Positions 1-64,000 of a DNA stretch of 64,000 bases are shown here, in pieces. This DNA is from Streptacidiphilus jiangxiensis. GTDB taxonomy: Bacteria; Actinomycetota; Actinomycetes; Streptomycetales; Streptomycetaceae. Position 1 is the stretch's first letter; every line of letters begins with the position of its first letter. The stretch is taken from positions 62,001-126,000 of the forward strand of contig NZ_FOAZ01000018.1 in assembly GCF_900109465.1 (NCBI RefSeq), written 5' to 3'. The position numbers were made by a program, and so were the translations under genes. Under the pieces are notes generated by a model. That model made no database searches. It saw nothing but the letters and a program-made list of their open reading frames with translations, and was not told the DNA's origin.

Positions 1-462
1 ATCCGCAGCAAGGCGAAGAACGCACTGATCTCCGCCGCCGGGCCGGCGATCAACGCGGCCTTCGCGCTCGTCCTGCTCGTGGTCATCGCCGTGGTCGCCC
101 CCGCCTACTACGGCAGCGGGCCGGGCTCCGTGCCGCACCAGGAGTTCTACGAGGCCCTCGGCTACCTGGCGCTGCTCCAGGTGATGGCGACCATCCTCAA
201 CCTCATCCCGATGCCCGGACTGGACGGTTACGGCATCATCGAGCCCTGGCTCTCCTACGAGACCCGCCGCTCGCTGGCGAACATCGCGCCCTACGGCATG
301 ATGATCATCTTCCTGCTGATGTGGAACCAGACCATCGGCGGCTGGCTGTTCAACGACGTGATCTACCCGTTCCTGAACTGGTTCGGGGCCGCCTTCTACG
401 CCTCCGACGGCAGCGTCGCGTTCCACTTCCTCCGCTTCGGCTTCGGCGGCTTCGGAAGCTGA
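1..462 (+). CDS. Site-2 protease family (M50) zinc metalloprotease, C-terminal part
   Basis: The reading frame is open from the first base, so the N-terminus, including the HExxH zinc site, lies outside the window. About 153 residues are visible. They include an AGPAIN segment early on and the second M50 motif NLIPMPGLDGYG (around residues 66-77), whose Asp is the third zinc ligand in site-2 proteases. At least three hydrophobic membrane segments surround these motifs. The family cleaves substrates inside the membrane or acts in protein quality control; the substrate here is unknown. The stop lies 4 bp from the convergent small gene on the other strand. Confidence 0.85.
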   Translation: MRSKAKNALISAAGPAINAAFALVLLVVIAVVAPAYYGSGPGSVPHQEFYEALGYLALLQVMATILNLIPMPGLDGYGIIEPWLSYETRRSLANIAPYGMMIIFLLMWNQTIGGWLFNDVIYPFLNWFGAAFYASDGSVAFHFLRFGFGGFGS

Positions 463-466
463 GGCC

Positions 467-628
467 TCACGCGCGGGCGCGGCGCCACTGGACCCAGCCG
501 ACGTTGCTGGCGACGCCCGCGAGCAGCACGAAGGCCAGACCCAGCCAGAACTGCGCCAGGACCGACACGACCGCGGCGGCGAGGGCCAGGACGGCGAGGG
601 CGAAGGCGAACAGGGCGAAGCGGGGCAT
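467..628 (-). CDS. Small hypothetical membrane protein
   Basis: This 53-residue protein (MPRFALF...) has two hydrophobic stretches, about residues 3-22 and 24-40, and a basic C-terminal tail (WRRARA). It looks like a small two-helix inner-membrane protein. The start at 628 was chosen over an upstream in-frame start because a GGAG Shine-Dalgarno sequence lies just before it and the extra residues are not hydrophobic. It converges on the M50 gene with a 4-bp gap. Function unknown; no family recognised. Confidence 0.6.
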   Translation of the reverse strand: MPRFALFAFALAVLALAAAVVSVLAQFWLGLAFVLLAGVASNVGWVQWRRARA

Positions 629-657
629 CGGGGATCTCCGAGGAGTGGTGAACGAAC

Positions 658-692
658 GGGCCGGACAGGGAGCCATTCTCCCTCTCCGGCCC
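658..692 (-). terminator. Hairpin terminator after the F420 reductase gene
   Basis: A 15-bp inverted repeat (658-672 against 678-692) with one mismatch and a 5-nt loop lies 45 bp beyond the stop of the F420-reductase gene on the minus strand. It has no T-run, which is usual for high-GC actinobacteria. It also separates that gene from the small membrane-protein gene downstream. Confidence 0.6.
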
Positions 693-736
693 GCGTGCTT
701 CCGACCCGGGGTCCGCGCGCCGAGGCACGCGGCGGA

Positions 737-1453
737 TCAGACGTCGGTGATGCGCAGGCCCGCATGGGCCTTGTAGCGGCGGTTGACCGAGATCAGGTTG
801 GCCACCAGCGACTCGACCTGGTGGGCGTTGCGCAGGCGGCCGGCGAAGACGCCGCGCATGCCGGGGATCCGGGCGGCCAGCGCCTGGACGACGTCCGTCG
901 CGGCCCGCTCCTCGCCCAGCACCAGCACGTCGATGTCGATCTCGTCGACCTCGCGGTCCTCCAGCAGCACCGCCGAGAGGTGGTGGAACGCCGCCGTCAC
1001 CCGGGAGCCGGGCAGCAGCGCGGCGGCCTGCTGCGCGGCGCTGCCCTCCTCCGGCTTGAGGGCGTAGGCGCCCTGCTTGTCGAAGCCCAGCGGGTTGACG
1101 CAGTCGACGACGATCTTGCCCGCGAGCTCGGCGCGCAGCGAGGTGAGCAGTTCGGCGTGGCCCTCCCACGGCACCGCGACGATCACGACGTCGCTCTCCG
1201 CGGCCGTCGCCGCGTTGTCCGCGCCGCGCACGCCGAGGCCCAACTCGGCGGCGGCCGCGGCGGCTCGGTCCGCGCTGCGCGAGCCGATGACCACCTGCTG
1301 GCCAGCCTTGGCCAGCCGGTAGGCGAGGCCACGACCCTGCGGGCCGGTGCCGCCGAGGACCCCGACCACGAGGCCGGTGACGTCGGGCAGGTCGTGGGGC
1401 GTCCGGGCGGTCGCGGCGGGGGCGCCGGCCGACGCTGCATCAGGGGTACTCAT
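737..1453 (-). CDS. npdG: NADPH-dependent F420 reductase
   Basis: A 238-residue Rossmann protein that transfers hydride between NADPH and coenzyme F420, the deazaflavin used by many actinobacterial redox enzymes. The dinucleotide-binding motif VLGGTGPQGRGLA is near residues 32-44, followed by the GSRS segment typical of NADP-specific F420 reductases. The middle carries VIVAVPWEGH and DCVNPLGF, and the C-terminal half has the AFHHLSA motif. The start at 1453 has a GGGAGGA ribosome site 8 nt upstream; an earlier in-frame start lacks one. It is divergent from the gene at 1501 with 47 bp between them. Length is normal for the family. Confidence 0.88.
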   Translation of the reverse strand: MSTPDAASAGAPAATARTPHDLPDVTGLVVGVLGGTGPQGRGLAYRLAKAGQQVVIGSRSADRAAAAAAELGLGVRGADNAATAAESDVVIVAVPWEGHAELLTSLRAELAGKIVVDCVNPLGFDKQGAYALKPEEGSAAQQAAALLPGSRVTAAFHHLSAVLLEDREVDEIDIDVLVLGEERAATDVVQALAARIPGMRGVFAGRLRNAHQVESLVANLISVNRRYKAHAGLRITDV

Positions 1454-1500
1454 GGACAGATCCTCCCATCCCGGTGTGCCGGTGCGGGAGCATGGCATCC

Positions 1501-2100
1501 ATGGATGCGGTGAGGGTCACAATGCTGCGGGAGTTGCTCGCGGACACCCCGTGGATCGCACGCACGCGCGGCTTCGCCGGCACGCTGCGGGACGTGGCGC
1601 GCCCCGGGGGTCTGCTGCTGGTCGGCACGGAGGCGGAGGAGCCGTGGCACCTGGCGGCGCACCTGGCCGACGAGGCGGCCTATGCCGACCTGCCCGCGCT
1701 CTCCCCGGTCCTGGTTCGCCACCACGTTCCACCAGGGGCGCCCGCGCATCTGTCGGTCCCACTCGCGCGCCTGGAGGAGGCGCGGCGGGGTGAGACGGTC
1801 TTCGTCGTGGCGCCCGAGGTGGCCGACGCGGGCCTGCTCGAGCGGGTGCACGACGCGCGGCGCGTCGGCGCGACGGTCCTGGCCCTGGAGGCGGCCGACC
1901 CCGAGCTGCGCGGCCTCGCGCACGAGGCCCTGACGGTCGTCCCCGACCCGGGCGCGCCCTCGTTCGAGCTGGTCCAACACCTCGTCAGCGCGGCCGCGGG
2001 CGACCCCGCCACGCCCCGGCGCCCGTCCGCCGGCCTGCGCGGACGCCTGGCCCGCCTGCTCGACCACCTCACCGCTCCCCCGCCGCCGCTGGGTTGGTGA
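1501..2100 (+). CDS. Conserved hypothetical protein, SIS-like fold possible
   Basis: A 199-residue protein not confidently recognised. Alternating hydrophobic strands such as GLLLVGT, ETVFVVAP and ATVLALEAA suggest an alpha/beta sandwich like sugar-isomerase (SIS) domains, but this is inference. The C-terminus is a proline-rich tail (TAPPPPLGW). The ATG at 1501 was chosen because the protein matches normal actinobacterial composition from here; an upstream start at 1474 would run into the promoter region shared with the F420 reductase. It ends 2 bp from a convergent gene. Confidence 0.6.
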   Translation: MDAVRVTMLRELLADTPWIARTRGFAGTLRDVARPGGLLLVGTEAEEPWHLAAHLADEAAYADLPALSPVLVRHHVPPGAPAHLSVPLARLEEARRGETVFVVAPEVADAGLLERVHDARRVGATVLALEAADPELRGLAHEALTVVPDPGAPSFELVQHLVSAAAGDPATPRRPSAGLRGRLARLLDHLTAPPPPLGW

Positions 2101-2102
2101 GG

Positions 2103-2495
2103 TCAGCGCGCGCTGCCCAGGTCCCGGTCGACGTCGGCTCCTTCCAGCAGCAGCGTGGTCTCCTCGATGCGGCGGAAGCGCCCGTCCGGGGCGAACTCCC
2201 CGAAGAGGTAGACCTCCATGCGGACGGCGGACCCGTCCTTCTTGGTGACGTGGACGGTGTGCCGGTCGGCGTACCGGTCGCCGTCGGCGAGCTCGTCGTG
2301 CACCGTCACCGAGCCGTGCGCGACGACGTCACGCAGGTGGGCGATGTGCGTGAGGAACTGCCCACGGTCGTCCCAGCGGCCGTCGGTGCGCTGGCGGTAG
2401 TCCGGGGCGAAGTGCCGGTCGACGGCGGTGTCGAGGTCGAGGCCGGGCGTGAACAGCAGGTCGGTCAGGGCCGTGGTGATGTCGGTACGAGGCAT
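2103..2495 (-). CDS. NTF2-like / SnoaL-like domain protein
   Basis: A 130-residue protein with the cone-shaped NTF2-like fold signature: an N-terminal helix (ITTALTDLLF), HFAPDYRQRTDGRWDDRGQF, then beta strands ending in a fold-closing RRIEETTLLLEG. Family members bind small molecules or act as cyclases or isomerases, so the substrate cannot be predicted. The start has a strong GGAGAAGGA ribosome site. It is divergent from a MarR regulator across 90 bp that hold two palindromes, so it is probably the regulated target. Confidence 0.75.
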   Translation of the reverse strand: MPRTDITTALTDLLFTPGLDLDTAVDRHFAPDYRQRTDGRWDDRGQFLTHIAHLRDVVAHGSVTVHDELADGDRYADRHTVHVTKKDGSAVRMEVYLFGEFAPDGRFRRIEETTLLLEGADVDRDLGSAR

Positions 2496-2514
2496 GAGCG
2501 TTCCTTCTCCTCTG

Positions 2515-2543
2515 GTGAATGCGTGCTTGAGGCACGCATTCAC
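2515..2543. promoter_or_regulatory. Palindromic operator candidate 1 (MarR)
   Basis: A perfect inverted repeat with 12-bp arms, GTGAATGCGTGC and GCACGCATTCAC, and a 5-bp centre TTGAG. It lies 19 bp before the start of the NTF2-like gene and faces the divergent MarR gene. Symmetry and position fit a MarR dimer site. The core CGTGCTT-nn-GCACG recurs in the neighbouring site. Confidence 0.65.
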
Positions 2544-2555
2544 CCTAGCCCAAGA

Positions 2556-2574
2556 AGCGTGCTTCGAGCACGCT
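2556..2574. promoter_or_regulatory. Palindromic operator candidate 2 (MarR)
   Basis: A perfect 7-bp-arm palindrome, AGCGTGC-TTCGA-GCACGCT, 11 bp before the GTG start of the MarR gene and abutting a TAATCT -10-like hexamer. It repeats the core of site 1, which suggests autoregulation and co-regulation of the divergent pair. Confidence 0.65.
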
Positions 2575-2585
2575 AATCTGGGGGC

Positions 2586-3047
2586 GTGACGAACGAGCCA
2601 GGACACGAGATCGCCGACGCGCTGGGCGTGCTGCTGACCCGCAGCACCCGCGAGCACCTCCACGCCGCACTGACCGAGGGGCTGGGCGAGGCGGTCGACG
2701 CCCTCACCTACCCGCTGCTCAGCGGCCTGGACCGGGCAGGCGCCCGCAGCGCCGCGGACCTCGGACGCGAGATCGGCCTGGACCGCACCACCGTCACCCG
2801 GCGCGCCGACCGCCTTCAGCGGGCCGGCCTGCTGCGGCGCGATCCCGACCCCTGCGACGCCCGCGCGACGCTGCTCGCCCTCACCGACGCGGGCGAAGCG
2901 GTCGTGGCCACCACCCGCGGGCGCCTGGCCGCGCACATCGACGCCTCCCTCGCCTCCTGGCCGGCCGAGGACGCGCGCACCTTCTCCCGCCTGCTCCACC
3001 GCTTCGTCACCGACGGCCCGTTCACGGGTGAGGCGCCCCGACACTGA
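2586..3047 (+). CDS. MarR family transcriptional regulator
   Basis: A 153-residue winged-helix regulator. The recognition region runs from SAADLGREIGLDRTTVTRRADRL (about residues 56-78) into the wing RDPDPCDARATLLALTDAG. The GTG start at 2586 follows a GGGGGC stretch. It is divergent from the NTF2-like gene, with two matching palindromes between, and is followed by an MFS transporter on the same strand about 55 bp downstream. The likely model is a ligand-responsive repressor of the NTF2-like protein and perhaps of the exporter. The ligand is unknown. Confidence 0.85.
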   Translation: MTNEPGHEIADALGVLLTRSTREHLHAALTEGLGEAVDALTYPLLSGLDRAGARSAADLGREIGLDRTTVTRRADRLQRAGLLRRDPDPCDARATLLALTDAGEAVVATTRGRLAAHIDASLASWPAEDARTFSRLLHRFVTDGPFTGEAPRH

Positions 3048-3102
3048 GGCGGTCGGCAAACCAGTTGCCACCAGCACCCCGCAGCGGGCAGCGTGGCTGG
3101 AT

Positions 3103-4398
3103 GTGAAGCTCGGAATGGACCTGACCCCGTGGCGTGGCTCGCGGGACTTCCGGCTGTTGTGGACGGCCGGCGCGGTCACGCTGTTCGGGAGCTTTCTCAC
3201 CATGGTCGCGCTGCCGCTGGAGCTGAAGGCGCTGACCGGGTCCACGCTGGCGGTCGGAGCCGTGGGCGCCGTGGAGTTGGGCCCGCTGGTGGTCTGCGGA
3301 CTGTGGGGCGGCGCGCTCGCGGACGCCTGGGACCGGCGGCGGATCGTGCTGCGGACCGAGGCCGTCCAGGGCCTGTGCAGCCTCGGTCTGGTCGTCGACA
3401 CACTGCTGCCCCACCCGGCGGTCTGGCCGCTCTACCTCGTCGCCGCGTGCAGTTCGGCCGCTTCCGCGCTGCAGCGGCCCTCCATCGACGCGCTCACCCC
3501 ACAGCTCGTCGGGCGCGACCAGCAGACCGCCGCCGCCGCGCTCAACTCGGTGCGCTGGAGCGTGGGCGCGATCGTCGGGCCCGCCCTGGCCGGGCTGATC
3601 GCCACCACCGCCGGGATCGGCGTCGCGTTCGAGGTGGACCTGGCGACCTTCGTCGTCTCGGTGCTGCTGCTGGCGCGCCTGCGCCCGGTGCCACCGGCTC
3701 CCGACGCGGAGCGGGCGTCGGTCGGATCCCTGGTGACCGGGCTGCGCTACGCCCGCGGCCGCCCCGACCTGCTCGGCAGCTACGCCGTCGACATCGCGGC
3801 GATGCTCTTCGCCATGCCGGTCGCGGTCTTCCCCTTCCTCGCGGAGAGACTGCACGCCGCCTGGGCGCTCGGCCTGATGTACGCGTCGTTCGCGGTCGGC
3901 TCGCTGCTGGTGTCGGTGACCAGTGCCTGGGCCTCGCGGGTCCACCGGTACGGCCGCTGGATCGTGGCGGCGGCCTGCTGCTGGGGAGCCGCGATCGCCG
4001 GCGCCGGGCTGCTCGGCGACGTGTGGGCGGTCCTCGCCTGCCTGGTCCTCGCGGGCGGCGCGGACATGGTGAGCGGGCTGTTCCGGGCCTCGCTGTGGAA
4101 CAGCACCATCCCCGACGAGCTGCGCGGCCGGCTGGCCGGGGTGGAGCTGCTCAGCTACTCCGTCGGACCGCAGCTCGCCTCCGTCCGCGCGGGGTGGACG
4201 GCCGCGGCCATGGGCGTGCGCACATCCGTCTGGGCAGGCGGCGTGGCCTGCGTGGTCGGTGTCGGCGCGCTGGCGCTGGCGCTCCCCGGGCTGTGGCGGT
4301 TCGACGCCCGCAGCGACCCGCACGCGCTCGCCCTCGCCGCACACCGCGCCGCGGCCGCGGAACCCGCCTGTGACGAGGTTCCCACCGCGTCCGCCTGA
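3103..4398 (+). CDS. MFS transporter, EntS-like exporter
   Basis: A 431-residue major facilitator protein of the EntS/enterobactin-exporter-like group, with about 12 hydrophobic segments. The first (RLLWTAGAVTLFGSFLTMV) follows the family motif LTPWRGSRDF. The loop 2-3 signature GGALADAWDRRRIV is clear near residue 75. The GTG at 3103 was chosen; an ATG four codons later and a GTG overlapping the MarR gene end (3028) are alternatives. Likely a small-molecule exporter in the MarR regulon, judged only from adjacency. A GC hairpin follows the stop. Confidence 0.8.
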   Translation: MKLGMDLTPWRGSRDFRLLWTAGAVTLFGSFLTMVALPLELKALTGSTLAVGAVGAVELGPLVVCGLWGGALADAWDRRRIVLRTEAVQGLCSLGLVVDTLLPHPAVWPLYLVAACSSAASALQRPSIDALTPQLVGRDQQTAAAALNSVRWSVGAIVGPALAGLIATTAGIGVAFEVDLATFVVSVLLLARLRPVPPAPDAERASVGSLVTGLRYARGRPDLLGSYAVDIAAMLFAMPVAVFPFLAERLHAAWALGLMYASFAVGSLLVSVTSAWASRVHRYGRWIVAAACCWGAAIAGAGLLGDVWAVLACLVLAGGADMVSGLFRASLWNSTIPDELRGRLAGVELLSYSVGPQLASVRAGWTAAAMGVRTSVWAGGVACVVGVGALALALPGLWRFDARSDPHALALAAHRAAAAEPACDEVPTASA

Positions 4399-4446
4399 CG
4401 CCCGGCCCGCGCACAGCGCGGCAGGGCCACACGGCTGGGCGTATCC

Positions 4447-4469
4447 CGCGTGCCGTCGGGCGGCACGCG
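4447..4469 (+). terminator. GC hairpin after the MFS gene
   Basis: A perfect 9-bp stem (CGCGTGCCG / CGGCACGCG) with a 5-nt loop, 48 bp after the MFS stop and 75 bp before the terpene synthase start. It has no U-tract. It probably separates the exporter transcript from the terpene synthase gene. Confidence 0.5.
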
Positions 4470-4543
4470 TCGTTGGCTGAGCAGTGACCGTCCGGGCGCG
4501 AGAAGCCGGACGCGGCAACGGACGCACGCGCGGGAGGTTCCGG

Positions 4544-5590
4544 ATGAGGCAGAGCGCCACGACCCCGCCACGCGGGCAGGAGGACGGCGCACTGCTGGTG
4601 CTGGACCTGGCGCTGCCCCACGGACGCCTGCGCCCGGCGCGCGCCCACCCCGACGTCGACGCCGTCCGCGCCGACCACGACGCGTGGTTCCGCACCGCGC
4701 TCGGCGGCCTGCGCCTGCCCGGCGCGGAGCGGCTGTTCGGCGAGTGCGAGGGCGTCAGCCTGATGTGCGCGGTGCTGCCGGACGCGGAGGCGGCCCGGCT
4801 GGTCGGGATCTGCGTGGCCGCGTCCGCACTGTTCCTGCTGGACGACGTCGCCGACGACGAGGCGAGCGAGCGGGCCAGGGCCGCGGACTACCTGGCGGTC
4901 CTGCGCGGCGAGGCCGGCGACGGCGCCGGCTCGGCGCCGCTGCGGCTGCTGGCACGGACGCTGACCCGGGCCCGGGAGGGCGTGCCGGACCGGCTGTGGG
5001 CGCGCTTCGTCGCCGGATTCTCCGAGGTCGTCGCGGCCGGGGCGGCCAAGGAGCGGACGGCGCGCGAGGCGCTGCGCGGCTACGACGCGTACCTCGCCGC
5101 CCGCTACGCGGACTCCGCCTTCGACCTGGTCGGCGTGGCCATCGAGCACGGGCTGGGCCTGCCGGACCTGACGGCGCTGCAGGAGGCGGCGGACGCGGCC
5201 GCCTGGACGGAGCTGCACCGGGCCTGCTTCGTGCACACGATCCTGGTCAACGACCTGCTGTCGTTCCGCAAGGAGTACTTCGCGGGCGAGCCGATGAACG
5301 CCCTCGCCGTGCTGCGCGACGCCGAGGGGCTGACGCTCCAGCAGGCGACGGACACGGTCTGCGCGCGGATCGCCGCCGCCGAGGAGAACTTCCTCGCCGC
5401 GGCCCGCACCCTGCGCTCCGACGGCGCGGAGGCCACGGACCGGTACCTGACGGCATGGGAGCTGATGCTCAGCGGCAACCTGGTCTGGTCACTGGCCTGC
5501 CCCCGCTACCACGGCCCCGGCGCCGTGGGCCCGGGTGGCGCGCTCCCGACCCGCATGGCGCTGCACCGGGACCACACCGCCTTCGGCTGA
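4544..5590 (+). CDS. Class I terpene synthase (cyclase)
   Basis: A 348-residue terpene cyclase that would ionise a prenyl diphosphate and fold the cation into a hydrocarbon or alcohol. Both Mg2+ sites are intact: the Asp-rich LLDDVADDE (D100, D101) and the NSE triad VNDLLSFRKE (N236, S240, E244). A CPRYHG near residue 313 supplies the usual Arg-Tyr pair. The ATG at 4544 has a GGGAGG ribosome site 7 nt upstream. No prenyltransferase, P450 or second tailoring gene is adjacent, so it is an orphan cyclase, product unknown (probably sesquiterpene from its single-domain length). Confidence 0.87.
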   Translation: MRQSATTPPRGQEDGALLVLDLALPHGRLRPARAHPDVDAVRADHDAWFRTALGGLRLPGAERLFGECEGVSLMCAVLPDAEAARLVGICVAASALFLLDDVADDEASERARAADYLAVLRGEAGDGAGSAPLRLLARTLTRAREGVPDRLWARFVAGFSEVVAAGAAKERTAREALRGYDAYLAARYADSAFDLVGVAIEHGLGLPDLTALQEAADAAAWTELHRACFVHTILVNDLLSFRKEYFAGEPMNALAVLRDAEGLTLQQATDTVCARIAAAEENFLAAARTLRSDGAEATDRYLTAWELMLSGNLVWSLACPRYHGPGAVGPGGALPTRMALHRDHTAFG

Positions 5591-5597
5591 TCCCGGA

Positions 5598-6224
5598 TCA
5601 GCCGCGACTTCGGCGCACCGTCAGCGCGACGCCCGTGGCCACCGCCAGCACCAGCAGCCCCGCCGTCGCCCGGGCCCAGGAGTCGGCGGTGGCGACGGAG
5701 ACCGTCGCACCGGCCAGCACCAGACCGGTGGCCGCCACCGCGGCCACCACCGCGGGCCAGTCGCGAAGCTGCGCAGCGCCGGGCGGGCCGGCGGCCGCGC
5801 CGTCGACGAAGAGCAGGTAGGCCAGGAGCAGCCCGGCGTCGCAGGTCATCATCCACACCGGCGGATCACCGAGGGCGACGGCCACCACGAAACCCACTGC
5901 CAGCACGGTGTTGCGGTGCCGCGACAGCGCGGAGGCCCACCGGTGGTCACCGGTGACGGGTCGGGCCACGACCGGTGCCGCCGTGAACCAGGCCGCCAAC
6001 GCCATCAGCGCCAGCAGGACGATCCGGACGATCCCGGCCTCCAGCGGGGCACCGGCGTGGACCAGGTTCACGGGGTCCGCGGCGGCCAGTGCCATCGCCA
6101 GGCCCAGGCCGCGCGCCGCGAACAGTTCCGACTCCGAACTCGCGTACTGCGCCTCCGCATCGGGGTCCACGGTGGTGGCGGTGGCCGTACCGGTGGCGGT
6201 CCCCGCGTCGACGGTGCCGCTCAT
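5598..6224 (-). CDS. Hypothetical membrane protein of the MoxR/DUF58 operon
   Basis: A 208-residue protein with a Thr/Ala-rich cytoplasmic N-terminus and about five to six hydrophobic segments (for example IVRIVLLALMALAAWF and VLAVGFVVAVALG). It ends in a basic tail RRSRG. No known family was recognised. It is the last gene of the five-gene operon: its ATG overlaps the TGA of the DUF58 gene as ATGA, so translation is probably coupled. It converges on the terpene synthase with a 7-bp gap. Confidence 0.65.
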   Translation of the reverse strand: MSGTVDAGTATGTATATTVDPDAEAQYASSESELFAARGLGLAMALAAADPVNLVHAGAPLEAGIVRIVLLALMALAAWFTAAPVVARPVTGDHRWASALSRHRNTVLAVGFVVAVALGDPPVWMMTCDAGLLLAYLLFVDGAAAGPPGAAQLRDWPAVVAAVAATGLVLAGATVSVATADSWARATAGLLVLAVATGVALTVRRSRG

Positions 6225-7558
6225 CGCAGCCTCCCTTGGATCCGGGTGCGCAGCAGCGGCGCGAAGGTGAGGTCGAGGGTGCCGCCCTCCCAGGCCGCGA
6301 CCGGGATGCCCTTCTCGGTCAGACTGAACCGCAGTGCCTCCCGGTCCAGCCGCCACAGCCGCAGCGCGAGCTGCTCGGAGAACTCGCCGTCCTCGGAGCG
6401 CGGGTCGCCGATCGGGATCTCCACGACCACCACCGGGTTGCCGCGCTCGGCCAGCCCGCCGAGCACGCCCATCATGCGGTTGTCCGCGAGCGGCGTGACC
6501 GCGTGGACGAGCGCGCCGTGCGGCAGGGCCGGCGGAGGCAGGCGGTTCAGGTCCGGGGTCTGGTAGGCGAGGTCGCGGCGCACGTCGAGGACGGTCTGCA
6601 CCAGGCGGTAGAAGTACTGGTCGCCCTGGCCCGGCTGGAGCCAGTGCAGCTTGCCGCCGACGGACACCACGCCGACCCGGTCGTGGCTGCGCAGGTAGGC
6701 GCGGACGATGCCGGCGGCGACGCGCAGGGACTCGTCGAGACTGGACCCGCCGGTGGCGGGATCGCGCAGGTCGGCGAAGGCGTCGAGCAGCACCACCACG
6801 TCGGCGGCGCGCTCGGAGGCGAACTGCTGGAGCTGGACCGCGCCGCCGCGCCGGGTGGTGGCGGCCCAGTTGATGCGGCGCTGCCGCTCGCCCCAGACGA
6901 ACGGGCGGGTGCCGATCACCTCGACGCCCTCGCCCTGCTGGCGGGAGGTGTGCTCGCCGAGGTTCCCCGGCAGCAGCACCGGAACGGGCGTGAGGCCGCC
7001 GTCGGCGGGGTCGGGGAAGACCTCGATCTGGCCGAGCTCGACACGCAGCGTGCGACGCAGCAGCCCGCCGCGGTCGTGGACGTCCACGTCGACCGTACCG
7101 AGGGACCAGCGGCCCCAACGACGCGCGACGAAGTTCAGGACCAGCTCGGCCCCGTGCGACTCCACCGAGACCAGCTCGCAGCCGGCCCCGACCACGACGC
7201 CGGGGTCGAGCCACTCGGCCGACCCGGCGAAGGCCACCTGGAACCGCGCGGTGACCGGCTCACCCTCGAAGACCCGCAGGCTGGACCGGTGCACCTGTCC
7301 CCCGGCCACCAGCGGGTCGCCGGTGACCCGGTGGGGGCCGAGCGCGGCGAGCAGCAGCAGGCACAGCGGACCGGCGGCGAGCGCGAGCAGCCACGGCTGA
7401 CCGGTGACGAGCGCGATCGCCAGCGCGGCCACGGCGACCGACAGCAGCCGCACGGCGCGCTCGGTCAGCCGGACGCCCGCCGCCGGGGCGCCGGGGATCT
7501 CCTCGTGGTCGGTGCCCTGCGGCTGCCCGCCGAGCACCCGGTCCAGCGCGTGGATCAT
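6221..7558 (-). CDS. DUF58 domain protein
   Basis: A 445-residue protein. Two hydrophobic segments (LLSVAVAALAIALV and LLALAAGPLCLLLL, residues about 34-70) anchor it. The DUF58 signature WGERQRRINWAATTRRG lies near residue 222 and is followed by a von Willebrand A-like region starting DVVVLLDAFADL. DUF58 proteins are the usual partners of MoxR ATPases and are thought to act in assembly of envelope or metal-dependent complexes. The start overlaps the MoxR stop as ATGA and the end overlaps the next gene in the same way. Confidence 0.85.
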   Translation of the reverse strand: MIHALDRVLGGQPQGTDHEEIPGAPAAGVRLTERAVRLLSVAVAALAIALVTGQPWLLALAAGPLCLLLLAALGPHRVTGDPLVAGGQVHRSSLRVFEGEPVTARFQVAFAGSAEWLDPGVVVGAGCELVSVESHGAELVLNFVARRWGRWSLGTVDVDVHDRGGLLRRTLRVELGQIEVFPDPADGGLTPVPVLLPGNLGEHTSRQQGEGVEVIGTRPFVWGERQRRINWAATTRRGGAVQLQQFASERAADVVVLLDAFADLRDPATGGSSLDESLRVAAGIVRAYLRSHDRVGVVSVGGKLHWLQPGQGDQYFYRLVQTVLDVRRDLAYQTPDLNRLPPPALPHGALVHAVTPLADNRMMGVLGGLAERGNPVVVVEIPIGDPRSEDGEFSEQLALRLWRLDREALRFSLTEKGIPVAAWEGGTLDLTFAPLLRTRIQGRLR

Positions 7559-8625
7559 GCGCCGACCGGGGCCGTCTGCGGGGCCACCTGCGGGGCGGTC
7601 TGCGGGGTGGTCTGCGGCGTCGGCACGCTCTGCACCACGCCGGCGATGACGTCGTCGGCGGAGATCCGGCGCACCCACAGCTCCGGCTTGAGGGTGATCC
7701 GGTGCGCCAGCGCGGGCAGCGCGACGGCCTTCACGTCCTCCGGGACGACGAAGTCGCGACCGGCCATCACGGCCCGGGCGCGGGCCAGCTGCACCAGCGC
7801 GAGACCGCCGCGCGGCGAGGCGCCGACCTGGATCTGCGCGTGCCGACGGGTCGCGTCGACCAGCGCGACCACGTAGTCGACCAGGTCGGCGTTGACCTCG
7901 ACGCGCTCCAGCGCGTCGCGCATGGCCAGCACCTCGCCAGGGTTGCTGAGGGTGTTCAGCACCGCCTCGGGCGCGCTGCGGTCCAGGCGGCGACGGAGCA
8001 TCGCCGCCTCCTCGGCCACGGGCAGGTAGCCCATCCGCACCCGCAGCAGGAACCGGTCGAGCTGGGCCTCGGGCAGCGCGTAGGTGCCCTCGTACTCGAT
8101 CGGGTTGTCGGTCGCGATGACGACGAACGGCTTCGGCAGCTCGCGGGTCACGCCGTCGACGGAGACCTGGGCCTCGGCCATCGCCTCCAGCAGCGCCGCC
8201 TGGGTCTTCGGGGGCGTGCGGTTGATCTCGTCGGCCAGCAGCAGGTGGGCGAAGACGGGGCCGGGCCGGAAGACCATCTCGCCGGTGCGCTGGTCGTAGA
8301 AGGGCGCGCCGGTCACGTCCGAGGGCAGCAGGTCCGGGGTGAACTGGATCCGGCGGAAGTCCAGGCCCAGCACCGTCGCGAAGGAGCGGGCCAGCAGCGT
8401 CTTGCCGAGACCCGGCAGGTCCTCGATCAGCACGTGGCCGCCGGCCAGCACGCCGAGCATCACCAGCTCCAGCGCGGAGCGCTTGCCGACCACGGCGCGC
8501 TCGATCTCGTCCAGCACCGCGTGGGCGCGCACCCCCGCCTGCTGCGGGGTCAACTGGTCCGTTACGGAGGCGGTCACGGTGCTCCTCGAAGACGGTGAAG
8601 ACGGTGGAGACGTCAGGGCGGTCAC
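7555..8625 (-). CDS. MoxR family AAA+ ATPase
   Basis: A 356-residue AAA+ chaperone-like ATPase. It has Walker A DLPGLGKT (about residue 70), Walker B LLLADEINRTPPKTQAALLE, sensor 1 VIATDNPIEYEGTYALPEAQ and the lid helix motif GASPRG. The C-terminus is a repetitive Pro/Thr/Gln/Ala tail of TPQT / APQ units. The GTG at 8625 overlaps the upstream TGA (GTGA), and the stop overlaps the DUF58 start. MoxR proteins generally work with DUF58/VWA partners, as the gene order here implies. Confidence 0.9.
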   Translation of the reverse strand: MTALTSPPSSPSSRSTVTASVTDQLTPQQAGVRAHAVLDEIERAVVGKRSALELVMLGVLAGGHVLIEDLPGLGKTLLARSFATVLGLDFRRIQFTPDLLPSDVTGAPFYDQRTGEMVFRPGPVFAHLLLADEINRTPPKTQAALLEAMAEAQVSVDGVTRELPKPFVVIATDNPIEYEGTYALPEAQLDRFLLRVRMGYLPVAEEAAMLRRRLDRSAPEAVLNTLSNPGEVLAMRDALERVEVNADLVDYVVALVDATRRHAQIQVGASPRGGLALVQLARARAVMAGRDFVVPEDVKAVALPALAHRITLKPELWVRRISADDVIAGVVQSVPTPQTTPQTAPQVAPQTAPVGA

Positions 8626-9272
8626 AGGGTTTCCAGGCGGGCCACGAGAGCCTCCACCTGCGCGGGCGTCAGGGGCCGCGGGTCGGGCACGTGTCGGTAG
8701 CCGGCCTGCCGCGCCTGGCGGATCGCGGTCGGCGTGCGGGGCAGCATCGGGTCCAGCAGCGGCCACAGCTGCGGTCCGAGGATCGCCGCCGCGCGGTCGG
8801 GCTGCGTGCGCAGCGAGACGCCGTGACGTTCCGCCAGCTTCACCTCGTACAGGCGCAGCACCAACGGGTACAGGTGCAGCGCGTAGCCCTCCGGGGTGCG
8901 GACGGCGTCGCTGACGGCGGCGTCCCAGTAGCGCAGGGTGGGCTCACGCTTCCCGACGAGCCGGCCGTGGCGCCGCGCGCCGTCGTCCATCACGCCCGCC
9001 CCGGCGATCCACCGCGCCACCCAGGCACCGGCGGCGACGAGCAGCACCACCCCGACGGAGAGCCCCGCGACCCCGCCGACGGCCCACAGGGCGGCCAGGC
9101 ACACCAGCCCGAAGCCGGCGAGCGCGAGCAGCGGAAACAGGTTCGGCCCGAGCGGGCCGCCGCGCTGCGGCGCGGGGTGGGACGGGCGGATCCCCGCGTC
9201 GTAGCCGGGGAAGGCGGAGGGGACGGCTCCGCGCATGGTCGGGGACTGCGGATCGGAGGACATGGCCGACAT
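8622..9272 (-). CDS. Hypothetical membrane protein of the MoxR operon
   Basis: A 216-residue protein with a Pro/Gly-rich N-terminus, two adjacent membrane segments (NLFPLLALAGFGLVCLAALW and LSVGVVLLVAAGAWVARWI) and a C-terminal soluble half containing YALHLYPLVLRLYEVKLAERHG. No characterised family was recognised, but this kind of protein recurs beside DUF4129/MoxR/DUF58 genes. The start overlaps the DUF4129 stop (TGATG), and the stop overlaps the MoxR start. Confidence 0.65.
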   Translation of the reverse strand: MSAMSSDPQSPTMRGAVPSAFPGYDAGIRPSHPAPQRGGPLGPNLFPLLALAGFGLVCLAALWAVGGVAGLSVGVVLLVAAGAWVARWIAGAGVMDDGARRHGRLVGKREPTLRYWDAAVSDAVRTPEGYALHLYPLVLRLYEVKLAERHGVSLRTQPDRAAAILGPQLWPLLDPMLPRTPTAIRQARQAGYRHVPDPRPLTPAQVEALVARLETL

Positions 9273-10249
9273 CAGATCTCGATCTCCTCGCGCGGGCCGT
9301 GGACGGCCTCCGTGGCCGCCGCGGCGGCGGCGAGGTGGGCGCCGATGTCCTCCAGCGCCGCACGGGCCTGGTCGCGCTGGTGCTCGCCCATCGGGTGGGT
9401 GGAGTAGCGGGCCTCGCTGAACAGCTCGGTCAGGCTCCGCGCGGCGGGGCCCTGGACGAGCTCCGACTCGACGGCACGCTGCAGCAGTTCGGTCGGGGTG
9501 TCGGCCTTGCGGCGGCTGATGCCGCCCTGCGCGAGGGAGGCCTCCATCGCCGCGTAGCAGGCGATGATCGCCGTCCGCGGGTCCGGGTCGTCGGCGAGCG
9601 CGGCCCGCCCCGCCTGGACCGCGTCGGCCAGCGCCTCCTCGGTGCCGTCACCCGCGTCCGCGCCGATGACGACGCCGTCCTCGCCCTCGCCGGTGCGCCG
9701 ACGGGCCATCAGCCAGCGCGTCACCAGCACCGCCAGCGTGATCAGCGCGGCGATGGCGAGGAGCCACAGGAAGCCGTAGAACAGGGACTTGAAGTCGATC
9801 TTCGGCTGACCCGGCGGGGTCGTCCGGGCCGGCTGCTCCGGCGGGTACGACGTGGGTGCCTGCTGTCCCTGCGTCGCGGCGGAGATGCCCTGCGGCGGCT
9901 GCAGCGGGGGCGGCTGGTGGCTCTGGGTGCCGAGGACGGCGATCCCGACGAAGGTGGCCACGGCCATCAGTACGAAGCCCGGCACGATCAGCGAGGAGAT
10001 GCGCGCCTGGGCGGGCGTCTCCTCGGCCAGCGCGTCCTGGCTGCGCCGCGCGCGGAGGGTCAGCGGGATCGCCAGCACGAGGATGCCGAAGGCCAGCAGC
10101 CCCCACTTGCCCTTCTCCGGCCCGTCACCCGCGAGCGCCGTCCCCTTCGCGGCGTTCATCGCGACGGCGGCCAGGCCCAGCAGAACGGCCGCGCCGAGCG
10201 CGGCGCCGACACGCACGCCTATGCGCGAACTGTCCTTGCCACGTGCCAC
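9272..10249 (-). CDS. DUF4129 domain protein
   Basis: A 325-residue protein with three or four membrane segments, a long periplasmic Pro/Gln-rich stretch ([10 protein letters not shown]...) and a cytoplasmic C-terminal DUF4129 domain. The domain is marked by [31 protein letters not shown] and [15 protein letters not shown]. It is the first gene of the five-gene operon. The GTG at 10249 was chosen because GGGGGAAG lies 5 nt upstream; a GTG 12 codons earlier (10285) has no such site. DUF4129 often accompanies transglutaminase, MoxR or DUF58 genes; the role is unknown. Confidence 0.8.
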
Positions 10250-10374
10250 CGGTCTTCCCCCACCGTGCGAGTTTCGTGGTGCCACCCTGCCACACCGCTT
10301 GTCACCACGTCAGGTGGGTGCCCAGCTTGTCTCAGTTCGTGCACGGCAGCCAGTCGCGCCCCTGGATGGTGCGA

Positions 10375-10566
10375 CTACTGCCAGCGCGGATCGGTGTCCC
10401 AGTCCTCGTTGCGTTCCGCCACGCGTTCCAGCGCGTGGGACGCGGCCTCCGCCGTCGGGTACGGGCCGAGGCGGTTGCGGGCCGGGCATTCCGGGCCCTC
10501 CTCGACCTTGGCGTGCTTGAGGCACCAGAACCACTCGCCCGGCTTGCCGGTCGCCTGCTTCGCCAT
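10375..10566 (-). CDS. Small conserved protein divergent from map
   Basis: A 63-residue soluble protein with a compact core ([20 protein letters not shown], then [17 protein letters not shown]) and an acidic/Trp end DWDTDPRW. The two Cys residues could bind metal, but this is not a known motif. Its AASHALERV segment loosely resembles SPOR-type repeats. A GGGAG ribosome site precedes two consecutive ATGs; the second (10566) is taken as the start. It is divergent from methionine aminopeptidase with about 63 bp between. Function unknown. Confidence 0.65.
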
Positions 10567-10629
10567 CATCCGCTCCCTCGTCCTCGACGTCCCGCACCGA
10601 GGGTGTACCCGCTGATTAGGATGACCACC

Positions 10630-11478
10630 ATGGCACCCCTCGTCCCTGGAACGCTCTCTCCCACCCGCCCCGTGCCCGCGCACATCCCGCGCCCGGAGTA
10701 CGTGGGCCGCAAGGCCCCCCGGCCCTACGACGGGCCGGAGGTGCAGACCGCCGAGACCATCGAGAAGATGCGGATCGCCGGTCGTATCGCCGCACAGGCG
10801 ATGGACGCGGCGGCTGCCGTGATCGCGCCGGGGGTGACCACGGACGAGCTCGACCGGATCGCGCACGCGTACATGTGCGACCACGAGGCCTACCCGTCCG
10901 ACCTCGGCTACCGGGGCTTCCCGAAGTCGATCTGCACCTCCGTCAACGAGGTGATCTGCCACGGCATCCCGGACTCGACCGTGCTGCAGGACGGCGACAT
11001 CGTCAACCTCGACGTGACGGCGTTCATCCACGGCGTCCACGGCGACCTCAACGCCACCTTCCTCGTGGGCGACGTGGACGAGGAGTCCAAGCTGCTCGTC
11101 GAGCGCACCCGGGAGGCGACCCGCCGTGGCATCGCGGCGGTCAAGCCGGGGCGGCAGGTCAACGTGATCGGGCGGGTGATCGAGTCCTACGCCAAGCGCT
11201 TCGGCTACGGCGTCGTCCGCGACTTCACCGGACACGGGATCAACACGTCGTTCCACTCCGGCCTGATCATCCCGCACTACGACAGCGAGTTCGCCACCAC
11301 GGTGATGCAGCCCGGCATGACCTTCACCATCGAGCCGATGCTGACCCTGGGCGACTACCGCCACGACATCTGGGCCGACGGCTGGACGGTGGTGACCAAG
11401 GACCGCAAGCGCACCGCTCAGTTCGAGCACACGCTCGTGGTCACCGAGGACGGCTCGGAGATCCTCACCCTCCCGTAG
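10630..11478 (+). CDS. map: Methionine aminopeptidase, type I
   Basis: A 282-residue cytosolic enzyme that removes the N-terminal Met from nascent proteins. All metal and catalytic residues are visible: the His of VICHGIP; two Asp ligands in [20 protein letters not shown]; the His of FTGHGIN; the Glu of FTIEPM; and the Glu of AQFEHTL. An N-terminal extension of about 40 residues rich in Pro precedes the pita-bread fold, as in other actinobacterial isoforms. The ATG at 10630 has AGGA 8 nt upstream; an ATG at 10621 is possible but would have no room for a ribosome site. Confidence 0.95.
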
Positions 11479-11487
11479 CGGGAGCGA

Positions 11488-12204
11488 CTAGCGAATCAGC
11501 CACTGCTCGCCGAGCGCCGGGGCCCCGACCTCGGCGCAGGCGTCGGTGAGCACGTCCAGCAGGCGCAGCGGATCCGGCAGCGGATGGTCGGGGCCGCGGA
11601 CCCAGGTGACCTCGCTGCCGTCGGCCAGACGGCTGGGCGGCAGCAGCACGTAGCTGCCGCGGGTGTGCCAGCGCAGGCCGGGGTGTTCGTCCGCGGCCTC
11701 GTCGGGGTGGGAGTCGAGCTCGGAGGTCCACCACTCGTCCTCGTCCAGGGGCGAGCGGGTCGTGGTGAAGAAGAACCAGCGGTCCTCGCCGAGCGCGGCG
11801 ACCGGTCCGGCGGCGACGCCGGCCTCGGCGAGGCGCTCCAGTGCGAGACGACCGGCCTCCGTCGGGACGTCGAGGACGTCGTGGACGCGGCCGGTCGGGG
11901 TGATCGCGTTGGCGTCCGGGTCGCGGACGAGCCAACGGGTGATCTGGTCGAAGTCGGTGGTGGCCTGGGACTGCCAGGCGAAGGAGAGCGGGTGCTGTGC
12001 GGGGGCCGGACAGCCGACCCGGTCACAGGAGCAGGTGAAGTCGACCGCATGCGCGGCCGGGGCCACCGGGAAGCCCGCGCGGGCGGCGTCCAGCAGCACG
12101 CGCAGGCGTCTGGCGCGCTCGGCGGCGGCGTCCGCCTCGTCGGGGCGACCGCCCAGCCGGAGCCACCTACGCCACCAGGCGTCGACCTTGCCCGCGGATT
12201 CCAC
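11488..12204 (-). CDS. Prim-Pol domain (bifunctional primase/polymerase N-terminal-like) protein
   Basis: A 238-residue protein resembling the N-terminal Prim-Pol domain of replication primases: a Cys/His segment FTCSCDRVGCPAPAQHPLS, then ITRWLVRDPDANAITPTGR and DVLDVPTEAG, and later RWFFFTTTRSP and HTRGSYVLLPPS. The usual acidic DxD of active Prim-Pols is not obvious (the equivalent strand reads DVLDVP), so it may be regulatory. The GTG at 12204 has AAGGGG upstream; a GTG five codons earlier is an alternative. It converges on map with a 9-bp gap. Confidence 0.7.
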   Translation of the reverse strand: MESAGKVDAWWRRWLRLGGRPDEADAAAERARRLRVLLDAARAGFPVAPAAHAVDFTCSCDRVGCPAPAQHPLSFAWQSQATTDFDQITRWLVRDPDANAITPTGRVHDVLDVPTEAGRLALERLAEAGVAAGPVAALGEDRWFFFTTTRSPLDEDEWWTSELDSHPDEAADEHPGLRWHTRGSYVLLPPSRLADGSEVTWVRGPDHPLPDPLRLLDVLTDACAEVGAPALGEQWLIR

Positions 12205-12346
12205 TGGTGCCCCTTTCACGCCCCGCGCCCGGGGCCACCGGGACGCGTACAGAGCAGGATACGGCCGCGGGGACGGTGCTGTGTGCCAGGGGTGACTTCT
12301 GTGGCGATCCCATGAGGATCAGGTGACGACGAAGGGCTGACGACGA

Positions 12347-12378
12347 AGGGCCCGGTGCGCTCGCGCGCAACGGGCCCT
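12347..12378 (-). terminator. Strong hairpin after the lipoprotein gene
   Basis: Inverted repeat AGGGCCCG / CGGGCCCT with a second nested stem (TGCGC / GCGCA), 17 bp past the lipoprotein stop on the minus strand. It is a good candidate terminator without a U-tract. Confidence 0.55.
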
Positions 12379-12394
12379 CGCGGCCGGGGCCGGG

Positions 12395-12970
12395 TCAGCT
12401 GGTGACCATCTGCGTCAGCTGGCCCGCGCTGGGGATCTGGTCGGTGACGGGGGCGCCGTTGGCCGCACCGGCGCTCTTGATGCTGTTCGTCACATTGGTG
12501 AGCTGGTTGAAGTCCGCGTCCGTCGCGCTGCCGTTCTTGATCTTGCTCGGCAGGTTCTTCAGGCTGTCCACGGCGCTGGAGAGCGCCGTCGTCGCCTTCG
12601 ACAGCGTCGGGTCGCCCTTGGCGTCGGTGAGCGCGGCCTTGGCGCGGTTGTAGGTGAAGCCCGCCGCCAGCGCGCCCTTGATCAGGGCGGTGGTGCGGCC
12701 CTTCGCGCCGCTCTTGAAGGTACCGGCCTTGAAGGGCTTGTAGATCCACTGGTAGGTCGCGCCCGCGGCCAGACCGGCGTTGAGGACGAACTTGGTCTTG
12801 GCCAGCTTGACCCGGTCCGCGCTGCTGGTCGCGCTCGCCGTGGCCGCGACGCCGGCACCGCTGACGTTGTTGCTCGTCTTGTTGGACGAGCAGGCGGGCA
12901 GGACCAGCAGGGTGCCGGCCATCGCGACGGCCACGGCCGAGGTGCGGACGCGGGCAGTGGAAACGGACAC
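12395..12970 (-). CDS. Putative lipoprotein, function unknown
   Basis: A 191-residue exported protein. A basic N-terminus, a hydrophobic core (VAVAMAGTLLVLPAC) and a lipobox LPAC predict lipidation at Cys about residue 27. The mature part is Ala/Ser/Lys-rich, with GLAAGATYQWIYKPFKAGTF and a helical C-terminal half (KATTALSSAVDSLKNLP). No family recognised. The GTG at 12970 has a GGAGG site 5 nt upstream. It has its own hairpin downstream and stands alone as a transcription unit. Confidence 0.7.
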   Translation of the reverse strand: MSVSTARVRTSAVAVAMAGTLLVLPACSSNKTSNNVSGAGVAATASATSSADRVKLAKTKFVLNAGLAAGATYQWIYKPFKAGTFKSGAKGRTTALIKGALAAGFTYNRAKAALTDAKGDPTLSKATTALSSAVDSLKNLPSKIKNGSATDADFNQLTNVTNSIKSAGAANGAPVTDQIPSAGQLTQMVTS

Positions 12971-13058
12971 GGAGGCCTCCGATGGTTCGGGCACGTCTTC
13001 AACAACTCAAGGCCCACGCTCACACGCCCGCACTCCGGCGGCGACCACGTACGCGCCG

Positions 13059-13080
13059 AACGGGTGAGCTTCCACCCGTT
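13059..13080 (-). terminator. Hairpin after the two-component operon
   Basis: A perfect 8-bp stem (AACGGGTG / CACCCGTT) with a 6-nt loop, about 58 bp beyond the response-regulator stop on the minus strand and just past a 15-bp tandem repeat. Likely the end of the ABC/two-component operon. Confidence 0.5.
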
Positions 13081-13091
13081 GGGGCGTAGAG

Positions 13092-13136
13092 CTTGGAATC
13101 AGACGCCCTGGAATCACACGCCCTGCAATCGGATGC
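13092..13136. repeat. 15-bp tandem repeat, three units
   Basis: Three head-to-tail 15-bp units at 13092-13106, 13107-13121 and 13122-13136 with the shared core TGSAATCRSAYGC. Units differ at three to six positions. The array ends 1 bp before the complement of the response-regulator stop codon, so it lies in the 3' untranslated region of that operon. Confidence 0.75.
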
Positions 13137-13137
13137 C

Positions 13138-13782
13138 TCAGGCCCCGAGGTGGCGCAGCACCGCCAGCACCCGACGGTGGTCGGCCGCGGAGACGGGCAG
13201 GTCCAGCTTGAGGAAGATGTTGGCGACGTGCTTCTCCACCGCCCGCTCGGTGACCACGAGCTCCCGGGCGATTGCCGAGTTGGAGCGGCCCTGCGCCATC
13301 AGCCCGAGCACCTCACGCTCGCGCGGGCTGAGCCCGTCGATCGTGCCGCGGACGGGGCTGGCGCCGACGAGCTGCGTGACGACCTCCGGGTCCAGCGCGG
13401 TGCCGCCCGCCGCGACCCGCTCCAGGGCGTCGACGAAGTCCCGCGTGTCCAGGACCCGCTCCTTGAGCAGGTAGCCGACGCCCGCCGAGCCGCCCGCCAG
13501 CAGCCGGGAGGCGTACTGGGTCTCCACGTACTGCGAGAAGATCAGCACCGGCAGTCCGGGCCGCCTGGCGCGCAGCTCGATCACCGCGCGCAGGCCCTCG
13601 TCGGTGTGCGAGGGCGGCATCCGCACGTCGCTGACCACGGCGTCCGGCTCGTGCTCGGCGGCCGCCGCGAGCAGCTGCACGCCGTCGGCGACCGCCGCGA
13701 CCACCTCGTGGCCCTCGTCCTCCAGCAACTGCACCAGACCGACCCGCAGGATCGCGGTGTCCTCGGCGACAACGACGCGCAT
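13138..13782 (-). CDS. NarL/LuxR-type response regulator
   Basis: A 214-residue two-component response regulator. The receiver domain has the acidic pocket VVVAED, phospho-acceptor Asp in VVSDVRMPP (about residue 53), the Ser/Thr-equivalent IFSQY and Lys in LLKERV. The C-terminal LuxR-type helix-turn-helix reads GLSPREREVLGLMAQGRSN then VEKHVANIFLKL. It lies 8 bp downstream of the sensor kinase in one operon and most likely controls this operon's ABC exporter or envelope genes. Confidence 0.92.
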   Translation of the reverse strand: MRVVVAEDTAILRVGLVQLLEDEGHEVVAAVADGVQLLAAAAEHEPDAVVSDVRMPPSHTDEGLRAVIELRARRPGLPVLIFSQYVETQYASRLLAGGSAGVGYLLKERVLDTRDFVDALERVAAGGTALDPEVVTQLVGASPVRGTIDGLSPREREVLGLMAQGRSNSAIARELVVTERAVEKHVANIFLKLDLPVSAADHRRVLAVLRHLGA

Positions 13783-13790
13783 GGGTGTGC

Positions 13791-15086
13791 TCAACGCCTT
13801 TCCAGCTCGACAGTGACGGTGGTGGGCCCGCCGGGCGGGCTGTCGACGGTCAGCAGACCGTCCGCGACCCGGACCCGCTCGGCGAGCCCGCGCAGGCCGG
13901 AGCCGGCCCCGGCCAGGGTCGCGCCGCCGCGGCCGTCGTCGGTGACCAGCAGGCGCAGCCTGCCGTCCGACTCCAGCACCGCGATGGCGGCCTGCTGCGC
14001 GTCGGCGTGCTTGGCCGCGTTGGCCAGCAGCTCGGCGGCGGCGAAGTAGAGCATCGTCTCCACGGCCGCCTGCGGCCGCTCCCCGACGGCGACGCGGACG
14101 GTCGTCGGCAGCGGCGCCCGGGCGGCCAGCGTCGTGAGCGCGGCCTCCAGGCCCGAGTCGAGCGCGGGCGGGTGGATGCCGCGCACCAGCTCGCGCAGCT
14201 CCTGCACGATCTCGCGGGTCTCCGCCCGGGCCTCGGCGATCAGCTCGACCGCCTTCTCCGCGTCGCCCTTGAGCAGCCGCGACTCGGCCCGGCCCAGCCG
14301 CATGCCGAGGGCGATGATCCGCGCCTGCGCGCCGTCGTGCAGGTCCCGCTCGATCCGGCGCAGCGTGGCCGCCGCCTCGGTGATCGCCAGCTCGCGGGTC
14401 TCCTCCAGCAGCACCAGGCGCCGCTGCGAGGCGGAGGGACCGAGCAGGCGGACCATCAGCCACCGGTCCAGCAGCAGGGGCAGCCGCTGCACCCACGGCC
14501 ACACCAGCAGGGCCAGCACGCCGAAGGCCACCAGGATCAGCGAGCGGGCCCAGGTGTCGAACCGGAACCCGGCGATCCCCAACCCGGGATCACCCCCGCC
14601 CTTGTGGGTGGCGGTGTCCGCCTGCAGCCGCCACATCAGCGGGTAGAGCAGGAAGAGCAGGCTGTAGAGCCACCAGCCGAAGCCGAGCAGGAACTGCACC
14701 AGCCCGAGCGGGAAGCGGATCGCCAGATAGCCGACGGCCCGCCAGGAGGAGACGTCCACGAGGTTGCGCGCCAGCCATCCGCCGGCGCCGTGCCCGCGCG
14801 GCGGACGCGGCGGCACCTCGACCTCCAGACCCAGCAGCGACCGGGCCATCCCCCGGTAGGCGGCGGCCAAGGCCCGATCGACGGCCAGCAGCAGCGGCAG
14901 CAGCGGCAGCAGGATCACCCCGGCGGAAAGGATTCCCAGCAGACAGGTGGCCAGCACGGCGGCCAGCCCGAGCAGCGCGAACGGCGCGCTGAGCAGCGAG
15001 TACACCAGCTCGCGCCAGGTACGGGCGGACAGCGGCTCCCGCAGCGCGCGCTTGATCGTCCGGGCCATCCGCACAGTCTTGCTCAT
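13791..15086 (-). CDS. Sensor histidine kinase with membrane sensor domain
   Basis: A 431-residue kinase. The N-terminal half has about five membrane segments of the actinobacterial 'putative sensor' type (APFALLGLAAVLATCLLGIL; LLPLLPLLLAVDRAL). The dimerisation/phospho-acceptor motif is RRIERDLHDGAQARI (His about residue 245, HisKA_3 class). The ATPase has LLANAAKHA (N box), VTDDGRGG (G1) and GSGLRGLAERV (G2). It phosphorylates the regulator encoded 8 bp downstream. The gene starts 7 bp after the ABC permease. Confidence 0.92.
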   Translation of the reverse strand: MSKTVRMARTIKRALREPLSARTWRELVYSLLSAPFALLGLAAVLATCLLGILSAGVILLPLLPLLLAVDRALAAAYRGMARSLLGLEVEVPPRPPRGHGAGGWLARNLVDVSSWRAVGYLAIRFPLGLVQFLLGFGWWLYSLLFLLYPLMWRLQADTATHKGGGDPGLGIAGFRFDTWARSLILVAFGVLALLVWPWVQRLPLLLDRWLMVRLLGPSASQRRLVLLEETRELAITEAAATLRRIERDLHDGAQARIIALGMRLGRAESRLLKGDAEKAVELIAEARAETREIVQELRELVRGIHPPALDSGLEAALTTLAARAPLPTTVRVAVGERPQAAVETMLYFAAAELLANAAKHADAQQAAIAVLESDGRLRLLVTDDGRGGATLAGAGSGLRGLAERVRVADGLLTVDSPPGGPTTVTVELERR

Positions 15087-15093
15087 CTGGTGA

Positions 15094-15891
15094 TCACACG
15101 TTGCGCTTTGTCAGGGAGACGTGCGCGGCGGCGTAGGCGACGGCGGTCCAGGCGGCCAGGATCAGCAGCCCCTGGAGCGGGGAGTAGACCGAGGACGCGT
15201 CGTGCCCGCTGCCCAGCATCACGTCTCCCGCCGACGGCAGGGCCTGGGCGATGTGGCTGCCGGCGGAGCCGGGCAGGAACGCGAGGGCCGCGGGCAGCAC
15301 GAACTGGATCGCCAGGACCGTCGCGACCGCCGCGGCCGTGTGCCGGACCAGCGCGCCGAGGCTGAGCGCGAGCACGCCCGTCAGCGCGAGGTAGAGCCCG
15401 AACCCGAGCACGGCCCGAAGCGTCGTCGGCGAGCCCAGGGCGAGCGTGGCGTGCGCGCTCACCAGCGCCGAGCCGAGCAGCAGCGACGGGACGGCGATCA
15501 GCACCCCCAGCGCGAACAGCACGGCCGCGAAAACCGCCGCCTTGGCGGCGAGCACCGGTGTGCGACGCGGCGACGCGAGGACCGTGGACCGGATCATCCC
15601 GGTCGAGAACTCCGAGGCGAACAGCAGCGCTCCCAGCACACACGCGGCGATCTGCGCCCACTCGGCGCCCGGCTGCAGCACCAACCCGAGGGTGTCGCCC
15701 CGGAACCGCGCGCGGGTGGCCGGGTCCATCGTGTTCCAGCTCCCGGACATCAGCGCGGGCACGAGCGCGTTGAACCCCACGCCGAGCACGGTGAGCACAC
15801 CGAGGCACCACCAGGTGGAGCGCAGCGAGGTGAACTTGGTCCGCTCGCCGACCAGGAGGTCGGGGAAGCGGGGAGCGGTCGTCATCGACAT
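15094..15891 (-). CDS. ABC-2 type transporter permease
   Basis: A 265-residue membrane protein with six hydrophobic segments and the ABC-2 pattern: a cytoplasmic start ERTKFTSLRSTWWCLG, an extracellular loop, then SEFSTGMIRSTVLASPRR, the conserved region of actinobacterial ABC-2 permeases. It lies 23 bp downstream of its ATPase and 7 bp before the sensor kinase. A MetSerMet start (15891) or the second Met (15885) are both possible; GAGAGGA lies 11 nt before the first. Such ABC/kinase operons often handle antimicrobial peptides or lipids. Confidence 0.85.
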   Translation of the reverse strand: MSMTTAPRFPDLLVGERTKFTSLRSTWWCLGVLTVLGVGFNALVPALMSGSWNTMDPATRARFRGDTLGLVLQPGAEWAQIAACVLGALLFASEFSTGMIRSTVLASPRRTPVLAAKAAVFAAVLFALGVLIAVPSLLLGSALVSAHATLALGSPTTLRAVLGFGLYLALTGVLALSLGALVRHTAAAVATVLAIQFVLPAALAFLPGSAGSHIAQALPSAGDVMLGSGHDASSVYSPLQGLLILAAWTAVAYAAAHVSLTKRNV

Positions 15892-15914
15892 GTCGGTCTG
15901 TCCTCTCTACGCGC

Positions 15915-16676
15915 TCAGACGGTGGTGAGGCGCAGGAAGGCCTCTTCCAGCAGGGCAGGGCGGGCGACCGCAGGAGTGGCGGCGTAGAGCTCCGGCTCGG
16001 TGTGCCGCTCGATGAACTCGGCGGTCGAGCAGTCGGCGAGGAGCCGGCCCCGGCCGATGACGAGCAGGTGGTCGGCGGTCAGCGCCATCTCGGTCATCAG
16101 GTGCGAGGAGATCAGCACGGCGTGCCCCTCGGCGGCGAGGCGCTTCGCGAGCGTGCGCACCCAGAGGATGCCCTCCGGGTCCAGCCCGTTCACGGGCTCG
16201 TCGAGCACGAGCACACGCGGGTCACCGAGCAGCGCGGCGGCGATGCCGAGCCGCTGACCCATCCCGAGCGAGAGCGCTCCGGCCCGGCGGTCGGCGGCCT
16301 CGGTCAGCCCCACCTGCGCGAGCACGTCGTCGACACGGTGGTCCGGCAGCGCGGAGGAGCGGGCGAGCGCGCGCAGGTGGTTCCTGGCGGACCGCCCGGG
16401 ATGGAACGAACGCGCCTCCAGCAGCGCACCGACGCTCCTCGCGGGCGCGTCCAGCTCGGCGTAGGGCCGCCCGAGGACGAGGGCGTCCCCACGGTCGGGT
16501 CGCTCCAGGCCGAGCAGCAGGCGCAGCGTGGTGGACTTCCCGGCCCCGTTCGGTCCGAGAAAGCCGGTGACCCGGCCCGGCAGGACCCGGAACGAGACAT
16601 CGTCCACGACGGTCCGCCCGCCGTAACGGCGAGTCAGACCACGCGCTTCGAGGGCGGGTGAATCGGTTTTCGACAT
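15915..16676 (-). CDS. ABC transporter ATP-binding protein
   Basis: A 253-residue ATPase, first gene of the ABC/two-component operon. It has Walker A GPNGAGKST (about residue 39), Q-loop region GALLEARSFHPG, signature LSLGMGQRLGIA, Walker B VLVLDEPVNGLDPEG and H-loop ISSHLMTEM. This is the BcrA/drug-exporter subtype pattern with a GMxQR signature. The gene starts about 85 bp from an inverted-repeat element whose left arm begins at 16763, so its promoter probably lies in that gap. Confidence 0.9.
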   Translation of the reverse strand: MSKTDSPALEARGLTRRYGGRTVVDDVSFRVLPGRVTGFLGPNGAGKSTTLRLLLGLERPDRGDALVLGRPYAELDAPARSVGALLEARSFHPGRSARNHLRALARSSALPDHRVDDVLAQVGLTEAADRRAGALSLGMGQRLGIAAALLGDPRVLVLDEPVNGLDPEGILWVRTLAKRLAAEGHAVLISSHLMTEMALTADHLLVIGRGRLLADCSTAEFIERHTEPELYAATPAVARPALLEEAFLRLTTV

Positions 16677-16762
16677 GCCTCCACGGTGTCGCGGAGGGGG
16701 TGCCGGGAGACATGGCGCTGCCACGTGCTTTGTCGGGTGGGGTCAGCACGAACGCCGGCCAT

Positions 16763-16864
16763 GGGGCGCGGGGAACTGCGCGAGAAACCGAAGGCGTGCG
16801 GACGGCCCTGTTCCGGGAGGACCATCCGCACGCCGGTGGCTTGTCGCGCAGTTCCCCGCGCCCC
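16763..16864. repeat. Inverted-repeat intergenic element, copy 1
   Basis: The outer arms GGGGCGCGGGGAACTGCGCG (from 16763) and its exact complement ending at 16864 enclose about 60 bp. An inner pair GGCGTGCGGA (16793-16802) and TCCGCACGCC (16825-16834) makes a second stem. The element lies 13 bp beyond the stop of the amino-acid permease on the minus strand. Four more relatives occur in this window. Confidence 0.85.
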
Positions 16865-16876
16865 GGGAGGGTGCAC

Positions 16877-18349
16877 CTACTCGACGAGCACGGCCTCCGG
16901 GCTCTCCGCCACCTGACGGCCAAGACGGGAGTGCTTGCGGCTGTACCCGAAGTACACCGCCAGGGCCAGCACCAGCCAGCCGGCGAAGAACACGAACGTC
17001 TCCCCCGGCAGGTTCCAGATCAGGTAGCCGCAGAAGACCACCGACAGCGCCGGCACCACCGGGTACCCCGGTACCCGGAAGCCCCGCTCGAGGCCCGGCT
17101 CGCGCCGGCGCAGCACGATCACGCCGAACGAGACGACCGCGAAGGCGACCAGCGTGCCCATGGAGGTGAGGTTGGCCAGCCAGTCCAGCGGCACGAACGC
17201 CGCCAGCGCCGCGATGAACCCGCCGACGATGAGGGTGTTGCCGACCGGCGTACCGCTGCGCGGGTTCACCTTGCGGAAGACCGGCGGCAGCATGCCGTCG
17301 CGCCCCATGGAGTAGAGGATGCGGGTCTGGCCGTAGATGACGACCAGGGTGACGCTGACGATGGAGATCACCGCGCCCGCGGACAGCACCGCACCGGGCC
17401 AGGTCTGGCCGGTGACGCGCTGGAGGATCGCGGACAGGCCCGCGTCCTGGCCGTTGAAGAGAGTCCACTTCTGCGCGCCGACGCCGACGAAGGCGACGAC
17501 GCAGTAGAAGGCGGTGACGACCAGCAGGGCGCCGATGATGGCGCGCGGCAGCGTCTTCTGCGGGTTCTTGACCTCCTCGCCGGCCGTGGAGACCGCGTCG
17601 AGACCGATGAAGGAGAAGAAGACCGAGGAGGCCGCCGCGCTGATCCCCGCGAAGCCGAGCGGCGCGAAAGGGTGCAGGTTGCTGCTGTGGAAGCCCGTGA
17701 CGCCGATGACCACGAAGAGGACCAGGACGCCCAGCTTGATCAACACCATGACCGTGTTGACGACCGCGGACTCCTTGCTGCCGCGCATCAGCAGCAGGCA
17801 GCACAGGGCCACCAGGACCACGCCCGGCAGGTTGACGTAGCCGCCCGCGCCCGGCGGGGCCGATATCGCCGCCGGCATGGTGAAGCCGAAGAGGCGCTGG
17901 GTCAGGTCGTTGAGGTACTGGCCCCAACTGACCGCGATGGCCGCGCCGGAGACGGCATACTCCAGCAGCAGGCAGGAGCCGACGATCCAGGCCGCGAGCT
18001 CGCCGAGCGTCGCGTAGGCGTAGGAGTAGGACGAGCCGGAGACCGGCACGGCCGAGGTGAGCTCGGCGTAGCAGAGGGCGGTCAGCGCCGCGGTGATCGC
18101 GCCGATGACGAAGGAGAGGATCACCGCGGGTCCGGCCTCGGGGACGGCCGTGCTGAGGGTGAAGAAGATGCCCGTGCCGATGGTGGCTCCGACGCCGATC
18201 ATGGTGAGCTGGAAGGTGCCCACGGTGCGGCGCAGCCCGCCGCTCGCATGGCCCTCGCTCTCACCGGAGGCGGCAGCGTCGGCCATGAAGGCCGAGACCG
18301 GCTTGCGGCGCAGCAGCTGCTGGCGGAGTCTCACATCGTTCGGGGGCAT
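16877..18349 (-). CDS. APC family amino-acid permease (cationic amino acid transporter-like)
   Basis: A 490-residue permease with about 12 membrane segments. The amino-acid/polyamine/organocation signature TMIGVGATIGTGIF is in helix 1 (residues about 49-62) and ALCYAELTSAVPVSGSSYSY in helix 3. FSFIGLDAVSTAGEEVKNPQ in helix 6-7 is typical of cationic amino-acid transporters. It lies 84 bp downstream of a diaminopimelate decarboxylase, so lysine-type substrates are plausible. A hairpin (18388-18418) separates the two, and an inverted-repeat element follows the stop. Confidence 0.88.
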   Translation of the reverse strand: MPPNDVRLRQQLLRRKPVSAFMADAAASGESEGHASGGLRRTVGTFQLTMIGVGATIGTGIFFTLSTAVPEAGPAVILSFVIGAITAALTALCYAELTSAVPVSGSSYSYAYATLGELAAWIVGSCLLLEYAVSGAAIAVSWGQYLNDLTQRLFGFTMPAAISAPPGAGGYVNLPGVVLVALCCLLLMRGSKESAVVNTVMVLIKLGVLVLFVVIGVTGFHSSNLHPFAPLGFAGISAAASSVFFSFIGLDAVSTAGEEVKNPQKTLPRAIIGALLVVTAFYCVVAFVGVGAQKWTLFNGQDAGLSAILQRVTGQTWPGAVLSAGAVISIVSVTLVVIYGQTRILYSMGRDGMLPPVFRKVNPRSGTPVGNTLIVGGFIAALAAFVPLDWLANLTSMGTLVAFAVVSFGVIVLRRREPGLERGFRVPGYPVVPALSVVFCGYLIWNLPGETFVFFAGWLVLALAVYFGYSRKHSRLGRQVAESPEAVLVE

Positions 18350-18387
18350 GCGGGTGCCTTTCGGGGGTGAGGGCAGGCAGGGTGGCC

Positions 18388-18418
18388 TCCCGTCCCGGAC
18401 GTGAGGTACGGGACGGGA
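18388..18418 (-). terminator. Hairpin between the decarboxylase and permease genes
   Basis: A perfect 10-bp stem (TCCCGTCCCG / CGGGACGGGA) with an 11-nt loop, 16 bp past the decarboxylase stop and 39 bp before the permease start. It could terminate the first transcript or attenuate read-through into the permease. Confidence 0.5.
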
Positions 18419-18433
18419 AAGAGCAGGGGTGCG

Positions 18434-19729
18434 TTACGGCAGGTCGCGCCGCATCAGATCGGCGTAGGTCTCGCGGCGGACGACGGCGCGGTGCTCGCCG
18501 TCGCGGACGAGGACCACCGGTGGCCGGCGGGCGCCGTTGTAGTTGTTGCTGAGGGAGTACGTGTAGGCGCCGGTGACCGGCACGGCGATGAGGTCGCCGA
18601 CGCGGGGGTCGTCCAGCGGGACGTCGGCGCTGAGGGTGTCGCCGGACTCGCAGTGGCGGCCGACCAGGCGGCACCGTTCGCCCTGGCCGGTCGGGCGGGT
18701 GGCGACGGCGGCCTCGAAGCGCTGCTGGTAGAGCGAGACCTCGAGGTTGTCGCCCATGCCGCCGTCGACGGCGACGAAGGTGTGACCGCCGCCGCGCTTG
18801 ACGGAGACGACCCGGTAGAGCGAGACGCCGGACTCGGCGACCATCGAGCGGCCCGGCTCGATGAGGATCCGGGCGTCGGCGGGCAGCAGCCGCTTCGCCA
18901 CGTCGATCATGGCGTCGAGGTACGCCTCCACCGTGGGCGGGTGATCGGTGTAGGTGTACCGGGAGCCGAGGCCGCCGCCCAGGTCGTAGACGGCGAACTC
19001 GCCGAGCTCGGCGACGGCCTCGACCGCCTGCGCGAAAGGCTCCAGGTCGAGGATCTGCGAGCCGACGTGGACGTGGACACCGTCCAGCCGGAGCCGGTCG
19101 CTGCCGCGCAGCCGCGCGATCGCCTCGCGGGCCTGCGGCAGCAGCAGGCCGAACTTGGAACCGTTCTGCCCGGTGGAGACGGCCTCATGGGTGTCGGGGC
19201 GGATGTCGGGGGTGACCCGGACCAGCACGCCCTGCTCGCCGCCGGTCGACTTCAGGATGGTCTCGAGCTTGTCGATGTCGTCGAAGTTGTCGACGACGAT
19301 CGTTCCGGCGCCGGCCTCGACGGCGAGGCGCAGCTCCTCCTCGGTCTTGGCGTTGCCGTGGACGACCAGGCCGGCCGGGTCGGCGCCCGCGGCGAGGGCG
19401 AGGGTCAGCTCGCCGCCGCCGGCGACGTCGATACCGAGGCCCTCCTGCGCGAGCAGCCGGTAGACGGCGGTGCAGGGGAAGGCCTTGGAGGCGAAGGTGG
19501 CGCGGGAGTTCGGCCACCGGGCCGCGAGGCCGTCGGCGTACTGCCGGGCGCGGGCACGGATCTGGGCCTCGTCGACGATCAGGGCCGGAGTGCCGTAGGT
19601 CTCGGCGAGCTCCGCGACCGGGACGCCACCGAGCACCAGCGCGCCCGTCGCGTCCAGCGTGGTCCCGGAAGGGAACAGCCCCACGAGGCTCGCCTGATCC
19701 ACCGCGTGGGCCACCTGCGTCGCCGCCAT
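18434..19729 (-). CDS. lysA: Diaminopimelate decarboxylase-like PLP enzyme
   Basis: A 431-residue fold-III PLP decarboxylase that converts meso-diaminopimelate to lysine. It carries the PLP lysine in FASKAFPC (K82), HVHVGSQIL, the Gly-rich phosphate-binding YDLGGGLGSRY, the EPGRSMV substrate loop and the active-site Cys in RHCESGD. The family often has YAxKA at the lysine; FASKAFPC is a minor variant. The ATG at 19729 has CGGGAG upstream. It ends in TAA, uncommon here. The neighbours (PucR regulator, cationic permease) suggest an inducible lysine-related unit rather than the essential lysine operon. Confidence 0.85.
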   Translation of the reverse strand: MAATQVAHAVDQASLVGLFPSGTTLDATGALVLGGVPVAELAETYGTPALIVDEAQIRARARQYADGLAARWPNSRATFASKAFPCTAVYRLLAQEGLGIDVAGGGELTLALAAGADPAGLVVHGNAKTEEELRLAVEAGAGTIVVDNFDDIDKLETILKSTGGEQGVLVRVTPDIRPDTHEAVSTGQNGSKFGLLLPQAREAIARLRGSDRLRLDGVHVHVGSQILDLEPFAQAVEAVAELGEFAVYDLGGGLGSRYTYTDHPPTVEAYLDAMIDVAKRLLPADARILIEPGRSMVAESGVSLYRVVSVKRGGGHTFVAVDGGMGDNLEVSLYQQRFEAAVATRPTGQGERCRLVGRHCESGDTLSADVPLDDPRVGDLIAVPVTGAYTYSLSNNYNGARRPPVVLVRDGEHRAVVRRETYADLMRRDLP

Positions 19730-19831
19730 CCGCGCTCCCGTTTCATCCTGTTTCGCACCAGTGTGACCTGCTCTCCGTCCCTCCCTCCGAAGTGCTCCCT
19801 TATGTTCAGGCTCGCGTCATCTCCAGTCATT

Positions 19832-19849
19832 GGCGATTTCGCCTAAGAT
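19832..19849. promoter_or_regulatory. Palindrome plus -10-like element before the PucR gene
   Basis: A perfect 12-bp palindrome GGCGATTTCGCC (19832-19843) directly abuts TAAGAT (19844-19849), a -10-like hexamer 6 bp before the ATG of the PucR regulator. The start codon has no clear ribosome site, so a leaderless transcript is likely. The palindrome is placed where an autoregulator would block it. Confidence 0.45.
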
Positions 19850-19855
19850 CGCGGG

Positions 19856-21079
19856 ATGAAGATGGCGAATCTGCCGACCCATAGTGGGACAAGCGAGGAG
19901 TTGTACGCCCTCGCCGACGCCATCGGGGCGGTGACCGGGGGCGCGGTGGCGATCGAGGACCTGGACCACCGGGTGCTCGCCTACTCCACCCTGCCCGACC
20001 AGCGGATCGACGAGCACCGCCGCCAGGGCATCCTGGAGCGCCGGGTGCCGCACCAACCCGAGCAGCTGGCCCAGTACCGCGAGGTACTGGCCGCGCCGGG
20101 CCTGGTCCGGCTGCCGGTGCTGGCCGAGGCGGAGCTGCCGCGCGCCGCCGTCGCGATCCGGGCCGGGCAGCGGCCGCTCGGCACCATCTGGGCCATCGAG
20201 GGCGAGAAGCCGATCGACGACGACGGCGAACGGGCGATGCTCGACGGCGCCCGGCTCGCCGCCCTGCACATGCTGCGCCGCCGCAGCGCCGCCGAGTTGG
20301 ACCTGCAGGCCCGCGAGGACGCGCTGCGCGCGGCACTGCGCGGCCGCCGCTCCGCACGCGAGGTCCGATTCGAGCTGGGCCTGCCCGGGCAGCGGCCGCT
20401 CGCCCTCCTCGGCTTCGCCCCCGTGGCGCCCGCCACCGAGGTGGACACCCCCGCCGACGACCTGCTGGTCCGCCTCGCCGCCGCCTCCGCGCGCCACTGG
20501 CCGGCCGTCCACGCGGAGGCCTCCGTCGCCACCGTCGGCCGCACCGTCTACGTGCTGCTGCCCTTGGACGACGCCGTCGCGGCCTTCGCGACCGCCCGCC
20601 GTCTGGGCGAGCAGGCGGCGGCCGTGCTGGACCGCAGCATGGAGACGCCGCTGCGCGCCGCCTGCTCCCGGATCGCCACCGGCCCGGAGGAGCTGCCGGA
20701 CCTGCGCGCCGAGGTCGACGACGTGCTGCGCGTCACCACGGCCGATCCGGACGCCCCCGCGTTCGCGACGCTGCGCGAGACGCACGCGCGGGTCCTGCTC
20801 GCGCACGTCGGCGACGAGCTGGCCCGTCGGCCGCGCCTGCGCCACCCGGGCATCGAGGCGATGCTGGAGCACGACCGCGCCAAGGGCACCGCCTTCGGCG
20901 CCTCGGTGACGGCCTGGCTGGACGCGGTCGGCAACATCGGCGAGGCCGCGGCGCAGCTGACCATCCACCCCAACACGCTGAAGTACCGGCTGCGGCGGGC
21001 CGGCGAGCTCTTCGACATCGACCTCGACCACCCCGACGACCGGCTCTCCTGCTGGCTCCAGCTGCGTATGCCGCGTTGA
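19856..21079 (+). CDS. PucR/CdaR family transcriptional regulator
   Basis: A 407-residue regulator. The N-terminal half is GAF-like (GGAVAIEDLDHRVLAYS, then AAVAIRAGQRPLGTIWAIEG). The C-terminal helix-turn-helix of the PucR type is NIGEAAAQLTIHPNTLKYRLRR in two overlapping parts (about residues 358-380). These proteins commonly activate amino-acid, purine or other nitrogen-source genes. It is divergent from the diaminopimelate decarboxylase gene over 126 bp, so that gene and the permease behind it are the likely targets. Confidence 0.88.
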   Translation: MKMANLPTHSGTSEELYALADAIGAVTGGAVAIEDLDHRVLAYSTLPDQRIDEHRRQGILERRVPHQPEQLAQYREVLAAPGLVRLPVLAEAELPRAAVAIRAGQRPLGTIWAIEGEKPIDDDGERAMLDGARLAALHMLRRRSAAELDLQAREDALRAALRGRRSAREVRFELGLPGQRPLALLGFAPVAPATEVDTPADDLLVRLAAASARHWPAVHAEASVATVGRTVYVLLPLDDAVAAFATARRLGEQAAAVLDRSMETPLRAACSRIATGPEELPDLRAEVDDVLRVTTADPDAPAFATLRETHARVLLAHVGDELARRPRLRHPGIEAMLEHDRAKGTAFGASVTAWLDAVGNIGEAAAQLTIHPNTLKYRLRRAGELFDIDLDHPDDRLSCWLQLRMPR

Positions 21080-21140
21080 CACGACGACGCGCTGAACGCA
21101 CTCTTCCGCAACGCCCGGGGCCCCTGGTAGGACGGTTCGC

Positions 21141-22709
21141 ATGAACCTCGCCTCTGACGCCTATGACGCCGTCGTCGTGGGTGGCGGCCACAACGGGCTG
21201 GTCGCCGCCGCCTACCTGGCCCGCGCCGGATGGCGCGTCGCGGTGCTGGAACGGCAGGACCACGCGGGCGGCGCGGCGGTCTCCGCCCGGGTCTTCCCCG
21301 GTGTGGACGCGCGGCTGTCGCGCTACTCGTACCTGGTCAGCCTGCTGCCCCGGAAGATCGTCGCCGACCTCGGCCTGCGGCTGGAGCTGCGGCGACGCCG
21401 CTACTCCTCCTACACCCCCTACGGCGACGGCCACGGCCTGCTGGTCGACAACGGCGACAGCGGTGCGACGGCCGCCGGCTTCCGCGCGCTGACCGGCGGT
21501 GACGTCGAGTTCGCCGCGTGGCAGGAGTTCTACGACCGCACCCGGCGGGTCGCCGAGGCGGTCTTCCCGACGCTGACCGAGCCGCTGCCGGACCGTGCCG
21601 CGCTGCGCAAGCTCGTCACCGACGCGGCGGGCGAGGAGACCTGGCAGGCGCTGTTCGAGCGCCCGATCGGCGAGGCCGTCGAGGCGGCGTTCGCCGACGA
21701 CGTGGTCCGCGGCGTCGTCCTGACCGACGCGCTGATCGGCACCTTCGCCCGCGCGCACGACGCCTCGCTGCGGCAGAACGCGTGCTTCCTCTACCACGTG
21801 ATCGGCAACGGCACCGGCGACTGGGACGTCCCGGTCGGCGGCATGGGCGCCGTCTCCGGCGCGCTGGAGCGGGCGGCGCGCGCTGCCGGCGCGGAGATCC
21901 TCACCGGCTGCGAGGTGACCTCCGTCCAGGCCGACGGGAGTGCCGCGGAGGTGGCGTTCACCGAGACGGCGACGGGGGCCGGGCGCACCGTCGGCGCACG
22001 CTGGGTGCTGTGCAACGCGTCCCCGCGCGAGCTGGCCCGGCTGGTCGGGGACACGGACGAGGTGGAGCCGGTGGAGGGCGCGCAACTGAAGGTCAACATG
22101 CTGCTGACCCGTCTGCCGCGCCTGCGCGACCGCTCCGTCGATCCGCGCGCCGCGTTCGCCGGCACCTTCCACATCGCCGAGGGCTACCGGCAGTTGGAGC
22201 AGGCCTACGACCAGGCGGCGGCGGGGGCGCTGCCGAGCCCGGCCCCGTCGGAGATCTACTGCCACTCGCTGACCGACCCGAGCATCCTCTCCCCCGAACT
22301 GCGCGAGCGCGGCCACCAGACGCTCACCCTCTTCGGCCTGCACCAGCCCGCACGACTCTTCCCCGCCCACGACCGCGACGCCGCGCTGGCGGCGGTGCTG
22401 GCGCCGCTGCAGGCCGTGCTGGACGAGCCGCTCACCGACTGCCTCGCCCGCGACGCCGACGGCGAGCTCTGCATCGAGGCGCGCACGCCCCTCGACCTCG
22501 ACGCCGATCTCGGCCTGCCGGGCGGCAACATCTTCCACCGCCCGCTCGTCCTCCCCTTCGCGGAGGCGGCCGACCCCACGGCCGGCCGCTGGGGCGTCGG
22601 CACTCCCTACGCCACCAACCTCCTCCTGTGCGGCGCGGGCGCCCCGCGCGGCGGCGGCGTCAGCGGCATCCCGGGCCACAACGCCGCGATGGCGGTGCTG
22701 GGGCGGTAG
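21141..22709 (+). CDS. NAD(P)/FAD-dependent oxidoreductase (phytoene desaturase / PYROXD2-like)
   Basis: A 522-residue flavoprotein. The N-terminal FAD motif is VVVGGGHNGLVAAAYLARAG (residues 10-29), with ERQDHAGG finishing the fold. The C-terminal FAD-contact segment is YATNLLLCGAGAPRGGGVSG. VPVGGMGAVSGAL in the middle matches the phytoene-desaturase-like group. No carotenoid genes are nearby, so the PYROXD2-type assignment (substrate unknown) is preferred over a carotenoid role. AGGACGG lies 8 nt before the ATG. It converges on a TetR gene, with an inverted-repeat element between them. Confidence 0.8.
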   Translation: MNLASDAYDAVVVGGGHNGLVAAAYLARAGWRVAVLERQDHAGGAAVSARVFPGVDARLSRYSYLVSLLPRKIVADLGLRLELRRRRYSSYTPYGDGHGLLVDNGDSGATAAGFRALTGGDVEFAAWQEFYDRTRRVAEAVFPTLTEPLPDRAALRKLVTDAAGEETWQALFERPIGEAVEAAFADDVVRGVVLTDALIGTFARAHDASLRQNACFLYHVIGNGTGDWDVPVGGMGAVSGALERAARAAGAEILTGCEVTSVQADGSAAEVAFTETATGAGRTVGARWVLCNASPRELARLVGDTDEVEPVEGAQLKVNMLLTRLPRLRDRSVDPRAAFAGTFHIAEGYRQLEQAYDQAAAGALPSPAPSEIYCHSLTDPSILSPELRERGHQTLTLFGLHQPARLFPAHDRDAALAAVLAPLQAVLDEPLTDCLARDADGELCIEARTPLDLDADLGLPGGNIFHRPLVLPFAEAADPTAGRWGVGTPYATNLLLCGAGAPRGGGVSGIPGHNAAMAVLGR

Positions 22710-22715
22710 GCCCTT

Positions 22716-22822
22716 GAGGGGCGCGGGGAACTGCGCGAGGAACCCTGCCGAGGCGGATGGCCCTGTCCGCTCGGGATCTTGCTGCCCTGGGTGGCTTGTC
22801 GCGCAGTTCCTCGCGCCCCTCA
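22716..22822. repeat. Inverted-repeat intergenic element, copy 2
   Basis: The left arm begins GAGGGGCGCGGGGAACTGCG at 22716; the complementary right arm (one mismatch) ends at 22822. It lies between two convergent genes. The right arm includes the stop codon of the TetR gene (22820-22822), so the element has reached the coding edge. Confidence 0.85.
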
Positions 22823-23431
22823 GGGAAGTGCAACTCCCCCTCTGACGACACGGTAAAAGCCCGCAAGTGCTTCCCGCAGGGAACCCGTGTCCGACGGGGA
22901 CGACTCCACCAGCCAGTCCGCGATCAGGTCGAACATCCCGCCGATCAGCCCCGTCGCGGCGACCCGCAGGTCCACGCCCGGTGCGGCGGCCACGCCGGCG
23001 CCTTCCCACACCCGTAGCACGAACGCCGCCGCCCAGCGGCGGTTCTCGCGGCGGGCGTGTTCCAACGCCGGGGAGACGGCCATGCCGTGGCCGAAGGCGA
23101 CCTGCGCGACCCTGGGGTCGCCCACCAGCGCCTCGGCGAACGCGTCGACGAGGTCCGCCTCGTCCGCGCCCTCCGCCAATCGGGCGTTCATCCGCGCCTC
23201 GGTGCGCTCGGTGATCTCGGCCAACAGGGCGAGGTAGCACGTCTCGCGACTGTCGAAGGTCTCGTAGAAGCCCTTCGTTCCCACGAAGGCGTGCTGGCAC
23301 AACTGCTCGATGGGCGTGGCCGCATAGCCCTGCGTCGCAAACAACTCCAATGCCGACTCCAACAGTTGCCGCCGCCGCTGCGCCTTCCGCTGCTCCGCGT
23401 CCATCCCTCGTATGCGCCGACCCTCAGTCAT
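22820..23431 (-). CDS. TetR family transcriptional regulator
   Basis: A 203-residue regulator with an N-terminal helix-turn-helix: LFATQGYAATPIEQLCQHAF and VGTKGFYETFDSRE (about residues 30-65). A ligand-binding helical C-terminal half follows. The start at 23431 was chosen; another Met four codons upstream is possible and neither has a strong ribosome site. It is divergent from a secreted lipase gene, and the 105-bp gap contains a 14-bp palindrome, so it probably represses the lipase and itself. The stop codon lies inside an inverted-repeat element. Confidence 0.85.
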   Translation of the reverse strand: MTEGRRIRGMDAEQRKAQRRRQLLESALELFATQGYAATPIEQLCQHAFVGTKGFYETFDSRETCYLALLAEITERTEARMNARLAEGADEADLVDAFAEALVGDPRVAQVAFGHGMAVSPALEHARRENRRWAAAFVLRVWEGAGVAAAPGVDLRVAATGLIGGMFDLIADWLVESSPSDTGSLREALAGFYRVVRGGVALP

Positions 23432-23464
23432 GCGACCGATCATGACGCATCATCAGTTCATCCG

Positions 23465-23478
23465 ACAAGAAGTCTTGT
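23465..23478. promoter_or_regulatory. Palindromic operator candidate for TetR
   Basis: ACAAGA-AG-TCTTGT is an exact inverted repeat in the gap between the divergent TetR and lipase genes. A further half-site ACAAGAAG lies at 23484-23491. Location and symmetry fit a TetR dimer operator. Confidence 0.5.
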
Positions 23479-23536
23479 TGGAAACAAGAAGCCGTGCTGT
23501 CATGTCAGCAGCCACCCACCCCTCCTGGAGGCACCC

Positions 23537-24403
23537 ATGCGCCGATCCCTGGGCACGGCCCTGCTCGCCGCCGCCACCGGCCTGCTGCTGCTCGTCACCG
23601 GAGCGGGCACGGCCCGCGCGGCCGGACCGAGTTCCGGCTTCGACGACTGGTCCTGCCACCCGTCGGCCGCGCACCCCGAGCCGGTCGTGCTGCTGCACGG
23701 CCTCGGCGGCAACGGGCCGGGCAACTTCGCCACCCTCGGGCCGGAGCTGGCCCTCGCGGGTTACTGCGTCTACGCGCCCACCTACGGCGAGGCGGTCCCC
23801 GGCGTGCCCGTCGGCGGACTGGTGCCCATCGAGCGGTCCTCGCGCGAGATCGCCGCCGACATCGACCAGGTGCTCGCCGCGACCGGCGCCGCCAAGGTGG
23901 ATCTGGTGGGCCACTCCGAGGGCGGATTCCAGTCGCTCTACGTACCGAAGTTCCTCCCCGGGTACGCCGCGAAGATCGCCAAGGTGGTCGCGATCGCGCC
24001 GCCGACCCACGGCACCACCTTCGCGAACCTGATCACCGTCGCCGACGACCTCGGCATCCGCGCGCAGGTCGACGACGTGCTGCGGACGGCGGGGTGCGCC
24101 GCCTGCACCGAGCTCACCGCCGGCGGCACGCTCGTCGGCCCGCTGAACACCGGGCCGATCGCGCAGCAGGGCATCGACTACACCGTCATCGCCTCGCGCA
24201 CGGACGAGCTGGTGACGCCCTACGGCACCGAGTTCGTCGACGAGCCCGGCGTGCACAACGTGACCGTCCAGGACACCTGCTGGCTGGACCTGGTCGGCCA
24301 CATCGGCCTCGCCTACGACTCCGGCGTGGCGACCATGGTCGGCAACGCGCTCGACCCGGCCCACCCACTGCCGGTGCTGTGCGCACTCGGGCCGATCATC
24401 TGA
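23537..24403 (+). CDS. Secreted lipase/esterase, alpha/beta hydrolase
   Basis: A 288-residue exported hydrolase similar to the LipA/EstA (class 2 lipase-like) group. A signal peptide (MRRSLGTALLAAATGLLLLV...) is probably cut after GTARA about residue 27. The oxyanion region is VVLLHGLGGNGPGNF and the nucleophile elbow GHSEGG carries the catalytic Ser. The acid is likely SRTDELVTP, and the base His in DLVGHIGL. Four Cys residues could form disulfides. TGGAGG lies 6 nt before the ATG. The divergent TetR regulator is the probable controller. Confidence 0.85.
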   Translation: MRRSLGTALLAAATGLLLLVTGAGTARAAGPSSGFDDWSCHPSAAHPEPVVLLHGLGGNGPGNFATLGPELALAGYCVYAPTYGEAVPGVPVGGLVPIERSSREIAADIDQVLAATGAAKVDLVGHSEGGFQSLYVPKFLPGYAAKIAKVVAIAPPTHGTTFANLITVADDLGIRAQVDDVLRTAGCAACTELTAGGTLVGPLNTGPIAQQGIDYTVIASRTDELVTPYGTEFVDEPGVHNVTVQDTCWLDLVGHIGLAYDSGVATMVGNALDPAHPLPVLCALGPII

Positions 24404-24427
24404 GCCCGCGGGTGGCCGTACGCGCGC

Positions 24428-25108
24428 TCAGCCGCCGTAGCGGGCGCCACGCAGTCGCGGCTCCAGGCCGATCCAGATGACCGACATGAGCCGGCGGGCC
24501 GACTCCTCCGCCGGCTCGGGGTTGGTGTCCAGGACCCAGCCGGCGAGGGCGTCCGCCGCGCCGGTGATGATCGCCGCCATCGCCGCGGCCTCGCCCCGGT
24601 CGGCGCGGGCGTCCGCGTTGCGCGGACCGGGCAGGTCGTCGCCGGCCTCGCGCACCGCGCGCCGCAGCAGCGCGGTGACCGCGCCGGAGACCTCGGCACG
24701 CGCCGCGGCCACCTCCGCCACCACGGGCTCACCCTGGGCGCGCGCCTGCTGGTAGAGGACGATCCAGCTGTCGCGGTGCTCGGCGACGAACGCGAAGAAC
24801 GCCGTCAGTCCGCGGTAGAGCTGCTCGCCCGGGTCCAGCGAGGGGTCCGCCGCCTCGGCGAAGCGGGCGATCAGCCGGTCGGCCTCGCGGCGGATGCAGG
24901 CCGCGAACAGCTCTTCCTTCGACCCGAGGTAGAGGTAGAGCATCGGCTTGGAGACGTCGCACTCCTCGGCGATCTCGTCCATCGACGCGGCGTGGTAGCC
25001 GGACCGGGAGAAGACTTTCACGGCAGCGTCCAGCATCTGCTGTTCGCGCTGTGCTCGTGGCACGCGCTTCGCCTTCACAGGGGCCTCGTCCCGAGCTTCC
25101 GATCGCAC
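24428..25108 (-). CDS. TetR family transcriptional regulator
   Basis: A 226-residue regulator. The N-terminal DNA-binding part reads VFSRSGYHAASMDEIAEECD and VSKPMLYLYLGSKEELFAA (about residues 32-70). The all-helical C-terminal domain is of normal length. The GTG at 25108 is used; a GTG ten codons further in is also possible. It lies downstream of the truncated monooxygenase on the same strand and converges on the lipase gene with a 24-bp gap. Targets unknown. Confidence 0.83.
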   Translation of the reverse strand: MRSEARDEAPVKAKRVPRAQREQQMLDAAVKVFSRSGYHAASMDEIAEECDVSKPMLYLYLGSKEELFAACIRREADRLIARFAEAADPSLDPGEQLYRGLTAFFAFVAEHRDSWIVLYQQARAQGEPVVAEVAAARAEVSGAVTALLRRAVREAGDDLPGPRNADARADRGEAAAMAAIITGAADALAGWVLDTNPEPAEESARRLMSVIWIGLEPRLRGARYGG

Positions 25109-25182
25109 GCCGTCGAGTCTAAGTGCTGGCGGCCTCGTTCCACGCCAGTCCGTCCACTCCGTGGTCCCCGTCCGACGAGGAC

Positions 25183-26451
25183 TTATGCCTCACGGTAGGC
25201 GTAGAGGTCCGCGAGGAACTTCCGGCGCAGCGCCGGGACCTTGCTGGTGACACTGAAGAAGCTGCGGGCGGCGAAGAGCGCGAGCCGCCCCGTCCCGCGC
25301 CGGTAGAGCGGGTCGTCACCACGCGTGCCGTTGTTGTTCAGCGAGTCCGCGACACGGGCGAAGCCGTAGGGGATCATCTCCGCCTCGTACGCCGCGACGG
25401 CGGCGAGCAGCGGCTTCTCGCCGCGCGCGGCGGCCGTCAGCTCCCGGCAGAGCAGGGCCGCGTCGCGCAGCGCGGTGTTCGCGCCGACGCCCTGTCCGGG
25501 CGTCATGGTGTGGACGGCGTCTCCGAGCAGCGTGACGTTGCTGCTCTCCCACGCCTCGACCGGGACCGAGGTGGAGATCCGCAGCGGGAAGGCCGCCTCC
25601 GGGTCGGAGAGCTCGAAGAGGCGGCGCAGGTCGGGGTGCCAGTTCTCGGTGGCCGCGAGCGCGGTGGCGACGAGCTCGGCGCCGCGCCGATCGAGGGCGT
25701 CCGCGGGGAAGTGGGCGTGGGAGCTCCACACGGAGAGGTTGATGTAGTCGCGGGTGTTGTCGTACCGGAGACCCGACCAGGCCCCCAGTCGCGCGGCGTC
25801 GGCCGGGTCCTTCGGCTTGCCCTCCGCGTCCCAGGGGAACTCCATGACGTGAAGCATGCCGATCATGCCCCTGGTGCCGAAGATCAGGGAGATGCCGTTC
25901 CGCACCTCCTCCGGCAGCAGCGCCCGGGTCTCGGGCGTGAGTGGCGTCCTGGTGGCGATGGCGGTGATGCCGGCGTCCTTGACCTCCGCGTGCGGCAGGT
26001 ACTGGCGCCGGACCGCGGAGCGGGTGCCGTCCGCGGCGACCAGCAGGTCACCGGTGGCCCGCGTGCCGTCGGCGAAGAAGGCCGTGACGGTACCGTCGGG
26101 GCGCTGCTCGTAGTGGGTGAACTCCTTGCCGTAGTGGACGACGTCGTCCATCCCGGTGAAGAGCACCTGCCGCAGGGTGGAGCGGGAGACGGAGCGCTCG
26201 GCGTCCACCGCGTCGGCGTCGTCGCGCAGTTCGAAGCTCGCGGTGCTGCGCTTCTTCTCGGTCAGCACGTTGAAGTGGCGCGGCGTGCGGGCGCAGGTGG
26301 CGACGAAGGTGTCGAAGAGCCCGGGTGGCAGGCACTCCCTCAGGGCCCGGTTGCCGGTCGGGTCGATCCCGACCCGGTAGCCGTACAGGCCGTCCTTGCG
26401 GGAGCCGTACCGCTCGAAGACGGCGACCTCGACACCGGCCCGCTTGAGGCC
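25183..26451 (-). pseudogene. FAD-dependent monooxygenase (PHBH-like), 5'-truncated
   Basis: About 420 residues match aromatic-ring flavin monooxygenases: VAVFERYGSRKDGLYGYRVG at the visible start, the DG motif LLVAADGTRSAVRRQYLP, and the GD motif NVTLLGDAVHTMTPGQGVG. The N-terminal GxGxxG FAD-binding motif, which should sit about 20 residues before AVFERYG, is missing. The frame instead runs upstream (from about 26451) into sequence that is the MarR gene on the opposite strand. The simplest reading is a deletion that fused the two, leaving an inactive enzyme gene. A sequencing or assembly error would be the alternative. Confidence 0.7.
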
Positions 26452-26464
26452 GGATGCGGACCTC

Positions 26465-26914
26465 GTGACCACCGTCAGCGCGGAGATGCAGGCGCTGCAG
26501 GCCGCCGTCGACGACTTCGACGCGGCGGCCGCCACCCTGCTCGGGATCAACCGGACCGACATGCGCTGCCTGGAGATCCTCTTCCAGCGGGAGTCGGCCA
26601 CCCCGAGCACACTCGGCCCGGCCCTCGGCCTGACCACCGGCAGCGTCACCGCGATGCTCGATCGCCTGCAGAAGCTGGGCTACCTCACCCGCTCCCCCGA
26701 CCCGGCGGACCGCCGCAAGGTCACCGTGCGGATCACCGACGCCGCCCGGCAGAAGGCCTGGGAGCTGTACGGACCGTTCGCCGAGGAGGGCCGGGAGCAG
26801 CTGGCCGCCTACGACGAGAACCAGCTCCGCCTCCTCGCCGGCTTCCTGCGCGGCTCGCGGGAGCTGTACGAACGGCACCTGGCACGTGTACGGGCACAGC
26901 ACTCCGGAGGCTGA
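26465..26914 (+). CDS. MarR family transcriptional regulator
   Basis: A 149-residue winged-helix regulator. It has GINRTDMRCLEIL in the dimer/helix region, TLGPALGLTTGSVTAMLDRL as the recognition helix and SPDPADRRKVTVRITDAAR as the wing. The GTG at 26465 is the best start; upstream in-frame sequence is the antisense of the truncated monooxygenase. A TAGCA-C-TGCTA palindrome lies 62 bp past its stop, before the aldehyde dehydrogenase gene, suggesting it controls that gene. Its 5' region abuts the deletion junction of the truncated gene. Confidence 0.82.
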   Translation: MTTVSAEMQALQAAVDDFDAAAATLLGINRTDMRCLEILFQRESATPSTLGPALGLTTGSVTAMLDRLQKLGYLTRSPDPADRRKVTVRITDAARQKAWELYGPFAEEGREQLAAYDENQLRLLAGFLRGSRELYERHLARVRAQHSGG

Positions 26915-26975
26915 CGCGCCACGTGACCTGTGGCACTCGGCGGGGGCTTGCGTCGGGGCCCGCCGACGCCTTGAC

Positions 26976-26986
26976 TAGCACTGCTA
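26976..26986. promoter_or_regulatory. MarR-type palindrome upstream of the aldehyde dehydrogenase
   Basis: TAGCA-C-TGCTA, 42 bp before the GTG start, overlapping a TTGACT -35-like hexamer at 26971-26976. The short inverted repeat resembles operators of MarR regulators in aromatic catabolism, and a MarR gene ends 62 bp upstream. Confidence 0.5.
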
Positions 26987-27028
26987 AGTTTTCGTCGCTT
27001 TCGTCGCAGCGCGCCCGGAGGGACCAAG

Positions 27029-28447
27029 GTGGAGACCTACACCGACCAGTACATCGGCGGCAGCTGGCGGCCCTCGCTCGGCGAGGGGACGATCACCGTC
27101 CTCAACCCCGCCACCGAGGAGGACCTCGCCGCCGTCGCCGCGGGTGACGCCGCCGACGTGGACGCCGCCGTCGCCGCGGCCCGCGCCGCGCAGCGCGCCT
27201 GGGGCGCGACCAGCAAGGAGGTCCGGCTCGGCTTCCTGGCGGCGATCCGCGACGGCCTGGCCGCGCGCCAGGAGGAGATCGCCGCGACGGTCACCGCCGA
27301 GCTGGGCGCGCCGATCGGCTTCTCCGCGGCCGTGCACGCGGGCCTGCCGCTCGCGGTGGCCGCCGGCTACGTGGACCTGCTGGCGGGCTTCGAGTTCACC
27401 GAGCGCGTCGGCAACTCCACCGTCTACCGCGAGCCGGCGGGCGTGGTCGGCGCGATCACGCCGTGGAACTACCCCCTGCACCAGATCGTCGCCAAGGTCG
27501 TCCCGGCGCTCGCCGCGGGCTGCACCGTCGTGCTGAAGCCCGCCGAGGACACACCGCTGGTCGCCCGCCTCTTCGCGCAGATCGTGCACGAGGCCGGCCT
27601 GCCCGCCGGCGTCTTCAACCTCGTCACCGGCCTCGGCGCGGTCGCGGGCGCGGCGCTGGCCGCCCACCCGGACGTGGAGCTGGTCTCCTTCACCGGCTCC
27701 ACGGCCGTCGGCCGTGCGATCGCCGAGCAGGCCGGCCGCGGCATCAAGCGCGTCGCACTCGAGCTGGGCGGCAAGTCCGCCAACGTCGTCCTCCCGGGCG
27801 CGGACCTCGCCCGCGCGGTCAACGTCAACGTCGGCAACGTCTTCGCCAACTCCGGCCAGACGTGCAGCGCGTGGACGCGCCTGCTGGTCCACCAGGACCA
27901 GTACGAGGAGGCCGTCACGATCGCGGCCAAGGCGGCGGCCAAGTACGTCCCCGGCGACCCGACCGCTCCCGAGACCCGTCTCGGCCCCGTCGTCAACGCC
28001 AAGCAGCGGGACCGCGTGCGCGGGTACATCCAGGCCGGCATCGACGCCGGCGCGCGCGTGGTGGCGGGCGGCGTCGACGCGCCGGAGGGCGCGGAGCGGG
28101 GCTTCTTCGTCCGCCCGACCATCCTCGCGGACGTGACGCCCGAGATGACGGTGGCCCAGGAGGAGATCTTCGGCCCCGTCCTGTGCGTGCTCGCCTACCG
28201 CGACGAGGACCACGCGGTGGAGCTGGCCAACGGCACGGAGTACGGCCTGGCCGGCGGCGTCTGGGCCGCGGACGAGGAGACGGCGGTGGCGTTCGCGCGC
28301 CGCATGGACACCGGGCAGGTGGACATCAACGGCGGCCGCTTCAATCCGCTGGCGCCCTTCGGTGGCTACAAGGGTTCCGGCATCGGCCGCGAGCTCGGCC
28401 GCCACGGCCTGGAGGAGTTCCTCCGGACGAAGTCGCTGCAGTTCTAG
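27029..28447 (+). CDS. Aldehyde dehydrogenase (NAD(P)+-dependent)
   Basis: A 472-residue enzyme that oxidises an aldehyde to a carboxylate. The catalytic residues are all visible: Asn in TPWNYPLHQ, Lys in VLKPAEDTP, the Glu of LELGGKSAN, and the Cys of NSGQTCSA. The cofactor-binding FTGSTAVGR and C-terminal PFGGYKGSGIGRE are standard. The GTG start has GGAGGG 8 nt upstream. It is followed by a zinc alcohol dehydrogenase, giving an alcohol-to-aldehyde-to-acid pair, and preceded by a MarR regulator; the substrate may be aromatic. Confidence 0.93.
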   Translation: METYTDQYIGGSWRPSLGEGTITVLNPATEEDLAAVAAGDAADVDAAVAAARAAQRAWGATSKEVRLGFLAAIRDGLAARQEEIAATVTAELGAPIGFSAAVHAGLPLAVAAGYVDLLAGFEFTERVGNSTVYREPAGVVGAITPWNYPLHQIVAKVVPALAAGCTVVLKPAEDTPLVARLFAQIVHEAGLPAGVFNLVTGLGAVAGAALAAHPDVELVSFTGSTAVGRAIAEQAGRGIKRVALELGGKSANVVLPGADLARAVNVNVGNVFANSGQTCSAWTRLLVHQDQYEEAVTIAAKAAAKYVPGDPTAPETRLGPVVNAKQRDRVRGYIQAGIDAGARVVAGGVDAPEGAERGFFVRPTILADVTPEMTVAQEEIFGPVLCVLAYRDEDHAVELANGTEYGLAGGVWAADEETAVAFARRMDTGQVDINGGRFNPLAPFGGYKGSGIGRELGRHGLEEFLRTKSLQF

Positions 28448-28470
28448 CCGCCGGGCAGGCGGGCACCATC

Positions 28471-28627
28471 AGGGGCGCGGGGCTCTGCCGGCCTGCGGCT
28501 CCTCCCCCAGCCTTCGGCCGGGAGGTGCCCCCAGCGCGGGCGCGACAAGCCACCCGCCCACGTAGAACACCGAACGCGCAGGGCCATCCGCACGCCGGTG
28601 GTTGCTCGCGCAGTTCCTCGCGCCCCT
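28471..28627. repeat. Inverted-repeat intergenic element, copy 3 (composite)
   Basis: The right arm (28606-28627, TCGCGCAGTTCCTCGCGCCC) and the preceding AGGGCCATCCGCACGCC match the family. The left arm begins AGGGGCGCGGGGCTCTGCC and then diverges into another GC-rich stretch with its own foldback around CCTTCGGCCGGGAGG. It lies between the aldehyde and alcohol dehydrogenase genes. Confidence 0.7.
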
Positions 28628-28665
28628 CGGTGTTGCAACTTCCCCCATCCCGAAAGGTCTCCCTC

Positions 28666-29757
28666 GTGACGACGACGGTCCGCGCCGCGCTGCTCCCCTC
28701 CGTAGGCGCTCAGCTGGAACTCACCGAGATCACCCTCCCGGACCCGGGTCCCGGACAGGTCCGGGTGAAGCTCGCCGCCGCGGGCGTGTGTCACTCCGAC
28801 CTGTCCCTCGCCACCGGGGTGCTCCGTGCCGCGACGCCGGTCGTCCTCGGGCACGAGGGCGCGGGGACGGTCGTCGCCGTGGGCGAGGGCGTGACCAAGG
28901 TCGCCGTCGGCGACCCGGTCGTGCTGAACTGGGCGCCGGCCTGCGGGCACTGCCATCTGTGCGGGCTCGGCGAGCCCTGGCTGTGCGAGAACTCCTACGC
29001 CGCCTCCGTCGAGACCTACGCGAGCCGCACGAGCGACGGCACCGGCGTGTACCCGGGCCTGGGTGTCGCCGCCTTCGCCGAGGAGACGGTCGTCTCCGAG
29101 AACGCGGTGATCCCCGTGCCGCAGGGCGTCCCGCTGGACGCCGCCGCTCTGCTCGGCTGCGCGGTGCTGACGGGGTACGGCGCCGTCCACAACGCCGCAC
29201 GGGTGCGCGAGGGCGAGTCGGCCGTCGTCCTCGGTCTCGGTGGCGTCGGCCTCGCCGTCCTGCAGGGGCTGCGCATCGCGGGCGCGGGGCCGATCGTCGC
29301 GGTGGACGTGACGCCCGAGAAGGAGGAGCTGGCCCGCCGCCACGGCGCGACGGAGTTCGTCGTGGCCGACGAGAACACGGCGAAGGCCGTCCGCAAACTG
29401 ACCGGCGGGCACGGGACCGACCACGCGTTCGAGTGCGTCGGACGTTCGACCACCATCCGCGCGGCCTGGAACTCCACCCGCCGTGGCGGCCGCACCACCG
29501 TCGTCGGCATCGGCTCCAAGGACGACCAGGTCGCCTTCAACGCGCTGGAGATCTTCCACTTCGCCCGCACCCTGACCGCCTGCGTCTACGGCGACGGCGT
29601 CCCGGACCGCGACATCCCGCTCCTCGCCGAGCACGTCCGCGCCGGCCGCCTGGACCTCGACTCCCTCATCACGGACCGGATCACCCTGGACGAGATCCCG
29701 GCCGCCTTCGACCGGATGCGCGAGGGCAAGGGCGGCCGGTCGTTGATCACCTTCTAG
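28666..29757 (+). CDS. Zinc-dependent alcohol dehydrogenase
   Basis: A 363-residue medium-chain dehydrogenase. Catalytic zinc ligands are in GVCHSDL and VLGHEGAG; structural zinc Cys residues are in APACGHCHLCGLGEPWLCE. The Rossmann motif is VVLGLGGVGLAVLQGLRIAG (about residue 187), followed by the Asp of AVDVT, indicating NAD(H). The overall pattern fits benzyl-alcohol or class III-like enzymes. The GTG start has AAAGG 9 nt upstream. It follows the aldehyde dehydrogenase after an inverted-repeat element of about 150 bp, so the two may be co-transcribed only in part. Confidence 0.9.
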   Translation: MTTTVRAALLPSVGAQLELTEITLPDPGPGQVRVKLAAAGVCHSDLSLATGVLRAATPVVLGHEGAGTVVAVGEGVTKVAVGDPVVLNWAPACGHCHLCGLGEPWLCENSYAASVETYASRTSDGTGVYPGLGVAAFAEETVVSENAVIPVPQGVPLDAAALLGCAVLTGYGAVHNAARVREGESAVVLGLGGVGLAVLQGLRIAGAGPIVAVDVTPEKEELARRHGATEFVVADENTAKAVRKLTGGHGTDHAFECVGRSTTIRAAWNSTRRGGRTTVVGIGSKDDQVAFNALEIFHFARTLTACVYGDGVPDRDIPLLAEHVRAGRLDLDSLITDRITLDEIPAAFDRMREGKGGRSLITF

Positions 29758-29833
29758 GTCATCCGCTCGCGCCCGGTAGAGTGGTGCGGTTGCCCGCAAC
29801 AGACCAGACCGCGCGAAGGACCTGAGGAACGAC

Positions 29834-31447
29834 GTGAGCACCGACTCCCCCGCCACCGCTGCCCAGGTCCTGCAGGAGGCCTCGCGGCGCCGCACCTTCG
29901 CGGTGATCTCGCACCCCGACGCCGGTAAGTCGACGCTGACCGAGGCGCTCGCGCTGCACGCGCAGGCGATCACCTCGGCCGGCGCCGTGCACGGCAAGGG
30001 CGGGCGCAAGGGCGTCACCTCGGACTGGATGGAGCTGGAGAAGGACCGAGGCATCTCGGTCACCTCCGCCGCGCTGCAGTTCGGGCACCGCGACCACGTG
30101 ATGAACCTGGTCGACACCCCCGGTCACGCCGACTTCTCCGAGGACACCTACCGTGTCCTGTCCGCGGTCGACTGCGCGATCATGCTGGTGGACGCGGCCA
30201 AGGGTCTGGAGGAGCAGACCCGCAAGCTGTTCTCCGTCTGCCGCCACCGCGGTGTGCCGGTGATCACGTTCATCAACAAGTGGGACCGTCGCGGTCGCGA
30301 GGCCCTGGAGCTGCTGGACGACATCCAGAACATCCTGGAGATCACGCCCGTCCCGCAGGTGTGGCCGGTCGGCAACGCCGGCAACTTCCGCGGCCTGGTC
30401 GAGGCGGCGGACACCGAGCAGTTCCTGAAGTACACCCGCGTCCCCGGCGGCACCCACGAGGCCGAGGAGGAGGCGATGGACGCCGCCGCCGCCGAGGCCG
30501 TCGAGGGCGAGCTGTGGCCGACGGCGCTGGAGGAGCTGGAGCTCGCGCTCGACTCCGGGCCGGGCTGGGACCCGCAGGCCTTCCGCGAGGGCAAGATCAC
30601 CCCGGTGTTCTTCGGCTCCGCGCTCACCAACATCGGTGTCCGCCTGCTCCTCGACGCCGTCGTCGACCTCGCCCCCTCCCCCGACGCGCGTGAGATGGCC
30701 AACGGCGACCACCGCCCGGTGGAGGAGGAGTTCGCCGGCATCGTCTTCAAGATCCAGGCGAACATGGACCCGGCCCACCGCGACCGCATCGCCTTCATCC
30801 GTGTCTGCTCCGGCGTCTTCGAGCGCGGCATGAACGTCACCCGCGCCGCCTCCGGCCGCTCGCTGACGACCAAGTACGCCCACACCGTCTTCGGCGCCGA
30901 GCGCACCGTCGCGGACATCTGCTACCCGGGCGACGTGGTCGGCCTGATCAACGCGACCGCGCTGCGCGTCGGCGACACCCTCTACGTCGGCAAGAAGGCC
31001 GAGTTCCCGCCGCTGCCCGCGTTCGCGCCCGAGCACTTCGCCGTCGCGCGGCCCAAGGACATCAGCCGCAGCAAGCAGTTCCGCAAGGGCATCTCGCAGC
31101 TGGACGAGGAAGGCGTCGTCCAGGTGCTCACCTCGGACCGCCGAGGCGACCAGGCCCCCGTCCTGGCGGCCGTCGGCCCGATGCAGTTCGACGTCGTGCT
31201 GCACCGCATGGAGCACGAGTTCTCCTCGCCGATCGTGCTGGAGCGCCTGCCCTACTCGCTCGCCCGCGTCACCGACGCGGCCGGCGCGGACGTGCTGAAC
31301 AAGGCCCGCCTGGTCACCGGCGAGCCGCTGACCCGCCGCAGCGACAACGCGCTCCTGGCGCTGTTCGGCGACAAGTGGCAGCTCAACAGCTTCGTCCGGG
31401 GCAACCCGGACGTGAAGCTGGAGACCCTGATCGCCACCGCGGACTGA
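29834..31447 (+). CDS. prfC: Peptide chain release factor 3
   Basis: A 537-residue translational GTPase that removes RF1/RF2 from the ribosome after peptide release. The G motifs are ISHPDAGKST (G1), RGISVTSAA (G2), LVDTPGHADFSEDTYR (G3) and FINKWDR (G4). The C-terminal part has GPMQFDVVLHRMEHEF, typical of RF3 as opposed to EF-G. The GTG at 29834 is used. A TAGAGT -10-like hexamer lies about 55 bp upstream. It converges on an XRE regulator with a 20-bp gap. Confidence 0.95.
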   Translation: MSTDSPATAAQVLQEASRRRTFAVISHPDAGKSTLTEALALHAQAITSAGAVHGKGGRKGVTSDWMELEKDRGISVTSAALQFGHRDHVMNLVDTPGHADFSEDTYRVLSAVDCAIMLVDAAKGLEEQTRKLFSVCRHRGVPVITFINKWDRRGREALELLDDIQNILEITPVPQVWPVGNAGNFRGLVEAADTEQFLKYTRVPGGTHEAEEEAMDAAAAEAVEGELWPTALEELELALDSGPGWDPQAFREGKITPVFFGSALTNIGVRLLLDAVVDLAPSPDAREMANGDHRPVEEEFAGIVFKIQANMDPAHRDRIAFIRVCSGVFERGMNVTRAASGRSLTTKYAHTVFGAERTVADICYPGDVVGLINATALRVGDTLYVGKKAEFPPLPAFAPEHFAVARPKDISRSKQFRKGISQLDEEGVVQVLTSDRRGDQAPVLAAVGPMQFDVVLHRMEHEFSSPIVLERLPYSLARVTDAAGADVLNKARLVTGEPLTRRSDNALLALFGDKWQLNSFVRGNPDVKLETLIATAD

Positions 31448-31467
31448 CGCTCCGCCGGACCGCCCGG

Positions 31468-32316
31468 TCAGACCGCCCGCAGCGCGCCCGGGCGGCGGCC
31501 GGTGAGGTGGTCCAGGGCGGCCGACGTGGCCTCGTCCGCCGGGAGGTGGACGAGGAGGCGCTGGTCGTCGGCGGCCGGGAGATCCAAGGTCTCGTAGGCG
31601 AGGCGGAGTTCGCCCGCCTCCGGGTGAACGATCCGGATGATGCCGTGAGGGCGTGGCAGGCCGGGGACGGTCTCCGCACGGGTGGCGAAGGCAGTGCCGC
31701 CGGCGACGGTCAACTCGTCCATCAGCGCCGCGACATGGGGGTCCGCCCGGCCCGGACCCTGCTTGAGGGCGGCCACCTGCTCGTCGGCCACGCGCTCCCA
31801 GTCGGGGAAGGCCGCACGGGCCCGCGCGTCGGTGAAGACGTAGCGGGCGAGAGCGGGCACCTCGGCCTCGAACAGGCCCAGCGGCTCGGTCAGACGACGG
31901 TAGCCGTCCGTGCAGGCGAGGACCTCGGTCAGACGGTTGGTCACCAGCGCGGGCATCGGCTCGAAGCGGTCGAGCAGGGCGCGGACCGTCGGCCGGACGT
32001 CGCGTTGCGGGGCGAAGGCCGCCCGGCAGGTGAAGCCGGGCTCCGCACCCTTGGCCAGTCGCTGGAGGTGCACGCGCTCGGTCGGTGACAGGTGCAGCGC
32101 GTCGGCGAGTGCGGCGAGCACCGGTGCCGAGGGGTGTCGATCGCGTCCCTGCTCCAGCCGCGTGAGGTACTCGACGCTCACCCCGGCGAGGGTGGCGAGC
32201 TCGGCCCGGCGCAGTCCGGGGGTCCTCCGGCGCGGACCGGTCGGCAGGCCCGCCTCGGCGGGCGTCACCGCCTCGCGGCGCAGGCGGAGGAAGAGGCCCA
32301 GCTCGTTGTCGCTCAC
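31468..32316 (-). CDS. XRE family regulator with MmyB-like ligand domain
   Basis: A 282-residue regulator. The N-terminal helix-turn-helix is RRAELATLAGVSVEYLTRLEQG (split across two helices, residues about 35-56), followed by SAPVLAALADALHLSPTER. The C-terminal MmyB-like domain has VTNRLTEVLACTDGYRRL and AGELRLAYETLDLPAADDQRL. The GTG at 32316 is used. It is divergent from an FMN-dependent reductase; the 145-bp gap contains a 10-bp inverted repeat that is its likely operator. Such pairs usually form a ligand-responsive switch. Confidence 0.88.
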   Translation of the reverse strand: MSDNELGLFLRLRREAVTPAEAGLPTGPRRRTPGLRRAELATLAGVSVEYLTRLEQGRDRHPSAPVLAALADALHLSPTERVHLQRLAKGAEPGFTCRAAFAPQRDVRPTVRALLDRFEPMPALVTNRLTEVLACTDGYRRLTEPLGLFEAEVPALARYVFTDARARAAFPDWERVADEQVAALKQGPGRADPHVAALMDELTVAGGTAFATRAETVPGLPRPHGIIRIVHPEAGELRLAYETLDLPAADDQRLLVHLPADEATSAALDHLTGRRPGALRAV

Positions 32317-32342
32317 CGTCCGAACCTAACACCGGGGCGAAC

Positions 32343-32375
32343 CCCAAGGGTGTCCCTGTCACTACCACCCTTGGG
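32343..32375. promoter_or_regulatory. Inverted repeat operator candidate (XRE/MmyB)
   Basis: CCCAAGGGTG (32343-32352) and CACCCTTGGG (32366-32375) form a perfect 10-bp inverted repeat with a 13-bp spacer. It lies 26 bp upstream of the regulator start and about 86 bp before the reductase start. Confidence 0.6.
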
Positions 32376-32461
32376 CCGGTCTCCCTGTCGACCGCGGCGC
32401 TCAGCAGAGTTGGTCTCGCATCCCCACCGGGACGCGACGCCGACTCAGAGGAGCACCAGCC

Positions 32462-33070
32462 ATGTCCGACCAGCGCCTGAAGCTCGCCGTTGTCACCGGG
32501 AGCGTCCGGGAGGGCCGCTTCGGCCCCGTCGTCGCCCACTGGTTCGCCCGACAGGCGGAACAGCACGGCGGGTTCGACGTCGACCCGGTCGACCTCGCGG
32601 AGTTCGACATCCCACTGGAACTGCCCGCCACTCCGCCCGCGATGGATCCGGACCCGCAGCGCCCCGCCGGACTGGCCGGCCTGGCCCGCCGTCTGCGCGA
32701 GGCCGACGCCGTCGTGATCGTGACACCGGACTACAACCGCAGCTTCCCGGCCTCGTTGAAGGCCGCCATCGACTGGCACCACACCGAGTGGGCCACCAAG
32801 GCGATCGGGTTCGTCGGCTACAGCGGGGCCAGCGGCGGGCTGCTGGCCATCGAGCAACTGCGGCAGGTCTTCACCGAGTTGCAGGCCCACACGGTCCGCG
32901 ACTACGTCTCCTTCCCGCGCTACTACCTGCTCTTCGGCCCGGACGGCACCCTGCTCGACCCGCAGGGACCCGAGGCTGCAGCCAAGTCGATGCTGGATCA
33001 GCTCGATTGGTGGGGGTCCGTCCTCCACGACGCCCGAGGGGCGCGTCCCCTCGTCAGCGAACGAAAGTGA
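32462..33070 (+). CDS. NADPH-dependent FMN reductase family protein
   Basis: A 202-residue flavodoxin-like oxidoreductase. FMN phosphate binding is by VTGSVREGRFGPVVA (residues 11-25), and the second FMN loop is TPDYNRSFPASLKAAIDW. Family members reduce quinones, azo dyes or chromate. Being divergent from an MmyB-type regulator, it is probably its target and may act in electrophile or quinone detoxification. Its 3' end overlaps the convergent esterase gene by 17 bp. Confidence 0.88.
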   Translation: MSDQRLKLAVVTGSVREGRFGPVVAHWFARQAEQHGGFDVDPVDLAEFDIPLELPATPPAMDPDPQRPAGLAGLARRLREADAVVIVTPDYNRSFPASLKAAIDWHHTEWATKAIGFVGYSGASGGLLAIEQLRQVFTELQAHTVRDYVSFPRYYLLFGPDGTLLDPQGPEAAAKSMLDQLDWWGSVLHDARGARPLVSERK

Positions 33071-34409
33071 TCTCCGGGTAACTGGCGGACGGGCCGTTCA
33101 TCAGGGTGCCGCTGTTCGGACGGTGCAGCACCTTGTCGAAGTAGGCGGCCAGGTAGGTGCGCATGATGAGAACGGCCCGGTCCGGGTCGAGCGTGCCGAT
33201 GTCCTGCTGCACCTGCTCGGGCGAGAGACCCATCTCGCCGCCGGCCTGCGAGAACAGCACCTCGAAGTCGGCGAACGACAGGTGCTGGGTGCCGGCCAGC
33301 TTCAGCTCGTAGCGGCCGCCCTTGAGGTGCGGCCAGATGCGGGCCCAGCTGCCGTCCTCCCGGCGGTCGTGGTACGAGGCGCCGAAGAGGAGGAACGGAC
33401 GGTTGAGGTCCTCGGTCACCGCCGCGCCGTAGAGCTGGCCGTCGAGGTCCGCCCCGGCGGCGATCCGCGGGTCCAACTGCATGGAGGTGGCCACCGCCGC
33501 CCCGCCGAGCGACCAGCCGAACATGCCGATCCGCGTCATGTCCACGTTGCGGGCGAGACCGGCCGGCAGCGCGGCGTGGTCGACGTCCGGGTCGGTGCCG
33601 TTGGCGATCCGGCCGAGCTGGTCGACGACGAACTTGGCGTCGGCGGAGCGGACGGTGAGGGTGTACTTGGAGCTGGCGGCGGTGGCCGTCTCCAGGCGAG
33701 GGCCGGGGAACTGGACCTCGTCGGCGTCGTGGGTGTGGTCGATCAGGACCACCAGGTAGCCGCGGCTGGCCAAATCCTCGGCGAGGGCCGTGCCCTGCGA
33801 GCGGTCGGAGTGGAAGCCGGTCGAGTACAGCAGCACCGGCAGCTTGCCGGCCCTCGGGTCCACCGGCGCGCCCAGGTGGCCTGCGGTGGTCGGGACGTTC
33901 ATCGTGCCCGGCCACACGTTCCAGCTCTGCAGGAAGTGGTCGGCGGCCTCGGACTGCAGCCACGGCGCGAGCTGCGTACCGGACGTCCTGGTGGCCGGGT
34001 ACCAGAGCTGGACCATCAGCTCGCGGCGCGGGTAGGTCGGTACCCAGGGGTCGTAGCGCTTGGGGTCGACCAGGTGCAGGTTGACCGTGCCGACCTGGTA
34101 GCGGCCGGTCGGCGCGGGGATGACGGGCGTCACTCCCCCGTCCCCGTGCCGGACACCACCCGCGACGTGCGGCGCCAACTCGCCCGGCGTCCCGCCCTGT
34201 CGGCGGTTCGCCGCGGCCTGGGCGTGCGCCGCGGCCGTGTCGTCGACCGGGCCGTCGTCCGCGGCCGCGGCACCGGGCCCCTGACCGCCGCTGTGCGGAG
34301 TGACCGCGCCGACGGGCGCGACCGTGGCCGCGAGGGCGACGGCCATGATCCCGAGGGTGCCGACCGCCCGGCCGAGCAGTCGGTTGCGGTGTATGCGGGA
34401 CGTTGTCAT
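33054..34409 (-). CDS. Secreted alpha/beta hydrolase (PAF-acetylhydrolase-like lipase)
   Basis: A 451-residue exported protein. A signal peptide (LLGRAVGTLGIMAVALAATV...) is followed by an Ala/Gly-rich linker (about residues 35-75). The hydrolase part has LPVLLYSTGFHSDRSQG for the oxyanion loop, LIDHTHDADEV, and nucleophile elbow GMFGWSLGGAAVA (Ser). The His is probably in GTQHLSFADF. The arrangement matches platelet-activating-factor acetylhydrolase-like lipases. The ATG at 34409 has AGGGGG upstream; earlier in-frame sequence lacks signal-peptide character. Confidence 0.85.
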   Translation of the reverse strand: MTTSRIHRNRLLGRAVGTLGIMAVALAATVAPVGAVTPHSGGQGPGAAAADDGPVDDTAAAHAQAAANRRQGGTPGELAPHVAGGVRHGDGGVTPVIPAPTGRYQVGTVNLHLVDPKRYDPWVPTYPRRELMVQLWYPATRTSGTQLAPWLQSEAADHFLQSWNVWPGTMNVPTTAGHLGAPVDPRAGKLPVLLYSTGFHSDRSQGTALAEDLASRGYLVVLIDHTHDADEVQFPGPRLETATAASSKYTLTVRSADAKFVVDQLGRIANGTDPDVDHAALPAGLARNVDMTRIGMFGWSLGGAAVATSMQLDPRIAAGADLDGQLYGAAVTEDLNRPFLLFGASYHDRREDGSWARIWPHLKGGRYELKLAGTQHLSFADFEVLFSQAGGEMGLSPEQVQQDIGTLDPDRAVLIMRTYLAAYFDKVLHRPNSGTLMNGPSASYPEITFVR

Positions 34410-34535
34410 GGCGGTACCCCCTGGCGTGCCGGCCGCGCCGTCGGGCTGCGACCTGAGTGCGAGTGCGCCAAAGGTACCGGTTGTCCCGGACGCGTCGAGA
34501 GCCGGATGCCGAGTTTGACTGTCCGTCACCACCCG

Positions 34536-35393
34536 TCACACGGTGCGCGTGAGGAACTCCGCGACGGTACGGGCGAAGAACTCCGGGCCGTCCACCCAGG
34601 GGTAGTGCGCGGCGCCCGGCTGCACGACGTGCTCCCCGCGCGGGAAGAGCGCGGCGACCTCGGCGGCCGAGGCCGGCCGGGGCGAGCCGTCGAGGTCGCC
34701 GGAGAGCACCAGCACCGGCGCGTCCAACGCGCCCAGCACGGCCCGGTTCCGCTCCGCCTCGTCGAAGGCGCCGGGGGCGAGGAACGCGTCCGCCGCCTCC
34801 ATGTCGAACCACTCCGTGCAGGCGGTGGCGTGCGCCTGCGCGGCGGCGTCCCAGCGGCCGTAGGCGATCCGGTCGAGCAGGTCGAAGTCCTCGTCCTCGC
34901 CGTCCCCGGCCCAGACCCGCTCGAAGGCCGGGACGACTTCGTCGTACCAGGGCTCGTCACTGCGCAGCACCAGCGCCTCGCGACGCAGCTCGACGGGGTA
35001 GTCGACGCCGACGCTCCGCGCCCGTCCGCAGACCAGCACCAGCGAGCGGACCCGCTGCGGGTAGCGGCCGGCGTAGGCGAGGACGAGGTCGCCGGAGGCG
35101 GAGTGTCCCAGCAGATCCAGCTGCTCCAGCCCGAGTTCCAGCCGCAGCGCCTCGACGTCCTCGACCTGCCGGTCGACGCGCGACCCGGCGAGGTCGGCGG
35201 GCACGGCGGACTCGCCCGTACCGCGCAGGTCCAGCAGCACCAGCTCCCGCTGCGCGGACAGCCCGCCGAGGTCCCCGAAGTACGCCGACGGCATCATCGG
35301 CCCGCCGGGCACGCACACGAGCGGGCGGTCTCCCGCAGGGCCCTGACGGTGGTAGGCGAGGCGGGTGCCGTCGAACGCGTCGAAAGTCTGCAT
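34536..35393 (-). CDS. Alpha/beta hydrolase (proline iminopeptidase-like)
   Basis: A 285-residue cytosolic hydrolase. It has VPGGPMMPSAYFGDL at the oxyanion site, LLDLRGTGESAVP as in prolyl iminopeptidases, nucleophile elbow LLGHSASGDL, acid in LSGDLDGSPRP and His in QPGAAHYPWVD. The ATG at 35393 is used; an ATG four codons upstream is possible. It lies 126 bp downstream of the start side of the lipase on the same strand. A role in releasing N-terminal Pro or cleaving small esters is possible, not proven. Confidence 0.82.
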   Translation of the reverse strand: MQTFDAFDGTRLAYHRQGPAGDRPLVCVPGGPMMPSAYFGDLGGLSAQRELVLLDLRGTGESAVPADLAGSRVDRQVEDVEALRLELGLEQLDLLGHSASGDLVLAYAGRYPQRVRSLVLVCGRARSVGVDYPVELRREALVLRSDEPWYDEVVPAFERVWAGDGEDEDFDLLDRIAYGRWDAAAQAHATACTEWFDMEAADAFLAPGAFDEAERNRAVLGALDAPVLVLSGDLDGSPRPASAAEVAALFPRGEHVVQPGAAHYPWVDGPEFFARTVAEFLTRTV

Positions 35394-35450
35394 GGTCGCG
35401 ATCATGTCAGCGCGCCCGCCCGGCCCGCCAAGCAATTAACCTCGCACCCT

Positions 35451-35506
35451 CGTGCTCGGACCCTCGTGCTCGGACCCTCGTGCCCGGACTCTCGCGCTCA
35501 GCCCCT
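35451..35506. repeat. 14-bp tandem repeat, four units
   Basis: Units CGTGCTCGGACCCT (35451-35464) and an identical copy (35465-35478) are followed by two degenerate ones (35479-35492 and 35493-35506). The array ends 5 bp before the complement of the ArsC-like stop codon, and lies in the gap upstream of the hydrolase gene. Confidence 0.75.
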
Positions 35507-35511
35507 CTTGC

Positions 35512-35883
35512 TCAGGCCTTGGGCAGCACCTTGGCCAGCTCGTCCGCCGAGCGACCGACCACCGTGGTGCCGTCGTCGGCGGTGATGATCGGCCGCTGGA
35601 TCAGGACCGGGTGCTCCGCCAGCGCCGCGATCCACCGCCCGCGCGCGGAGGCCTCGCGCGGCCACGCCGTCCGGTCCTTCATGCCGAGCTCCTTGGCCAC
35701 CTCCTCGTCGGTGCGCGTGATGTCCCACGGCTCCAGGTTCAGCCGCCCCAACACGGCCTCCAGCTCCGCGACGCTCGGCGGCTCCTCCAGGTAGCGCCGC
35801 ACGGTGTACTCGGCGCCCACGGCGTCCAGCTCACTGATCGCGACGCGGCACTTCGAGCAGCGGGGGTTGATCCAGATCTCCAT
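35512..35883 (-). CDS. ArsC/Spx-family protein (arsenate reductase-like)
   Basis: A 123-residue thioredoxin-fold protein of the ArsC/YffB/Spx group. The N-terminus IWINPRCSKCRVAISEL has a CxxC rather than the single Cys plus Arg of classical ArsC. EEPPSVAELEAVL and HPVLIQRPIIT give the ArsC RP motif. It could reduce arsenate with glutaredoxin-like thiols or act in redox signalling; no ars genes are nearby. It is divergent from an ABM-domain gene over 95 bp, and a 14-bp tandem repeat lies just past its stop. Confidence 0.85.
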   Translation of the reverse strand: MEIWINPRCSKCRVAISELDAVGAEYTVRRYLEEPPSVAELEAVLGRLNLEPWDITRTDEEVAKELGMKDRTAWPREASARGRWIAALAEHPVLIQRPIITADDGTTVVGRSADELAKVLPKA

Positions 35884-35978
35884 GGCGCCACCCTACGCGC
35901 GCTCGGGAACACGGCCGCGGCGGGCGCGGTTGGCCCGGGCAGGAGTGTTCGCGGAAGAGCAGAGAAGAGGAGTCCCTC

Positions 35979-36284
35979 ATGTCCGTCGTCGTCACCGCAG
36001 TGGTGCATCCGAAGCAGGGAAAGCTGGAGGAGGCGCTCGCCGCCTACGGCCGGTACATCGACGCCGTGCACGCCGAGCCCGGGTGCGAGCTGTACGCGCT
36101 GCACACGGACGGCAGCTCCATCGTCGTCATCGAGAAGTGGGCCTCGCGGGCCGATCTCGACGCGCATGCGAAGGGAGAGGTGCTGGCCGCGCTCGGCCCG
36201 GAGCTGGACGCACTGCGGGAGCGGCCGGCCGACGTGACAGTGCTGGAGCCCCGCCCTGCCGGGGGCGGGAGGGGCGCGCTCTAG
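35979..36284 (+). CDS. Antibiotic biosynthesis monooxygenase (ABM) domain protein
   Basis: A 101-residue single-domain ferredoxin-like protein of the YgiN/ABM family, with VVVTAVVHPKQGKLEEAL, HAEPGCELYALHTD and IEKWASRADLDAHAKG. Such proteins oxidise quinols or act as cofactorless monooxygenases. The ribosome site is GAGGAG 9 nt upstream. The TAG stop shares its four bases CTAG with the stop of the convergent LysR gene (36281-36284). The physiological substrate is unknown. Confidence 0.85.
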   Translation: MSVVVTAVVHPKQGKLEEALAAYGRYIDAVHAEPGCELYALHTDGSSIVVIEKWASRADLDAHAKGEVLAALGPELDALRERPADVTVLEPRPAGGGRGAL

Positions 36285-37168
36285 GCGTGTGACGGCGCGA
36301 ACGCCGCGTCGCAGTGGCGCAGCAGCTCGCGCAGGGCCGGTCCGGCGGTCGGGGACCAGACCAGGGCGAGCAGGGCGGCGGTGTCCGCGTCCGTGACCGG
36401 GAGGGTGACCAGCCGGTCGGCGAAGGGCGCGGTCATCGACTGGGAGAGGACGGCCGCCCCGAGGCCCCGCGCGGCGAGGTCGAGCACGGCGGGCGGGGCG
36501 CTGGCCTGGAGCGTGACGAGCGGGCGCAGGCCCTGCGCGGAGCAGGAGGCGTCGAGGACGGCCCGCACGCCCGTGCCGGGCGGCATGCAGACCAGCGGGT
36601 GGCCGCAGAGCTGTCGCAGCGTCACCTCCGCCTCGGCGGCGAGCGGGTGGCCGGGCGGGACGGCGGCGACGAGCGGCTCGGCGACGAGCACCCGCCCGTC
36701 GAGCCCCTCCGGGAGACCGCCGGCCAGGCCGACGAGGGCGAAGTCGAGGGCACCGGACCGCACCTGGTCGACGAGCGCGTCGGAGGCCCCCTCCAGCAGC
36801 GAGACCTCGATCCCGGGGCAGGCCCGGTGGAACGAGGCGAGGGCCTCGAACAACGGGGTGATCGTGCACCCGGTGACCATGCCGAGGGCGAGCCGGCCGC
36901 GCAGCAGTCCGGTGACCTCGGCGACCGCCTGACGCACCGCGTCCGCCCCGGCCAGCACGGAGCGGGCGTGCACGAGCGCGGCGCGCCCGGCGTCGGTCAG
37001 CGTCGCGGCGCGCGCCGAGCGGTCGAACAGGCGGGCGCCCAGCTCCTGTTCCAGCTGCCGGATCTGGGCGCTGACCCCGGACTGGCTGATGTGCACGCGT
37101 TCCGCCGCCCGGGTGAAGTTGGCCTCCTCGGCCACGGCCACGAAGTACTCCAGCTGGCGCATCTCCAT
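36281..37168 (-). CDS. LysR family transcriptional regulator
   Basis: A 295-residue regulator with the N-terminal winged helix MRQLEYFVAVAEEANFTRAA and RVHISQSGVSAQIRQLEQEL, then a periplasmic-binding-protein-like effector domain starting GRLALGMVTGCTITPLF. It is divergent from a SnoaL-like gene over 99 bp holding a repeated CCATAAG (about 37166 and 37188), possibly part of its binding site. The start is taken at 37168; the Met two codons later also fits. It converges on the ABM gene with overlapping stops. Confidence 0.9.
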   Translation of the reverse strand: MEMRQLEYFVAVAEEANFTRAAERVHISQSGVSAQIRQLEQELGARLFDRSARAATLTDAGRAALVHARSVLAGADAVRQAVAEVTGLLRGRLALGMVTGCTITPLFEALASFHRACPGIEVSLLEGASDALVDQVRSGALDFALVGLAGGLPEGLDGRVLVAEPLVAAVPPGHPLAAEAEVTLRQLCGHPLVCMPPGTGVRAVLDASCSAQGLRPLVTLQASAPPAVLDLAARGLGAAVLSQSMTAPFADRLVTLPVTDADTAALLALVWSPTAGPALRELLRHCDAAFAPSHA

Positions 37169-37267
37169 AAGTTCAGATTCTAGCTCCCATAAGAACCATC
37201 TGTTGGACTTCTGATTCGCTCGGGCCGAGGATGGAGTCAACAAAGCAAGCCGACCAGGGAGTTGACG

Positions 37268-37636
37268 ATGACCGAGCGTGAGCGCGCCCACCGCCCCGAG
37301 GACCTGACCCGCCTGTTCGTCGAGTTCGCCAACGCGGGCGACGCCGAGGGCATCGCGAGCCTCTACGCCGAGGACGCCGTGATGGCCTACCCGCCCGGCA
37401 GCCGGACCGTCGGCCGGACCGCGATCCAGGCCCTGTGGGAGAAGGTGCTCGCCCATCGGCCCGTCTTCCAGCCGGAACCGCCGCTGCCGACGCTGGTCAG
37501 CGGCGACCTGGCGCTCACCTCCACCCCGCCCAGGGACGGCGCCGGCGCCCGTGCCCAGGTCTGCCGCCGTCAGGCCGACGGCACCTGGCTGCGCGTGCTG
37601 GACCAGCCGGAGTTCGTCACCACCGCGACGGCCTAG
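37268..37636 (+). CDS. NTF2-like (YybH/SnoaL-type) protein
   Basis: A 122-residue protein with the NTF2-like pattern: LTRLFVEFANAGDAEGIASL, YAEDAVMAYPPGSRTVGRTA, then strands ending VCRRQADGTWLRVLDQPEF. Proteins of this size often bind small ligands or act as ketosteroid-isomerase-like enzymes. The ATG at 37268 has AGGGAG 7 nt upstream. It is divergent from the LysR gene and its probable target. It ends 17 bp from a convergent gene. Confidence 0.82.
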   Translation: MTERERAHRPEDLTRLFVEFANAGDAEGIASLYAEDAVMAYPPGSRTVGRTAIQALWEKVLAHRPVFQPEPPLPTLVSGDLALTSTPPRDGAGARAQVCRRQADGTWLRVLDQPEFVTTATA

Positions 37637-37653
37637 GACGCGGGGCAGGACGC

Positions 37654-40248
37654 CTACGCGGAGGTGAACTGGCGGCTGAGCCGGACCATCTGCGCCGGGG
37701 TCGTGTGGGGCAGGTACGCCTTGCCGATCGCCGTGCCGATGGCCGGCAGCTGCGCCGGGTCCGGGTAGGCCATGTAGAGCGGGTGGTACTCGGGCTGGAA
37801 CTTGGCCTTGAAGTTCAGCAGCGAACGGAACCCGTAGACCGGCTCCAGCGCCTTGCCCGCGATGTCCAGCACCCGCTGCAACGGCACCGCCTGCTCCCCC
37901 CGGTCGATCCGGGCCAGCGGCGCCCCGGACAGACTCAGGAACTCCGCTCCCTCCTCCTTGAACTGCTGCGCCGCCGTGGCGATCAGGAACTCCATCACGC
38001 CGCGGAAGCCCTCCCCGCTGCGCCGCATGAAGTCCAGCGTCCACCCCACCGGCCGCCCCTCGCGGTAGCAGGGCAGCCAGCTGGTGATCCCGTGGAGCGT
38101 GCCCTCCTCGTCCGTCGCGACCACGATCCGCACCCGCGGGTCGTCCAGCTCGTCCAGCCCGCCGAGGGTGAAGCCCATCTCCGGCAGGCCCTTGTCCGCC
38201 ACCCACTCCTCCGACAGCGCCCGCACCTGCTCCTGCACCGCCAGCGGCGCGGTGGGCCAGGTGTACCAGTGGCCGCTGATCCCGGCCTTGCCGGCCTTGT
38301 TCAGCGCCGTGCGCACGTCCTGCCACTTCTTGCCGGTGAAGGCCAGGTCCGGCAGCCGCAGCAGCGTGTCCTCGGCGACCTGCACCGCCGACCAGCCCAT
38401 CGCGTCCGAGCGCTGCCTGACCTCGTCGGTGACGCTGTAGAAGCACGGCGACCAGCCCTGCGCGTCGCAGTAGCCGCTGAACCCGTCGACCGCCGCGCGC
38501 CGCGCTTCCGGGGAGCCGTAGGGGTCGCCCATGGTCAGCGCGATCGAGCCGATGACCCGGTAGGCGACGGCCGCCCGCCCGTCCTCGCTGATCCAGTAGT
38601 CGTTGCCGGGCCAGGTGGTCATGTAGGAGAGGGTCGAGCCGCCGTTCTGCAGCAGCAGCGACTCCGCCTCGCCGGAGTGGTCCTCCTTGCGGCGGGCACC
38701 GGCCCGCCAGAACGCCACGCCCAGTCCGCCGAGCACGACCAGCCAGAACACCGGCCCGGTCAGCTCCCACAGCGCCTTGGCCCAGCCGCCGACCGGCACG
38801 AAGTCGGCGACGTCGGTGCCGAAGAGCACCAGGTAGGTGGGGGGGACCAGACGCTTGGGATAGTCGGCGACCATCTGGTGGAAGGTGGGCACCGGCGCGA
38901 ACTGGTCGCGGGCGTCGTAGCCGAACTTGATGTAGGCGGCGCCGACGATCACGAACGCCAGGACGGCGATGGTGAGGAAGGTGAGCGCGGTGCCCTTCTC
39001 CGCCCGCACCTCGAAGTGGTGCCGGGTCAGCCACAGCACCACCAGCACCGCGACGGGCACCACCAGCAGCCCCACGGAGTAGACCGTCAGCGCGGTGATG
39101 ACCGAGCGCGTGTCGGCGCTCTGCACGAACTCGTGGCGCGTGTACAGGAAGTAGCGCAGCGTCGCGGCGAAGAGGCAGACCTCGAACAGCATCGCCGCCC
39201 ACCAGGCCATCCGCCGCCCCCGCCAGAGCCCGGAGGCGATCACCAGGAGGATCAGCAGCGGGACGAACAAGGTGATGATCGCGACGCTGTGGTTGGCGAG
39301 GTAGTCGACCTTCACGGCCCGGCAGGCCAGGGCCGTGGCACCGGGACCGGAGCAGGCGTCGGTGACCTCGCTCGCCGACACGTTGTCACTGACGAACAGC
39401 ACCTCGTAGATCGCCAGCGGCCCGGTCTGCGAGTCGGAGAGCCAGCTGATCGCGGGGCCCAGCGCCGAGGTGGCCGCGAACAGGGCGACCAGGATCCGGG
39501 TCTCCCGGTAGGAGGAGGGCAGCAGCCGCATGCCCGAGAGGGAACGACGCCCGCCCAGCAGCACCGCCCCGCCGACCAGACCGACGAAGGCCGAACCGGC
39601 CCGCATGATGTCCAGCACCTCGCCGGCGTAGAACAGGAACAGCAGCGTCCCGACGATCAGCAGCAGCCGGGTCCGGCGCCGCCACAGGGCGGTCAGCGTG
39701 GCGCTGTAGGCGAGCCCGACACCGACCAGTCCGGCGGTCGGGCCGACGGAGGCCTCGGGCACCGAGGACTGGAGCCACAGGTCCCCCGCCGTGGAGCCGA
39801 TCTCGATGGCGGCGATCCCCAGCAGCGCCCCGAGCACCTGACTGGCCAGGAAGAACCCGCCGGCCTTGACCGCCCCGAGCCGCCGCTCCGCCGGGAGCAG
39901 CGTCACCAGCGCGAGCAGCGTGCTGACGATGTACGGGGTCAGGCTGGACGCCCACAGCCCGTAGCTGAACAGCGTCCACCACTTGCCCTCGTTGAACACC
40001 GCCGTACCGACCGCGACGTGCCGCACCAGGTTGGTGCCCGGCCCGTGCAGGACGCTGCCGGTGAGGATGCCGACCAGCCAGAACGCCACCAGGAAGGTCA
40101 CCGTCAGCGGCGCCTTGGCCAGCAGGCGCGGCACGACGGCGGTCGCGGCGAGCCAGCGGACGATGTTCGCGCCGAGTCGGCGCGCGAGGCCCGGCGCGGC
40201 CCCCTCGGTCTCCTCGGCGGCGGCCGTGGTCTGCGCGGAGGAGGTCAT
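37654..40248 (-). CDS. Phosphatidylglycerol lysyltransferase-like (DUF2156) protein with rhomboid-like membrane half
   Basis: An 864-residue membrane protein. The N-terminal half has about 12 hydrophobic segments; the first six resemble a rhomboid-like fold (GKWWTLFSYGLWASS, SVGPTAGLVGVGLAYSA) but without a clear GxSG Ser/His pair. The cytosolic C-terminal third (from about residue 545) is the LPG-synthase/MprF catalytic domain: TWPGNDYWISEDGRAAVAYR, GSIALTMGDPYG, KWQDVRTALNKA, GFRGVMEFLIATAAQQFKE. It probably transfers an amino acid from tRNA to membrane lipid. The start overlaps the upstream esterase stop (ATGA), so the two are coupled. Confidence 0.85.
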   Translation of the reverse strand: MTSSAQTTAAAEETEGAAPGLARRLGANIVRWLAATAVVPRLLAKAPLTVTFLVAFWLVGILTGSVLHGPGTNLVRHVAVGTAVFNEGKWWTLFSYGLWASSLTPYIVSTLLALVTLLPAERRLGAVKAGGFFLASQVLGALLGIAAIEIGSTAGDLWLQSSVPEASVGPTAGLVGVGLAYSATLTALWRRRTRLLLIVGTLLFLFYAGEVLDIMRAGSAFVGLVGGAVLLGGRRSLSGMRLLPSSYRETRILVALFAATSALGPAISWLSDSQTGPLAIYEVLFVSDNVSASEVTDACSGPGATALACRAVKVDYLANHSVAIITLFVPLLILLVIASGLWRGRRMAWWAAMLFEVCLFAATLRYFLYTRHEFVQSADTRSVITALTVYSVGLLVVPVAVLVVLWLTRHHFEVRAEKGTALTFLTIAVLAFVIVGAAYIKFGYDARDQFAPVPTFHQMVADYPKRLVPPTYLVLFGTDVADFVPVGGWAKALWELTGPVFWLVVLGGLGVAFWRAGARRKEDHSGEAESLLLQNGGSTLSYMTTWPGNDYWISEDGRAAVAYRVIGSIALTMGDPYGSPEARRAAVDGFSGYCDAQGWSPCFYSVTDEVRQRSDAMGWSAVQVAEDTLLRLPDLAFTGKKWQDVRTALNKAGKAGISGHWYTWPTAPLAVQEQVRALSEEWVADKGLPEMGFTLGGLDELDDPRVRIVVATDEEGTLHGITSWLPCYREGRPVGWTLDFMRRSGEGFRGVMEFLIATAAQQFKEEGAEFLSLSGAPLARIDRGEQAVPLQRVLDIAGKALEPVYGFRSLLNFKAKFQPEYHPLYMAYPDPAQLPAIGTAIGKAYLPHTTPAQMVRLSRQFTSA

Positions 40249-41564
40249 GAGGTCAGTCCGTCCTGTCGGGCGATCCAGGGCATCTCACGTTCGAGGCCGG
40301 TCTTCCACACGTTCCAGTCGTGGCCGCCTGGCACGTGGACGAAGACCACGTTCATCCCGGCCGCCTGGCACGCCGTGAAGACCTTCTGCTGCTGCGGCCC
40401 GTAGGTGCCGTCGTCGGTACCGGCCAGCAGCACTCCGGCGGTGTCCGGGAACTTCTTGTGCGCCATCACGCTGAGCGGGTTGACCGCGTCGAACGCCGCC
40501 TCGTTCCCGCCGAACGCCTCGTTGACGGTCTTGCTGTGGCTGCCCAGCGTCGGCTCGTCCTGGCCGGACATGTCGAGGAAGGAGCCGTAGACCTCGGGCG
40601 CGTTGACGGCGAGCTGGAGCGAACAGGTTCCGCCGAACGAGAGCCCGGCGATGGTCCACGCCTTGCGGCCGGTGCCGACCTGGAGGTTGTGGGAGATCCA
40701 CTGCGGCACGTCCTTGGCCAGGTACGTCTGGACCTTGGCGATCTGGGAGTCCATGCACAGGGTGTTGTTGGTCAGTCCGCCGAGCGGGTCGACGACCGCG
40801 ACGATCGGGGCGAGGCCCTGGTGCGAGGCGGCGAAGCTGTTCATCGTCGCCTCGAGCTGTCCGGCCCCGGTCCAGTCCTCGGGGCTGCCCGGCTCGCCCG
40901 GCATCAGGATCACCACCGGCAGCAGCGGGCGCTGCTTGGCCTTGTAGGCGGGCGGCAGCCAGATGATCGCATCGCGGGCGTTGAAGCCGGAGGCGGTCCC
41001 GGGGATCTTCGCGGTGGCCAGGGCGCCCTTGTCCGGCAGTCCGGCCGGCTTGTGCCACACCTCCGCGAGGGTCTTGCCCGCCGGGACGGTCAGCACCGCC
41101 TCCTTGTCGCCGATGGCGAGCTCCGGCGGCGGGGTCTGCCAGGGCCCTGGCAGCGTGCTGAGCGTCGGGTACTGCTGGAACTCCTTGTTCACCTGGTTGC
41201 CCGCGAAGGCGACGGCGAGCACGCAGGCGACCACGGCGAGGGCGCGTCCGCGCCAGCGCAGGAAGGGCAGCCGGAACAGCATCAGCAGGACCGCGAGGAC
41301 GCAGACCCCGATCCACACGGCCGAGGTCGTCGGCAGCCCGTCCGGGAACGGCTGCCACCAGTCGTCCACCCAGACGGTGACGAGCCAGGCGAGGCCCGCG
41401 GAGAGCACGAGCACGATCGGCAGCCAGCGCAGCCACCAACTGCGTCGCCGCGCCACCAGCAGCCAGACGAGGGACGCCAGCCCCAGCACGGCCAGCAGGG
41501 TGGGCAGCCACCCGGACAGCAACGACCAGTCCCCCGGCCCCGCAAGCTGCACGGCCTGCGACAT
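40245..41564 (-). CDS. Membrane-anchored esterase-D-like alpha/beta hydrolase
   Basis: A 439-residue protein with four N-terminal membrane segments (LPTLLAVLGLASLVWLLVA; WLPIVLVLSAGLAWLVTV; VWIGVCVLAVLLMLF; ALAVVACVLAVAFAG). An extracytoplasmic esterase domain follows. LLPVVILMPGEPGSPEDW and IAGLSFGGTCSLQLAVN (nucleophile Ser) and HVPGGHDWNVW (His) match esterase-D/mycolyl-transferase-like folds. The stop overlaps the start of the lysyltransferase-like gene, suggesting joint action on surface lipids. An inverted-repeat element lies upstream. Confidence 0.82.
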   Translation of the reverse strand: MSQAVQLAGPGDWSLLSGWLPTLLAVLGLASLVWLLVARRRSWWLRWLPIVLVLSAGLAWLVTVWVDDWWQPFPDGLPTTSAVWIGVCVLAVLLMLFRLPFLRWRGRALAVVACVLAVAFAGNQVNKEFQQYPTLSTLPGPWQTPPPELAIGDKEAVLTVPAGKTLAEVWHKPAGLPDKGALATAKIPGTASGFNARDAIIWLPPAYKAKQRPLLPVVILMPGEPGSPEDWTGAGQLEATMNSFAASHQGLAPIVAVVDPLGGLTNNTLCMDSQIAKVQTYLAKDVPQWISHNLQVGTGRKAWTIAGLSFGGTCSLQLAVNAPEVYGSFLDMSGQDEPTLGSHSKTVNEAFGGNEAAFDAVNPLSVMAHKKFPDTAGVLLAGTDDGTYGPQQQKVFTACQAAGMNVVFVHVPGGHDWNVWKTGLEREMPWIARQDGLTS

Positions 41565-41661
41565 GGGCGGCGCCCCCTCTCGGTGATCAGTCCCTTTGGA
41601 AGATCCAAAGACAGATCACAGGGGTCCGCATGTCGATCATGCCGCCAGTCGCCGCACGCAA

Positions 41662-41763
41662 GGGGCGCGAGGAACTGCGCGACAAGCCACCCACGAACAG
41701 ATGGTCCTGAACGCGCAGGGCCATCCGCACAGGGTGGTTGCTCGCGCAGTTCCCCGCGCCCCT
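41662..41763. repeat. Inverted-repeat intergenic element, copy 4
   Basis: Left arm GGGGCGCGAGGAACTGCGCG from 41662 and right arm TCGCGCAGTTCCCCGCGCCC from 41742, with AGGGCCATCCGCAC and CAGGGTGG between. It lies 26 bp past the SixA stop and upstream of the esterase start. Confidence 0.85.
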
Positions 41764-41788
41764 GGATAGTGCAACAGTCCCGTAAGCG

Positions 41789-42307
41789 TCAGTCGACGGG
41801 GGCGTGGAACGCGCGGAGGTGGCCGACGCCCGGTTCGAGGGCCTTCCACGGGGCCGGGACGTCGATCACGGCGACCGCCGCCGTCGGGAAGCCCGTGGCG
41901 CGCAGGCGGACGAGGGTGTCGTCGGCGAACTCGCCGGAGAGGATCTCGGCCAGCCCCTGCACACCGGGGTTGTGCCCGACCAGCAGGACCGTGCGGACGT
42001 CCTCCGGAACCTCCTGGAGGACCTCGATCAGCAGGCCGGGCGCGGCCTCGTACAGGCGGTCGTCGTAGACCGTGCGCGGGCGCTCCGCCAACTCGTGGGC
42101 GAAGAGCTTCCAGGTCTCGCGGGTCCGCGTGGCCGTGGAACAGAGGGTCAGCTCGGGGAGGATGTCGGCGACCGCCAGCCACTGGCCGGCGGTCGTGGCG
42201 TCCTTGCGGCCGCGGTCGGCCAGTGGCCGCTCGTGGTCGGGCACTCCTGGCCAGTCGGCCTTGGCGTGCCGGAGGACGATGATCGTGCGGGTCGTGTCGA
42301 CGCTCAT
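41789..42307 (-). CDS. sixA: SixA-like phosphohistidine phosphatase
   Basis: A 172-residue histidine phosphatase superfamily protein. The catalytic LRHAKADWP (His and Arg near residue 13) opens the protein, CSTATRTRETW supplies the second Arg, and LLVGHNPGVQGL has the second His. SixA enzymes dephosphorylate His residues of phosphorelay or phosphotransferase proteins. The length is normal. An inverted-repeat element follows the stop; the microprotein gene ends 40 bp upstream on the same strand. Confidence 0.88.
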   Translation of the reverse strand: MSVDTTRTIIVLRHAKADWPGVPDHERPLADRGRKDATTAGQWLAVADILPELTLCSTATRTRETWKLFAHELAERPRTVYDDRLYEAAPGLLIEVLQEVPEDVRTVLLVGHNPGVQGLAEILSGEFADDTLVRLRATGFPTAAVAVIDVPAPWKALEPGVGHLRAFHAPVD

Positions 42308-42347
42308 GCCTGCCAGCTTCCCAGAATCAGGACGAACCGGCAGGGGC

Positions 42348-42470
42348 TCACCCCAGGTTGGCCCCGATCGTCGCGATGATCGCGATGACCACGAGGATGC
42401 CGCCGATCAGGGCGAACATCTGGAGCAGCTTCTTGTTGCCGCCGGTGGGGTTCGGTTCGAGAACAGGCAT
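42348..42470 (-). CDS. Membrane microprotein of the SGM_5486 transporter-associated family
   Basis: A 40-residue protein: MPVLEPNPTGGNKKLLQMFA, then one hydrophobic helix with many Ile/Val residues and a Gly-Ala-Asn-Leu-Gly end. The pattern (a Pro/Asn/Lys-containing cytoplasmic lead MPVLEPNP, basic pair, single membrane span) matches a small Streptomyces family named for its association with CynX-type transporters. It sits 17 bp downstream of such a transporter here. It is probably a small partner or regulator of that transporter; direct evidence is lacking. Confidence 0.75.
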   Translation of the reverse strand: MPVLEPNPTGGNKKLLQMFALIGGILVVIAIIATIGANLG

Positions 42471-42487
42471 GGCGTCGAGTCTGCCAC

Positions 42488-43750
42488 TCACACCTCGTCC
42501 TCGATCTGCCGGGGTCGCCCGGCGCGCAGGCCGAGCACCAACTGGACGGTCATCAGGCCGGCCAGCAGGGCCAGCGGGCCCGCCCAGCCGTGCTCGCGCT
42601 GGTAGAGGACACCGATCAGGACCGGACCGGGGACGGAGATCAGGTAGCCGACGCCCTGGACGAAGGCGGAGAGCGCGGCCACGCCCTCGGAGGTGCGCGA
42701 GCGCAGCCCGATCATCGTCAGCACCAGCGGGAACGCGCAGTTCGCCACGCCCAGCAGCAGAGCCCAGGCGTAGGGGGCCGCGGCCGGGGCGAAGGCCAGG
42801 CCGGCGTAGGCGCCGAGGCCGCAGGCCGCGAGCGCCGCGGCGACCGGCCCCTGGTGCGGCAGGCGCGCCGCGAGCGGGGGGATGACGAAGGCGAGCGGTG
42901 CGCCGACGGCCATGGTGACGGCGAGCAGCACGCCGGACTCGGTGGCCGAGATGCCCGCGTCCTTGAAGATCTGCGGCAGCCAGCCCATGGTGGCGTAGGC
43001 GGCGGTGGCCTGCAGGCCGAAGAAGACGCCGAGCAGCCAGGCGGTGGGGCTGCGGCTGATCCGGATCCGGGTCGCGGCCGAGCTCGTCGAGCCGGCGCCG
43101 TCACGGCCCAGCACGGCCGCCTGCACCAGCCAGAGCACCAGCGCGAGCGCGCCCGCCAGCGCCCACACCCCGAGGCCGACCCGCCAGCCGCCGCCGAGCG
43201 CGGTGGTCAGCGGCACCGCGACGGCCGCGGCGACGGAGGTGCCGAGCGCGAGGGACATCGAGTAGAGCCCGGTGATCGGGCCGATCTTGTCGGGGAAGTA
43301 GCGCTTGACCAACACCGGCATCAGCACGTTCGAGACCGCGATGCCTGCCAGGGCGAGCGCGCTGAGCAGCAGGAAGACCGCACTGCCCGGCGCGAAGGAG
43401 CGGGCCGCGATGCCGAGGGTGATGGCGCCCATGCCGAGGCAGACCGTGATCGCCGGCCCGAGCCGCCGGGCGAGGCGCGGCGCGGCGAAGCCGACGAGCG
43501 CGAAGCAGAGCGAGGGCAGCGCCGTCAGCAGTCCGGCGACCCCGGCGTTCATGTGCAGGGTGCTGCGGACGTGGTCCAACTGCGGCCCGAGCGCGGCCAC
43601 GGCGGGCCGCAGGTTGAACGCGGCGACGGCGAGCGCGAGGGCGAGCAGCCAGCGGGCGCGGACCTTCGCGGCGCGTGTGGGGGCGGTGGACGTCCGGCTC
43701 TTCTCGGCGGCGGTGGACGGGACGGCGGTAGTGGACGACTCGGCAGGCAT
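42488..43750 (-). CDS. CynX/NimT-family MFS transporter
   Basis: A 420-residue transporter with 12 membrane segments, recognised by NLRPAVAALGPQLDHVRSTL in the first loop and PSLCFALVGFAAPRLARRLG, both typical of the CynX/NimT group (cyanate or 2-nitroimidazole transport). The ATG at 43750 is preceded by TATGAT (43759-43764) at leaderless spacing, so the transcript may start at the start codon. The 40-residue microprotein lies 17 bp downstream. It is divergent from a GntR regulator, its likely controller. Confidence 0.85.
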   Translation of the reverse strand: MPAESSTTAVPSTAAEKSRTSTAPTRAAKVRARWLLALALAVAAFNLRPAVAALGPQLDHVRSTLHMNAGVAGLLTALPSLCFALVGFAAPRLARRLGPAITVCLGMGAITLGIAARSFAPGSAVFLLLSALALAGIAVSNVLMPVLVKRYFPDKIGPITGLYSMSLALGTSVAAAVAVPLTTALGGGWRVGLGVWALAGALALVLWLVQAAVLGRDGAGSTSSAATRIRISRSPTAWLLGVFFGLQATAAYATMGWLPQIFKDAGISATESGVLLAVTMAVGAPLAFVIPPLAARLPHQGPVAAALAACGLGAYAGLAFAPAAAPYAWALLLGVANCAFPLVLTMIGLRSRTSEGVAALSAFVQGVGYLISVPGPVLIGVLYQREHGWAGPLALLAGLMTVQLVLGLRAGRPRQIEDEV

Positions 43751-43758
43751 GAGGGGAT

Positions 43759-43764
43759 CATACA
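43759..43764 (-). promoter_or_regulatory. -10 element of the CynX-type transporter gene
   Basis: TATGAT on the minus strand, 8 bp before the ATG. No ribosome site is visible in front of this start, which fits leaderless transcription. The overlapping ATCATACAATCAT could serve as a GntR site. Confidence 0.4.
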
Positions 43765-43853
43765 ATCATGGGATGAATTCAGGGAGTGGTTTCTCCGCAC
43801 CGGAAGGAGCGGGATGATGTTCTTCGACCGCGCAAGAATCGATCAGGAGTGAC

Positions 43854-44519
43854 ATGGCCCTCACCACGCCCCGGCGCGAGCCGTTGGCCGACCAGGTGAT
43901 CGCGCAGCTGCGCGCCCAGATCACCTCCGGCGAGTGGCCCGTGGGCTCCCGCATCCCCACCGAGGCGGAGCTCGTCGAACGGCTCGGCGTCGCCCGCAAC
44001 ACCGTCCGCGAGGCGGTGCGCGCGCTCGCGCACAACGGGCTGCTGGACATCCGCCAGGGGTCCGGCACGTACGTCCTGGCGACGAGCGAGCTGGCGGGCG
44101 TGATGCACCGCCGCTTCGCGGAGGCGGAGAAGTCCGAGGTCACGGAGCTGCGGCTGGCACTGGAGGCGGCGGCGGCCCGTCTCGCCTCGACGCGGCGGAC
44201 GGCCCAGGACCTGCGCCTGCTGGAGACGGCGCTCAAGCGCCGCGAGGAGGCCTGGAGCTCGGGCGACGCGGAGGCCTTCGTGCTGAACGACGCGGCCTTC
44301 CACCAGGCGGTCATGGCGGCGTCGCACAACCGGGTGCTCTCGGACCTCTACGCCGACCTCGGCGAGGTCCTGCGCGAGGAACTGCGCGAGACCGTCGGCC
44401 CGGTCCTGGAACAGGACCGCTACGTGACCCACCAGGGCATCCTCGACGCGATCCGCGCCGGGGACGCCGAGGCGGCAGCCGCGGAGGCCGCGAACGCCCT
44501 GAACCAGTGCAGGACCTGA
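43854..44519 (+). CDS. GntR family regulator (FadR/FCD subfamily)
   Basis: A 221-residue regulator. The winged helix reads PLADQVIAQLRAQITSGEWP, PTEAELVERLGVARNTVREA and LLDIRQGSGTYV (residues about 10-76). The C-terminal FCD domain carries ELRLALEAAAARLA and the metal-site pattern NDAAFHQAVMAASHN plus HQGILDAIRAGD. CAGGAGTG lies 6 nt before the ATG. It is divergent from the CynX-type transporter with about 100 bp between. An inverted-repeat element begins 8 bp after its stop. Confidence 0.9.
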   Translation: MALTTPRREPLADQVIAQLRAQITSGEWPVGSRIPTEAELVERLGVARNTVREAVRALAHNGLLDIRQGSGTYVLATSELAGVMHRRFAEAEKSEVTELRLALEAAAARLASTRRTAQDLRLLETALKRREEAWSSGDAEAFVLNDAAFHQAVMAASHNRVLSDLYADLGEVLREELRETVGPVLEQDRYVTHQGILDAIRAGDAEAAAAEAANALNQCRT

Positions 44520-44527
44520 AGACACCT

Positions 44528-44632
44528 CAGGGGCGCGGGGAACTGCGCGAGCAACCACCCTGTGCAGATGGCCCTACTCGCTGAGCGACTCACCACACAG
44601 GGTGGCTTGTCGCGCAGTTCCTCGCGCCCCTG
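44528..44632. repeat. Inverted-repeat intergenic element, copy 5
   Basis: Left arm from 44528 (CAGGGGCGCGGGGAACTGCG) and right arm to 44632 (CGCAGTTCCTCGCGCCCCTG), with an inner CACCCTGTG / CACAGGGTG pair. It sits between the convergent GntR and FabI genes and could terminate both. Confidence 0.85.
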
Positions 44633-44638
44633 AAAAAA

Positions 44639-45409
44639 TCAGGCGCCTACGGCGTGGTAGCCGCCGTCGACGTGGATCATCTCGCCCGTGGTCTTCGGGA
44701 ACCAGTCCGACAGCAGGGCGACGACGCCGCGCGCAGCCGGCTCCGGGTCCGTGACGTCCCACTCCAGCGGGCTGCGGCCGTTCCAGGCGTCCGCCAGCTG
44801 CTCGAAGCCCGGGATGGACTTGGCGGCCATCGACTTGATCGGACCGGCCGAGACCAGGTTGCAGCGGACGTTCTGCTTGCCCAGGTCACGCGCGAGGTAG
44901 CGGGACGTGGCCTCGAAGGCCGCCTTCGCCGGGCCCATCCAGTCGTACTGCGGCCAGGCCACCGTCGCGTCGAAGGTCAGGCCCACGATGGAACCGCCCT
45001 CGGCCGGCAGCAGCGGGAGGCAGGCCATCGCGAGCGACTTCAGCGAGAACGCGCTGACGTGCATCGCCGTGCCGACCGACTCCCACGGGGTGTTCAGGAA
45101 GTTGCCGCCCAGGGCGTCCTGCGGCGCGAAGCCGATGGAGTGGACGACGCCGTCGAGGCCGCCCAGCTCCGCGCGCACGGCGTCCTCCAGGGACGCGAGG
45201 TGCTCGGCGTTGGTGACGTCCAGCTCGAGCACCTTGGCGGGCTTCGGCAGCTTCTTGGCGATGCGCTCGGTCAGGCTCGGGCGCGGGAAGGCGGTCAGGA
45301 TGACCTCGGCGCCCTGCTCCTGGGCCAGCTTGGCGACCTGGAAGGCGATGGAGGACTCCATCAGCACGCCGGTGACCAGAATGCGCTTTCCGTCGAGGAT
45401 TCCACTCAT
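44639..45409 (-). CDS. fabI: Enoyl-ACP reductase (InhA-type FabI)
   Basis: A 256-residue NADH-dependent enoyl-ACP reductase, last step of each fatty-acid elongation cycle. It begins GILDGKRILVTGVLMESSIA with the FabI-type Rossmann loop, has the catalytic Tyr/Lys in PQYDWMGPAKAAFEATSRYL, and the substrate loop SAGPIKSMAAKSIPGF close to InhA. It lies 5 bp downstream of FabG in one operon, the same order as mabA-inhA of other actinobacteria. Confidence 0.94.
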   Translation of the reverse strand: MSGILDGKRILVTGVLMESSIAFQVAKLAQEQGAEVILTAFPRPSLTERIAKKLPKPAKVLELDVTNAEHLASLEDAVRAELGGLDGVVHSIGFAPQDALGGNFLNTPWESVGTAMHVSAFSLKSLAMACLPLLPAEGGSIVGLTFDATVAWPQYDWMGPAKAAFEATSRYLARDLGKQNVRCNLVSAGPIKSMAAKSIPGFEQLADAWNGRSPLEWDVTDPEPAARGVVALLSDWFPKTTGEMIHVDGGYHAVGA

Positions 45410-45414
45410 GGTGA

Positions 45415-46125
45415 TCAGTGACCCATTCCCAATCCGCCGTCCACGGGGATGACGGCTCCGGTGATGTATGCGGCCTCGTCCGAGGAGAGGAAGCGGACGG
45501 CCGAGGCGATCTCGGCCGTGGAGGCGTAGCGGCCCAGCGGGACCTGCGAGACGATCTCGGCGCGGCGGTCGTCGCTCAGCACGGCGGTCATGTCGGTGTC
45601 GACGAAACCGGGGGCGACGACGTTGACGGTGATGTTGCGGGAGCCCAGCTCGCGCGCCAGCGACCGGGCGAAGCCCACCAGGCCGGCCTTGGAGGCGGCG
45701 TAGTTGGCCTGGCCCGCGGAGCCCAGCAGGCCCACCACGGAGGAGATCAGCACGACCCGGCCCTTGCGGGCGCGCAGCATGGCCTTGCTCGCGCGCTTGA
45801 CGACGCGGAAGGTGCCGGTGAGGTTGGTGTCGAGGACGGAGGTGAAGTCCTCCTCCGACATGCGCAGCAGCAGGGTGTCGCGGGTGATGCCCGCGTTGGC
45901 GACGAGCACCTCGACCGGGCCGTGGGCGGCCTCGATCTCCTTGAAGGCCTGCTCGACCTGCTCGGAGTCGGTGATGTCGCACTTGACGCCCAGCAGACCC
46001 TCCGGCGGCTCACCGGAACGGTAGGTGACGGCGACCTTGTCGCCCGCCTCGGCGAAGGCTCGGGCGATGGCGAGGCCGATGCCCCGGTTGCCCCCGGTGA
46101 CCAGAACCGACCGGCTCACAGGCAT
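45415..46125 (-). CDS. fabG: 3-oxoacyl-ACP reductase (MabA-type FabG)
   Basis: A 236-residue short-chain dehydrogenase that reduces 3-ketoacyl-ACP with NADPH. It has VLVTGGNRGIGLAIARAFAE, VANAGITRDTLLLRMSEEDF, the Ser of VLISSVVGLLGSAGQ, YAASKAG with the catalytic Tyr/Lys, and the C-terminal DGGLGMGH. First gene of the fabG-fabI operon. GAGAGAGG lies just before the ATG. It is divergent from tldD with 200 bp between, which also contains CTGTC/GACAG. Confidence 0.94.
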   Translation of the reverse strand: MPVSRSVLVTGGNRGIGLAIARAFAEAGDKVAVTYRSGEPPEGLLGVKCDITDSEQVEQAFKEIEAAHGPVEVLVANAGITRDTLLLRMSEEDFTSVLDTNLTGTFRVVKRASKAMLRARKGRVVLISSVVGLLGSAGQANYAASKAGLVGFARSLARELGSRNITVNVVAPGFVDTDMTAVLSDDRRAEIVSQVPLGRYASTAEIASAVRFLSSDEAAYITGAVIPVDGGLGMGH

Positions 46126-46325
46126 ACCTCTCTCACGTGCAGCGATCTCGCGGACTTGTGCTCCGCAAGCGACGCTATCCGCTCCCCGAGGTCGGGTGCG
46201 AATCGACCCTCCACAGCACGATGGGGCGGTATCTGTCGGCTTCTGACAGTCGCGCGCCGCAAACGGGCGGTTCGCGGGAGAATGCGTGCCAGTAGATCAT
46301 CCCCTCGATCCCCCTGAGGAGACCG

Positions 46326-47846
<1,521 letters not shown>

Positions 47847-47863
47847 CGGCTCACCACCGCCGC

Positions 47864-47894
47864 GTGAGGGCTCGGCACACCACCGGGCCCTCAC
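47864..47894. terminator. Bidirectional hairpin between tldD and the flavin reductase
   Basis: GTGAGGGC (47864-47871) and GCCCTCAC (47887-47894) form an 8-bp stem with a 15-nt loop, extendable by CCGC/GGCG with a bulge. It lies between two convergent genes and marks the left edge of the biosynthetic locus. Confidence 0.55.
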
Positions 47895-47901
47895 GGCGCC
47901 G

Positions 47902-48399
47902 TCAGAGGGCGGCGGGCTGCGGCAGGAAGTGGTAGCTCCCCTTGCGGTAGAGCAGCGGGTCCCGTGCGAACACCGTTCCCCCGTCGACCCTGCCGATGAT
48001 CAGCAGGTGGTCGCCGGCCTCGACCGTCTGCTCGGTGCGGCACTCGGCGTAGGCGAGTGCGACCTCCGTCAGGACCGGAGCGCCCTCCGCCACGGCCGAC
48101 GGCTCCCACCGCGTGCGCGTGAACTTGTCCTGCCCCTTGCCCGCGAAGATCTGCGAGGCGTCGACCCCTTCGCTGGACAGGAAGTTGACCACGAAGGCGC
48201 GCGAGGTCTGCAGCGCGGGCAGGGTGTTCGACGCCTTGCCCACACTGATCATCAGCAGCGGCGGCTCGGCCGAGACCGCGCAGAAGGCGTTGCAGGTGAA
48301 CCCGCGGGGGCTGCCGTTCTCGTCGATCGCGGTGACGACGGCGACAGCGGTCGGGAGGGAGCCGAAAATCTCGCGGAACCGCTCTGAACTCACCGGCAT
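47902..48399 (-). CDS. Flavin reductase (two-component monooxygenase partner)
   Basis: A 165-residue FMN/FAD-dependent reductase that supplies reduced flavin to a separate oxygenase. It has FGSLPTAVAVVTAIDENGSP, RGFTCNAFCAVSAEPPLL, NFLSSEGVDASQIFAG and the C-terminal HLLIIGRVDGG. It lies at the 3' end of the long minus-strand operon, 48 bp beyond the first ATP-grasp gene, while the luciferase-like monooxygenase is at the 5' end of the same operon. That pairing is the likely functional one. Confidence 0.85.
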   Translation of the reverse strand: MPVSSERFREIFGSLPTAVAVVTAIDENGSPRGFTCNAFCAVSAEPPLLMISVGKASNTLPALQTSRAFVVNFLSSEGVDASQIFAGKGQDKFTRTRWEPSAVAEGAPVLTEVALAYAECRTEQTVEAGDHLLIIGRVDGGTVFARDPLLYRKGSYHFLPQPAAL

Positions 48400-48447
48400 G
48401 CCACTTCACCATGTTCCTGTATGTCGACAACGAGCGCGGATCGCCGC

Positions 48448-49692
48448 TCAGAGCAGTTCAAGTTCGAGCTCCCGTAGCTCCTTGTAGGCCCGCTCGATCT
48501 CGGCAGCGTCCCGATGGACCAGGAACACGGCTGCCGGGGAGGAGTTCAGGTCCACCGTCCGGGCGGTCGTCGTGCCCTCGGCACGGCGGAACCGGATGCT
48601 CTCGAAGGCGGGGAGTGTCGTCAGCCGCTCCCGGATGGCCTCGGCGGGGAACGGCACCTCGCGGCGCGCGATCAGGCTCACGCACCGCGCCAGCTCCTGC
48701 CGGGCGTAGAGGTTCGGGCGGGCGGCCAGTTCCGTCCCTCCGCCGACGTAGCAGTCGAGCGTCAGCGTGACCTGGTCGGCCCCGGTGCACCGGTCGAGCG
48801 CGGGCGGATTGGCCAGGCCCGACACCCGCGCGCCGGTCTCCAGCAGGACCGGCCCGGCCGCGGTGAGGATCAGTTCGGTGTGGGCCGGACCGTTGACGAT
48901 GCCGAGCCCGTCGAGGACGGCGGAGACGTAGGCCAGGATGTCCGCGAGGCGCGGGTCGTCGGACGCGAGGAGGTCCTCGTAGTCGTAGACCTTCCGGTCC
49001 GCCACGGTCACCTTGCCGCTGATCCAGGCGTCGGTGAACCAGTGCACGCCGTCCCGGCTCACCGAGTTGACGATGTACTCGTCGCCGTCGAGATACTCCT
49101 GGACCAGCACCGCCTCGTTGGCGCGCAGCATCAGGTTGGTCTTGCCGAGCACGGCCGTGGCCGCGCTGCGCACCGCCTGCTCGGTGTCGCAGGTGAAGAC
49201 GTCGTCCGAGCCGGCGCTGTCGATCGGCTTGACCACCACACGCTCGAGCCCGCTCTCGCGCCACCAGCGCACGAGCTCCTCGACGTCACCGCTGCGCAGT
49301 TGACGCGGCGTGCGGACGCCGGCGGCCCGCAGGGCGTCCATCATCAGCGACTTGTCCCGGCGCGCGAGTGAGTGTGCGGGGTCGTTGCCGCGCAGTCCGA
49401 GCCGCGCGGCGATCTCGTCGGCGACCTCCACCCCGAACTCGCTGGCCGGGATCACCGCCACCGGCCCGAGCTCGACCAGGCGTTGCAGCACCTGCTCGAC
49501 CTGGCCGGGGTAGGTGAGGTCCTCCTCGAAGATTCCGACGGGCAGGCTGGCCGCGAAGGTGTCCGGCAGCTGCGCGCGGGAGCGGATGTGTATCAGCCGG
49601 AAGTCGTCGGCCGCCTGTCGCGCCAGCATGGCACCCGTGGAGAGAGCGTCCACGATCACGACGAGGGGCTTGGACGAGTCGTTCTGGGTCAT
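48448..49692 (-). CDS. ATP-grasp ligase 1
   Basis: A 414-residue enzyme with an N-terminal Rossmann-like lid (PLVVIVDALSTGAMLARQ) and a central ATP-grasp fold: VVVKPIDSAGSDDVFTC with the ATP-binding Lys, LVQEYLDGDEYIVNSVS, and LTAAGPVLLETGARVSG, where Glu and Asn/Arg-type residues hold Mg2+. Such enzymes join a carboxylate to an amine through acyl phosphate. The ATG at 49692 has GGGAAGGA upstream. It is separated from the mutase gene by only 38 bp. Substrates unknown; probably peptide or amide bond formation. Confidence 0.87.
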   Translation of the reverse strand: MTQNDSSKPLVVIVDALSTGAMLARQAADDFRLIHIRSRAQLPDTFAASLPVGIFEEDLTYPGQVEQVLQRLVELGPVAVIPASEFGVEVADEIAARLGLRGNDPAHSLARRDKSLMMDALRAAGVRTPRQLRSGDVEELVRWWRESGLERVVVKPIDSAGSDDVFTCDTEQAVRSAATAVLGKTNLMLRANEAVLVQEYLDGDEYIVNSVSRDGVHWFTDAWISGKVTVADRKVYDYEDLLASDDPRLADILAYVSAVLDGLGIVNGPAHTELILTAAGPVLLETGARVSGLANPPALDRCTGADQVTLTLDCYVGGGTELAARPNLYARQELARCVSLIARREVPFPAEAIRERLTTLPAFESIRFRRAEGTTTARTVDLNSSPAAVFLVHRDAAEIERAYKELRELELELL

Positions 49693-49730
49693 CTGAGATC
49701 CTTCCCGACGGGCGGGATCGTGCTCGGAAC

Positions 49731-50987
49731 TCAACCGGACACCATGGCGCCGTGCTTGTCGTAGCGGTTCACCACGTGGTTGAGCATGTTGTGGAGCTGG
49801 TCGGAGCGCAGTCGGGCGGGCTCCGTACCGTGGGCGGGGCCCGGCAGCGGGAGCCGGCCCCGTGCGCCCCAGACCAGGGCGCCACGGTCGTCGATCAGGG
49901 TGGTCGCGGCCCCCCGGTTGTCCGGGTGCAGGCAGAAGGGGATGTCGAGCAGTCCGCGACTGAAGGCCTTGACGAGAGCCGTGCCGACGTCGGGGTCGAG
50001 GTCCAGGACGCAGTCCACCAGCAGGCTCGCCTCCTCCAGGACCTCGGCGTAGTAGCCGTCGTCGGGTTCGGCGCCGAGATCCGACGGAACGGCGGCTTCG
50101 GCGGCGGCGAGCCGCAGGGCCTCGAGGTTCTCGGACACGGTCGGGATCTGCCACGCCTCCGAGACCGTCTTGACGATGATCCGCTCGCACCCGGTGTCGC
50201 GGGCGAGCCGGGCGCTGTCGCGGATGAGCCCGGTGGCGCCGTCGGGGGTCCGCGGGAACAGGCCCATGTAGGTGTAGAGCACGACGTGCCAGGTCACGTC
50301 GCCCAGGTGCGCCGCGGCCAGGGTCCGCAGGGCCCGGATCGCGCCGCGGTCCTGCGCGGCCAGGGTGCCCTGCGCGTAGCTGAGCGACATGTGGCGCAGT
50401 CCGTGCTGACGGAAGAAGCAGCCCTCCAGCACCGAGACCGCCACCAGCAGCGAGGGCGGGCAGAGCTGCCCGAGCAGGCAGCCGCCGAAGCTCTCGATGT
50501 GCCCGAACTCGGTCTCGCCCGCCAGGAACCGACAGCTCTCGGCCCAGGCGTCGACGGCCTCGGTCAGCGGCAGCCGGCTGTAGGGCAGGCAGTAGGAGAC
50601 CGGCCCGCCCTCCGTGGCGTCCAGGCCCGCCGCGACCAGGCTCCGGAAGACCGGGAGCGGAAGAGCGGTGCCGTGGCGCACCTGGACGGGGAAGGTCGGC
50701 CCCTCCAGGCCGCGGAGGAGCTCCCGGGTCTCCTCCGCGGTGTACGAGACGAGCGGATATCCGTTCACCTCCTCGCCTGCGGCGAGGCGTTCCAGCGGGG
50801 TGACGTGGTCGCCGACCCGGGTGTAGCTGTCGAGGGTGAGCGTCCCGACCACCGGGAAGTCCAGCTCCGCGACCTGGGCGAGCCCGTGCCGCATGGCCGC
50901 GAGCCGTCCGAACCCCATCCGTGGCTGGACGAGGACATCACCCCGGCCCCGGTGTGCGGCGACGAGGCGGTCCAGATGTCCACCCAC
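49731..50987 (-). CDS. Glutamate mutase large subunit-like (GlmE/MutE)
   Basis: A 418-residue TIM-barrel protein of the B12-dependent glutamate (methylaspartate) mutase large-subunit family, slightly shorter than the usual 480. The substrate-binding residues known from that enzyme are present: Arg of QPRMGFG, Arg of TLDSYTRVGD, Arg of VRHGTALP, and Glu/Tyr/Tyr of TEGGPVSYCLPYSRLPL. GHIESFGGCLLGQLCPPSLL and IIVKTVSEAWQIPT match further conserved blocks. It would interconvert glutamate and 3-methylaspartate, or a close analogue, with the small subunit encoded at 53732-54220. The GTG start lies 1 bp after the preceding stop. Confidence 0.82.
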   Translation of the reverse strand: MGGHLDRLVAAHRGRGDVLVQPRMGFGRLAAMRHGLAQVAELDFPVVGTLTLDSYTRVGDHVTPLERLAAGEEVNGYPLVSYTAEETRELLRGLEGPTFPVQVRHGTALPLPVFRSLVAAGLDATEGGPVSYCLPYSRLPLTEAVDAWAESCRFLAGETEFGHIESFGGCLLGQLCPPSLLVAVSVLEGCFFRQHGLRHMSLSYAQGTLAAQDRGAIRALRTLAAAHLGDVTWHVVLYTYMGLFPRTPDGATGLIRDSARLARDTGCERIIVKTVSEAWQIPTVSENLEALRLAAAEAAVPSDLGAEPDDGYYAEVLEEASLLVDCVLDLDPDVGTALVKAFSRGLLDIPFCLHPDNRGAATTLIDDRGALVWGARGRLPLPGPAHGTEPARLRSDQLHNMLNHVVNRYDKHGAMVSG

Positions 50988-50988
50988 G

Positions 50989-52497
50989 TCAGCGGCCTGA
51001 GATCAGCTCTAGGGCCGGACCGCCGGTCCGCACGTCGACCGTGCGCACCTGGGCCTTGTGCGGGTCCCCCGCACGCACCCTGGCCATCATGGTCGCGTTC
51101 GAGCCGAAGTCGACCAGCGAGCTGCGGTACAGGGTCCGCAGCTGCGCGAGCGTCAGTCCCGACATGCTCTCGAGCCAGGAGCCGACACCGTCGCCGTCCT
51201 CCTCGCCGCGGAGCACGCGGTGCAGCGCCGCCACGTCGTCGCCGTGCTTCGGGTGGCATCGTTCGACGAAGCGTGCGAGCCGTTCCCCCTCGCCGGTGAA
51301 GGGCGAGAAGACCATCGCGACCAGGGACTCCTCACGGAGCCCGAAGACGTTCTCGGCGTAGTCGGCCGACACCGCCCGGCGCTCGACGATCTTGGCGGGC
51401 GAGTCATAGCGGCTCAGCGCGAGCTGGATCAGCCGGTCGGGCATCTCCTTCTTGCGCATCATCGTCTCGGCCAGCTCCAGGTACTCCCGCACGCCGGCCT
51501 CGTAGGTGCGGTCCTCGACGTACTGGGCGCGCAGCCCGCGCAGGTGCGCCATGAGCGTGGGGTTGGCGCAGTCCGACTCGGTGAAGCTGAAGGCCAGGTC
51601 GTCGAAGCGGAAGCCGAGGAAGTCGACGATCAGGTCCCAGTGGTCGTCGACGCGGTAGCTGACCAGGTCGTAGATCGAGATGAAGTCCGGCTGCCGGTCC
51701 CGGTCCCGGTCACCGGTGGAGACCTCGCGCTCGAGCAGGTAGGCCTCCTCGTCGTCACCGAAGAGCTCGCGGAAGTACTGGTCCCCGATGCCGCGCAGCG
51801 CCGTCAGCAGCCCGCGGAAGCCCATCCTGCGGCACTGCTCGACATCGATGCCGCTGTCCTTGGCCAGACGCAGGATCCAGGCGGAGTACAGCAACTGCTC
51901 CCGTCGGGAGTCGCCGGTCATGACCGTGTCGACACCGCCCTGCCACCAGGCCGCCCGGCCGTAGAAGTCCGCCACCGCGAGGTTGCAGCTGTTGCAGAAC
52001 GTCGGTCGCCCGTCGCCGGCCGAACGGTGTCCGTTCATCAGCACGTCGACGCGGTTGATCTCGATCAGTCGCTCGGGAAGCGGCAGGTCGACCCGGAAGG
52101 GGCGGACCTGCGTGTGGTCGATGGTGAGCAGTTCCGCCCGGTCGTCGTCCAGCAGCTCGAGAGCCGCGTAGACACGGTGGATGTTCTCCATCACGGCGAG
52201 CGGGACACCCGCGTGGCGCATGTTCGCCACCCGCATCGTGAAGGTGGTGCCCCGGGTGAGCGCCAGGTGGAGCTGAACGGCGCGCACGAAGGCGACGACG
52301 TAGGTGCTGTCCTTGCCGCCTCCGTAGGCGACCATGACCTTGTACTCGGCCAGCCGGTCGACCCCGCCGGCGGCGTCGACCAGTTTCGCGCCGACCCCCT
52401 CCATGCCCTGCAGTTCGACCTCGGTGAGGAAGCCGGTCAACCGGTCGTGAAGGATCCGGTCGTCGTCCCGCGCCGTGCGGTCGGTCTGGAGGCTCAT
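50989..52497 (-). CDS. PP-loop (adenine nucleotide alpha-hydrolase-like) ATPase
   Basis: A 502-residue protein with an N-type ATP pyrophosphatase motif VMVAYGGGKDSTYVVAFVRA (about residues 54-73) and a Cys pair FCNSCNLAVADFYGRAAWW, followed by TGDSRREQLLYSAW. Members of this superfamily adenylate a substrate for attack by nitrogen or sulfur (as in NAD, asparagine or thio-modification chemistry). The C-terminal half has no recognised match. The ATG overlaps the ATP-grasp 2 stop (ATGA). Likely amidation, thiolation or carboxylate activation in this pathway. Confidence 0.72.
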   Translation of the reverse strand: MSLQTDRTARDDDRILHDRLTGFLTEVELQGMEGVGAKLVDAAGGVDRLAEYKVMVAYGGGKDSTYVVAFVRAVQLHLALTRGTTFTMRVANMRHAGVPLAVMENIHRVYAALELLDDDRAELLTIDHTQVRPFRVDLPLPERLIEINRVDVLMNGHRSAGDGRPTFCNSCNLAVADFYGRAAWWQGGVDTVMTGDSRREQLLYSAWILRLAKDSGIDVEQCRRMGFRGLLTALRGIGDQYFRELFGDDEEAYLLEREVSTGDRDRDRQPDFISIYDLVSYRVDDHWDLIVDFLGFRFDDLAFSFTESDCANPTLMAHLRGLRAQYVEDRTYEAGVREYLELAETMMRKKEMPDRLIQLALSRYDSPAKIVERRAVSADYAENVFGLREESLVAMVFSPFTGEGERLARFVERCHPKHGDDVAALHRVLRGEEDGDGVGSWLESMSGLTLAQLRTLYRSSLVDFGSNATMMARVRAGDPHKAQVRTVDVRTGGPALELISGR

Positions 52498-53732
52498 ACC
52501 GCGGCCACCTCGAATTCGTAGTTCTCGATGATGTGGTGGATGTCCGACTCCACCGTCTTCTCGTCGTCGCCCAGGAGGATGAAGCGGCCGCTGTGCAGCG
52601 CGTCGTACGCGCCGCCGGGCTCCAGCACCTCGCCCACGCCGGGCAGCAGCTCACGCCAGACCGAGGGAACCCGGTCGCGCATCGAACGTGCCGTCACCAC
52701 CCGCACCGCACCCGTGGACGGCTTGGGAAGGACCAGCCAGCCGCCCGACGGATCGCCCTGCTTGGCCGGCACCGACATCGACTCGCCGGACAGGTTGCGG
52801 AGCCAGACCTCGTAGAGGTTGACGCCGAAGACCCGGTTCAGCAGGTGCGGGACCTCGCTCCCGCCCACCCGGCCGCCGATCTCGAGGAAGACCAGGTCGC
52901 CGTCGGGCGTCACGAAGAGCTCGAGGTGGAACGGGGTGATCCGCATCCCCAGGGAACTGACGCACTGCTGGGTGAAGGCCTCGATCCGGTCCCGCAGGTC
53001 GGATCGCTGGACGACGACCGATCCGAGCGGAGCGCCCGCTCCGAAGGCCAGGCAGTCGTTCACGTACCGGGAGGCGACCTGGAAGACGACCCCGGAACCC
53101 TCGTCGGCGTAGCCGTCGACGTGGAAGATCTCCCCGGTGACGAACTCCTCGATCTCGTAACGGGCCAGATCCAGCGTCGGCAGGAGCTCCGCCAGCGCCG
53201 ACGCGTCCTCGACCCGGTGGACGCCGATGCTCGCGGCGCCGTCGACGGGCTTCAGGATGACCGGGAACCCGCACGACTCGGCGAAGGCCAGGGCCTGCTC
53301 GGTGCTCACGCACGCGGCGAAGCGCGGCACGCGCATGCCCGCCTCCGCCAGCAGTTCCTTCATCCGCACCTTGTCGCGGTAGACCGCCACCTCGGCCGTG
53401 TCGGGGCCCGGCAGTCCCAGCTCCTCGCGGACGCGGGCGGCGATCTCCAGGGTGAACTCCGAGAGGGCGATCAGCTGGTCGACCGGTCCGACCTTCGCCG
53501 TCACCTCGAGCACGGCCGTGCGCAGCGACTCGACGTTGTTGACGTCCTCCACCTGCACGAGGTGGGCGATCCTGGACGGGTCCACCAGGACGCCCCGGGC
53601 GCCCGGGCCGTCCACCACGTAGCTGACCCGGTGGGCGTCGTGGTCGATGAACTCCTCGTAGCGGGTCAGCTCGTTGTCCCAGCGAACGCCGTCGTCGAAA
53701 CGGGGCCAGCGGTTGACGATGACGATATGCAT
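52494..53732 (-). CDS. ATP-grasp ligase 2
   Basis: A 412-residue ATP-grasp enzyme beginning MHIVIVNRWPRFDDGVRW. ATP-binding lysine region VILKPVDGAASIGVHRV (about residue 180), EEFVTGEIFHVDGYADEG, and metal-binding FHLELFVTPDGDLVFLEIGG. It resembles carboxylate-amine ligases and L-amino-acid ligases. The start shares bases with the stop of the mutase small subunit (TGATG), and its own stop overlaps the PP-loop start, so translation of these genes is coupled. Confidence 0.87.
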   Translation of the reverse strand: MHIVIVNRWPRFDDGVRWDNELTRYEEFIDHDAHRVSYVVDGPGARGVLVDPSRIAHLVQVEDVNNVESLRTAVLEVTAKVGPVDQLIALSEFTLEIAARVREELGLPGPDTAEVAVYRDKVRMKELLAEAGMRVPRFAACVSTEQALAFAESCGFPVILKPVDGAASIGVHRVEDASALAELLPTLDLARYEIEEFVTGEIFHVDGYADEGSGVVFQVASRYVNDCLAFGAGAPLGSVVVQRSDLRDRIEAFTQQCVSSLGMRITPFHLELFVTPDGDLVFLEIGGRVGGSEVPHLLNRVFGVNLYEVWLRNLSGESMSVPAKQGDPSGGWLVLPKPSTGAVRVVTARSMRDRVPSVWRELLPGVGEVLEPGGAYDALHSGRFILLGDDEKTVESDIHHIIENYEFEVAAV

Positions 53733-54220
53733 CAGTACACCTCGACGATCGATCTCGTCGGCGCGTCCCAGGGAGCGACGACTGCGGCATCTGCCTGCCA
53801 CGCGGAAAAACCCTCGGACTTCCCGAAGCGCAGGAAGTCCTGGAAGCGGGCGATGGCGTCATCGCCCGTAAAGACCTCGGTGTAGCCGAGCAGGAGCAAC
53901 TCGGCACGCACGGCGCCGTTGTTCGACTCCGCCGTCGTCAGCTTCCCGCCGACGACGCAGGGGACCTCCAGCCCCTGCTCGCGCAGCGCCTGGAGCAGGA
54001 CACGCGCACCGTGCAGGCCGTGGCCGTTGACGCTCGACACGACGAGCAGATCCGGCGGCTCCTCGCCGACGGCACGGAGCACCTCGGCGACGGGCGTGCA
54101 GGCACCGAGGTTGCGGACCTGTCCCCCGTTCTCCTCCAGCACCTTCTGGAGGTAGACGAGGTTCCACATGTGCGAGTCGGATTCGACGGTGACCAACAGG
54201 GACCGGAACGGCTGCCTCAT
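53732..54220 (-). CDS. B12-binding small subunit, glutamate mutase-like (GlmS/MutS)
   Basis: A 162-residue cobalamin-binding domain protein. SLLVTVESDSHMWNLVYLQ contains the Co-ligating His in D15-x-H17; the usual Gly of DxHxxG is Asn20. NLGACTP, VVSSVNGHG and VVGGKL match the SxL and GG sites that surround the B12 tail. It pairs with the large subunit encoded at 49731-50987, with two other genes in between, an unusual order. The start overlaps the MFS stop (ATGA). Confidence 0.82.
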   Translation of the reverse strand: MRQPFRSLLVTVESDSHMWNLVYLQKVLEENGGQVRNLGACTPVAEVLRAVGEEPPDLLVVSSVNGHGLHGARVLLQALREQGLEVPCVVGGKLTTAESNNGAVRAELLLLGYTEVFTGDDAIARFQDFLRFGKSEGFSAWQADAAVVAPWDAPTRSIVEVY

Positions 54221-55461
54221 GCGGGGACTCCCGCCGGCTCCGGTTCGCGGGCCGTGAGCGCCTGCCGGAAGCTGCGCATGGTCAGCGGCAGGAAGACGGC
54301 GCCGAACAGACACAGGGCCACGGTCAGCACGGTGACCAGGCTCTGCGGCCCGATCGTGGAGGCCGCCCCGCCGACGACGAGGCCCGCGATCGGCATGGAC
54401 AACAGGTTGAGCAGGTAGAACGGCCCCATGATCTTGCCGAGGTGCTCCTGCGGGATCACCTTGAGCCGCTGCGTGCGGTTGTAGATGTTGTAGAGCGCGT
54501 CCCCGATGAGCGCGGCGACGAAGCCGCAGGCGTAGACCGGGTACGAGGGAGCGACTCCGGCGAGCAACAGCGCGCAGCACAGCAGGACGAACCCGGTCGC
54601 ACCGATCATCCCGACCCCGAACCGCCGCAGGAGCTTGGGGATCAGCAGCAGGTTGAGCAGGCCGATGATGCCCACCACGGTGTTGAGCAGGCCGTACGCG
54701 GAGTCCGGAGCGTGGAAGACACCGGTGACCAGTGCCGCGTTGGCGCTGAGCAGAGTGGCGAAGACGAGGTTGATGCTGAAGTTGAGGATGCCGAGCAGGA
54801 GCACCGGGCGGTTGCCCACCAGCAGACGCCAGCCCATCGCGAGATCCGCCAGGTTCTGCCGGGCACTGCTCTCGCTGACCTCACGCGGGCCCCGCGGGAG
54901 CGGGAGCCAGGCCGCGGCTCCGAGCCCGAAGGCGCCGGCAGCGACCGCAAGCAGCCACAACTTGCCCAGCACGGCCGCCGCCAGCATGGCCAGGGCGGGC
55001 CCCAGCGCCATGGCCAGCAGCTCCATGTTCTGGACCAGTGCCTGGGTGGGGGCGACCTGGTCGCCCTTGGCCAGCTGCGGGACCATCTTCTCCACCGACA
55101 TCCTGGTCGGCGCGACGAAGATCGACAGAACGGCCCCGCCGGTCATCAGGGCGCCGGTCGTCCAGGACGACTCCGTGGCACACACCAGCAGGACGATGAG
55201 AAGCACGGCCCCGCGGATCCCCATGACCCGGGAGAACAGCCGGGCGCCGCCGTCACGGTCGGCGACGAGACCGGCGAAGGGGTAGGCGATCAGGCTCGGC
55301 AGCCATTCGAGTGCGAAGGCAAAGCCGAGACTTGACACCTCTTTGGTGTTCTGGAAGATCAACAGTGGCACCGCGAAGAGCACCACCTGCTCCGAAATCA
55401 GTCCCAGCAGCACCCCGGACCCGAAAAGGGTCCGGTGGAGTCGGCTCGCGGCCTCGGTCAT
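54217..55461 (-). CDS. MFS transporter, probable product exporter
   Basis: A 414-residue major facilitator of the EntS/DHA3-like group, with about 12 membrane segments. It starts LHRTLFGSGVLLGLISEQVV, has WLPSLIAYPFAGLVADRDGG for the loop 2-3 motif and GLLNTVVGIIGLLNLLLIPK in helix 8-9. Its stop overlaps the mutase small-subunit start and its ATG overlaps the monooxygenase stop, so it is co-translated with biosynthetic genes. Product export and self-protection is the natural role. Confidence 0.87.
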   Translation of the reverse strand: MTEAASRLHRTLFGSGVLLGLISEQVVLFAVPLLIFQNTKEVSSLGFAFALEWLPSLIAYPFAGLVADRDGGARLFSRVMGIRGAVLLIVLLVCATESSWTTGALMTGGAVLSIFVAPTRMSVEKMVPQLAKGDQVAPTQALVQNMELLAMALGPALAMLAAAVLGKLWLLAVAAGAFGLGAAAWLPLPRGPREVSESSARQNLADLAMGWRLLVGNRPVLLLGILNFSINLVFATLLSANAALVTGVFHAPDSAYGLLNTVVGIIGLLNLLLIPKLLRRFGVGMIGATGFVLLCCALLLAGVAPSYPVYACGFVAALIGDALYNIYNRTQRLKVIPQEHLGKIMGPFYLLNLLSMPIAGLVVGGAASTIGPQSLVTVLTVALCLFGAVFLPLTMRSFRQALTAREPEPAGVPA

Positions 55462-56564
55462 CCCAGCCGTCCGGCGCGCTCGTGCTCCCGGATGAGCGGC
55501 AGCACGTTCGTGTAGAAGATGCGCATCTCGTCCCGCGTGGGCCAACCCGAGAAAATGAACTCGCTGACCCCGGCCGCCTTGTAGCGGTGGAGGTACTCGG
55601 CTACTTCCTGGTAACTTCCCACCACGCAGAGGGCCGGACCACCACGGTAGGCCACCGCGCCCGAATACAGCACTGGCGAGAGCCAGTCGCCGTTCGCCTG
55701 GTCGGCCAGCCGGAAGGAGTTCTTCACTGCCTCGGAGTCCGATGCGGCAACGAAGTTGGTGACCCACTCCTTGTGGTCCTCGTCGGGGTCGCGCATCATC
55801 TCGGCCAGATCGGCCAGGGCCTCGGCCCGGGTCTCCCTCGCCAGGACGTGCATGCGGATGCCGACCCGCCCCCCGCGCTGCAGGACGGACTCGGCGACCG
55901 GGGCGATGCCCTCCGGGGTGTCGCCGTAGCGCAGCCAGCAGTCCCCGTGGTCGACCGCGGTCTGCTGGGCGACTCCTGACGCACCGCTGATGTAGATGAA
56001 CGGACGGCCACCGCCCTTGTAGCCCAGACCGAGCTGCGCGTCCTCGATCGTGTAGTGCTCCCCCTTGAAGGAGACCGGGGTCTCGCCGCGCCAGAACCTG
56101 TGCAGAATGTCCAGGAACTCGTTCGACCGGGCATATCGTGCGTCGTGCGCGAGGAAATCACCGTAGTAGGCCTGCTCGGCCGGGGAGATGCCGGCGACCA
56201 GATTGAGCGCGATACGCCCGTCTGACATCCAGGAAACGGTGTTGACGACCTGCGCGAAAAGCGTCGGCGAAAGCAGACCGGGGCGGTAGGCAAGAATGAA
56301 CTTGACATTCTTCGTCTCGCGGACGAGGGCGCCGATCATCGGCAGCGGATCAGGCATGTGATAGCTGATTCCCATAAGCAGGGAATCGACTCCGAGCCGG
56401 TCCGCCTCCTGCGCGAAGTCGACTATTCCGTCGAAGTCGAGCTCGCCCGTCCGATACTTCTCGGTGGCCTTCTGCTGTCCACTGTCGAGCGGCGAGCACC
56501 AATGGACCTTGAGCTCTTCCGAAACGGCCGCGCCCTGACGTGACGATCCCTCAAGAATGGCCAT
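55458..56564 (-). CDS. LLM-class FMN-dependent monooxygenase (SsuD-like)
   Basis: A 368-residue luciferase-like flavin monooxygenase. It has GISYHMPDPLPMIGALVRET, FILAYRPGLLSPTLFAQVVN, GRIALNLVAGISPAEQAYYG, and YISGASGVAQQTAVDHGDCW, the last typical of alkanesulfonate-type enzymes. It needs reduced FMN from a separate reductase, provided by the gene at 47902. The ATG at 56564 was chosen because AAAGGTG precedes it; a Met five codons earlier is also possible. First gene of the eight-gene minus-strand operon. Confidence 0.88.
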   Translation of the reverse strand: MAILEGSSRQGAAVSEELKVHWCSPLDSGQQKATEKYRTGELDFDGIVDFAQEADRLGVDSLLMGISYHMPDPLPMIGALVRETKNVKFILAYRPGLLSPTLFAQVVNTVSWMSDGRIALNLVAGISPAEQAYYGDFLAHDARYARSNEFLDILHRFWRGETPVSFKGEHYTIEDAQLGLGYKGGGRPFIYISGASGVAQQTAVDHGDCWLRYGDTPEGIAPVAESVLQRGGRVGIRMHVLARETRAEALADLAEMMRDPDEDHKEWVTNFVAASDSEAVKNSFRLADQANGDWLSPVLYSGAVAYRGGPALCVVGSYQEVAEYLHRYKAAGVSEFIFSGWPTRDEMRIFYTNVLPLIREHERAGRLG

Positions 56565-56756
56565 GCTTACACCTTTCATGCACCGGAGGGGTTGTCCCGG
56601 CGCACACAGAAGCGGGCTCCCCCGAGGCGGGGAAGCCTGTCCGGTAGATATCGGTTCGGATTTCGGGAGTGAAACCCCTGGGTGGGGGGACACCACCCGA
56701 CAAGAGGGGGGTGCTGCTTCGACTAATTCGTCACGGCTGCCGGGCCCGTCGGCCCG

Positions 56757-56785
56757 ATCTTGACACGTCGCAGTCAGGCCGTCAA
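56757..56785 (-). promoter_or_regulatory. Promoter candidate for the monooxygenase-led operon
   Basis: On the minus strand TTGACG (56785-56780) and CAAGAT (56762-56757) are separated by 17 bp. The -35 half is part of a CTTGAC/GTCAAG inverted repeat whose other half overlaps the plus-strand TTGACA. Transcription from here would leave a leader of about 185 nt. Confidence 0.4.
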
Positions 56786-56871
56786 GCATATGGTTCAGTC
56801 CACTCGCGGCTTTATGTACACCCCCGACCAGCCACGATGCCGAGGCGATGCTTTAGGCGACTCCGCCCCGT

Positions 56872-56891
56872 CCTGTGACGTTAACCACAGG
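56872..56891. promoter_or_regulatory. 20-bp palindrome, operator candidate
   Basis: CCTGTGACGTTAACCACAGG: 6-bp arms around an 8-bp spacer. It lies midway in the divergent control region, about 105 bp before the AsnRS-like gene. No regulator gene is visible in the window's part of the locus. Confidence 0.4.
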
Positions 56892-56996
56892 TCCGGACGC
56901 GCCCGGAGGCGCCTCGTCCTGCGTATCATCCATCCTCGGCCGGGCTTTTCGTACGTAATGCATTCGCACTTCATGAGCACTTGAAACGGAATTGAA

Positions 56997-57992
56997 TTGT
57001 CCGCTGACACCGCAGGGGCTGCACTCCCGACCCCGCGCGCGCATCTGACCTCGGACCGAACCCGCGCTGCGCTCACGCTGCAGGGCCGATTCCTGGCAGG
57101 AGCCCGCGACTTCCTGGTCTCGGAGGGCTTCACGGAACTGCTGCCGCCGACCATCGGCCCGGTCACCGACCCGGGGGCCCGCGGAGCCAAGCAGGTCGAC
57201 ATCGACTACTACGGCCACCGCTACAAGTTGATGACCAGTGGCATCCTGTACAAGCAGGCCTCGCTGCTCAGCTTCGACAAGATCTTCCACGTCGCGCCGA
57301 ACGTCCGGCTCGAACCGCTCGAGACCGCGGTGACCCACCGCCACCTGGTCGAGTTCCACCAGCTCGACGTCGAGATCGCCGGCGCTTCCCGGGAAGACGC
57401 GATGGACGTGGCGGAGCGGCTGACCAAGCACTGCGTCGAGCACGTCCTGTCCACCGCGCAGGAGCAACTGGAGATCCTCGCGCGGGAGACGGAGCAGCTC
57501 AAGCAGGTGTGCGCCGCTCCCTACGGGCGCAAGCGGCACTCCGAGGCCGTCGCCGAGCTGCGGGCCACCGGGTACGACCAGGCGGAGAACACGGAGATCG
57601 AGTGGGAGGGCGAGGAGATCATCTCCGCGGCCGCCCCGCACCCGTTCTTCATCACCGACTACCCCAAGGGCTCCCGCGGGTTCTACGACAAGGAGAACAC
57701 CGAGGACCCCGGCGTCCTGCGCAACTTCGACCTCATCTTCCCCGGCGGCTTCGGCGAGATGATGAGCGGCAGCGAGCGGGAGGCCGACTACCGCAACCTG
57801 ATGATGCGCATTCGCGAGACCGGGGAGAACCCCGCCAAGTACGAGTGGTACCTGACGCTGGCCCGCGAGGGCATTCCCTCCAGCGCCGGATTCGGGCTGG
57901 GCGTCGAGCGGTTCACCCGCTTCCTGGGCGGCCTCGACGCCGTGTGGCAGGCCTCGGGCTACCCCAAGCTGCCCGGGGAGCCCCGGCCGTGA
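56997..57992 (+). CDS. Asparagine synthetase-like AsnRS-core ligase
   Basis: A 331-residue class II aminoacyl-tRNA-synthetase catalytic core related to AspRS/AsnRS but lacking the N-terminal anticodon-binding domain (about 100 residues shorter). Motif 2 region RIFHVAPNVR is present as KIFHVAPNVRLEP; FDLIFPGGFGEMMSGSERE and motif 3 GFGLGVERFTRFLGG are clear. Such stand-alone cores include archaeal asparagine synthetase, which amidates aspartate using ATP and ammonia. Amidation or aminoacylation of a (methyl)aspartate-like intermediate fits the mutase nearby. The start appears to be TTG at 56997, since the frame is closed by a stop 15 bp upstream. The next gene overlaps as GTGA. Confidence 0.78.
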   Translation: MSADTAGAALPTPRAHLTSDRTRAALTLQGRFLAGARDFLVSEGFTELLPPTIGPVTDPGARGAKQVDIDYYGHRYKLMTSGILYKQASLLSFDKIFHVAPNVRLEPLETAVTHRHLVEFHQLDVEIAGASREDAMDVAERLTKHCVEHVLSTAQEQLEILARETEQLKQVCAAPYGRKRHSEAVAELRATGYDQAENTEIEWEGEEIISAAAPHPFFITDYPKGSRGFYDKENTEDPGVLRNFDLIFPGGFGEMMSGSEREADYRNLMMRIRETGENPAKYEWYLTLAREGIPSSAGFGLGVERFTRFLGGLDAVWQASGYPKLPGEPRP

Positions 57993-59233
57993 CGGACCTT
58001 CAGGCGCCCGGGTTCGCCGAGGAGCACGTCCGTGCCCGCGCGCGGCACGGTGCCGGCTCGGCCTTCCCGGACCGGGAGGGTTACGGCTCGACTCTCTTCG
58101 GGGGAGCGGCGGCCACCCTCCCTCCGCCGACCGACCCGATCGACCGGGCGCGTCTCGTCCCTCCGGTCTTCGTGCCGCTGCGCCTCGAGCGACTCTTCGA
58201 CCTCGGTCGCGAGCCGCTCTCCGGCGACGTCGACCTGACCACCGACGTCGGCGGTCTGCGCTCCACGCTCCCGGTCTACATCTCGGCCTTCGGGTCCACC
58301 GCGGCCGCCAGTGACCTGGGTCTCGGCGTCGCACAGCAGGCCGGTCGGCTGGGTATCCCCATGGTGATCGGCGAGAACATCGTGCCGGTGTCCGGCTACG
58401 GCCGGATGGAGCAGGAGAAGCAGAGCTCCCTGCTCGGCCGGATCACGCAGTACATCGACGCGGCCCCGCCGGACCTCGGCGGCGTGGTCGTCCAGCAGAG
58501 CACCGAGGACGCCAACGCCGAGGTGTGGAACCTGGTCTACAGCGATCCGGCGGCCCAGCCGCTGCTGACCACGGGCCGACTGGCCTTCGAGCTGAAGGTC
58601 GGTCAGGGAGCCAAGCCGGGCGTCGGCGGCATGACGCTGGTCCCCCGTGCACGGGCGGCCGAGCTGTCGACGCAGTACGACATCATGGACCTCTACGGCC
58701 CCGCGAGCGAGTCGGTGCTGCGCTGCAGCAGCCCGGGCACCTTCTCCGAGGAGATCCTGCGTCAGCAGATCCGCCTGATGCGGAACAACTATCCGCGCTG
58801 CCGGGTGTGGGTCAAGCTGCCGCCGGGGCGCGACGTGCACCACGCCGCAGCGGTCGCGTGGGCCGCCGGGGCGGACTCCGTCACCGTCGACGGCGCCGAG
58901 GGCGGCACGGGTTGGGCTCCCAGCGCCTTTCTGGACCAGGTGGGCCTTCCGCTCGCGGAGTGCCTCGACCGGGTCACTCCCGAGGAGAACTGTCTGCTCG
59001 TCAGCGGGCGTGTCTGGGAGGGCGCTCGCGCCGTCAAGTGCCTCGCGTTGGGCGCCAGGGCGGTGGGTCTCGGCCGGGCCGCCCTCATCGCGACCGACGA
59101 GGATCCGAAGCTGGGCCTGGAGAACTTCCTGGAGTGCCTGGCCCTGGAGATGCGTCTGCTGATCAGCGCACTGGGGAAGTACCGCGTCTCGGACCTGTCC
59201 GCCGAGGACGTCTGGATGCCGTCGGCGCGTTAG
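57989..59233 (+). CDS. Stand-alone glutamate synthase FMN-domain-like protein
   Basis: A 414-residue FMN-binding TIM-barrel of the GltB central-domain/alpha-hydroxy-acid-oxidase-like family. FELKVGQGAKPGVGGM and VDGAEGGTGWAPSAF correspond to the GltB KxxQGAKPGxGG and GGTGAAP motifs. The glutaminase and iron-sulfur parts of true glutamate synthase are absent, so it may be a reductase, dehydrogenase or amine/imine oxidoreductase. The GTG start overlaps the AsnRS-like stop (GTGA): the two genes form a coupled pair. A 20-bp hairpin follows. Confidence 0.78.
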   Translation: MTDLQAPGFAEEHVRARARHGAGSAFPDREGYGSTLFGGAAATLPPPTDPIDRARLVPPVFVPLRLERLFDLGREPLSGDVDLTTDVGGLRSTLPVYISAFGSTAAASDLGLGVAQQAGRLGIPMVIGENIVPVSGYGRMEQEKQSSLLGRITQYIDAAPPDLGGVVVQQSTEDANAEVWNLVYSDPAAQPLLTTGRLAFELKVGQGAKPGVGGMTLVPRARAAELSTQYDIMDLYGPASESVLRCSSPGTFSEEILRQQIRLMRNNYPRCRVWVKLPPGRDVHHAAAVAWAAGADSVTVDGAEGGTGWAPSAFLDQVGLPLAECLDRVTPEENCLLVSGRVWEGARAVKCLALGARAVGLGRAALIATDEDPKLGLENFLECLALEMRLLISALGKYRVSDLSAEDVWMPSAR

Positions 59234-59244
59234 CCCGCCGACAC

Positions 59245-59286
59245 GACGGAAGGCCTCCGCGGGATGTCCCGCGGAGGCCTTCCGTC
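59245..59286. terminator. Strong bidirectional hairpin terminator
   Basis: A perfect 20-bp stem (59245-59264 against 59267-59286), flanked by further partial pairing, lies between convergent genes (stops at 59233 and 59295). It is the most stable hairpin in the window and should end both operons. Confidence 0.8.
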
Positions 59287-59292
59287 GTCGTG

Positions 59293-60198
59293 TCAGCCGG
59301 CGACGGCTGACAGTTCGTCCATCAGACGGTCGGTCAGCGGCACTGGTACCCCGTGCCGCTGCGCGGCCCGCAGCAGCGCACCACCGATCGCGTCGAGTTC
59401 GAGCGGGCGGCCTGCCTCGGCGTCCCGCTGCATCGAGGACTTCGCCTCCGGGGGGAAGGCGTCGTACAGCGCCAACGAAGCCGCCGGGTCGCCCGGCCCG
59501 CCGCAGGCGCGGCTCAGCGCGGCCGTCTCCTCGACCAGGGCGAGCAGCTCGGCCCGGCGTTCGGTCCGCACCTCACCGATCGTCAGTCCGTAGCGCGTCG
59601 TGAGCAGGGCGAACGGAGCGAGGAAGGACAGCTTCCCCCACAGCACCGCGTTCTCGTCGTCCTTGACCGTGGCGCGGACGCCGGAGTCGACCAGCACCCG
59701 GGCCAACGCGTCGAGGCGCTCCCGGTCGGCCGTGGCACTCGCCAGGTCGATGTCGACGAAGGAGCTGCCCTGGGTGATCCTCCCCGGCGCGACACGGGTC
59801 GACTCGACCCGGACGACCGCGGGGACCACCTGGTCGGGCCGGTACCGGTCACGCAGCGCGGCCACGTGGTCGATCCCGTTGAGCAGCGGCACGACCAGGC
59901 CGTCCCCCAGCACCGCCGGCGGAACGCGCTCCAACGCCTGGGCGAGGCTCGTCTGCTTGACGGTCACCAGGCACACGTCCGCCGGTTCGCGAAGCTCGGT
60001 GTCGGCCTCGACCCGCACCTGGAACGTGCCGAACTGCTTGCTCTCCACGCTGACGCCGTCACGACGCAGGACCTCCACGGTCTCCGCCCCGGCCAGGAAG
60101 ACGACCCGGTGCCCCGCACGGGCCGCCAGGGCGCCCACCAGTCCCCCGACACCACCGGGTCCGAGAACAGCCACCGTTCGGCTGTGCCCTGATCGCAT
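59293..60198 (-). CDS. Ketopantoate reductase-like (ApbA/PanE) oxidoreductase
   Basis: A 301-residue NADPH-dependent reductase. It has VLGPGGVGGLVGALAARAGH (residues about 11-30), VTVKQTSL, PLLNGID with the substrate Asn, and a C-terminal helical domain beginning LWGKLSFLAPFALLTTRYGL. In PanE the equivalent helix has two conserved Asn residues (WxKLxxNxxxN); here they are Phe/Leu and Phe, suggesting a different keto-acid or imine substrate. AAGGGAA precedes the ATG. Last gene of the pabAB-ATP-grasp operon. Confidence 0.8.
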   Translation of the reverse strand: MRSGHSRTVAVLGPGGVGGLVGALAARAGHRVVFLAGAETVEVLRRDGVSVESKQFGTFQVRVEADTELREPADVCLVTVKQTSLAQALERVPPAVLGDGLVVPLLNGIDHVAALRDRYRPDQVVPAVVRVESTRVAPGRITQGSSFVDIDLASATADRERLDALARVLVDSGVRATVKDDENAVLWGKLSFLAPFALLTTRYGLTIGEVRTERRAELLALVEETAALSRACGGPGDPAASLALYDAFPPEAKSSMQRDAEAGRPLELDAIGGALLRAAQRHGVPVPLTDRLMDELSAVAG

Positions 60199-60267
60199 CA
60201 GCAGTTCCCTTCGTTCAGGCAGCCCTCGCCCACTCCTCGGTCGGGCGGACGCGCTGCGCGGACGACC

Positions 60268-61482
60268 CTACAAGTCGTCGGAGCCGGTTCGGTCGACGGG
60301 GACGAGGTTCGCCATGATCCAGTCCTCGACCTCCTGCACGCGCGCCTCCACCTCGGCGAAGTCGCGGCCGCTGACGATGGCGAAGCAGAGGTAGGCGCTG
60401 CTGCTCGACGGGTGGGCGCCGAGGGCGAGGCCCTCGTTGACCGTGTACTCGTGCACCCAGGGGAAGGGCGGCCGGCCGGGGGCGCGGACGGCACGGCCCT
60501 GAGGGGTGATCGAGACGGAGCCGTGGAGCAGGGCCGGCGGGGTGGCCGGCGGCGGGTCGACGGGGAGGCCGCAGGAGAGGCGGAACCACGCCGTGTGGAG
60601 GTCCAGGCCGTAGGTGGCACGGGTCAGCGCGGGCAGACGGGAGCCGGCGATGCGGGAGGCGATCTCGCACAGGACCAGGCCGTCGTCCGGGGTGTGGAAC
60701 ACCTCCAGGTGGTAGGCACCGACCGGCGGGACCTCGAAGGCCGAAAGGACCTGGTCCAGGAACTCCGCGAGCCGGATGGCGAAGGGGTCCTCCGGGTGGA
60801 GCAGCAGGTGGCCGTTGTGCCGGCCCTCCAGCACCCCGAGGCAGTCCCGCAGGTAGCGGGAGGCGGAGACGAAGCGGTAGCCCTCGGAGATGACCGCGTC
60901 CACGGCGAAGATCTGCCCGGGGACGAAGTCCTCGACCATGAGGTCCTCGCGCCACGGACGGTGGGCGAAGGCCACGAGGTCGGCCTCGTCGCGCAGCACC
61001 GAGACGTCGCGCGAGCCGGCGAGCTTGACCGGCTTCACGACCACCGGATAGGCGTGCTCCTCGATGAAGGCGAGCAGGTCGGCGAAGCGCTCCAGCGGGG
61101 CGAACGCAGGCACCGGGACGGCCTGTCGGGCCGTCTGCTTCATCACGAGCTTGTCCCGGAAGGCCAGTGCGCTGGCGCCGGACTGCCCGGGGAGGCCGAG
61201 GTCGTCCCGCAGGTGGGCCGCCCGCTCCAGGTCGTACTCGTTGTCGGTGAGGATCCGGCTGATCGGCGTGTGCCGGGCCAGCTGGCGGATGCGCAGCTCC
61301 GCGTAGGGGATCTCCTCGCTGTTCTCGATGACCTCGTAGGTGGCGAAGCCGGACGTGTCGCCGGCCACCGCGTTCTGGCTGAACACGTGGAGACGGCCCG
61401 CCAGTTCGGGCAGCATCGCCGCGTAGTCGCGCGTCGCGGTGTAGTTGATGACGGCGACGCTCTCCAAGGTGGGCTCCCCCAC
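60268..61482 (-). CDS. ATP-grasp ligase 3
   Basis: A 404-residue ATP-grasp enzyme starting VGEPTLESVAVINYTATRD. VVVKPVKLAGSRDVSVL has the ATP Lys (about residue 155), VEDFVPGQIFAVDAVISEG, and YHLEVFHTPDDGLVLCEIAS for metal binding. The GTG at 61482 was chosen because GAGGAGAG lies 5 nt upstream; a TTG five codons earlier is unlikely. It is clearly a different sequence from the other two ligases, so it probably handles a different bond. It lies 34 bp after pabAB. Confidence 0.87.
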   Translation of the reverse strand: MGEPTLESVAVINYTATRDYAAMLPELAGRLHVFSQNAVAGDTSGFATYEVIENSEEIPYAELRIRQLARHTPISRILTDNEYDLERAAHLRDDLGLPGQSGASALAFRDKLVMKQTARQAVPVPAFAPLERFADLLAFIEEHAYPVVVKPVKLAGSRDVSVLRDEADLVAFAHRPWREDLMVEDFVPGQIFAVDAVISEGYRFVSASRYLRDCLGVLEGRHNGHLLLHPEDPFAIRLAEFLDQVLSAFEVPPVGAYHLEVFHTPDDGLVLCEIASRIAGSRLPALTRATYGLDLHTAWFRLSCGLPVDPPPATPPALLHGSVSITPQGRAVRAPGRPPFPWVHEYTVNEGLALGAHPSSSSAYLCFAIVSGRDFAEVEARVQEVEDWIMANLVPVDRTGSDDL

Positions 61483-61516
61483 GGTCTCTCCTCGCAAAGG
61501 TTCGGGATGGTGCCGG

Positions 61517-63730
61517 TCAGCGGGCGCCCGCGCCGATGGTCACGGGCTCGTGTCGCACGGGGGCGTGGGTGGTGCGGCCGAGGCTGACGGCGAGGGTGTC
61601 GGTCATGGCCTTCGCCTTGACGACGGTCTCCTCGAACTCCTCGGCGGGGTCGGACAGGGCGACGACTGCTCCGCCGACGCCGAAGCCGACCTCGCCGGGG
61701 GTGGCCACGATGGTGCGGTTGACCACGTTGAGGTCGCAGGCGCCGCTCAGTGAGAACCAGCCCAGGGTGCCCGAGTAGACGCCGCGCGGGCCCTGCTCCA
61801 GACGGTCGATGATCTCCAGCGTGCGGAGCTTGGGCGCACCGGTCATCGAGCCGCAGGGGAAGGCCGCGCGCACGCAGTCGACCGCGGTCAGGTCCGGACG
61901 CAACCGGCCGCGGACGGTGGTCACCAGGTGGTGCACCTGGGCGAAGCTCTCCACCGCGAACAACTCGGGCACATGGACCGAGCCGGTCTCGCAGACGGTG
62001 TTGAGGTCGTTGCGGACCAGGTCGACGATCATCAGGTTCTCGGCGCGGTCCTTCTCGCTGTGCTCCAGCGAGCGACGGTGGCGCTCGTCCTCGGCCGGCG
62101 TCCGCCCGCGCGGGCGGGTCCCCTTGATCGGCTTCGACTCGACGTTCCCCTGCGCGTCGACGGTCAGGAAGCGCTCGGGCGAGGCGCTCAGCACGGCGAC
62201 CCCGGGGAAGTCCAGCAGCGCCCCGTACGGCACGGGGCTGATCCGGCGCAGGTCGGTGAAGACCCGCAGCGGGTCCACGTCGGCCCGCACGACCGCGGCG
62301 TTGGACAGACAGATCTCGTAGGACTCGCCGTTGTTCAGCTCCTGCAGGCAGGACTCGACGAGCTCCAGGTACTCGCGCCGCGAGAAGCGCAGCTCCGGCT
62401 GCGGTGCCGCAGCGGGGGCGAGCAGGAGGTCGTCCTCCTCCCCGCCGGAGCCGGTCAGGCCGGTGAGGCCGGTCAGCACAGGCAGGACGGGCAGGACGGG
62501 CAGCACAGGCAGGTCGAGCAGCGCGGCGCCGGAGGCGTCCAGCCAGGCCTGTGTCTCCGGGTCGGCCTCGCCGCGACCGAGGCCCAGCAGGTAGCAGCAT
62601 CCCTCGCTGTGGTCGATCACCAGGGCCCGGTCGGCGAAGACCATCGCGGCGTCGGGAGAGACGGCTCGACGGTCCGTCATGGATCCGGTCTCGGCCCGCA
62701 GTTCGTATCCGAGGTAGCCGACGTAGCCGAGGTTGAAGCGGAACGGGAGGCTGTCGTCGGCAGGCGTGGCCCGCGCCCGCAGCTGGGCGTCGAGGTAGTC
62801 GAGGAAGGAGGTGACGACGCGCTCCACCGGGCGCCCCCGACGGTGGATCTCCAGGGTCCGGTCCGCGACCCGGTAGCTCAGGAACTCGCCGAGCGGTCCG
62901 GAGCCCGCGCCCATCACGGAGAACCTGGCCCCCTGGGCCGGCCCGCTGCTGCTGTCCAGCCAGAAGCCGGACGGTTCGGCGGAGAAGAGATGACGATAGG
63001 CCGTCAGGGCGTCCGGCTCGACCGGCAGTCGCCGCACGGAGACCTGGTACGCCGGCTCGGGCCGGACGACGGGCGCGGGCTCCGCCTCGGGAGTGGGCTC
63101 CGCCGCGGGCACGGGCTGGGCCGCGGCGCGGGCGGGCTCGGCCGAGACCCACCAGGCGCGGGTGAGGTCACGGAAGTTGGCGAGGAGCTCCCGACCGCCG
63201 TCACTGCAGATCGACTCCGGGTGGAACTGCACTCCCCAAATCGGGAGTTCGCGGTGCCGCAGGGCCATCAGCACCCCGTCCTCGGACCAGGCGACACCCT
63301 CGAGCGCGTCCGGCAGCGCACCGACGGCCAGCGAGTGGTAGCGCACCACCGAGAGCGGGGACGGCAGGCCCGCGAAGAGGTCCCGGCCCTGGTGGGTGAC
63401 CGCGGAGACGCGGCCGTGCCGGGGCTCCGGCGCGTGCCGGACCTCGCCGCCGAAGACGTGGCAGATGCCCTGGTGCCCCAGGCAGACGCCGAGGACCGGC
63501 AGCCGCCACTCCCGCAGCACCCGCGTGCTGACGCCGAAGTCCTTCTCCCGGTCGGGGCGCCCCGGCCCGGGCGAGATCACGACGTTGTCGTAGGCGGCCG
63601 GGTCGAGCGAGGCGAAGTCGACGTCGTTGCGGACCACCGTGGGTTCCTGGCCGTTCACCTCGGCCAGGAGTTGGTGCAGGTTGTAGGTGAAGGAGTCGTA
63701 GTTGTCGATCAGAAGAGTGCGCATGGCCAT
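61517..63730 (-). CDS. pabAB: Aminodeoxychorismate synthase, fused PabA-PabB
   Basis: A 737-residue fusion converting chorismate and glutamine to 4-amino-4-deoxychorismate, the pABA precursor. The N-terminal glutaminase has LLIDNYDSFTYNL, VCLGHQG with nucleophile C83, and QFHPESI. A Pro/Ala-rich linker (about residues 196-235) follows. The chorismate domain has ESKPIKGTRPRG; the Lys of PIKGT distinguishes PabB from anthranilate synthase, which has Ala there. GSMTGAPKLRTLEIIDRLE is the usual C-terminal motif. Inside it is a low-complexity run of LPV and LTG repeats. Downstream come an ATP-grasp and KPR gene. Confidence 0.9.
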   Translation of the reverse strand: MAMRTLLIDNYDSFTYNLHQLLAEVNGQEPTVVRNDVDFASLDPAAYDNVVISPGPGRPDREKDFGVSTRVLREWRLPVLGVCLGHQGICHVFGGEVRHAPEPRHGRVSAVTHQGRDLFAGLPSPLSVVRYHSLAVGALPDALEGVAWSEDGVLMALRHRELPIWGVQFHPESICSDGGRELLANFRDLTRAWWVSAEPARAAAQPVPAAEPTPEAEPAPVVRPEPAYQVSVRRLPVEPDALTAYRHLFSAEPSGFWLDSSSGPAQGARFSVMGAGSGPLGEFLSYRVADRTLEIHRRGRPVERVVTSFLDYLDAQLRARATPADDSLPFRFNLGYVGYLGYELRAETGSMTDRRAVSPDAAMVFADRALVIDHSEGCCYLLGLGRGEADPETQAWLDASGAALLDLPVLPVLPVLPVLTGLTGLTGSGGEEDDLLLAPAAAPQPELRFSRREYLELVESCLQELNNGESYEICLSNAAVVRADVDPLRVFTDLRRISPVPYGALLDFPGVAVLSASPERFLTVDAQGNVESKPIKGTRPRGRTPAEDERHRRSLEHSEKDRAENLMIVDLVRNDLNTVCETGSVHVPELFAVESFAQVHHLVTTVRGRLRPDLTAVDCVRAAFPCGSMTGAPKLRTLEIIDRLEQGPRGVYSGTLGWFSLSGACDLNVVNRTIVATPGEVGFGVGGAVVALSDPAEEFEETVVKAKAMTDTLAVSLGRTTHAPVRHEPVTIGAGAR
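62451..62512. repeat. Minisatellite-like region inside pabAB
   Basis: Short 9-bp units (GGCAGGACG-like and GGTCAGGCC/GTGAGGCCG-like) are repeated about four plus three times. They encode four Leu-Pro-Val and three Leu-Thr-Gly triplets in the PabB part. The region sits in a variable surface loop before the catalytic motifs. Confidence 0.65.
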
Positions 63731-63791
63731 ATCGTTCCCGGGTCGTTCCGCTCGTCGGACACAGGTCGTCAACGCAGGTCCTCGACGCCCG

Positions 63792-64000
63792 TCAACGGCC
63801 GAGGAGCGCTCCTGCGTGCTCCTCGACCGCACCGAAGACGGTCAGCGCGTCGTGGAGCGCGCCGACGTCGTGCGTGCGGATGTAGTCCGCGCCCTGGAGT
63901 GCGGCGTGGATCTCGGCGGCGAGCGTGGCCGAGCCGCTGGCCTCGATGGAGCGGCCGGTGACCGTGCGCAGGAACGACTTGCGGGAGGCCGAGATCATGA
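63792..64000 (-). CDS. folP: Dihydropteroate synthase, C-terminal part
   Basis: The minus-strand frame runs off the right end; about 69 C-terminal residues are visible. SASRKSFL and YIRTHDV are the conserved DHPS motifs whose Lys/Arg and Arg/His bind pABA phosphate-side and pterin substrates. It condenses pABA with dihydropterin pyrophosphate in folate synthesis. It lies 61 bp upstream of pabAB in the same direction, so it is probably in that operon. It may be a second, pathway-specific copy conferring self-protection; the chromosome's main folP lies elsewhere if so. Confidence 0.8.
   Translation of the reverse strand, partial: MISASRKSFLRTVTGRSIEASGSATLAAEIHAALQGADYIRTHDVGALHDALTVFGAVEEHAGALLGR

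Follow-up and report, generated by a model that had tools for sequence, protein, structure and literature searches.

Results

A Composite Locus Built from Two Gene Units

The 64,000-nucleotide window of Streptacidiphilus jiangxiensis DNA analyzed here (G000:C52:62001-126000) opens onto a locus of ~31 kb that is real, composite and uncharacterized: two gene units, A and B, are joined in it, and a fused aminodeoxychorismate (ADC) synthase, PabAB, stands at its heart together with what is, by sequence, a Sul-type dihydropteroate synthase (DHPS). This pairing is the firm new fact to emerge from the analysis. It suggests that the cluster may make something like a natural sulfa drug, its folate enzyme being of the kind behind sulfa resistance in clinical germs.

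The locus is bigger than first noted, running from position 47902 to ~14-15 kb beyond the window end (Table 1). Its start was placed near 47902 because genes for FabI, FabG (read by eye) and a TldD/PmbA-type protein stand to the left. Within the window, Pfam and NCBIfam models confirmed the gene types named in the original prediction, the PP-loop enzyme being recognized through its GGGKDS motif and fold, and the starts and stops reproduce the tight gene overlaps described there. The supposed AsnRS core is, in fact, asparagine synthetase A (AsnA). Extension past 64 kb, which had been advised, added a P450, an A domain, a carrier protein (PCP) and a second mutase pair. The three ATP-grasp ligases counted before all lie in the window, but the whole locus has five; FolP is present as claimed, but mostly outside the window; and the absence of NRPS genes holds inside the window but not beyond it, where a stand-alone A domain and the carrier protein are encoded.

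Units A and B are connected here via ATP-grasp 3 and the ketopantoate-reductase-like protein (KPR), and the remainder of unit B past the window occupies L009 5739 to 18914. ATP-grasp 3 was not seen in any further A or B stretch that was inspected; the sole close relative seen (62%) belongs to a GlmS/GlmE locus on a Streptomyces NBC_01591 plasmid (L013 3709-21278). A 2059-aa NRPS-like gene (L010 3831-10010; C52:144831-151010) lies ~4 kb past the last locus gene, separated from the locus end by an amidase gene and by what read as MFS transporter and hydrolase genes, and looks like a different cluster.

Table 1. Genes of the locus. Positions are those of the window unless given in L009 coordinates
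Feature	Unit	Position	Strand	Evidence or remark
Flavin reductase, likely LLM oxygenase partner	A	47902..48399	-	PF01613 135 bits
ATP-grasp 1, PRK07206/DdaF-like	A	48448..49692	-	NF005543 353 bits, cut-off 302
GlmE1, glutamate/methylaspartate mutase large subunit	A	49731..50987	-	PF06368 260 bits; aligned to 1cb7_B
PP-loop enzyme	A	50989..52497	-	No Pfam/NCBIfam family; GGGKDS motif and fold
ATP-grasp 2	A	52494..53732	-	PF13535 55 bits
GlmS1, B12-binding mutase subunit	A	53732..54220	-	PF02310 47 bits
MFS exporter	A	54217..55461	-	PF07690 80 bits
LLM-class flavin oxygenase, alkanesulfonate-monooxygenase-like	A	55458..56564	-	PF00296 165 bits; PDB best 7jv3 155 bits
Asparagine synthetase A, AsnA	A	56997..57992	+	NF005052 423 bits, cut-off 368
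GltB-type FMN domain protein	A	57989..59233	+	PF01645 78 bits
KPR, ketopantoate-reductase-like	A	59293..60198	-	PF02558/PF08546; TIGR00745 185 bits, cut-off 141
ATP-grasp 3, accessory		60268..61497	-	PF13535 28 bits; start TTG 61497 or GTG 61482
PabAB, fused aminodeoxychorismate synthase	flanks B	61517..63730	-	TIGR00553 355 bits, above equivalog cut-off 328
folP, Sul-type DHPS (by sequence)		63792-64619 (extended coordinates) = L009:4792-5619	-	Only 3' part (63792..64000) inside window
P450		L009 5739 to ~6947		
Stand-alone A domain	B	L009 ~7154-8650		
Carrier protein PCP, 85 aa	B	L009 8647-8904		
Ectoine-synthase-like cupin	B	L009 8971-9348		
Acyl-CoA-dehydrogenase-like protein	B	L009 ~9360-10520		
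Transglutaminase-like protein	B	L009 ~10546-11250		
TrpB2	B	L009 11266-12633		
ATP-grasp 4	B	L009 ~12630-13877		
170-aa protein		L009 13906-14418		No Pfam family
GlmS2	B	L009 14464-14946		
GlmE2	B	L009 14943-16331		
MFS protein		L009 16328-17629		
ATP-grasp 5	B	L009 17661-18914		
LuxR/NarL-type regulator		L009 18945-19673		

Unit A Recurs in Actinobacteria and Proteobacteria

The best 80 of 97 loci from a scan across 84,980 species genomes with a PP-loop alignment were searched, together with four plasmid loci, for 28 proteins encoded here. Among these loci, four Streptomyces have unit A in full (in the order KPR, GltB, AsnA, then LLM, MFS, GlmS, ATP-grasp 2, PP-loop, GlmE, ATP-grasp 1, flavin reductase), Micromonospora phytophila has all of it but rearranged, three Nocardia have 9-10 of its 11 genes, and six proteobacterial loci (Pseudomonas and Burkholderiales, including Ramlibacter) keep eight of them in the same order. 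Conservation in other actinomycetes, named in the original prediction as support, was found for unit A. Methylobacter and Salinisphaera have a four-gene form with AsnA, GlmS, PP-loop and GlmE only; GlmS1 and the Methylobacter protein share 49% identity across 120 residues. In the remaining 64 loci the PP-loop relatives are more distant; three of these loci (L068, L071, L072) also have GlmE, AsnA and GltB. The LLM oxygenase is 72-85% identical across 14 A loci from actinobacteria and proteobacteria, and the flavin reductase adjoins ATP-grasp 1 in the four Streptomyces A loci and in G344. Because the eleven genes recur jointly in distant genomes, their grouping is not due to chance. PanB genes accompany loci of Pseudomonas, Salinisphaera and a Methylobacter plasmid (L024, L026, L027, L051, L030, L011).

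The A-type PP-loop enzyme was found in 2 of 391 genomes of the order. All 20 aligned rows carry GGGKDS or SGGKDS and an invariant CNSC, the only invariant cysteines being at 168, 171 and 310, and a structure model and fold match were obtained. This family without a Pfam model ranges from Streptomyces to Pseudomonas and Pantoea. A lone relative (44-51% identical) with no mutase genes occurs in many Pseudomonas loci (L029, L031-L050, L052-L056, L058, L060, L090), where it is usually followed by a gene resembling the MocR-type regulator in L024 (type read by eye). In Pantoea and Enterobacter (L081-L085, L087-L089, L092, L094), the PP-loop relative is followed by an ATP-grasp gene and accompanied by an EamA-type exporter gene, with a class-II glutaminase domain, a WelO5-like oxygenase and a tRNA-editing-domain protein in addition in L087; this looks like another unnamed pathway.

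The locus encodes two complete GlmS/GlmE pairs, the E and S subunits together in both. GlmE1 is divergent (TIGR01503 141 bits vs. a cut-off of 390), and alignments to 1cb7_B and 6h9e_B show GlmE to retain the Arg/Glu/Tyr/Lys positions that bind the substrate. The GlmS motif is DxHxxG; GlmS1 and GlmS2 keep its Asp and His, with Gly replaced by Asn and Ala, respectively.

Unit B Occurs with and without PabAB and FolP

Unit B comprises the A domain, PCP, ectoine-synthase-like cupin, acyl-CoA dehydrogenase, transglutaminase-like protein, TrpB2, two ATP-grasps and GlmS2/GlmE2. The cupin passes the ectoine synthase models PF06339 (113 bits, cut-off 27) and NF009806 (131 bits, cut-off 128). EctA and EctB are not beside it; its neighbors are the PCP and the acyl-CoA-dehydrogenase-like protein, which scores below the L-prolyl-PCP dehydrogenase RedW/PigA equivalog cut-offs (335 vs. 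650 and 352 vs. 500). The 170-aa protein, for which a confident structure model gave no fold match, marks unit B and belongs to a family of 49 protein clusters, whose listed organisms are Streptomyces and Micromonospora.

The original prediction took unlinked genes in related genomes as a refutation. The set does split into two units, but each holds together: in S. griseofuscus, unit B lies at 7.3 Mb and unit A at 1.9 Mb, and in the drafts of S. hygroscopicus NBRC 3401 and S. murinus they are on separate contigs, which in S. murinus are only 14-16 kb long. In these three Streptomyces, as here, PabAB adjoins FolP, and the two genes are divergent from the A domain of unit B.

A search with the 170-aa protein revealed the B core in 4 of 391 genomes of the order, the window's own and G130, G266 and G302. 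The latter three have neither PabAB nor FolP within the fetched 38 kb around the B core, even at E 0.01, and searches of these genomes gave neither a Sul-type FolP (E ≤ 1e-50) nor an A-type PP-loop. Thus, B can do without PabAB-FolP, and its product by itself has no need of the Sul-type enzyme. The A-domain pocket in the three differs from that of the present locus at 1 of 9 positions; identity to the A domain here is 64% for B with FolP and 50-52% for B without it. In G130 (L139-L140), the neighbors are EPSP-synthase-like, KAS III, class-II aldolase and class-III aminotransferase genes, and G266 (L143-L144) shows the beginning of the same row.

The Cluster FolP Groups with the Sul Enzymes

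Against the PDB, the cluster FolP scores 308 bits with Sul3, 276 with Sul2 and 253 with Sul1, while the best of the other DHPS reaches 172. It retains the DHPS motifs, has a Sul-like loop 2 and carries a two-residue insertion with an extra Phe in the alpha6 region (DPGLGYFLGSN vs. DPGLGF--AK in the host's ordinary FolP). None of five ordinary FolPs aligned, including the host's own, encoded elsewhere in the genome at C76, has the insertion or this loop 2. Published work ascribes to the Phe-Gly insertion the ability of Sul enzymes to exclude sulfa drugs yet retain p-aminobenzoate (PABA) (PMC10328974). In a 40-row tree, the cluster FolP groups with Sul1-3 and actinobacterial relatives (support 100/100), and the cluster FolPs and four near homologs form one group of 8 rows (92/86). 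Further PabA-, PabB/TrpE- and TrpB-like genes lie outside the locus in the host genome.

Sul-type FolP is rare, being found in 1 of 14 genomes of the genus and 1 of 391 of the order (E ≤ 1e-50) and in 1 of 396 of the phylum (E ≤ 1e-60); these searches are a first look in which copies may be missed. Among the 46 genomes and records behind the loci in which it was sought, it occurs in four: S. griseofuscus, S. hygroscopicus NBRC 3401, S. murinus and Kribbella catacumbae. The K. catacumbae genome (L124/L126) has the Sul-type gene at G802:C6:194603-195391 and an ordinary FolP; save for weak regulator similarity, the surroundings of the former match none of the other locus proteins among the 28. 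Three of eight actinobacterial A genomes have a Sul-type FolP, five do not, and none of the six full proteobacterial A genomes does. PabAB-FolP is not needed for A alone, because 12 A genomes, including G344, are without it; the B marker was sought genome-wide in G344 and within 10-kb flanks in the other 11.

Two of the four named strains with the nearest FolPs (at least 75% identity) are also named for an A-type PP-loop among the best 120 of 544 matches, with one name per row; one of the nearest-FolP strains is Streptomyces NPDC051909, for which only the FolP was seen, among B genes. Two proteins named for this strain, P0003 and P0122, probably share a contig, their contigs being equal in length. 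In a PP-loop tree in which some forks are weakly supported, forms from FolP-bearing strains are scattered among A-only forms and do not make one group, so that the combination of A and FolP does not trace to a single simple lineage. Our reading is that PabAB-FolP may go with A plus B, in few and related genomes. We place no weight on a Fisher value for FolP in 4 of 4 A+B genomes vs. 0 of 15: three of the four are close kin, the three beyond the window's own were recognized by searching for FolP in A genomes, which is partly circular, and the search for B covered only 10-kb flanks in 11 of the 12 A-only genomes.

Discussion

The explanation we favor, with a probability of roughly 0.45, is a two-module amino-acid antimetabolite pathway whose product would press on folate synthesis, with PabAB and the Sul-type DHPS as putative self-protection. 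A methylaspartate-type antimetabolite made by way of mutase, ATP-grasp, PP-loop enzyme and AsnA, as proposed originally, is still the best theme and is partly supported. The chemical steps, the coupling of A to B and the self-protection that we infer are as follows. In module A, GlmE1/GlmS1 would isomerize glutamate to 3-methylaspartate, AsnA would amidate it, and the PP-loop enzyme would activate the amide again, with an amidine as the likeliest outcome (amide + NH3 + ATP). ATP-grasps 1 and 2 would then ligate the activated unit, the LLM oxygenase and flavin reductase would oxidize the product, and the MFS protein would export it. In module B, a polar proline-like amino acid may be loaded on the carrier protein and cyclized or aromatized by the cupin and the prolyl-PCP-dehydrogenase-like flavoprotein, after which ATP-grasps 4 and 5 would couple the cyclized unit to the second mutase product. 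Together, A and B would yield a product, or product pair, that presses on folate synthesis, while PabAB would raise the PABA supply and the Sul-type DHPS would exclude PABA mimics.

A bolder form, possible but doubtful in our estimate, is that the cluster makes a natural antifolate acting at the PABA site of DHPS, which would be the first known, or a synergistic pair against folate and pantothenate. The heteroaromatic unit of B would then be an aminopyrrole-carboxyl-like PABA mimic, formed on the carrier protein from a glutamine-type side chain through a cyclic amidine and activated or delivered only after coupling with A's methylaspartate-derived part; self-resistance would come from the Sul-type DHPS gene. 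Producers of this kind would then have exerted the natural selection for Sul-type enzymes older than sulfa drugs.

It is quite conceivable, if not what we favor, that A and B are independent antimetabolite clusters adjoining by chance, with FolP and PabAB protecting against, or traveling with, one B lineage. The distance between the units in S. griseofuscus and the occurrence of each alone elsewhere fit this, and the split in A-domain identity could mean that FolP marks one B lineage only. However, chance adjacency sits poorly with a Sul-type FolP in 3 of 8 actinobacterial A genomes against 1 of 391 in the order, with the A-type enzyme in two more named strains with near FolPs (among the matches listed), and with the scatter of FolP-bearing strains in the PP-loop tree, several forks of which are weak. 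An improbable alternative is that both genes are biosynthetic, PabAB providing ADC or PABA and the FolP-family enzyme joining it to a further product unit. PabAB does meet the ADC-synthase model, and the DHPS reaction forms a C-N bond to PABA. Yet FolP keeps the DHPS motifs and the inhibitor-excluding Sul insertion, no pabC-like lyase was noticed among the locus genes, and the B core exists without both genes; self-protection seems a likelier role for PabAB and FolP than the supply of building blocks.

We consider it rather doubtful that unit A alone targets pantothenate synthesis, with PabAB and FolP offsetting a shortage of methylene-tetrahydrofolate, which PanB consumes. This would account for the PanB found next to A in four of the six proteobacterial A loci, next to the Salinisphaera four-gene form and on the Methylobacter plasmid (both PanBs tested pass TIGR00222), for a more distant second PanB elsewhere in the Pseudomonas and Salinisphaera genomes, and for the PanE-like KPR of most actinobacterial A loci. 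On the other hand, no PanE-like gene besides KPR was found in the host genome (E ≤ 1e-10), so that KPR is no duplicate, PanB is missing from the two Burkholderiales A loci, and either gene could be biosynthetic.

If the favored self-protection reading is true, the locus would encode a pathway to a natural DHPS-directed compound, the first one known to us. The Sul-type DHPS beside PabAB in a biosynthetic locus makes this strain a concrete candidate producer and opens the way to resistance-gene-guided discovery of a possible new antifolate scaffold.

Comparison with Known Systems

The cluster FolP shares with Sul1, Sul2 and Sul3 the two-residue alpha6 insertion, the Sul-like loop 2 and the closest sequence family; it differs in being chromosomal, in a biosynthetic locus beside PabAB, and 49-55% identical to them, with putative sulfa resistance. 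Glutamate mutases GlmE/GlmS are known from the natural-product clusters of nikkomycin (SanU/SanV), vicenistatin and streptolydigin. Here too both subunits are encoded together and the residues aligned to 1cb7/6h9e are kept, but the locus has two complete pairs and GlmE1 is divergent. The PP-loop enzyme has the SGGxDS-type PP-loop of N-acetyl sugar amidotransferase (NASAT, 8wex) but is only 8% identical to it and lacks the zinc tetracysteine motif, having one CxxC and one further invariant Cys. The dapdiamide ligase DdaF model gives 195 bits for ATP-grasp 1 and 216 for ATP-grasp 4, far under the equivalog cut-off of 840. With prolyl-PCP pyrrole modules of the PltF and RedW/PigA types, unit B has in common the A domain, the PCP and the acyl-CoA-dehydrogenase-like flavoprotein. 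Its A-domain pocket shares four residues with PltF and is polar at four other positions, and, unlike those modules, unit B has an ectoine-synthase-like cupin between PCP and dehydrogenase and scores below the equivalog cut-offs.
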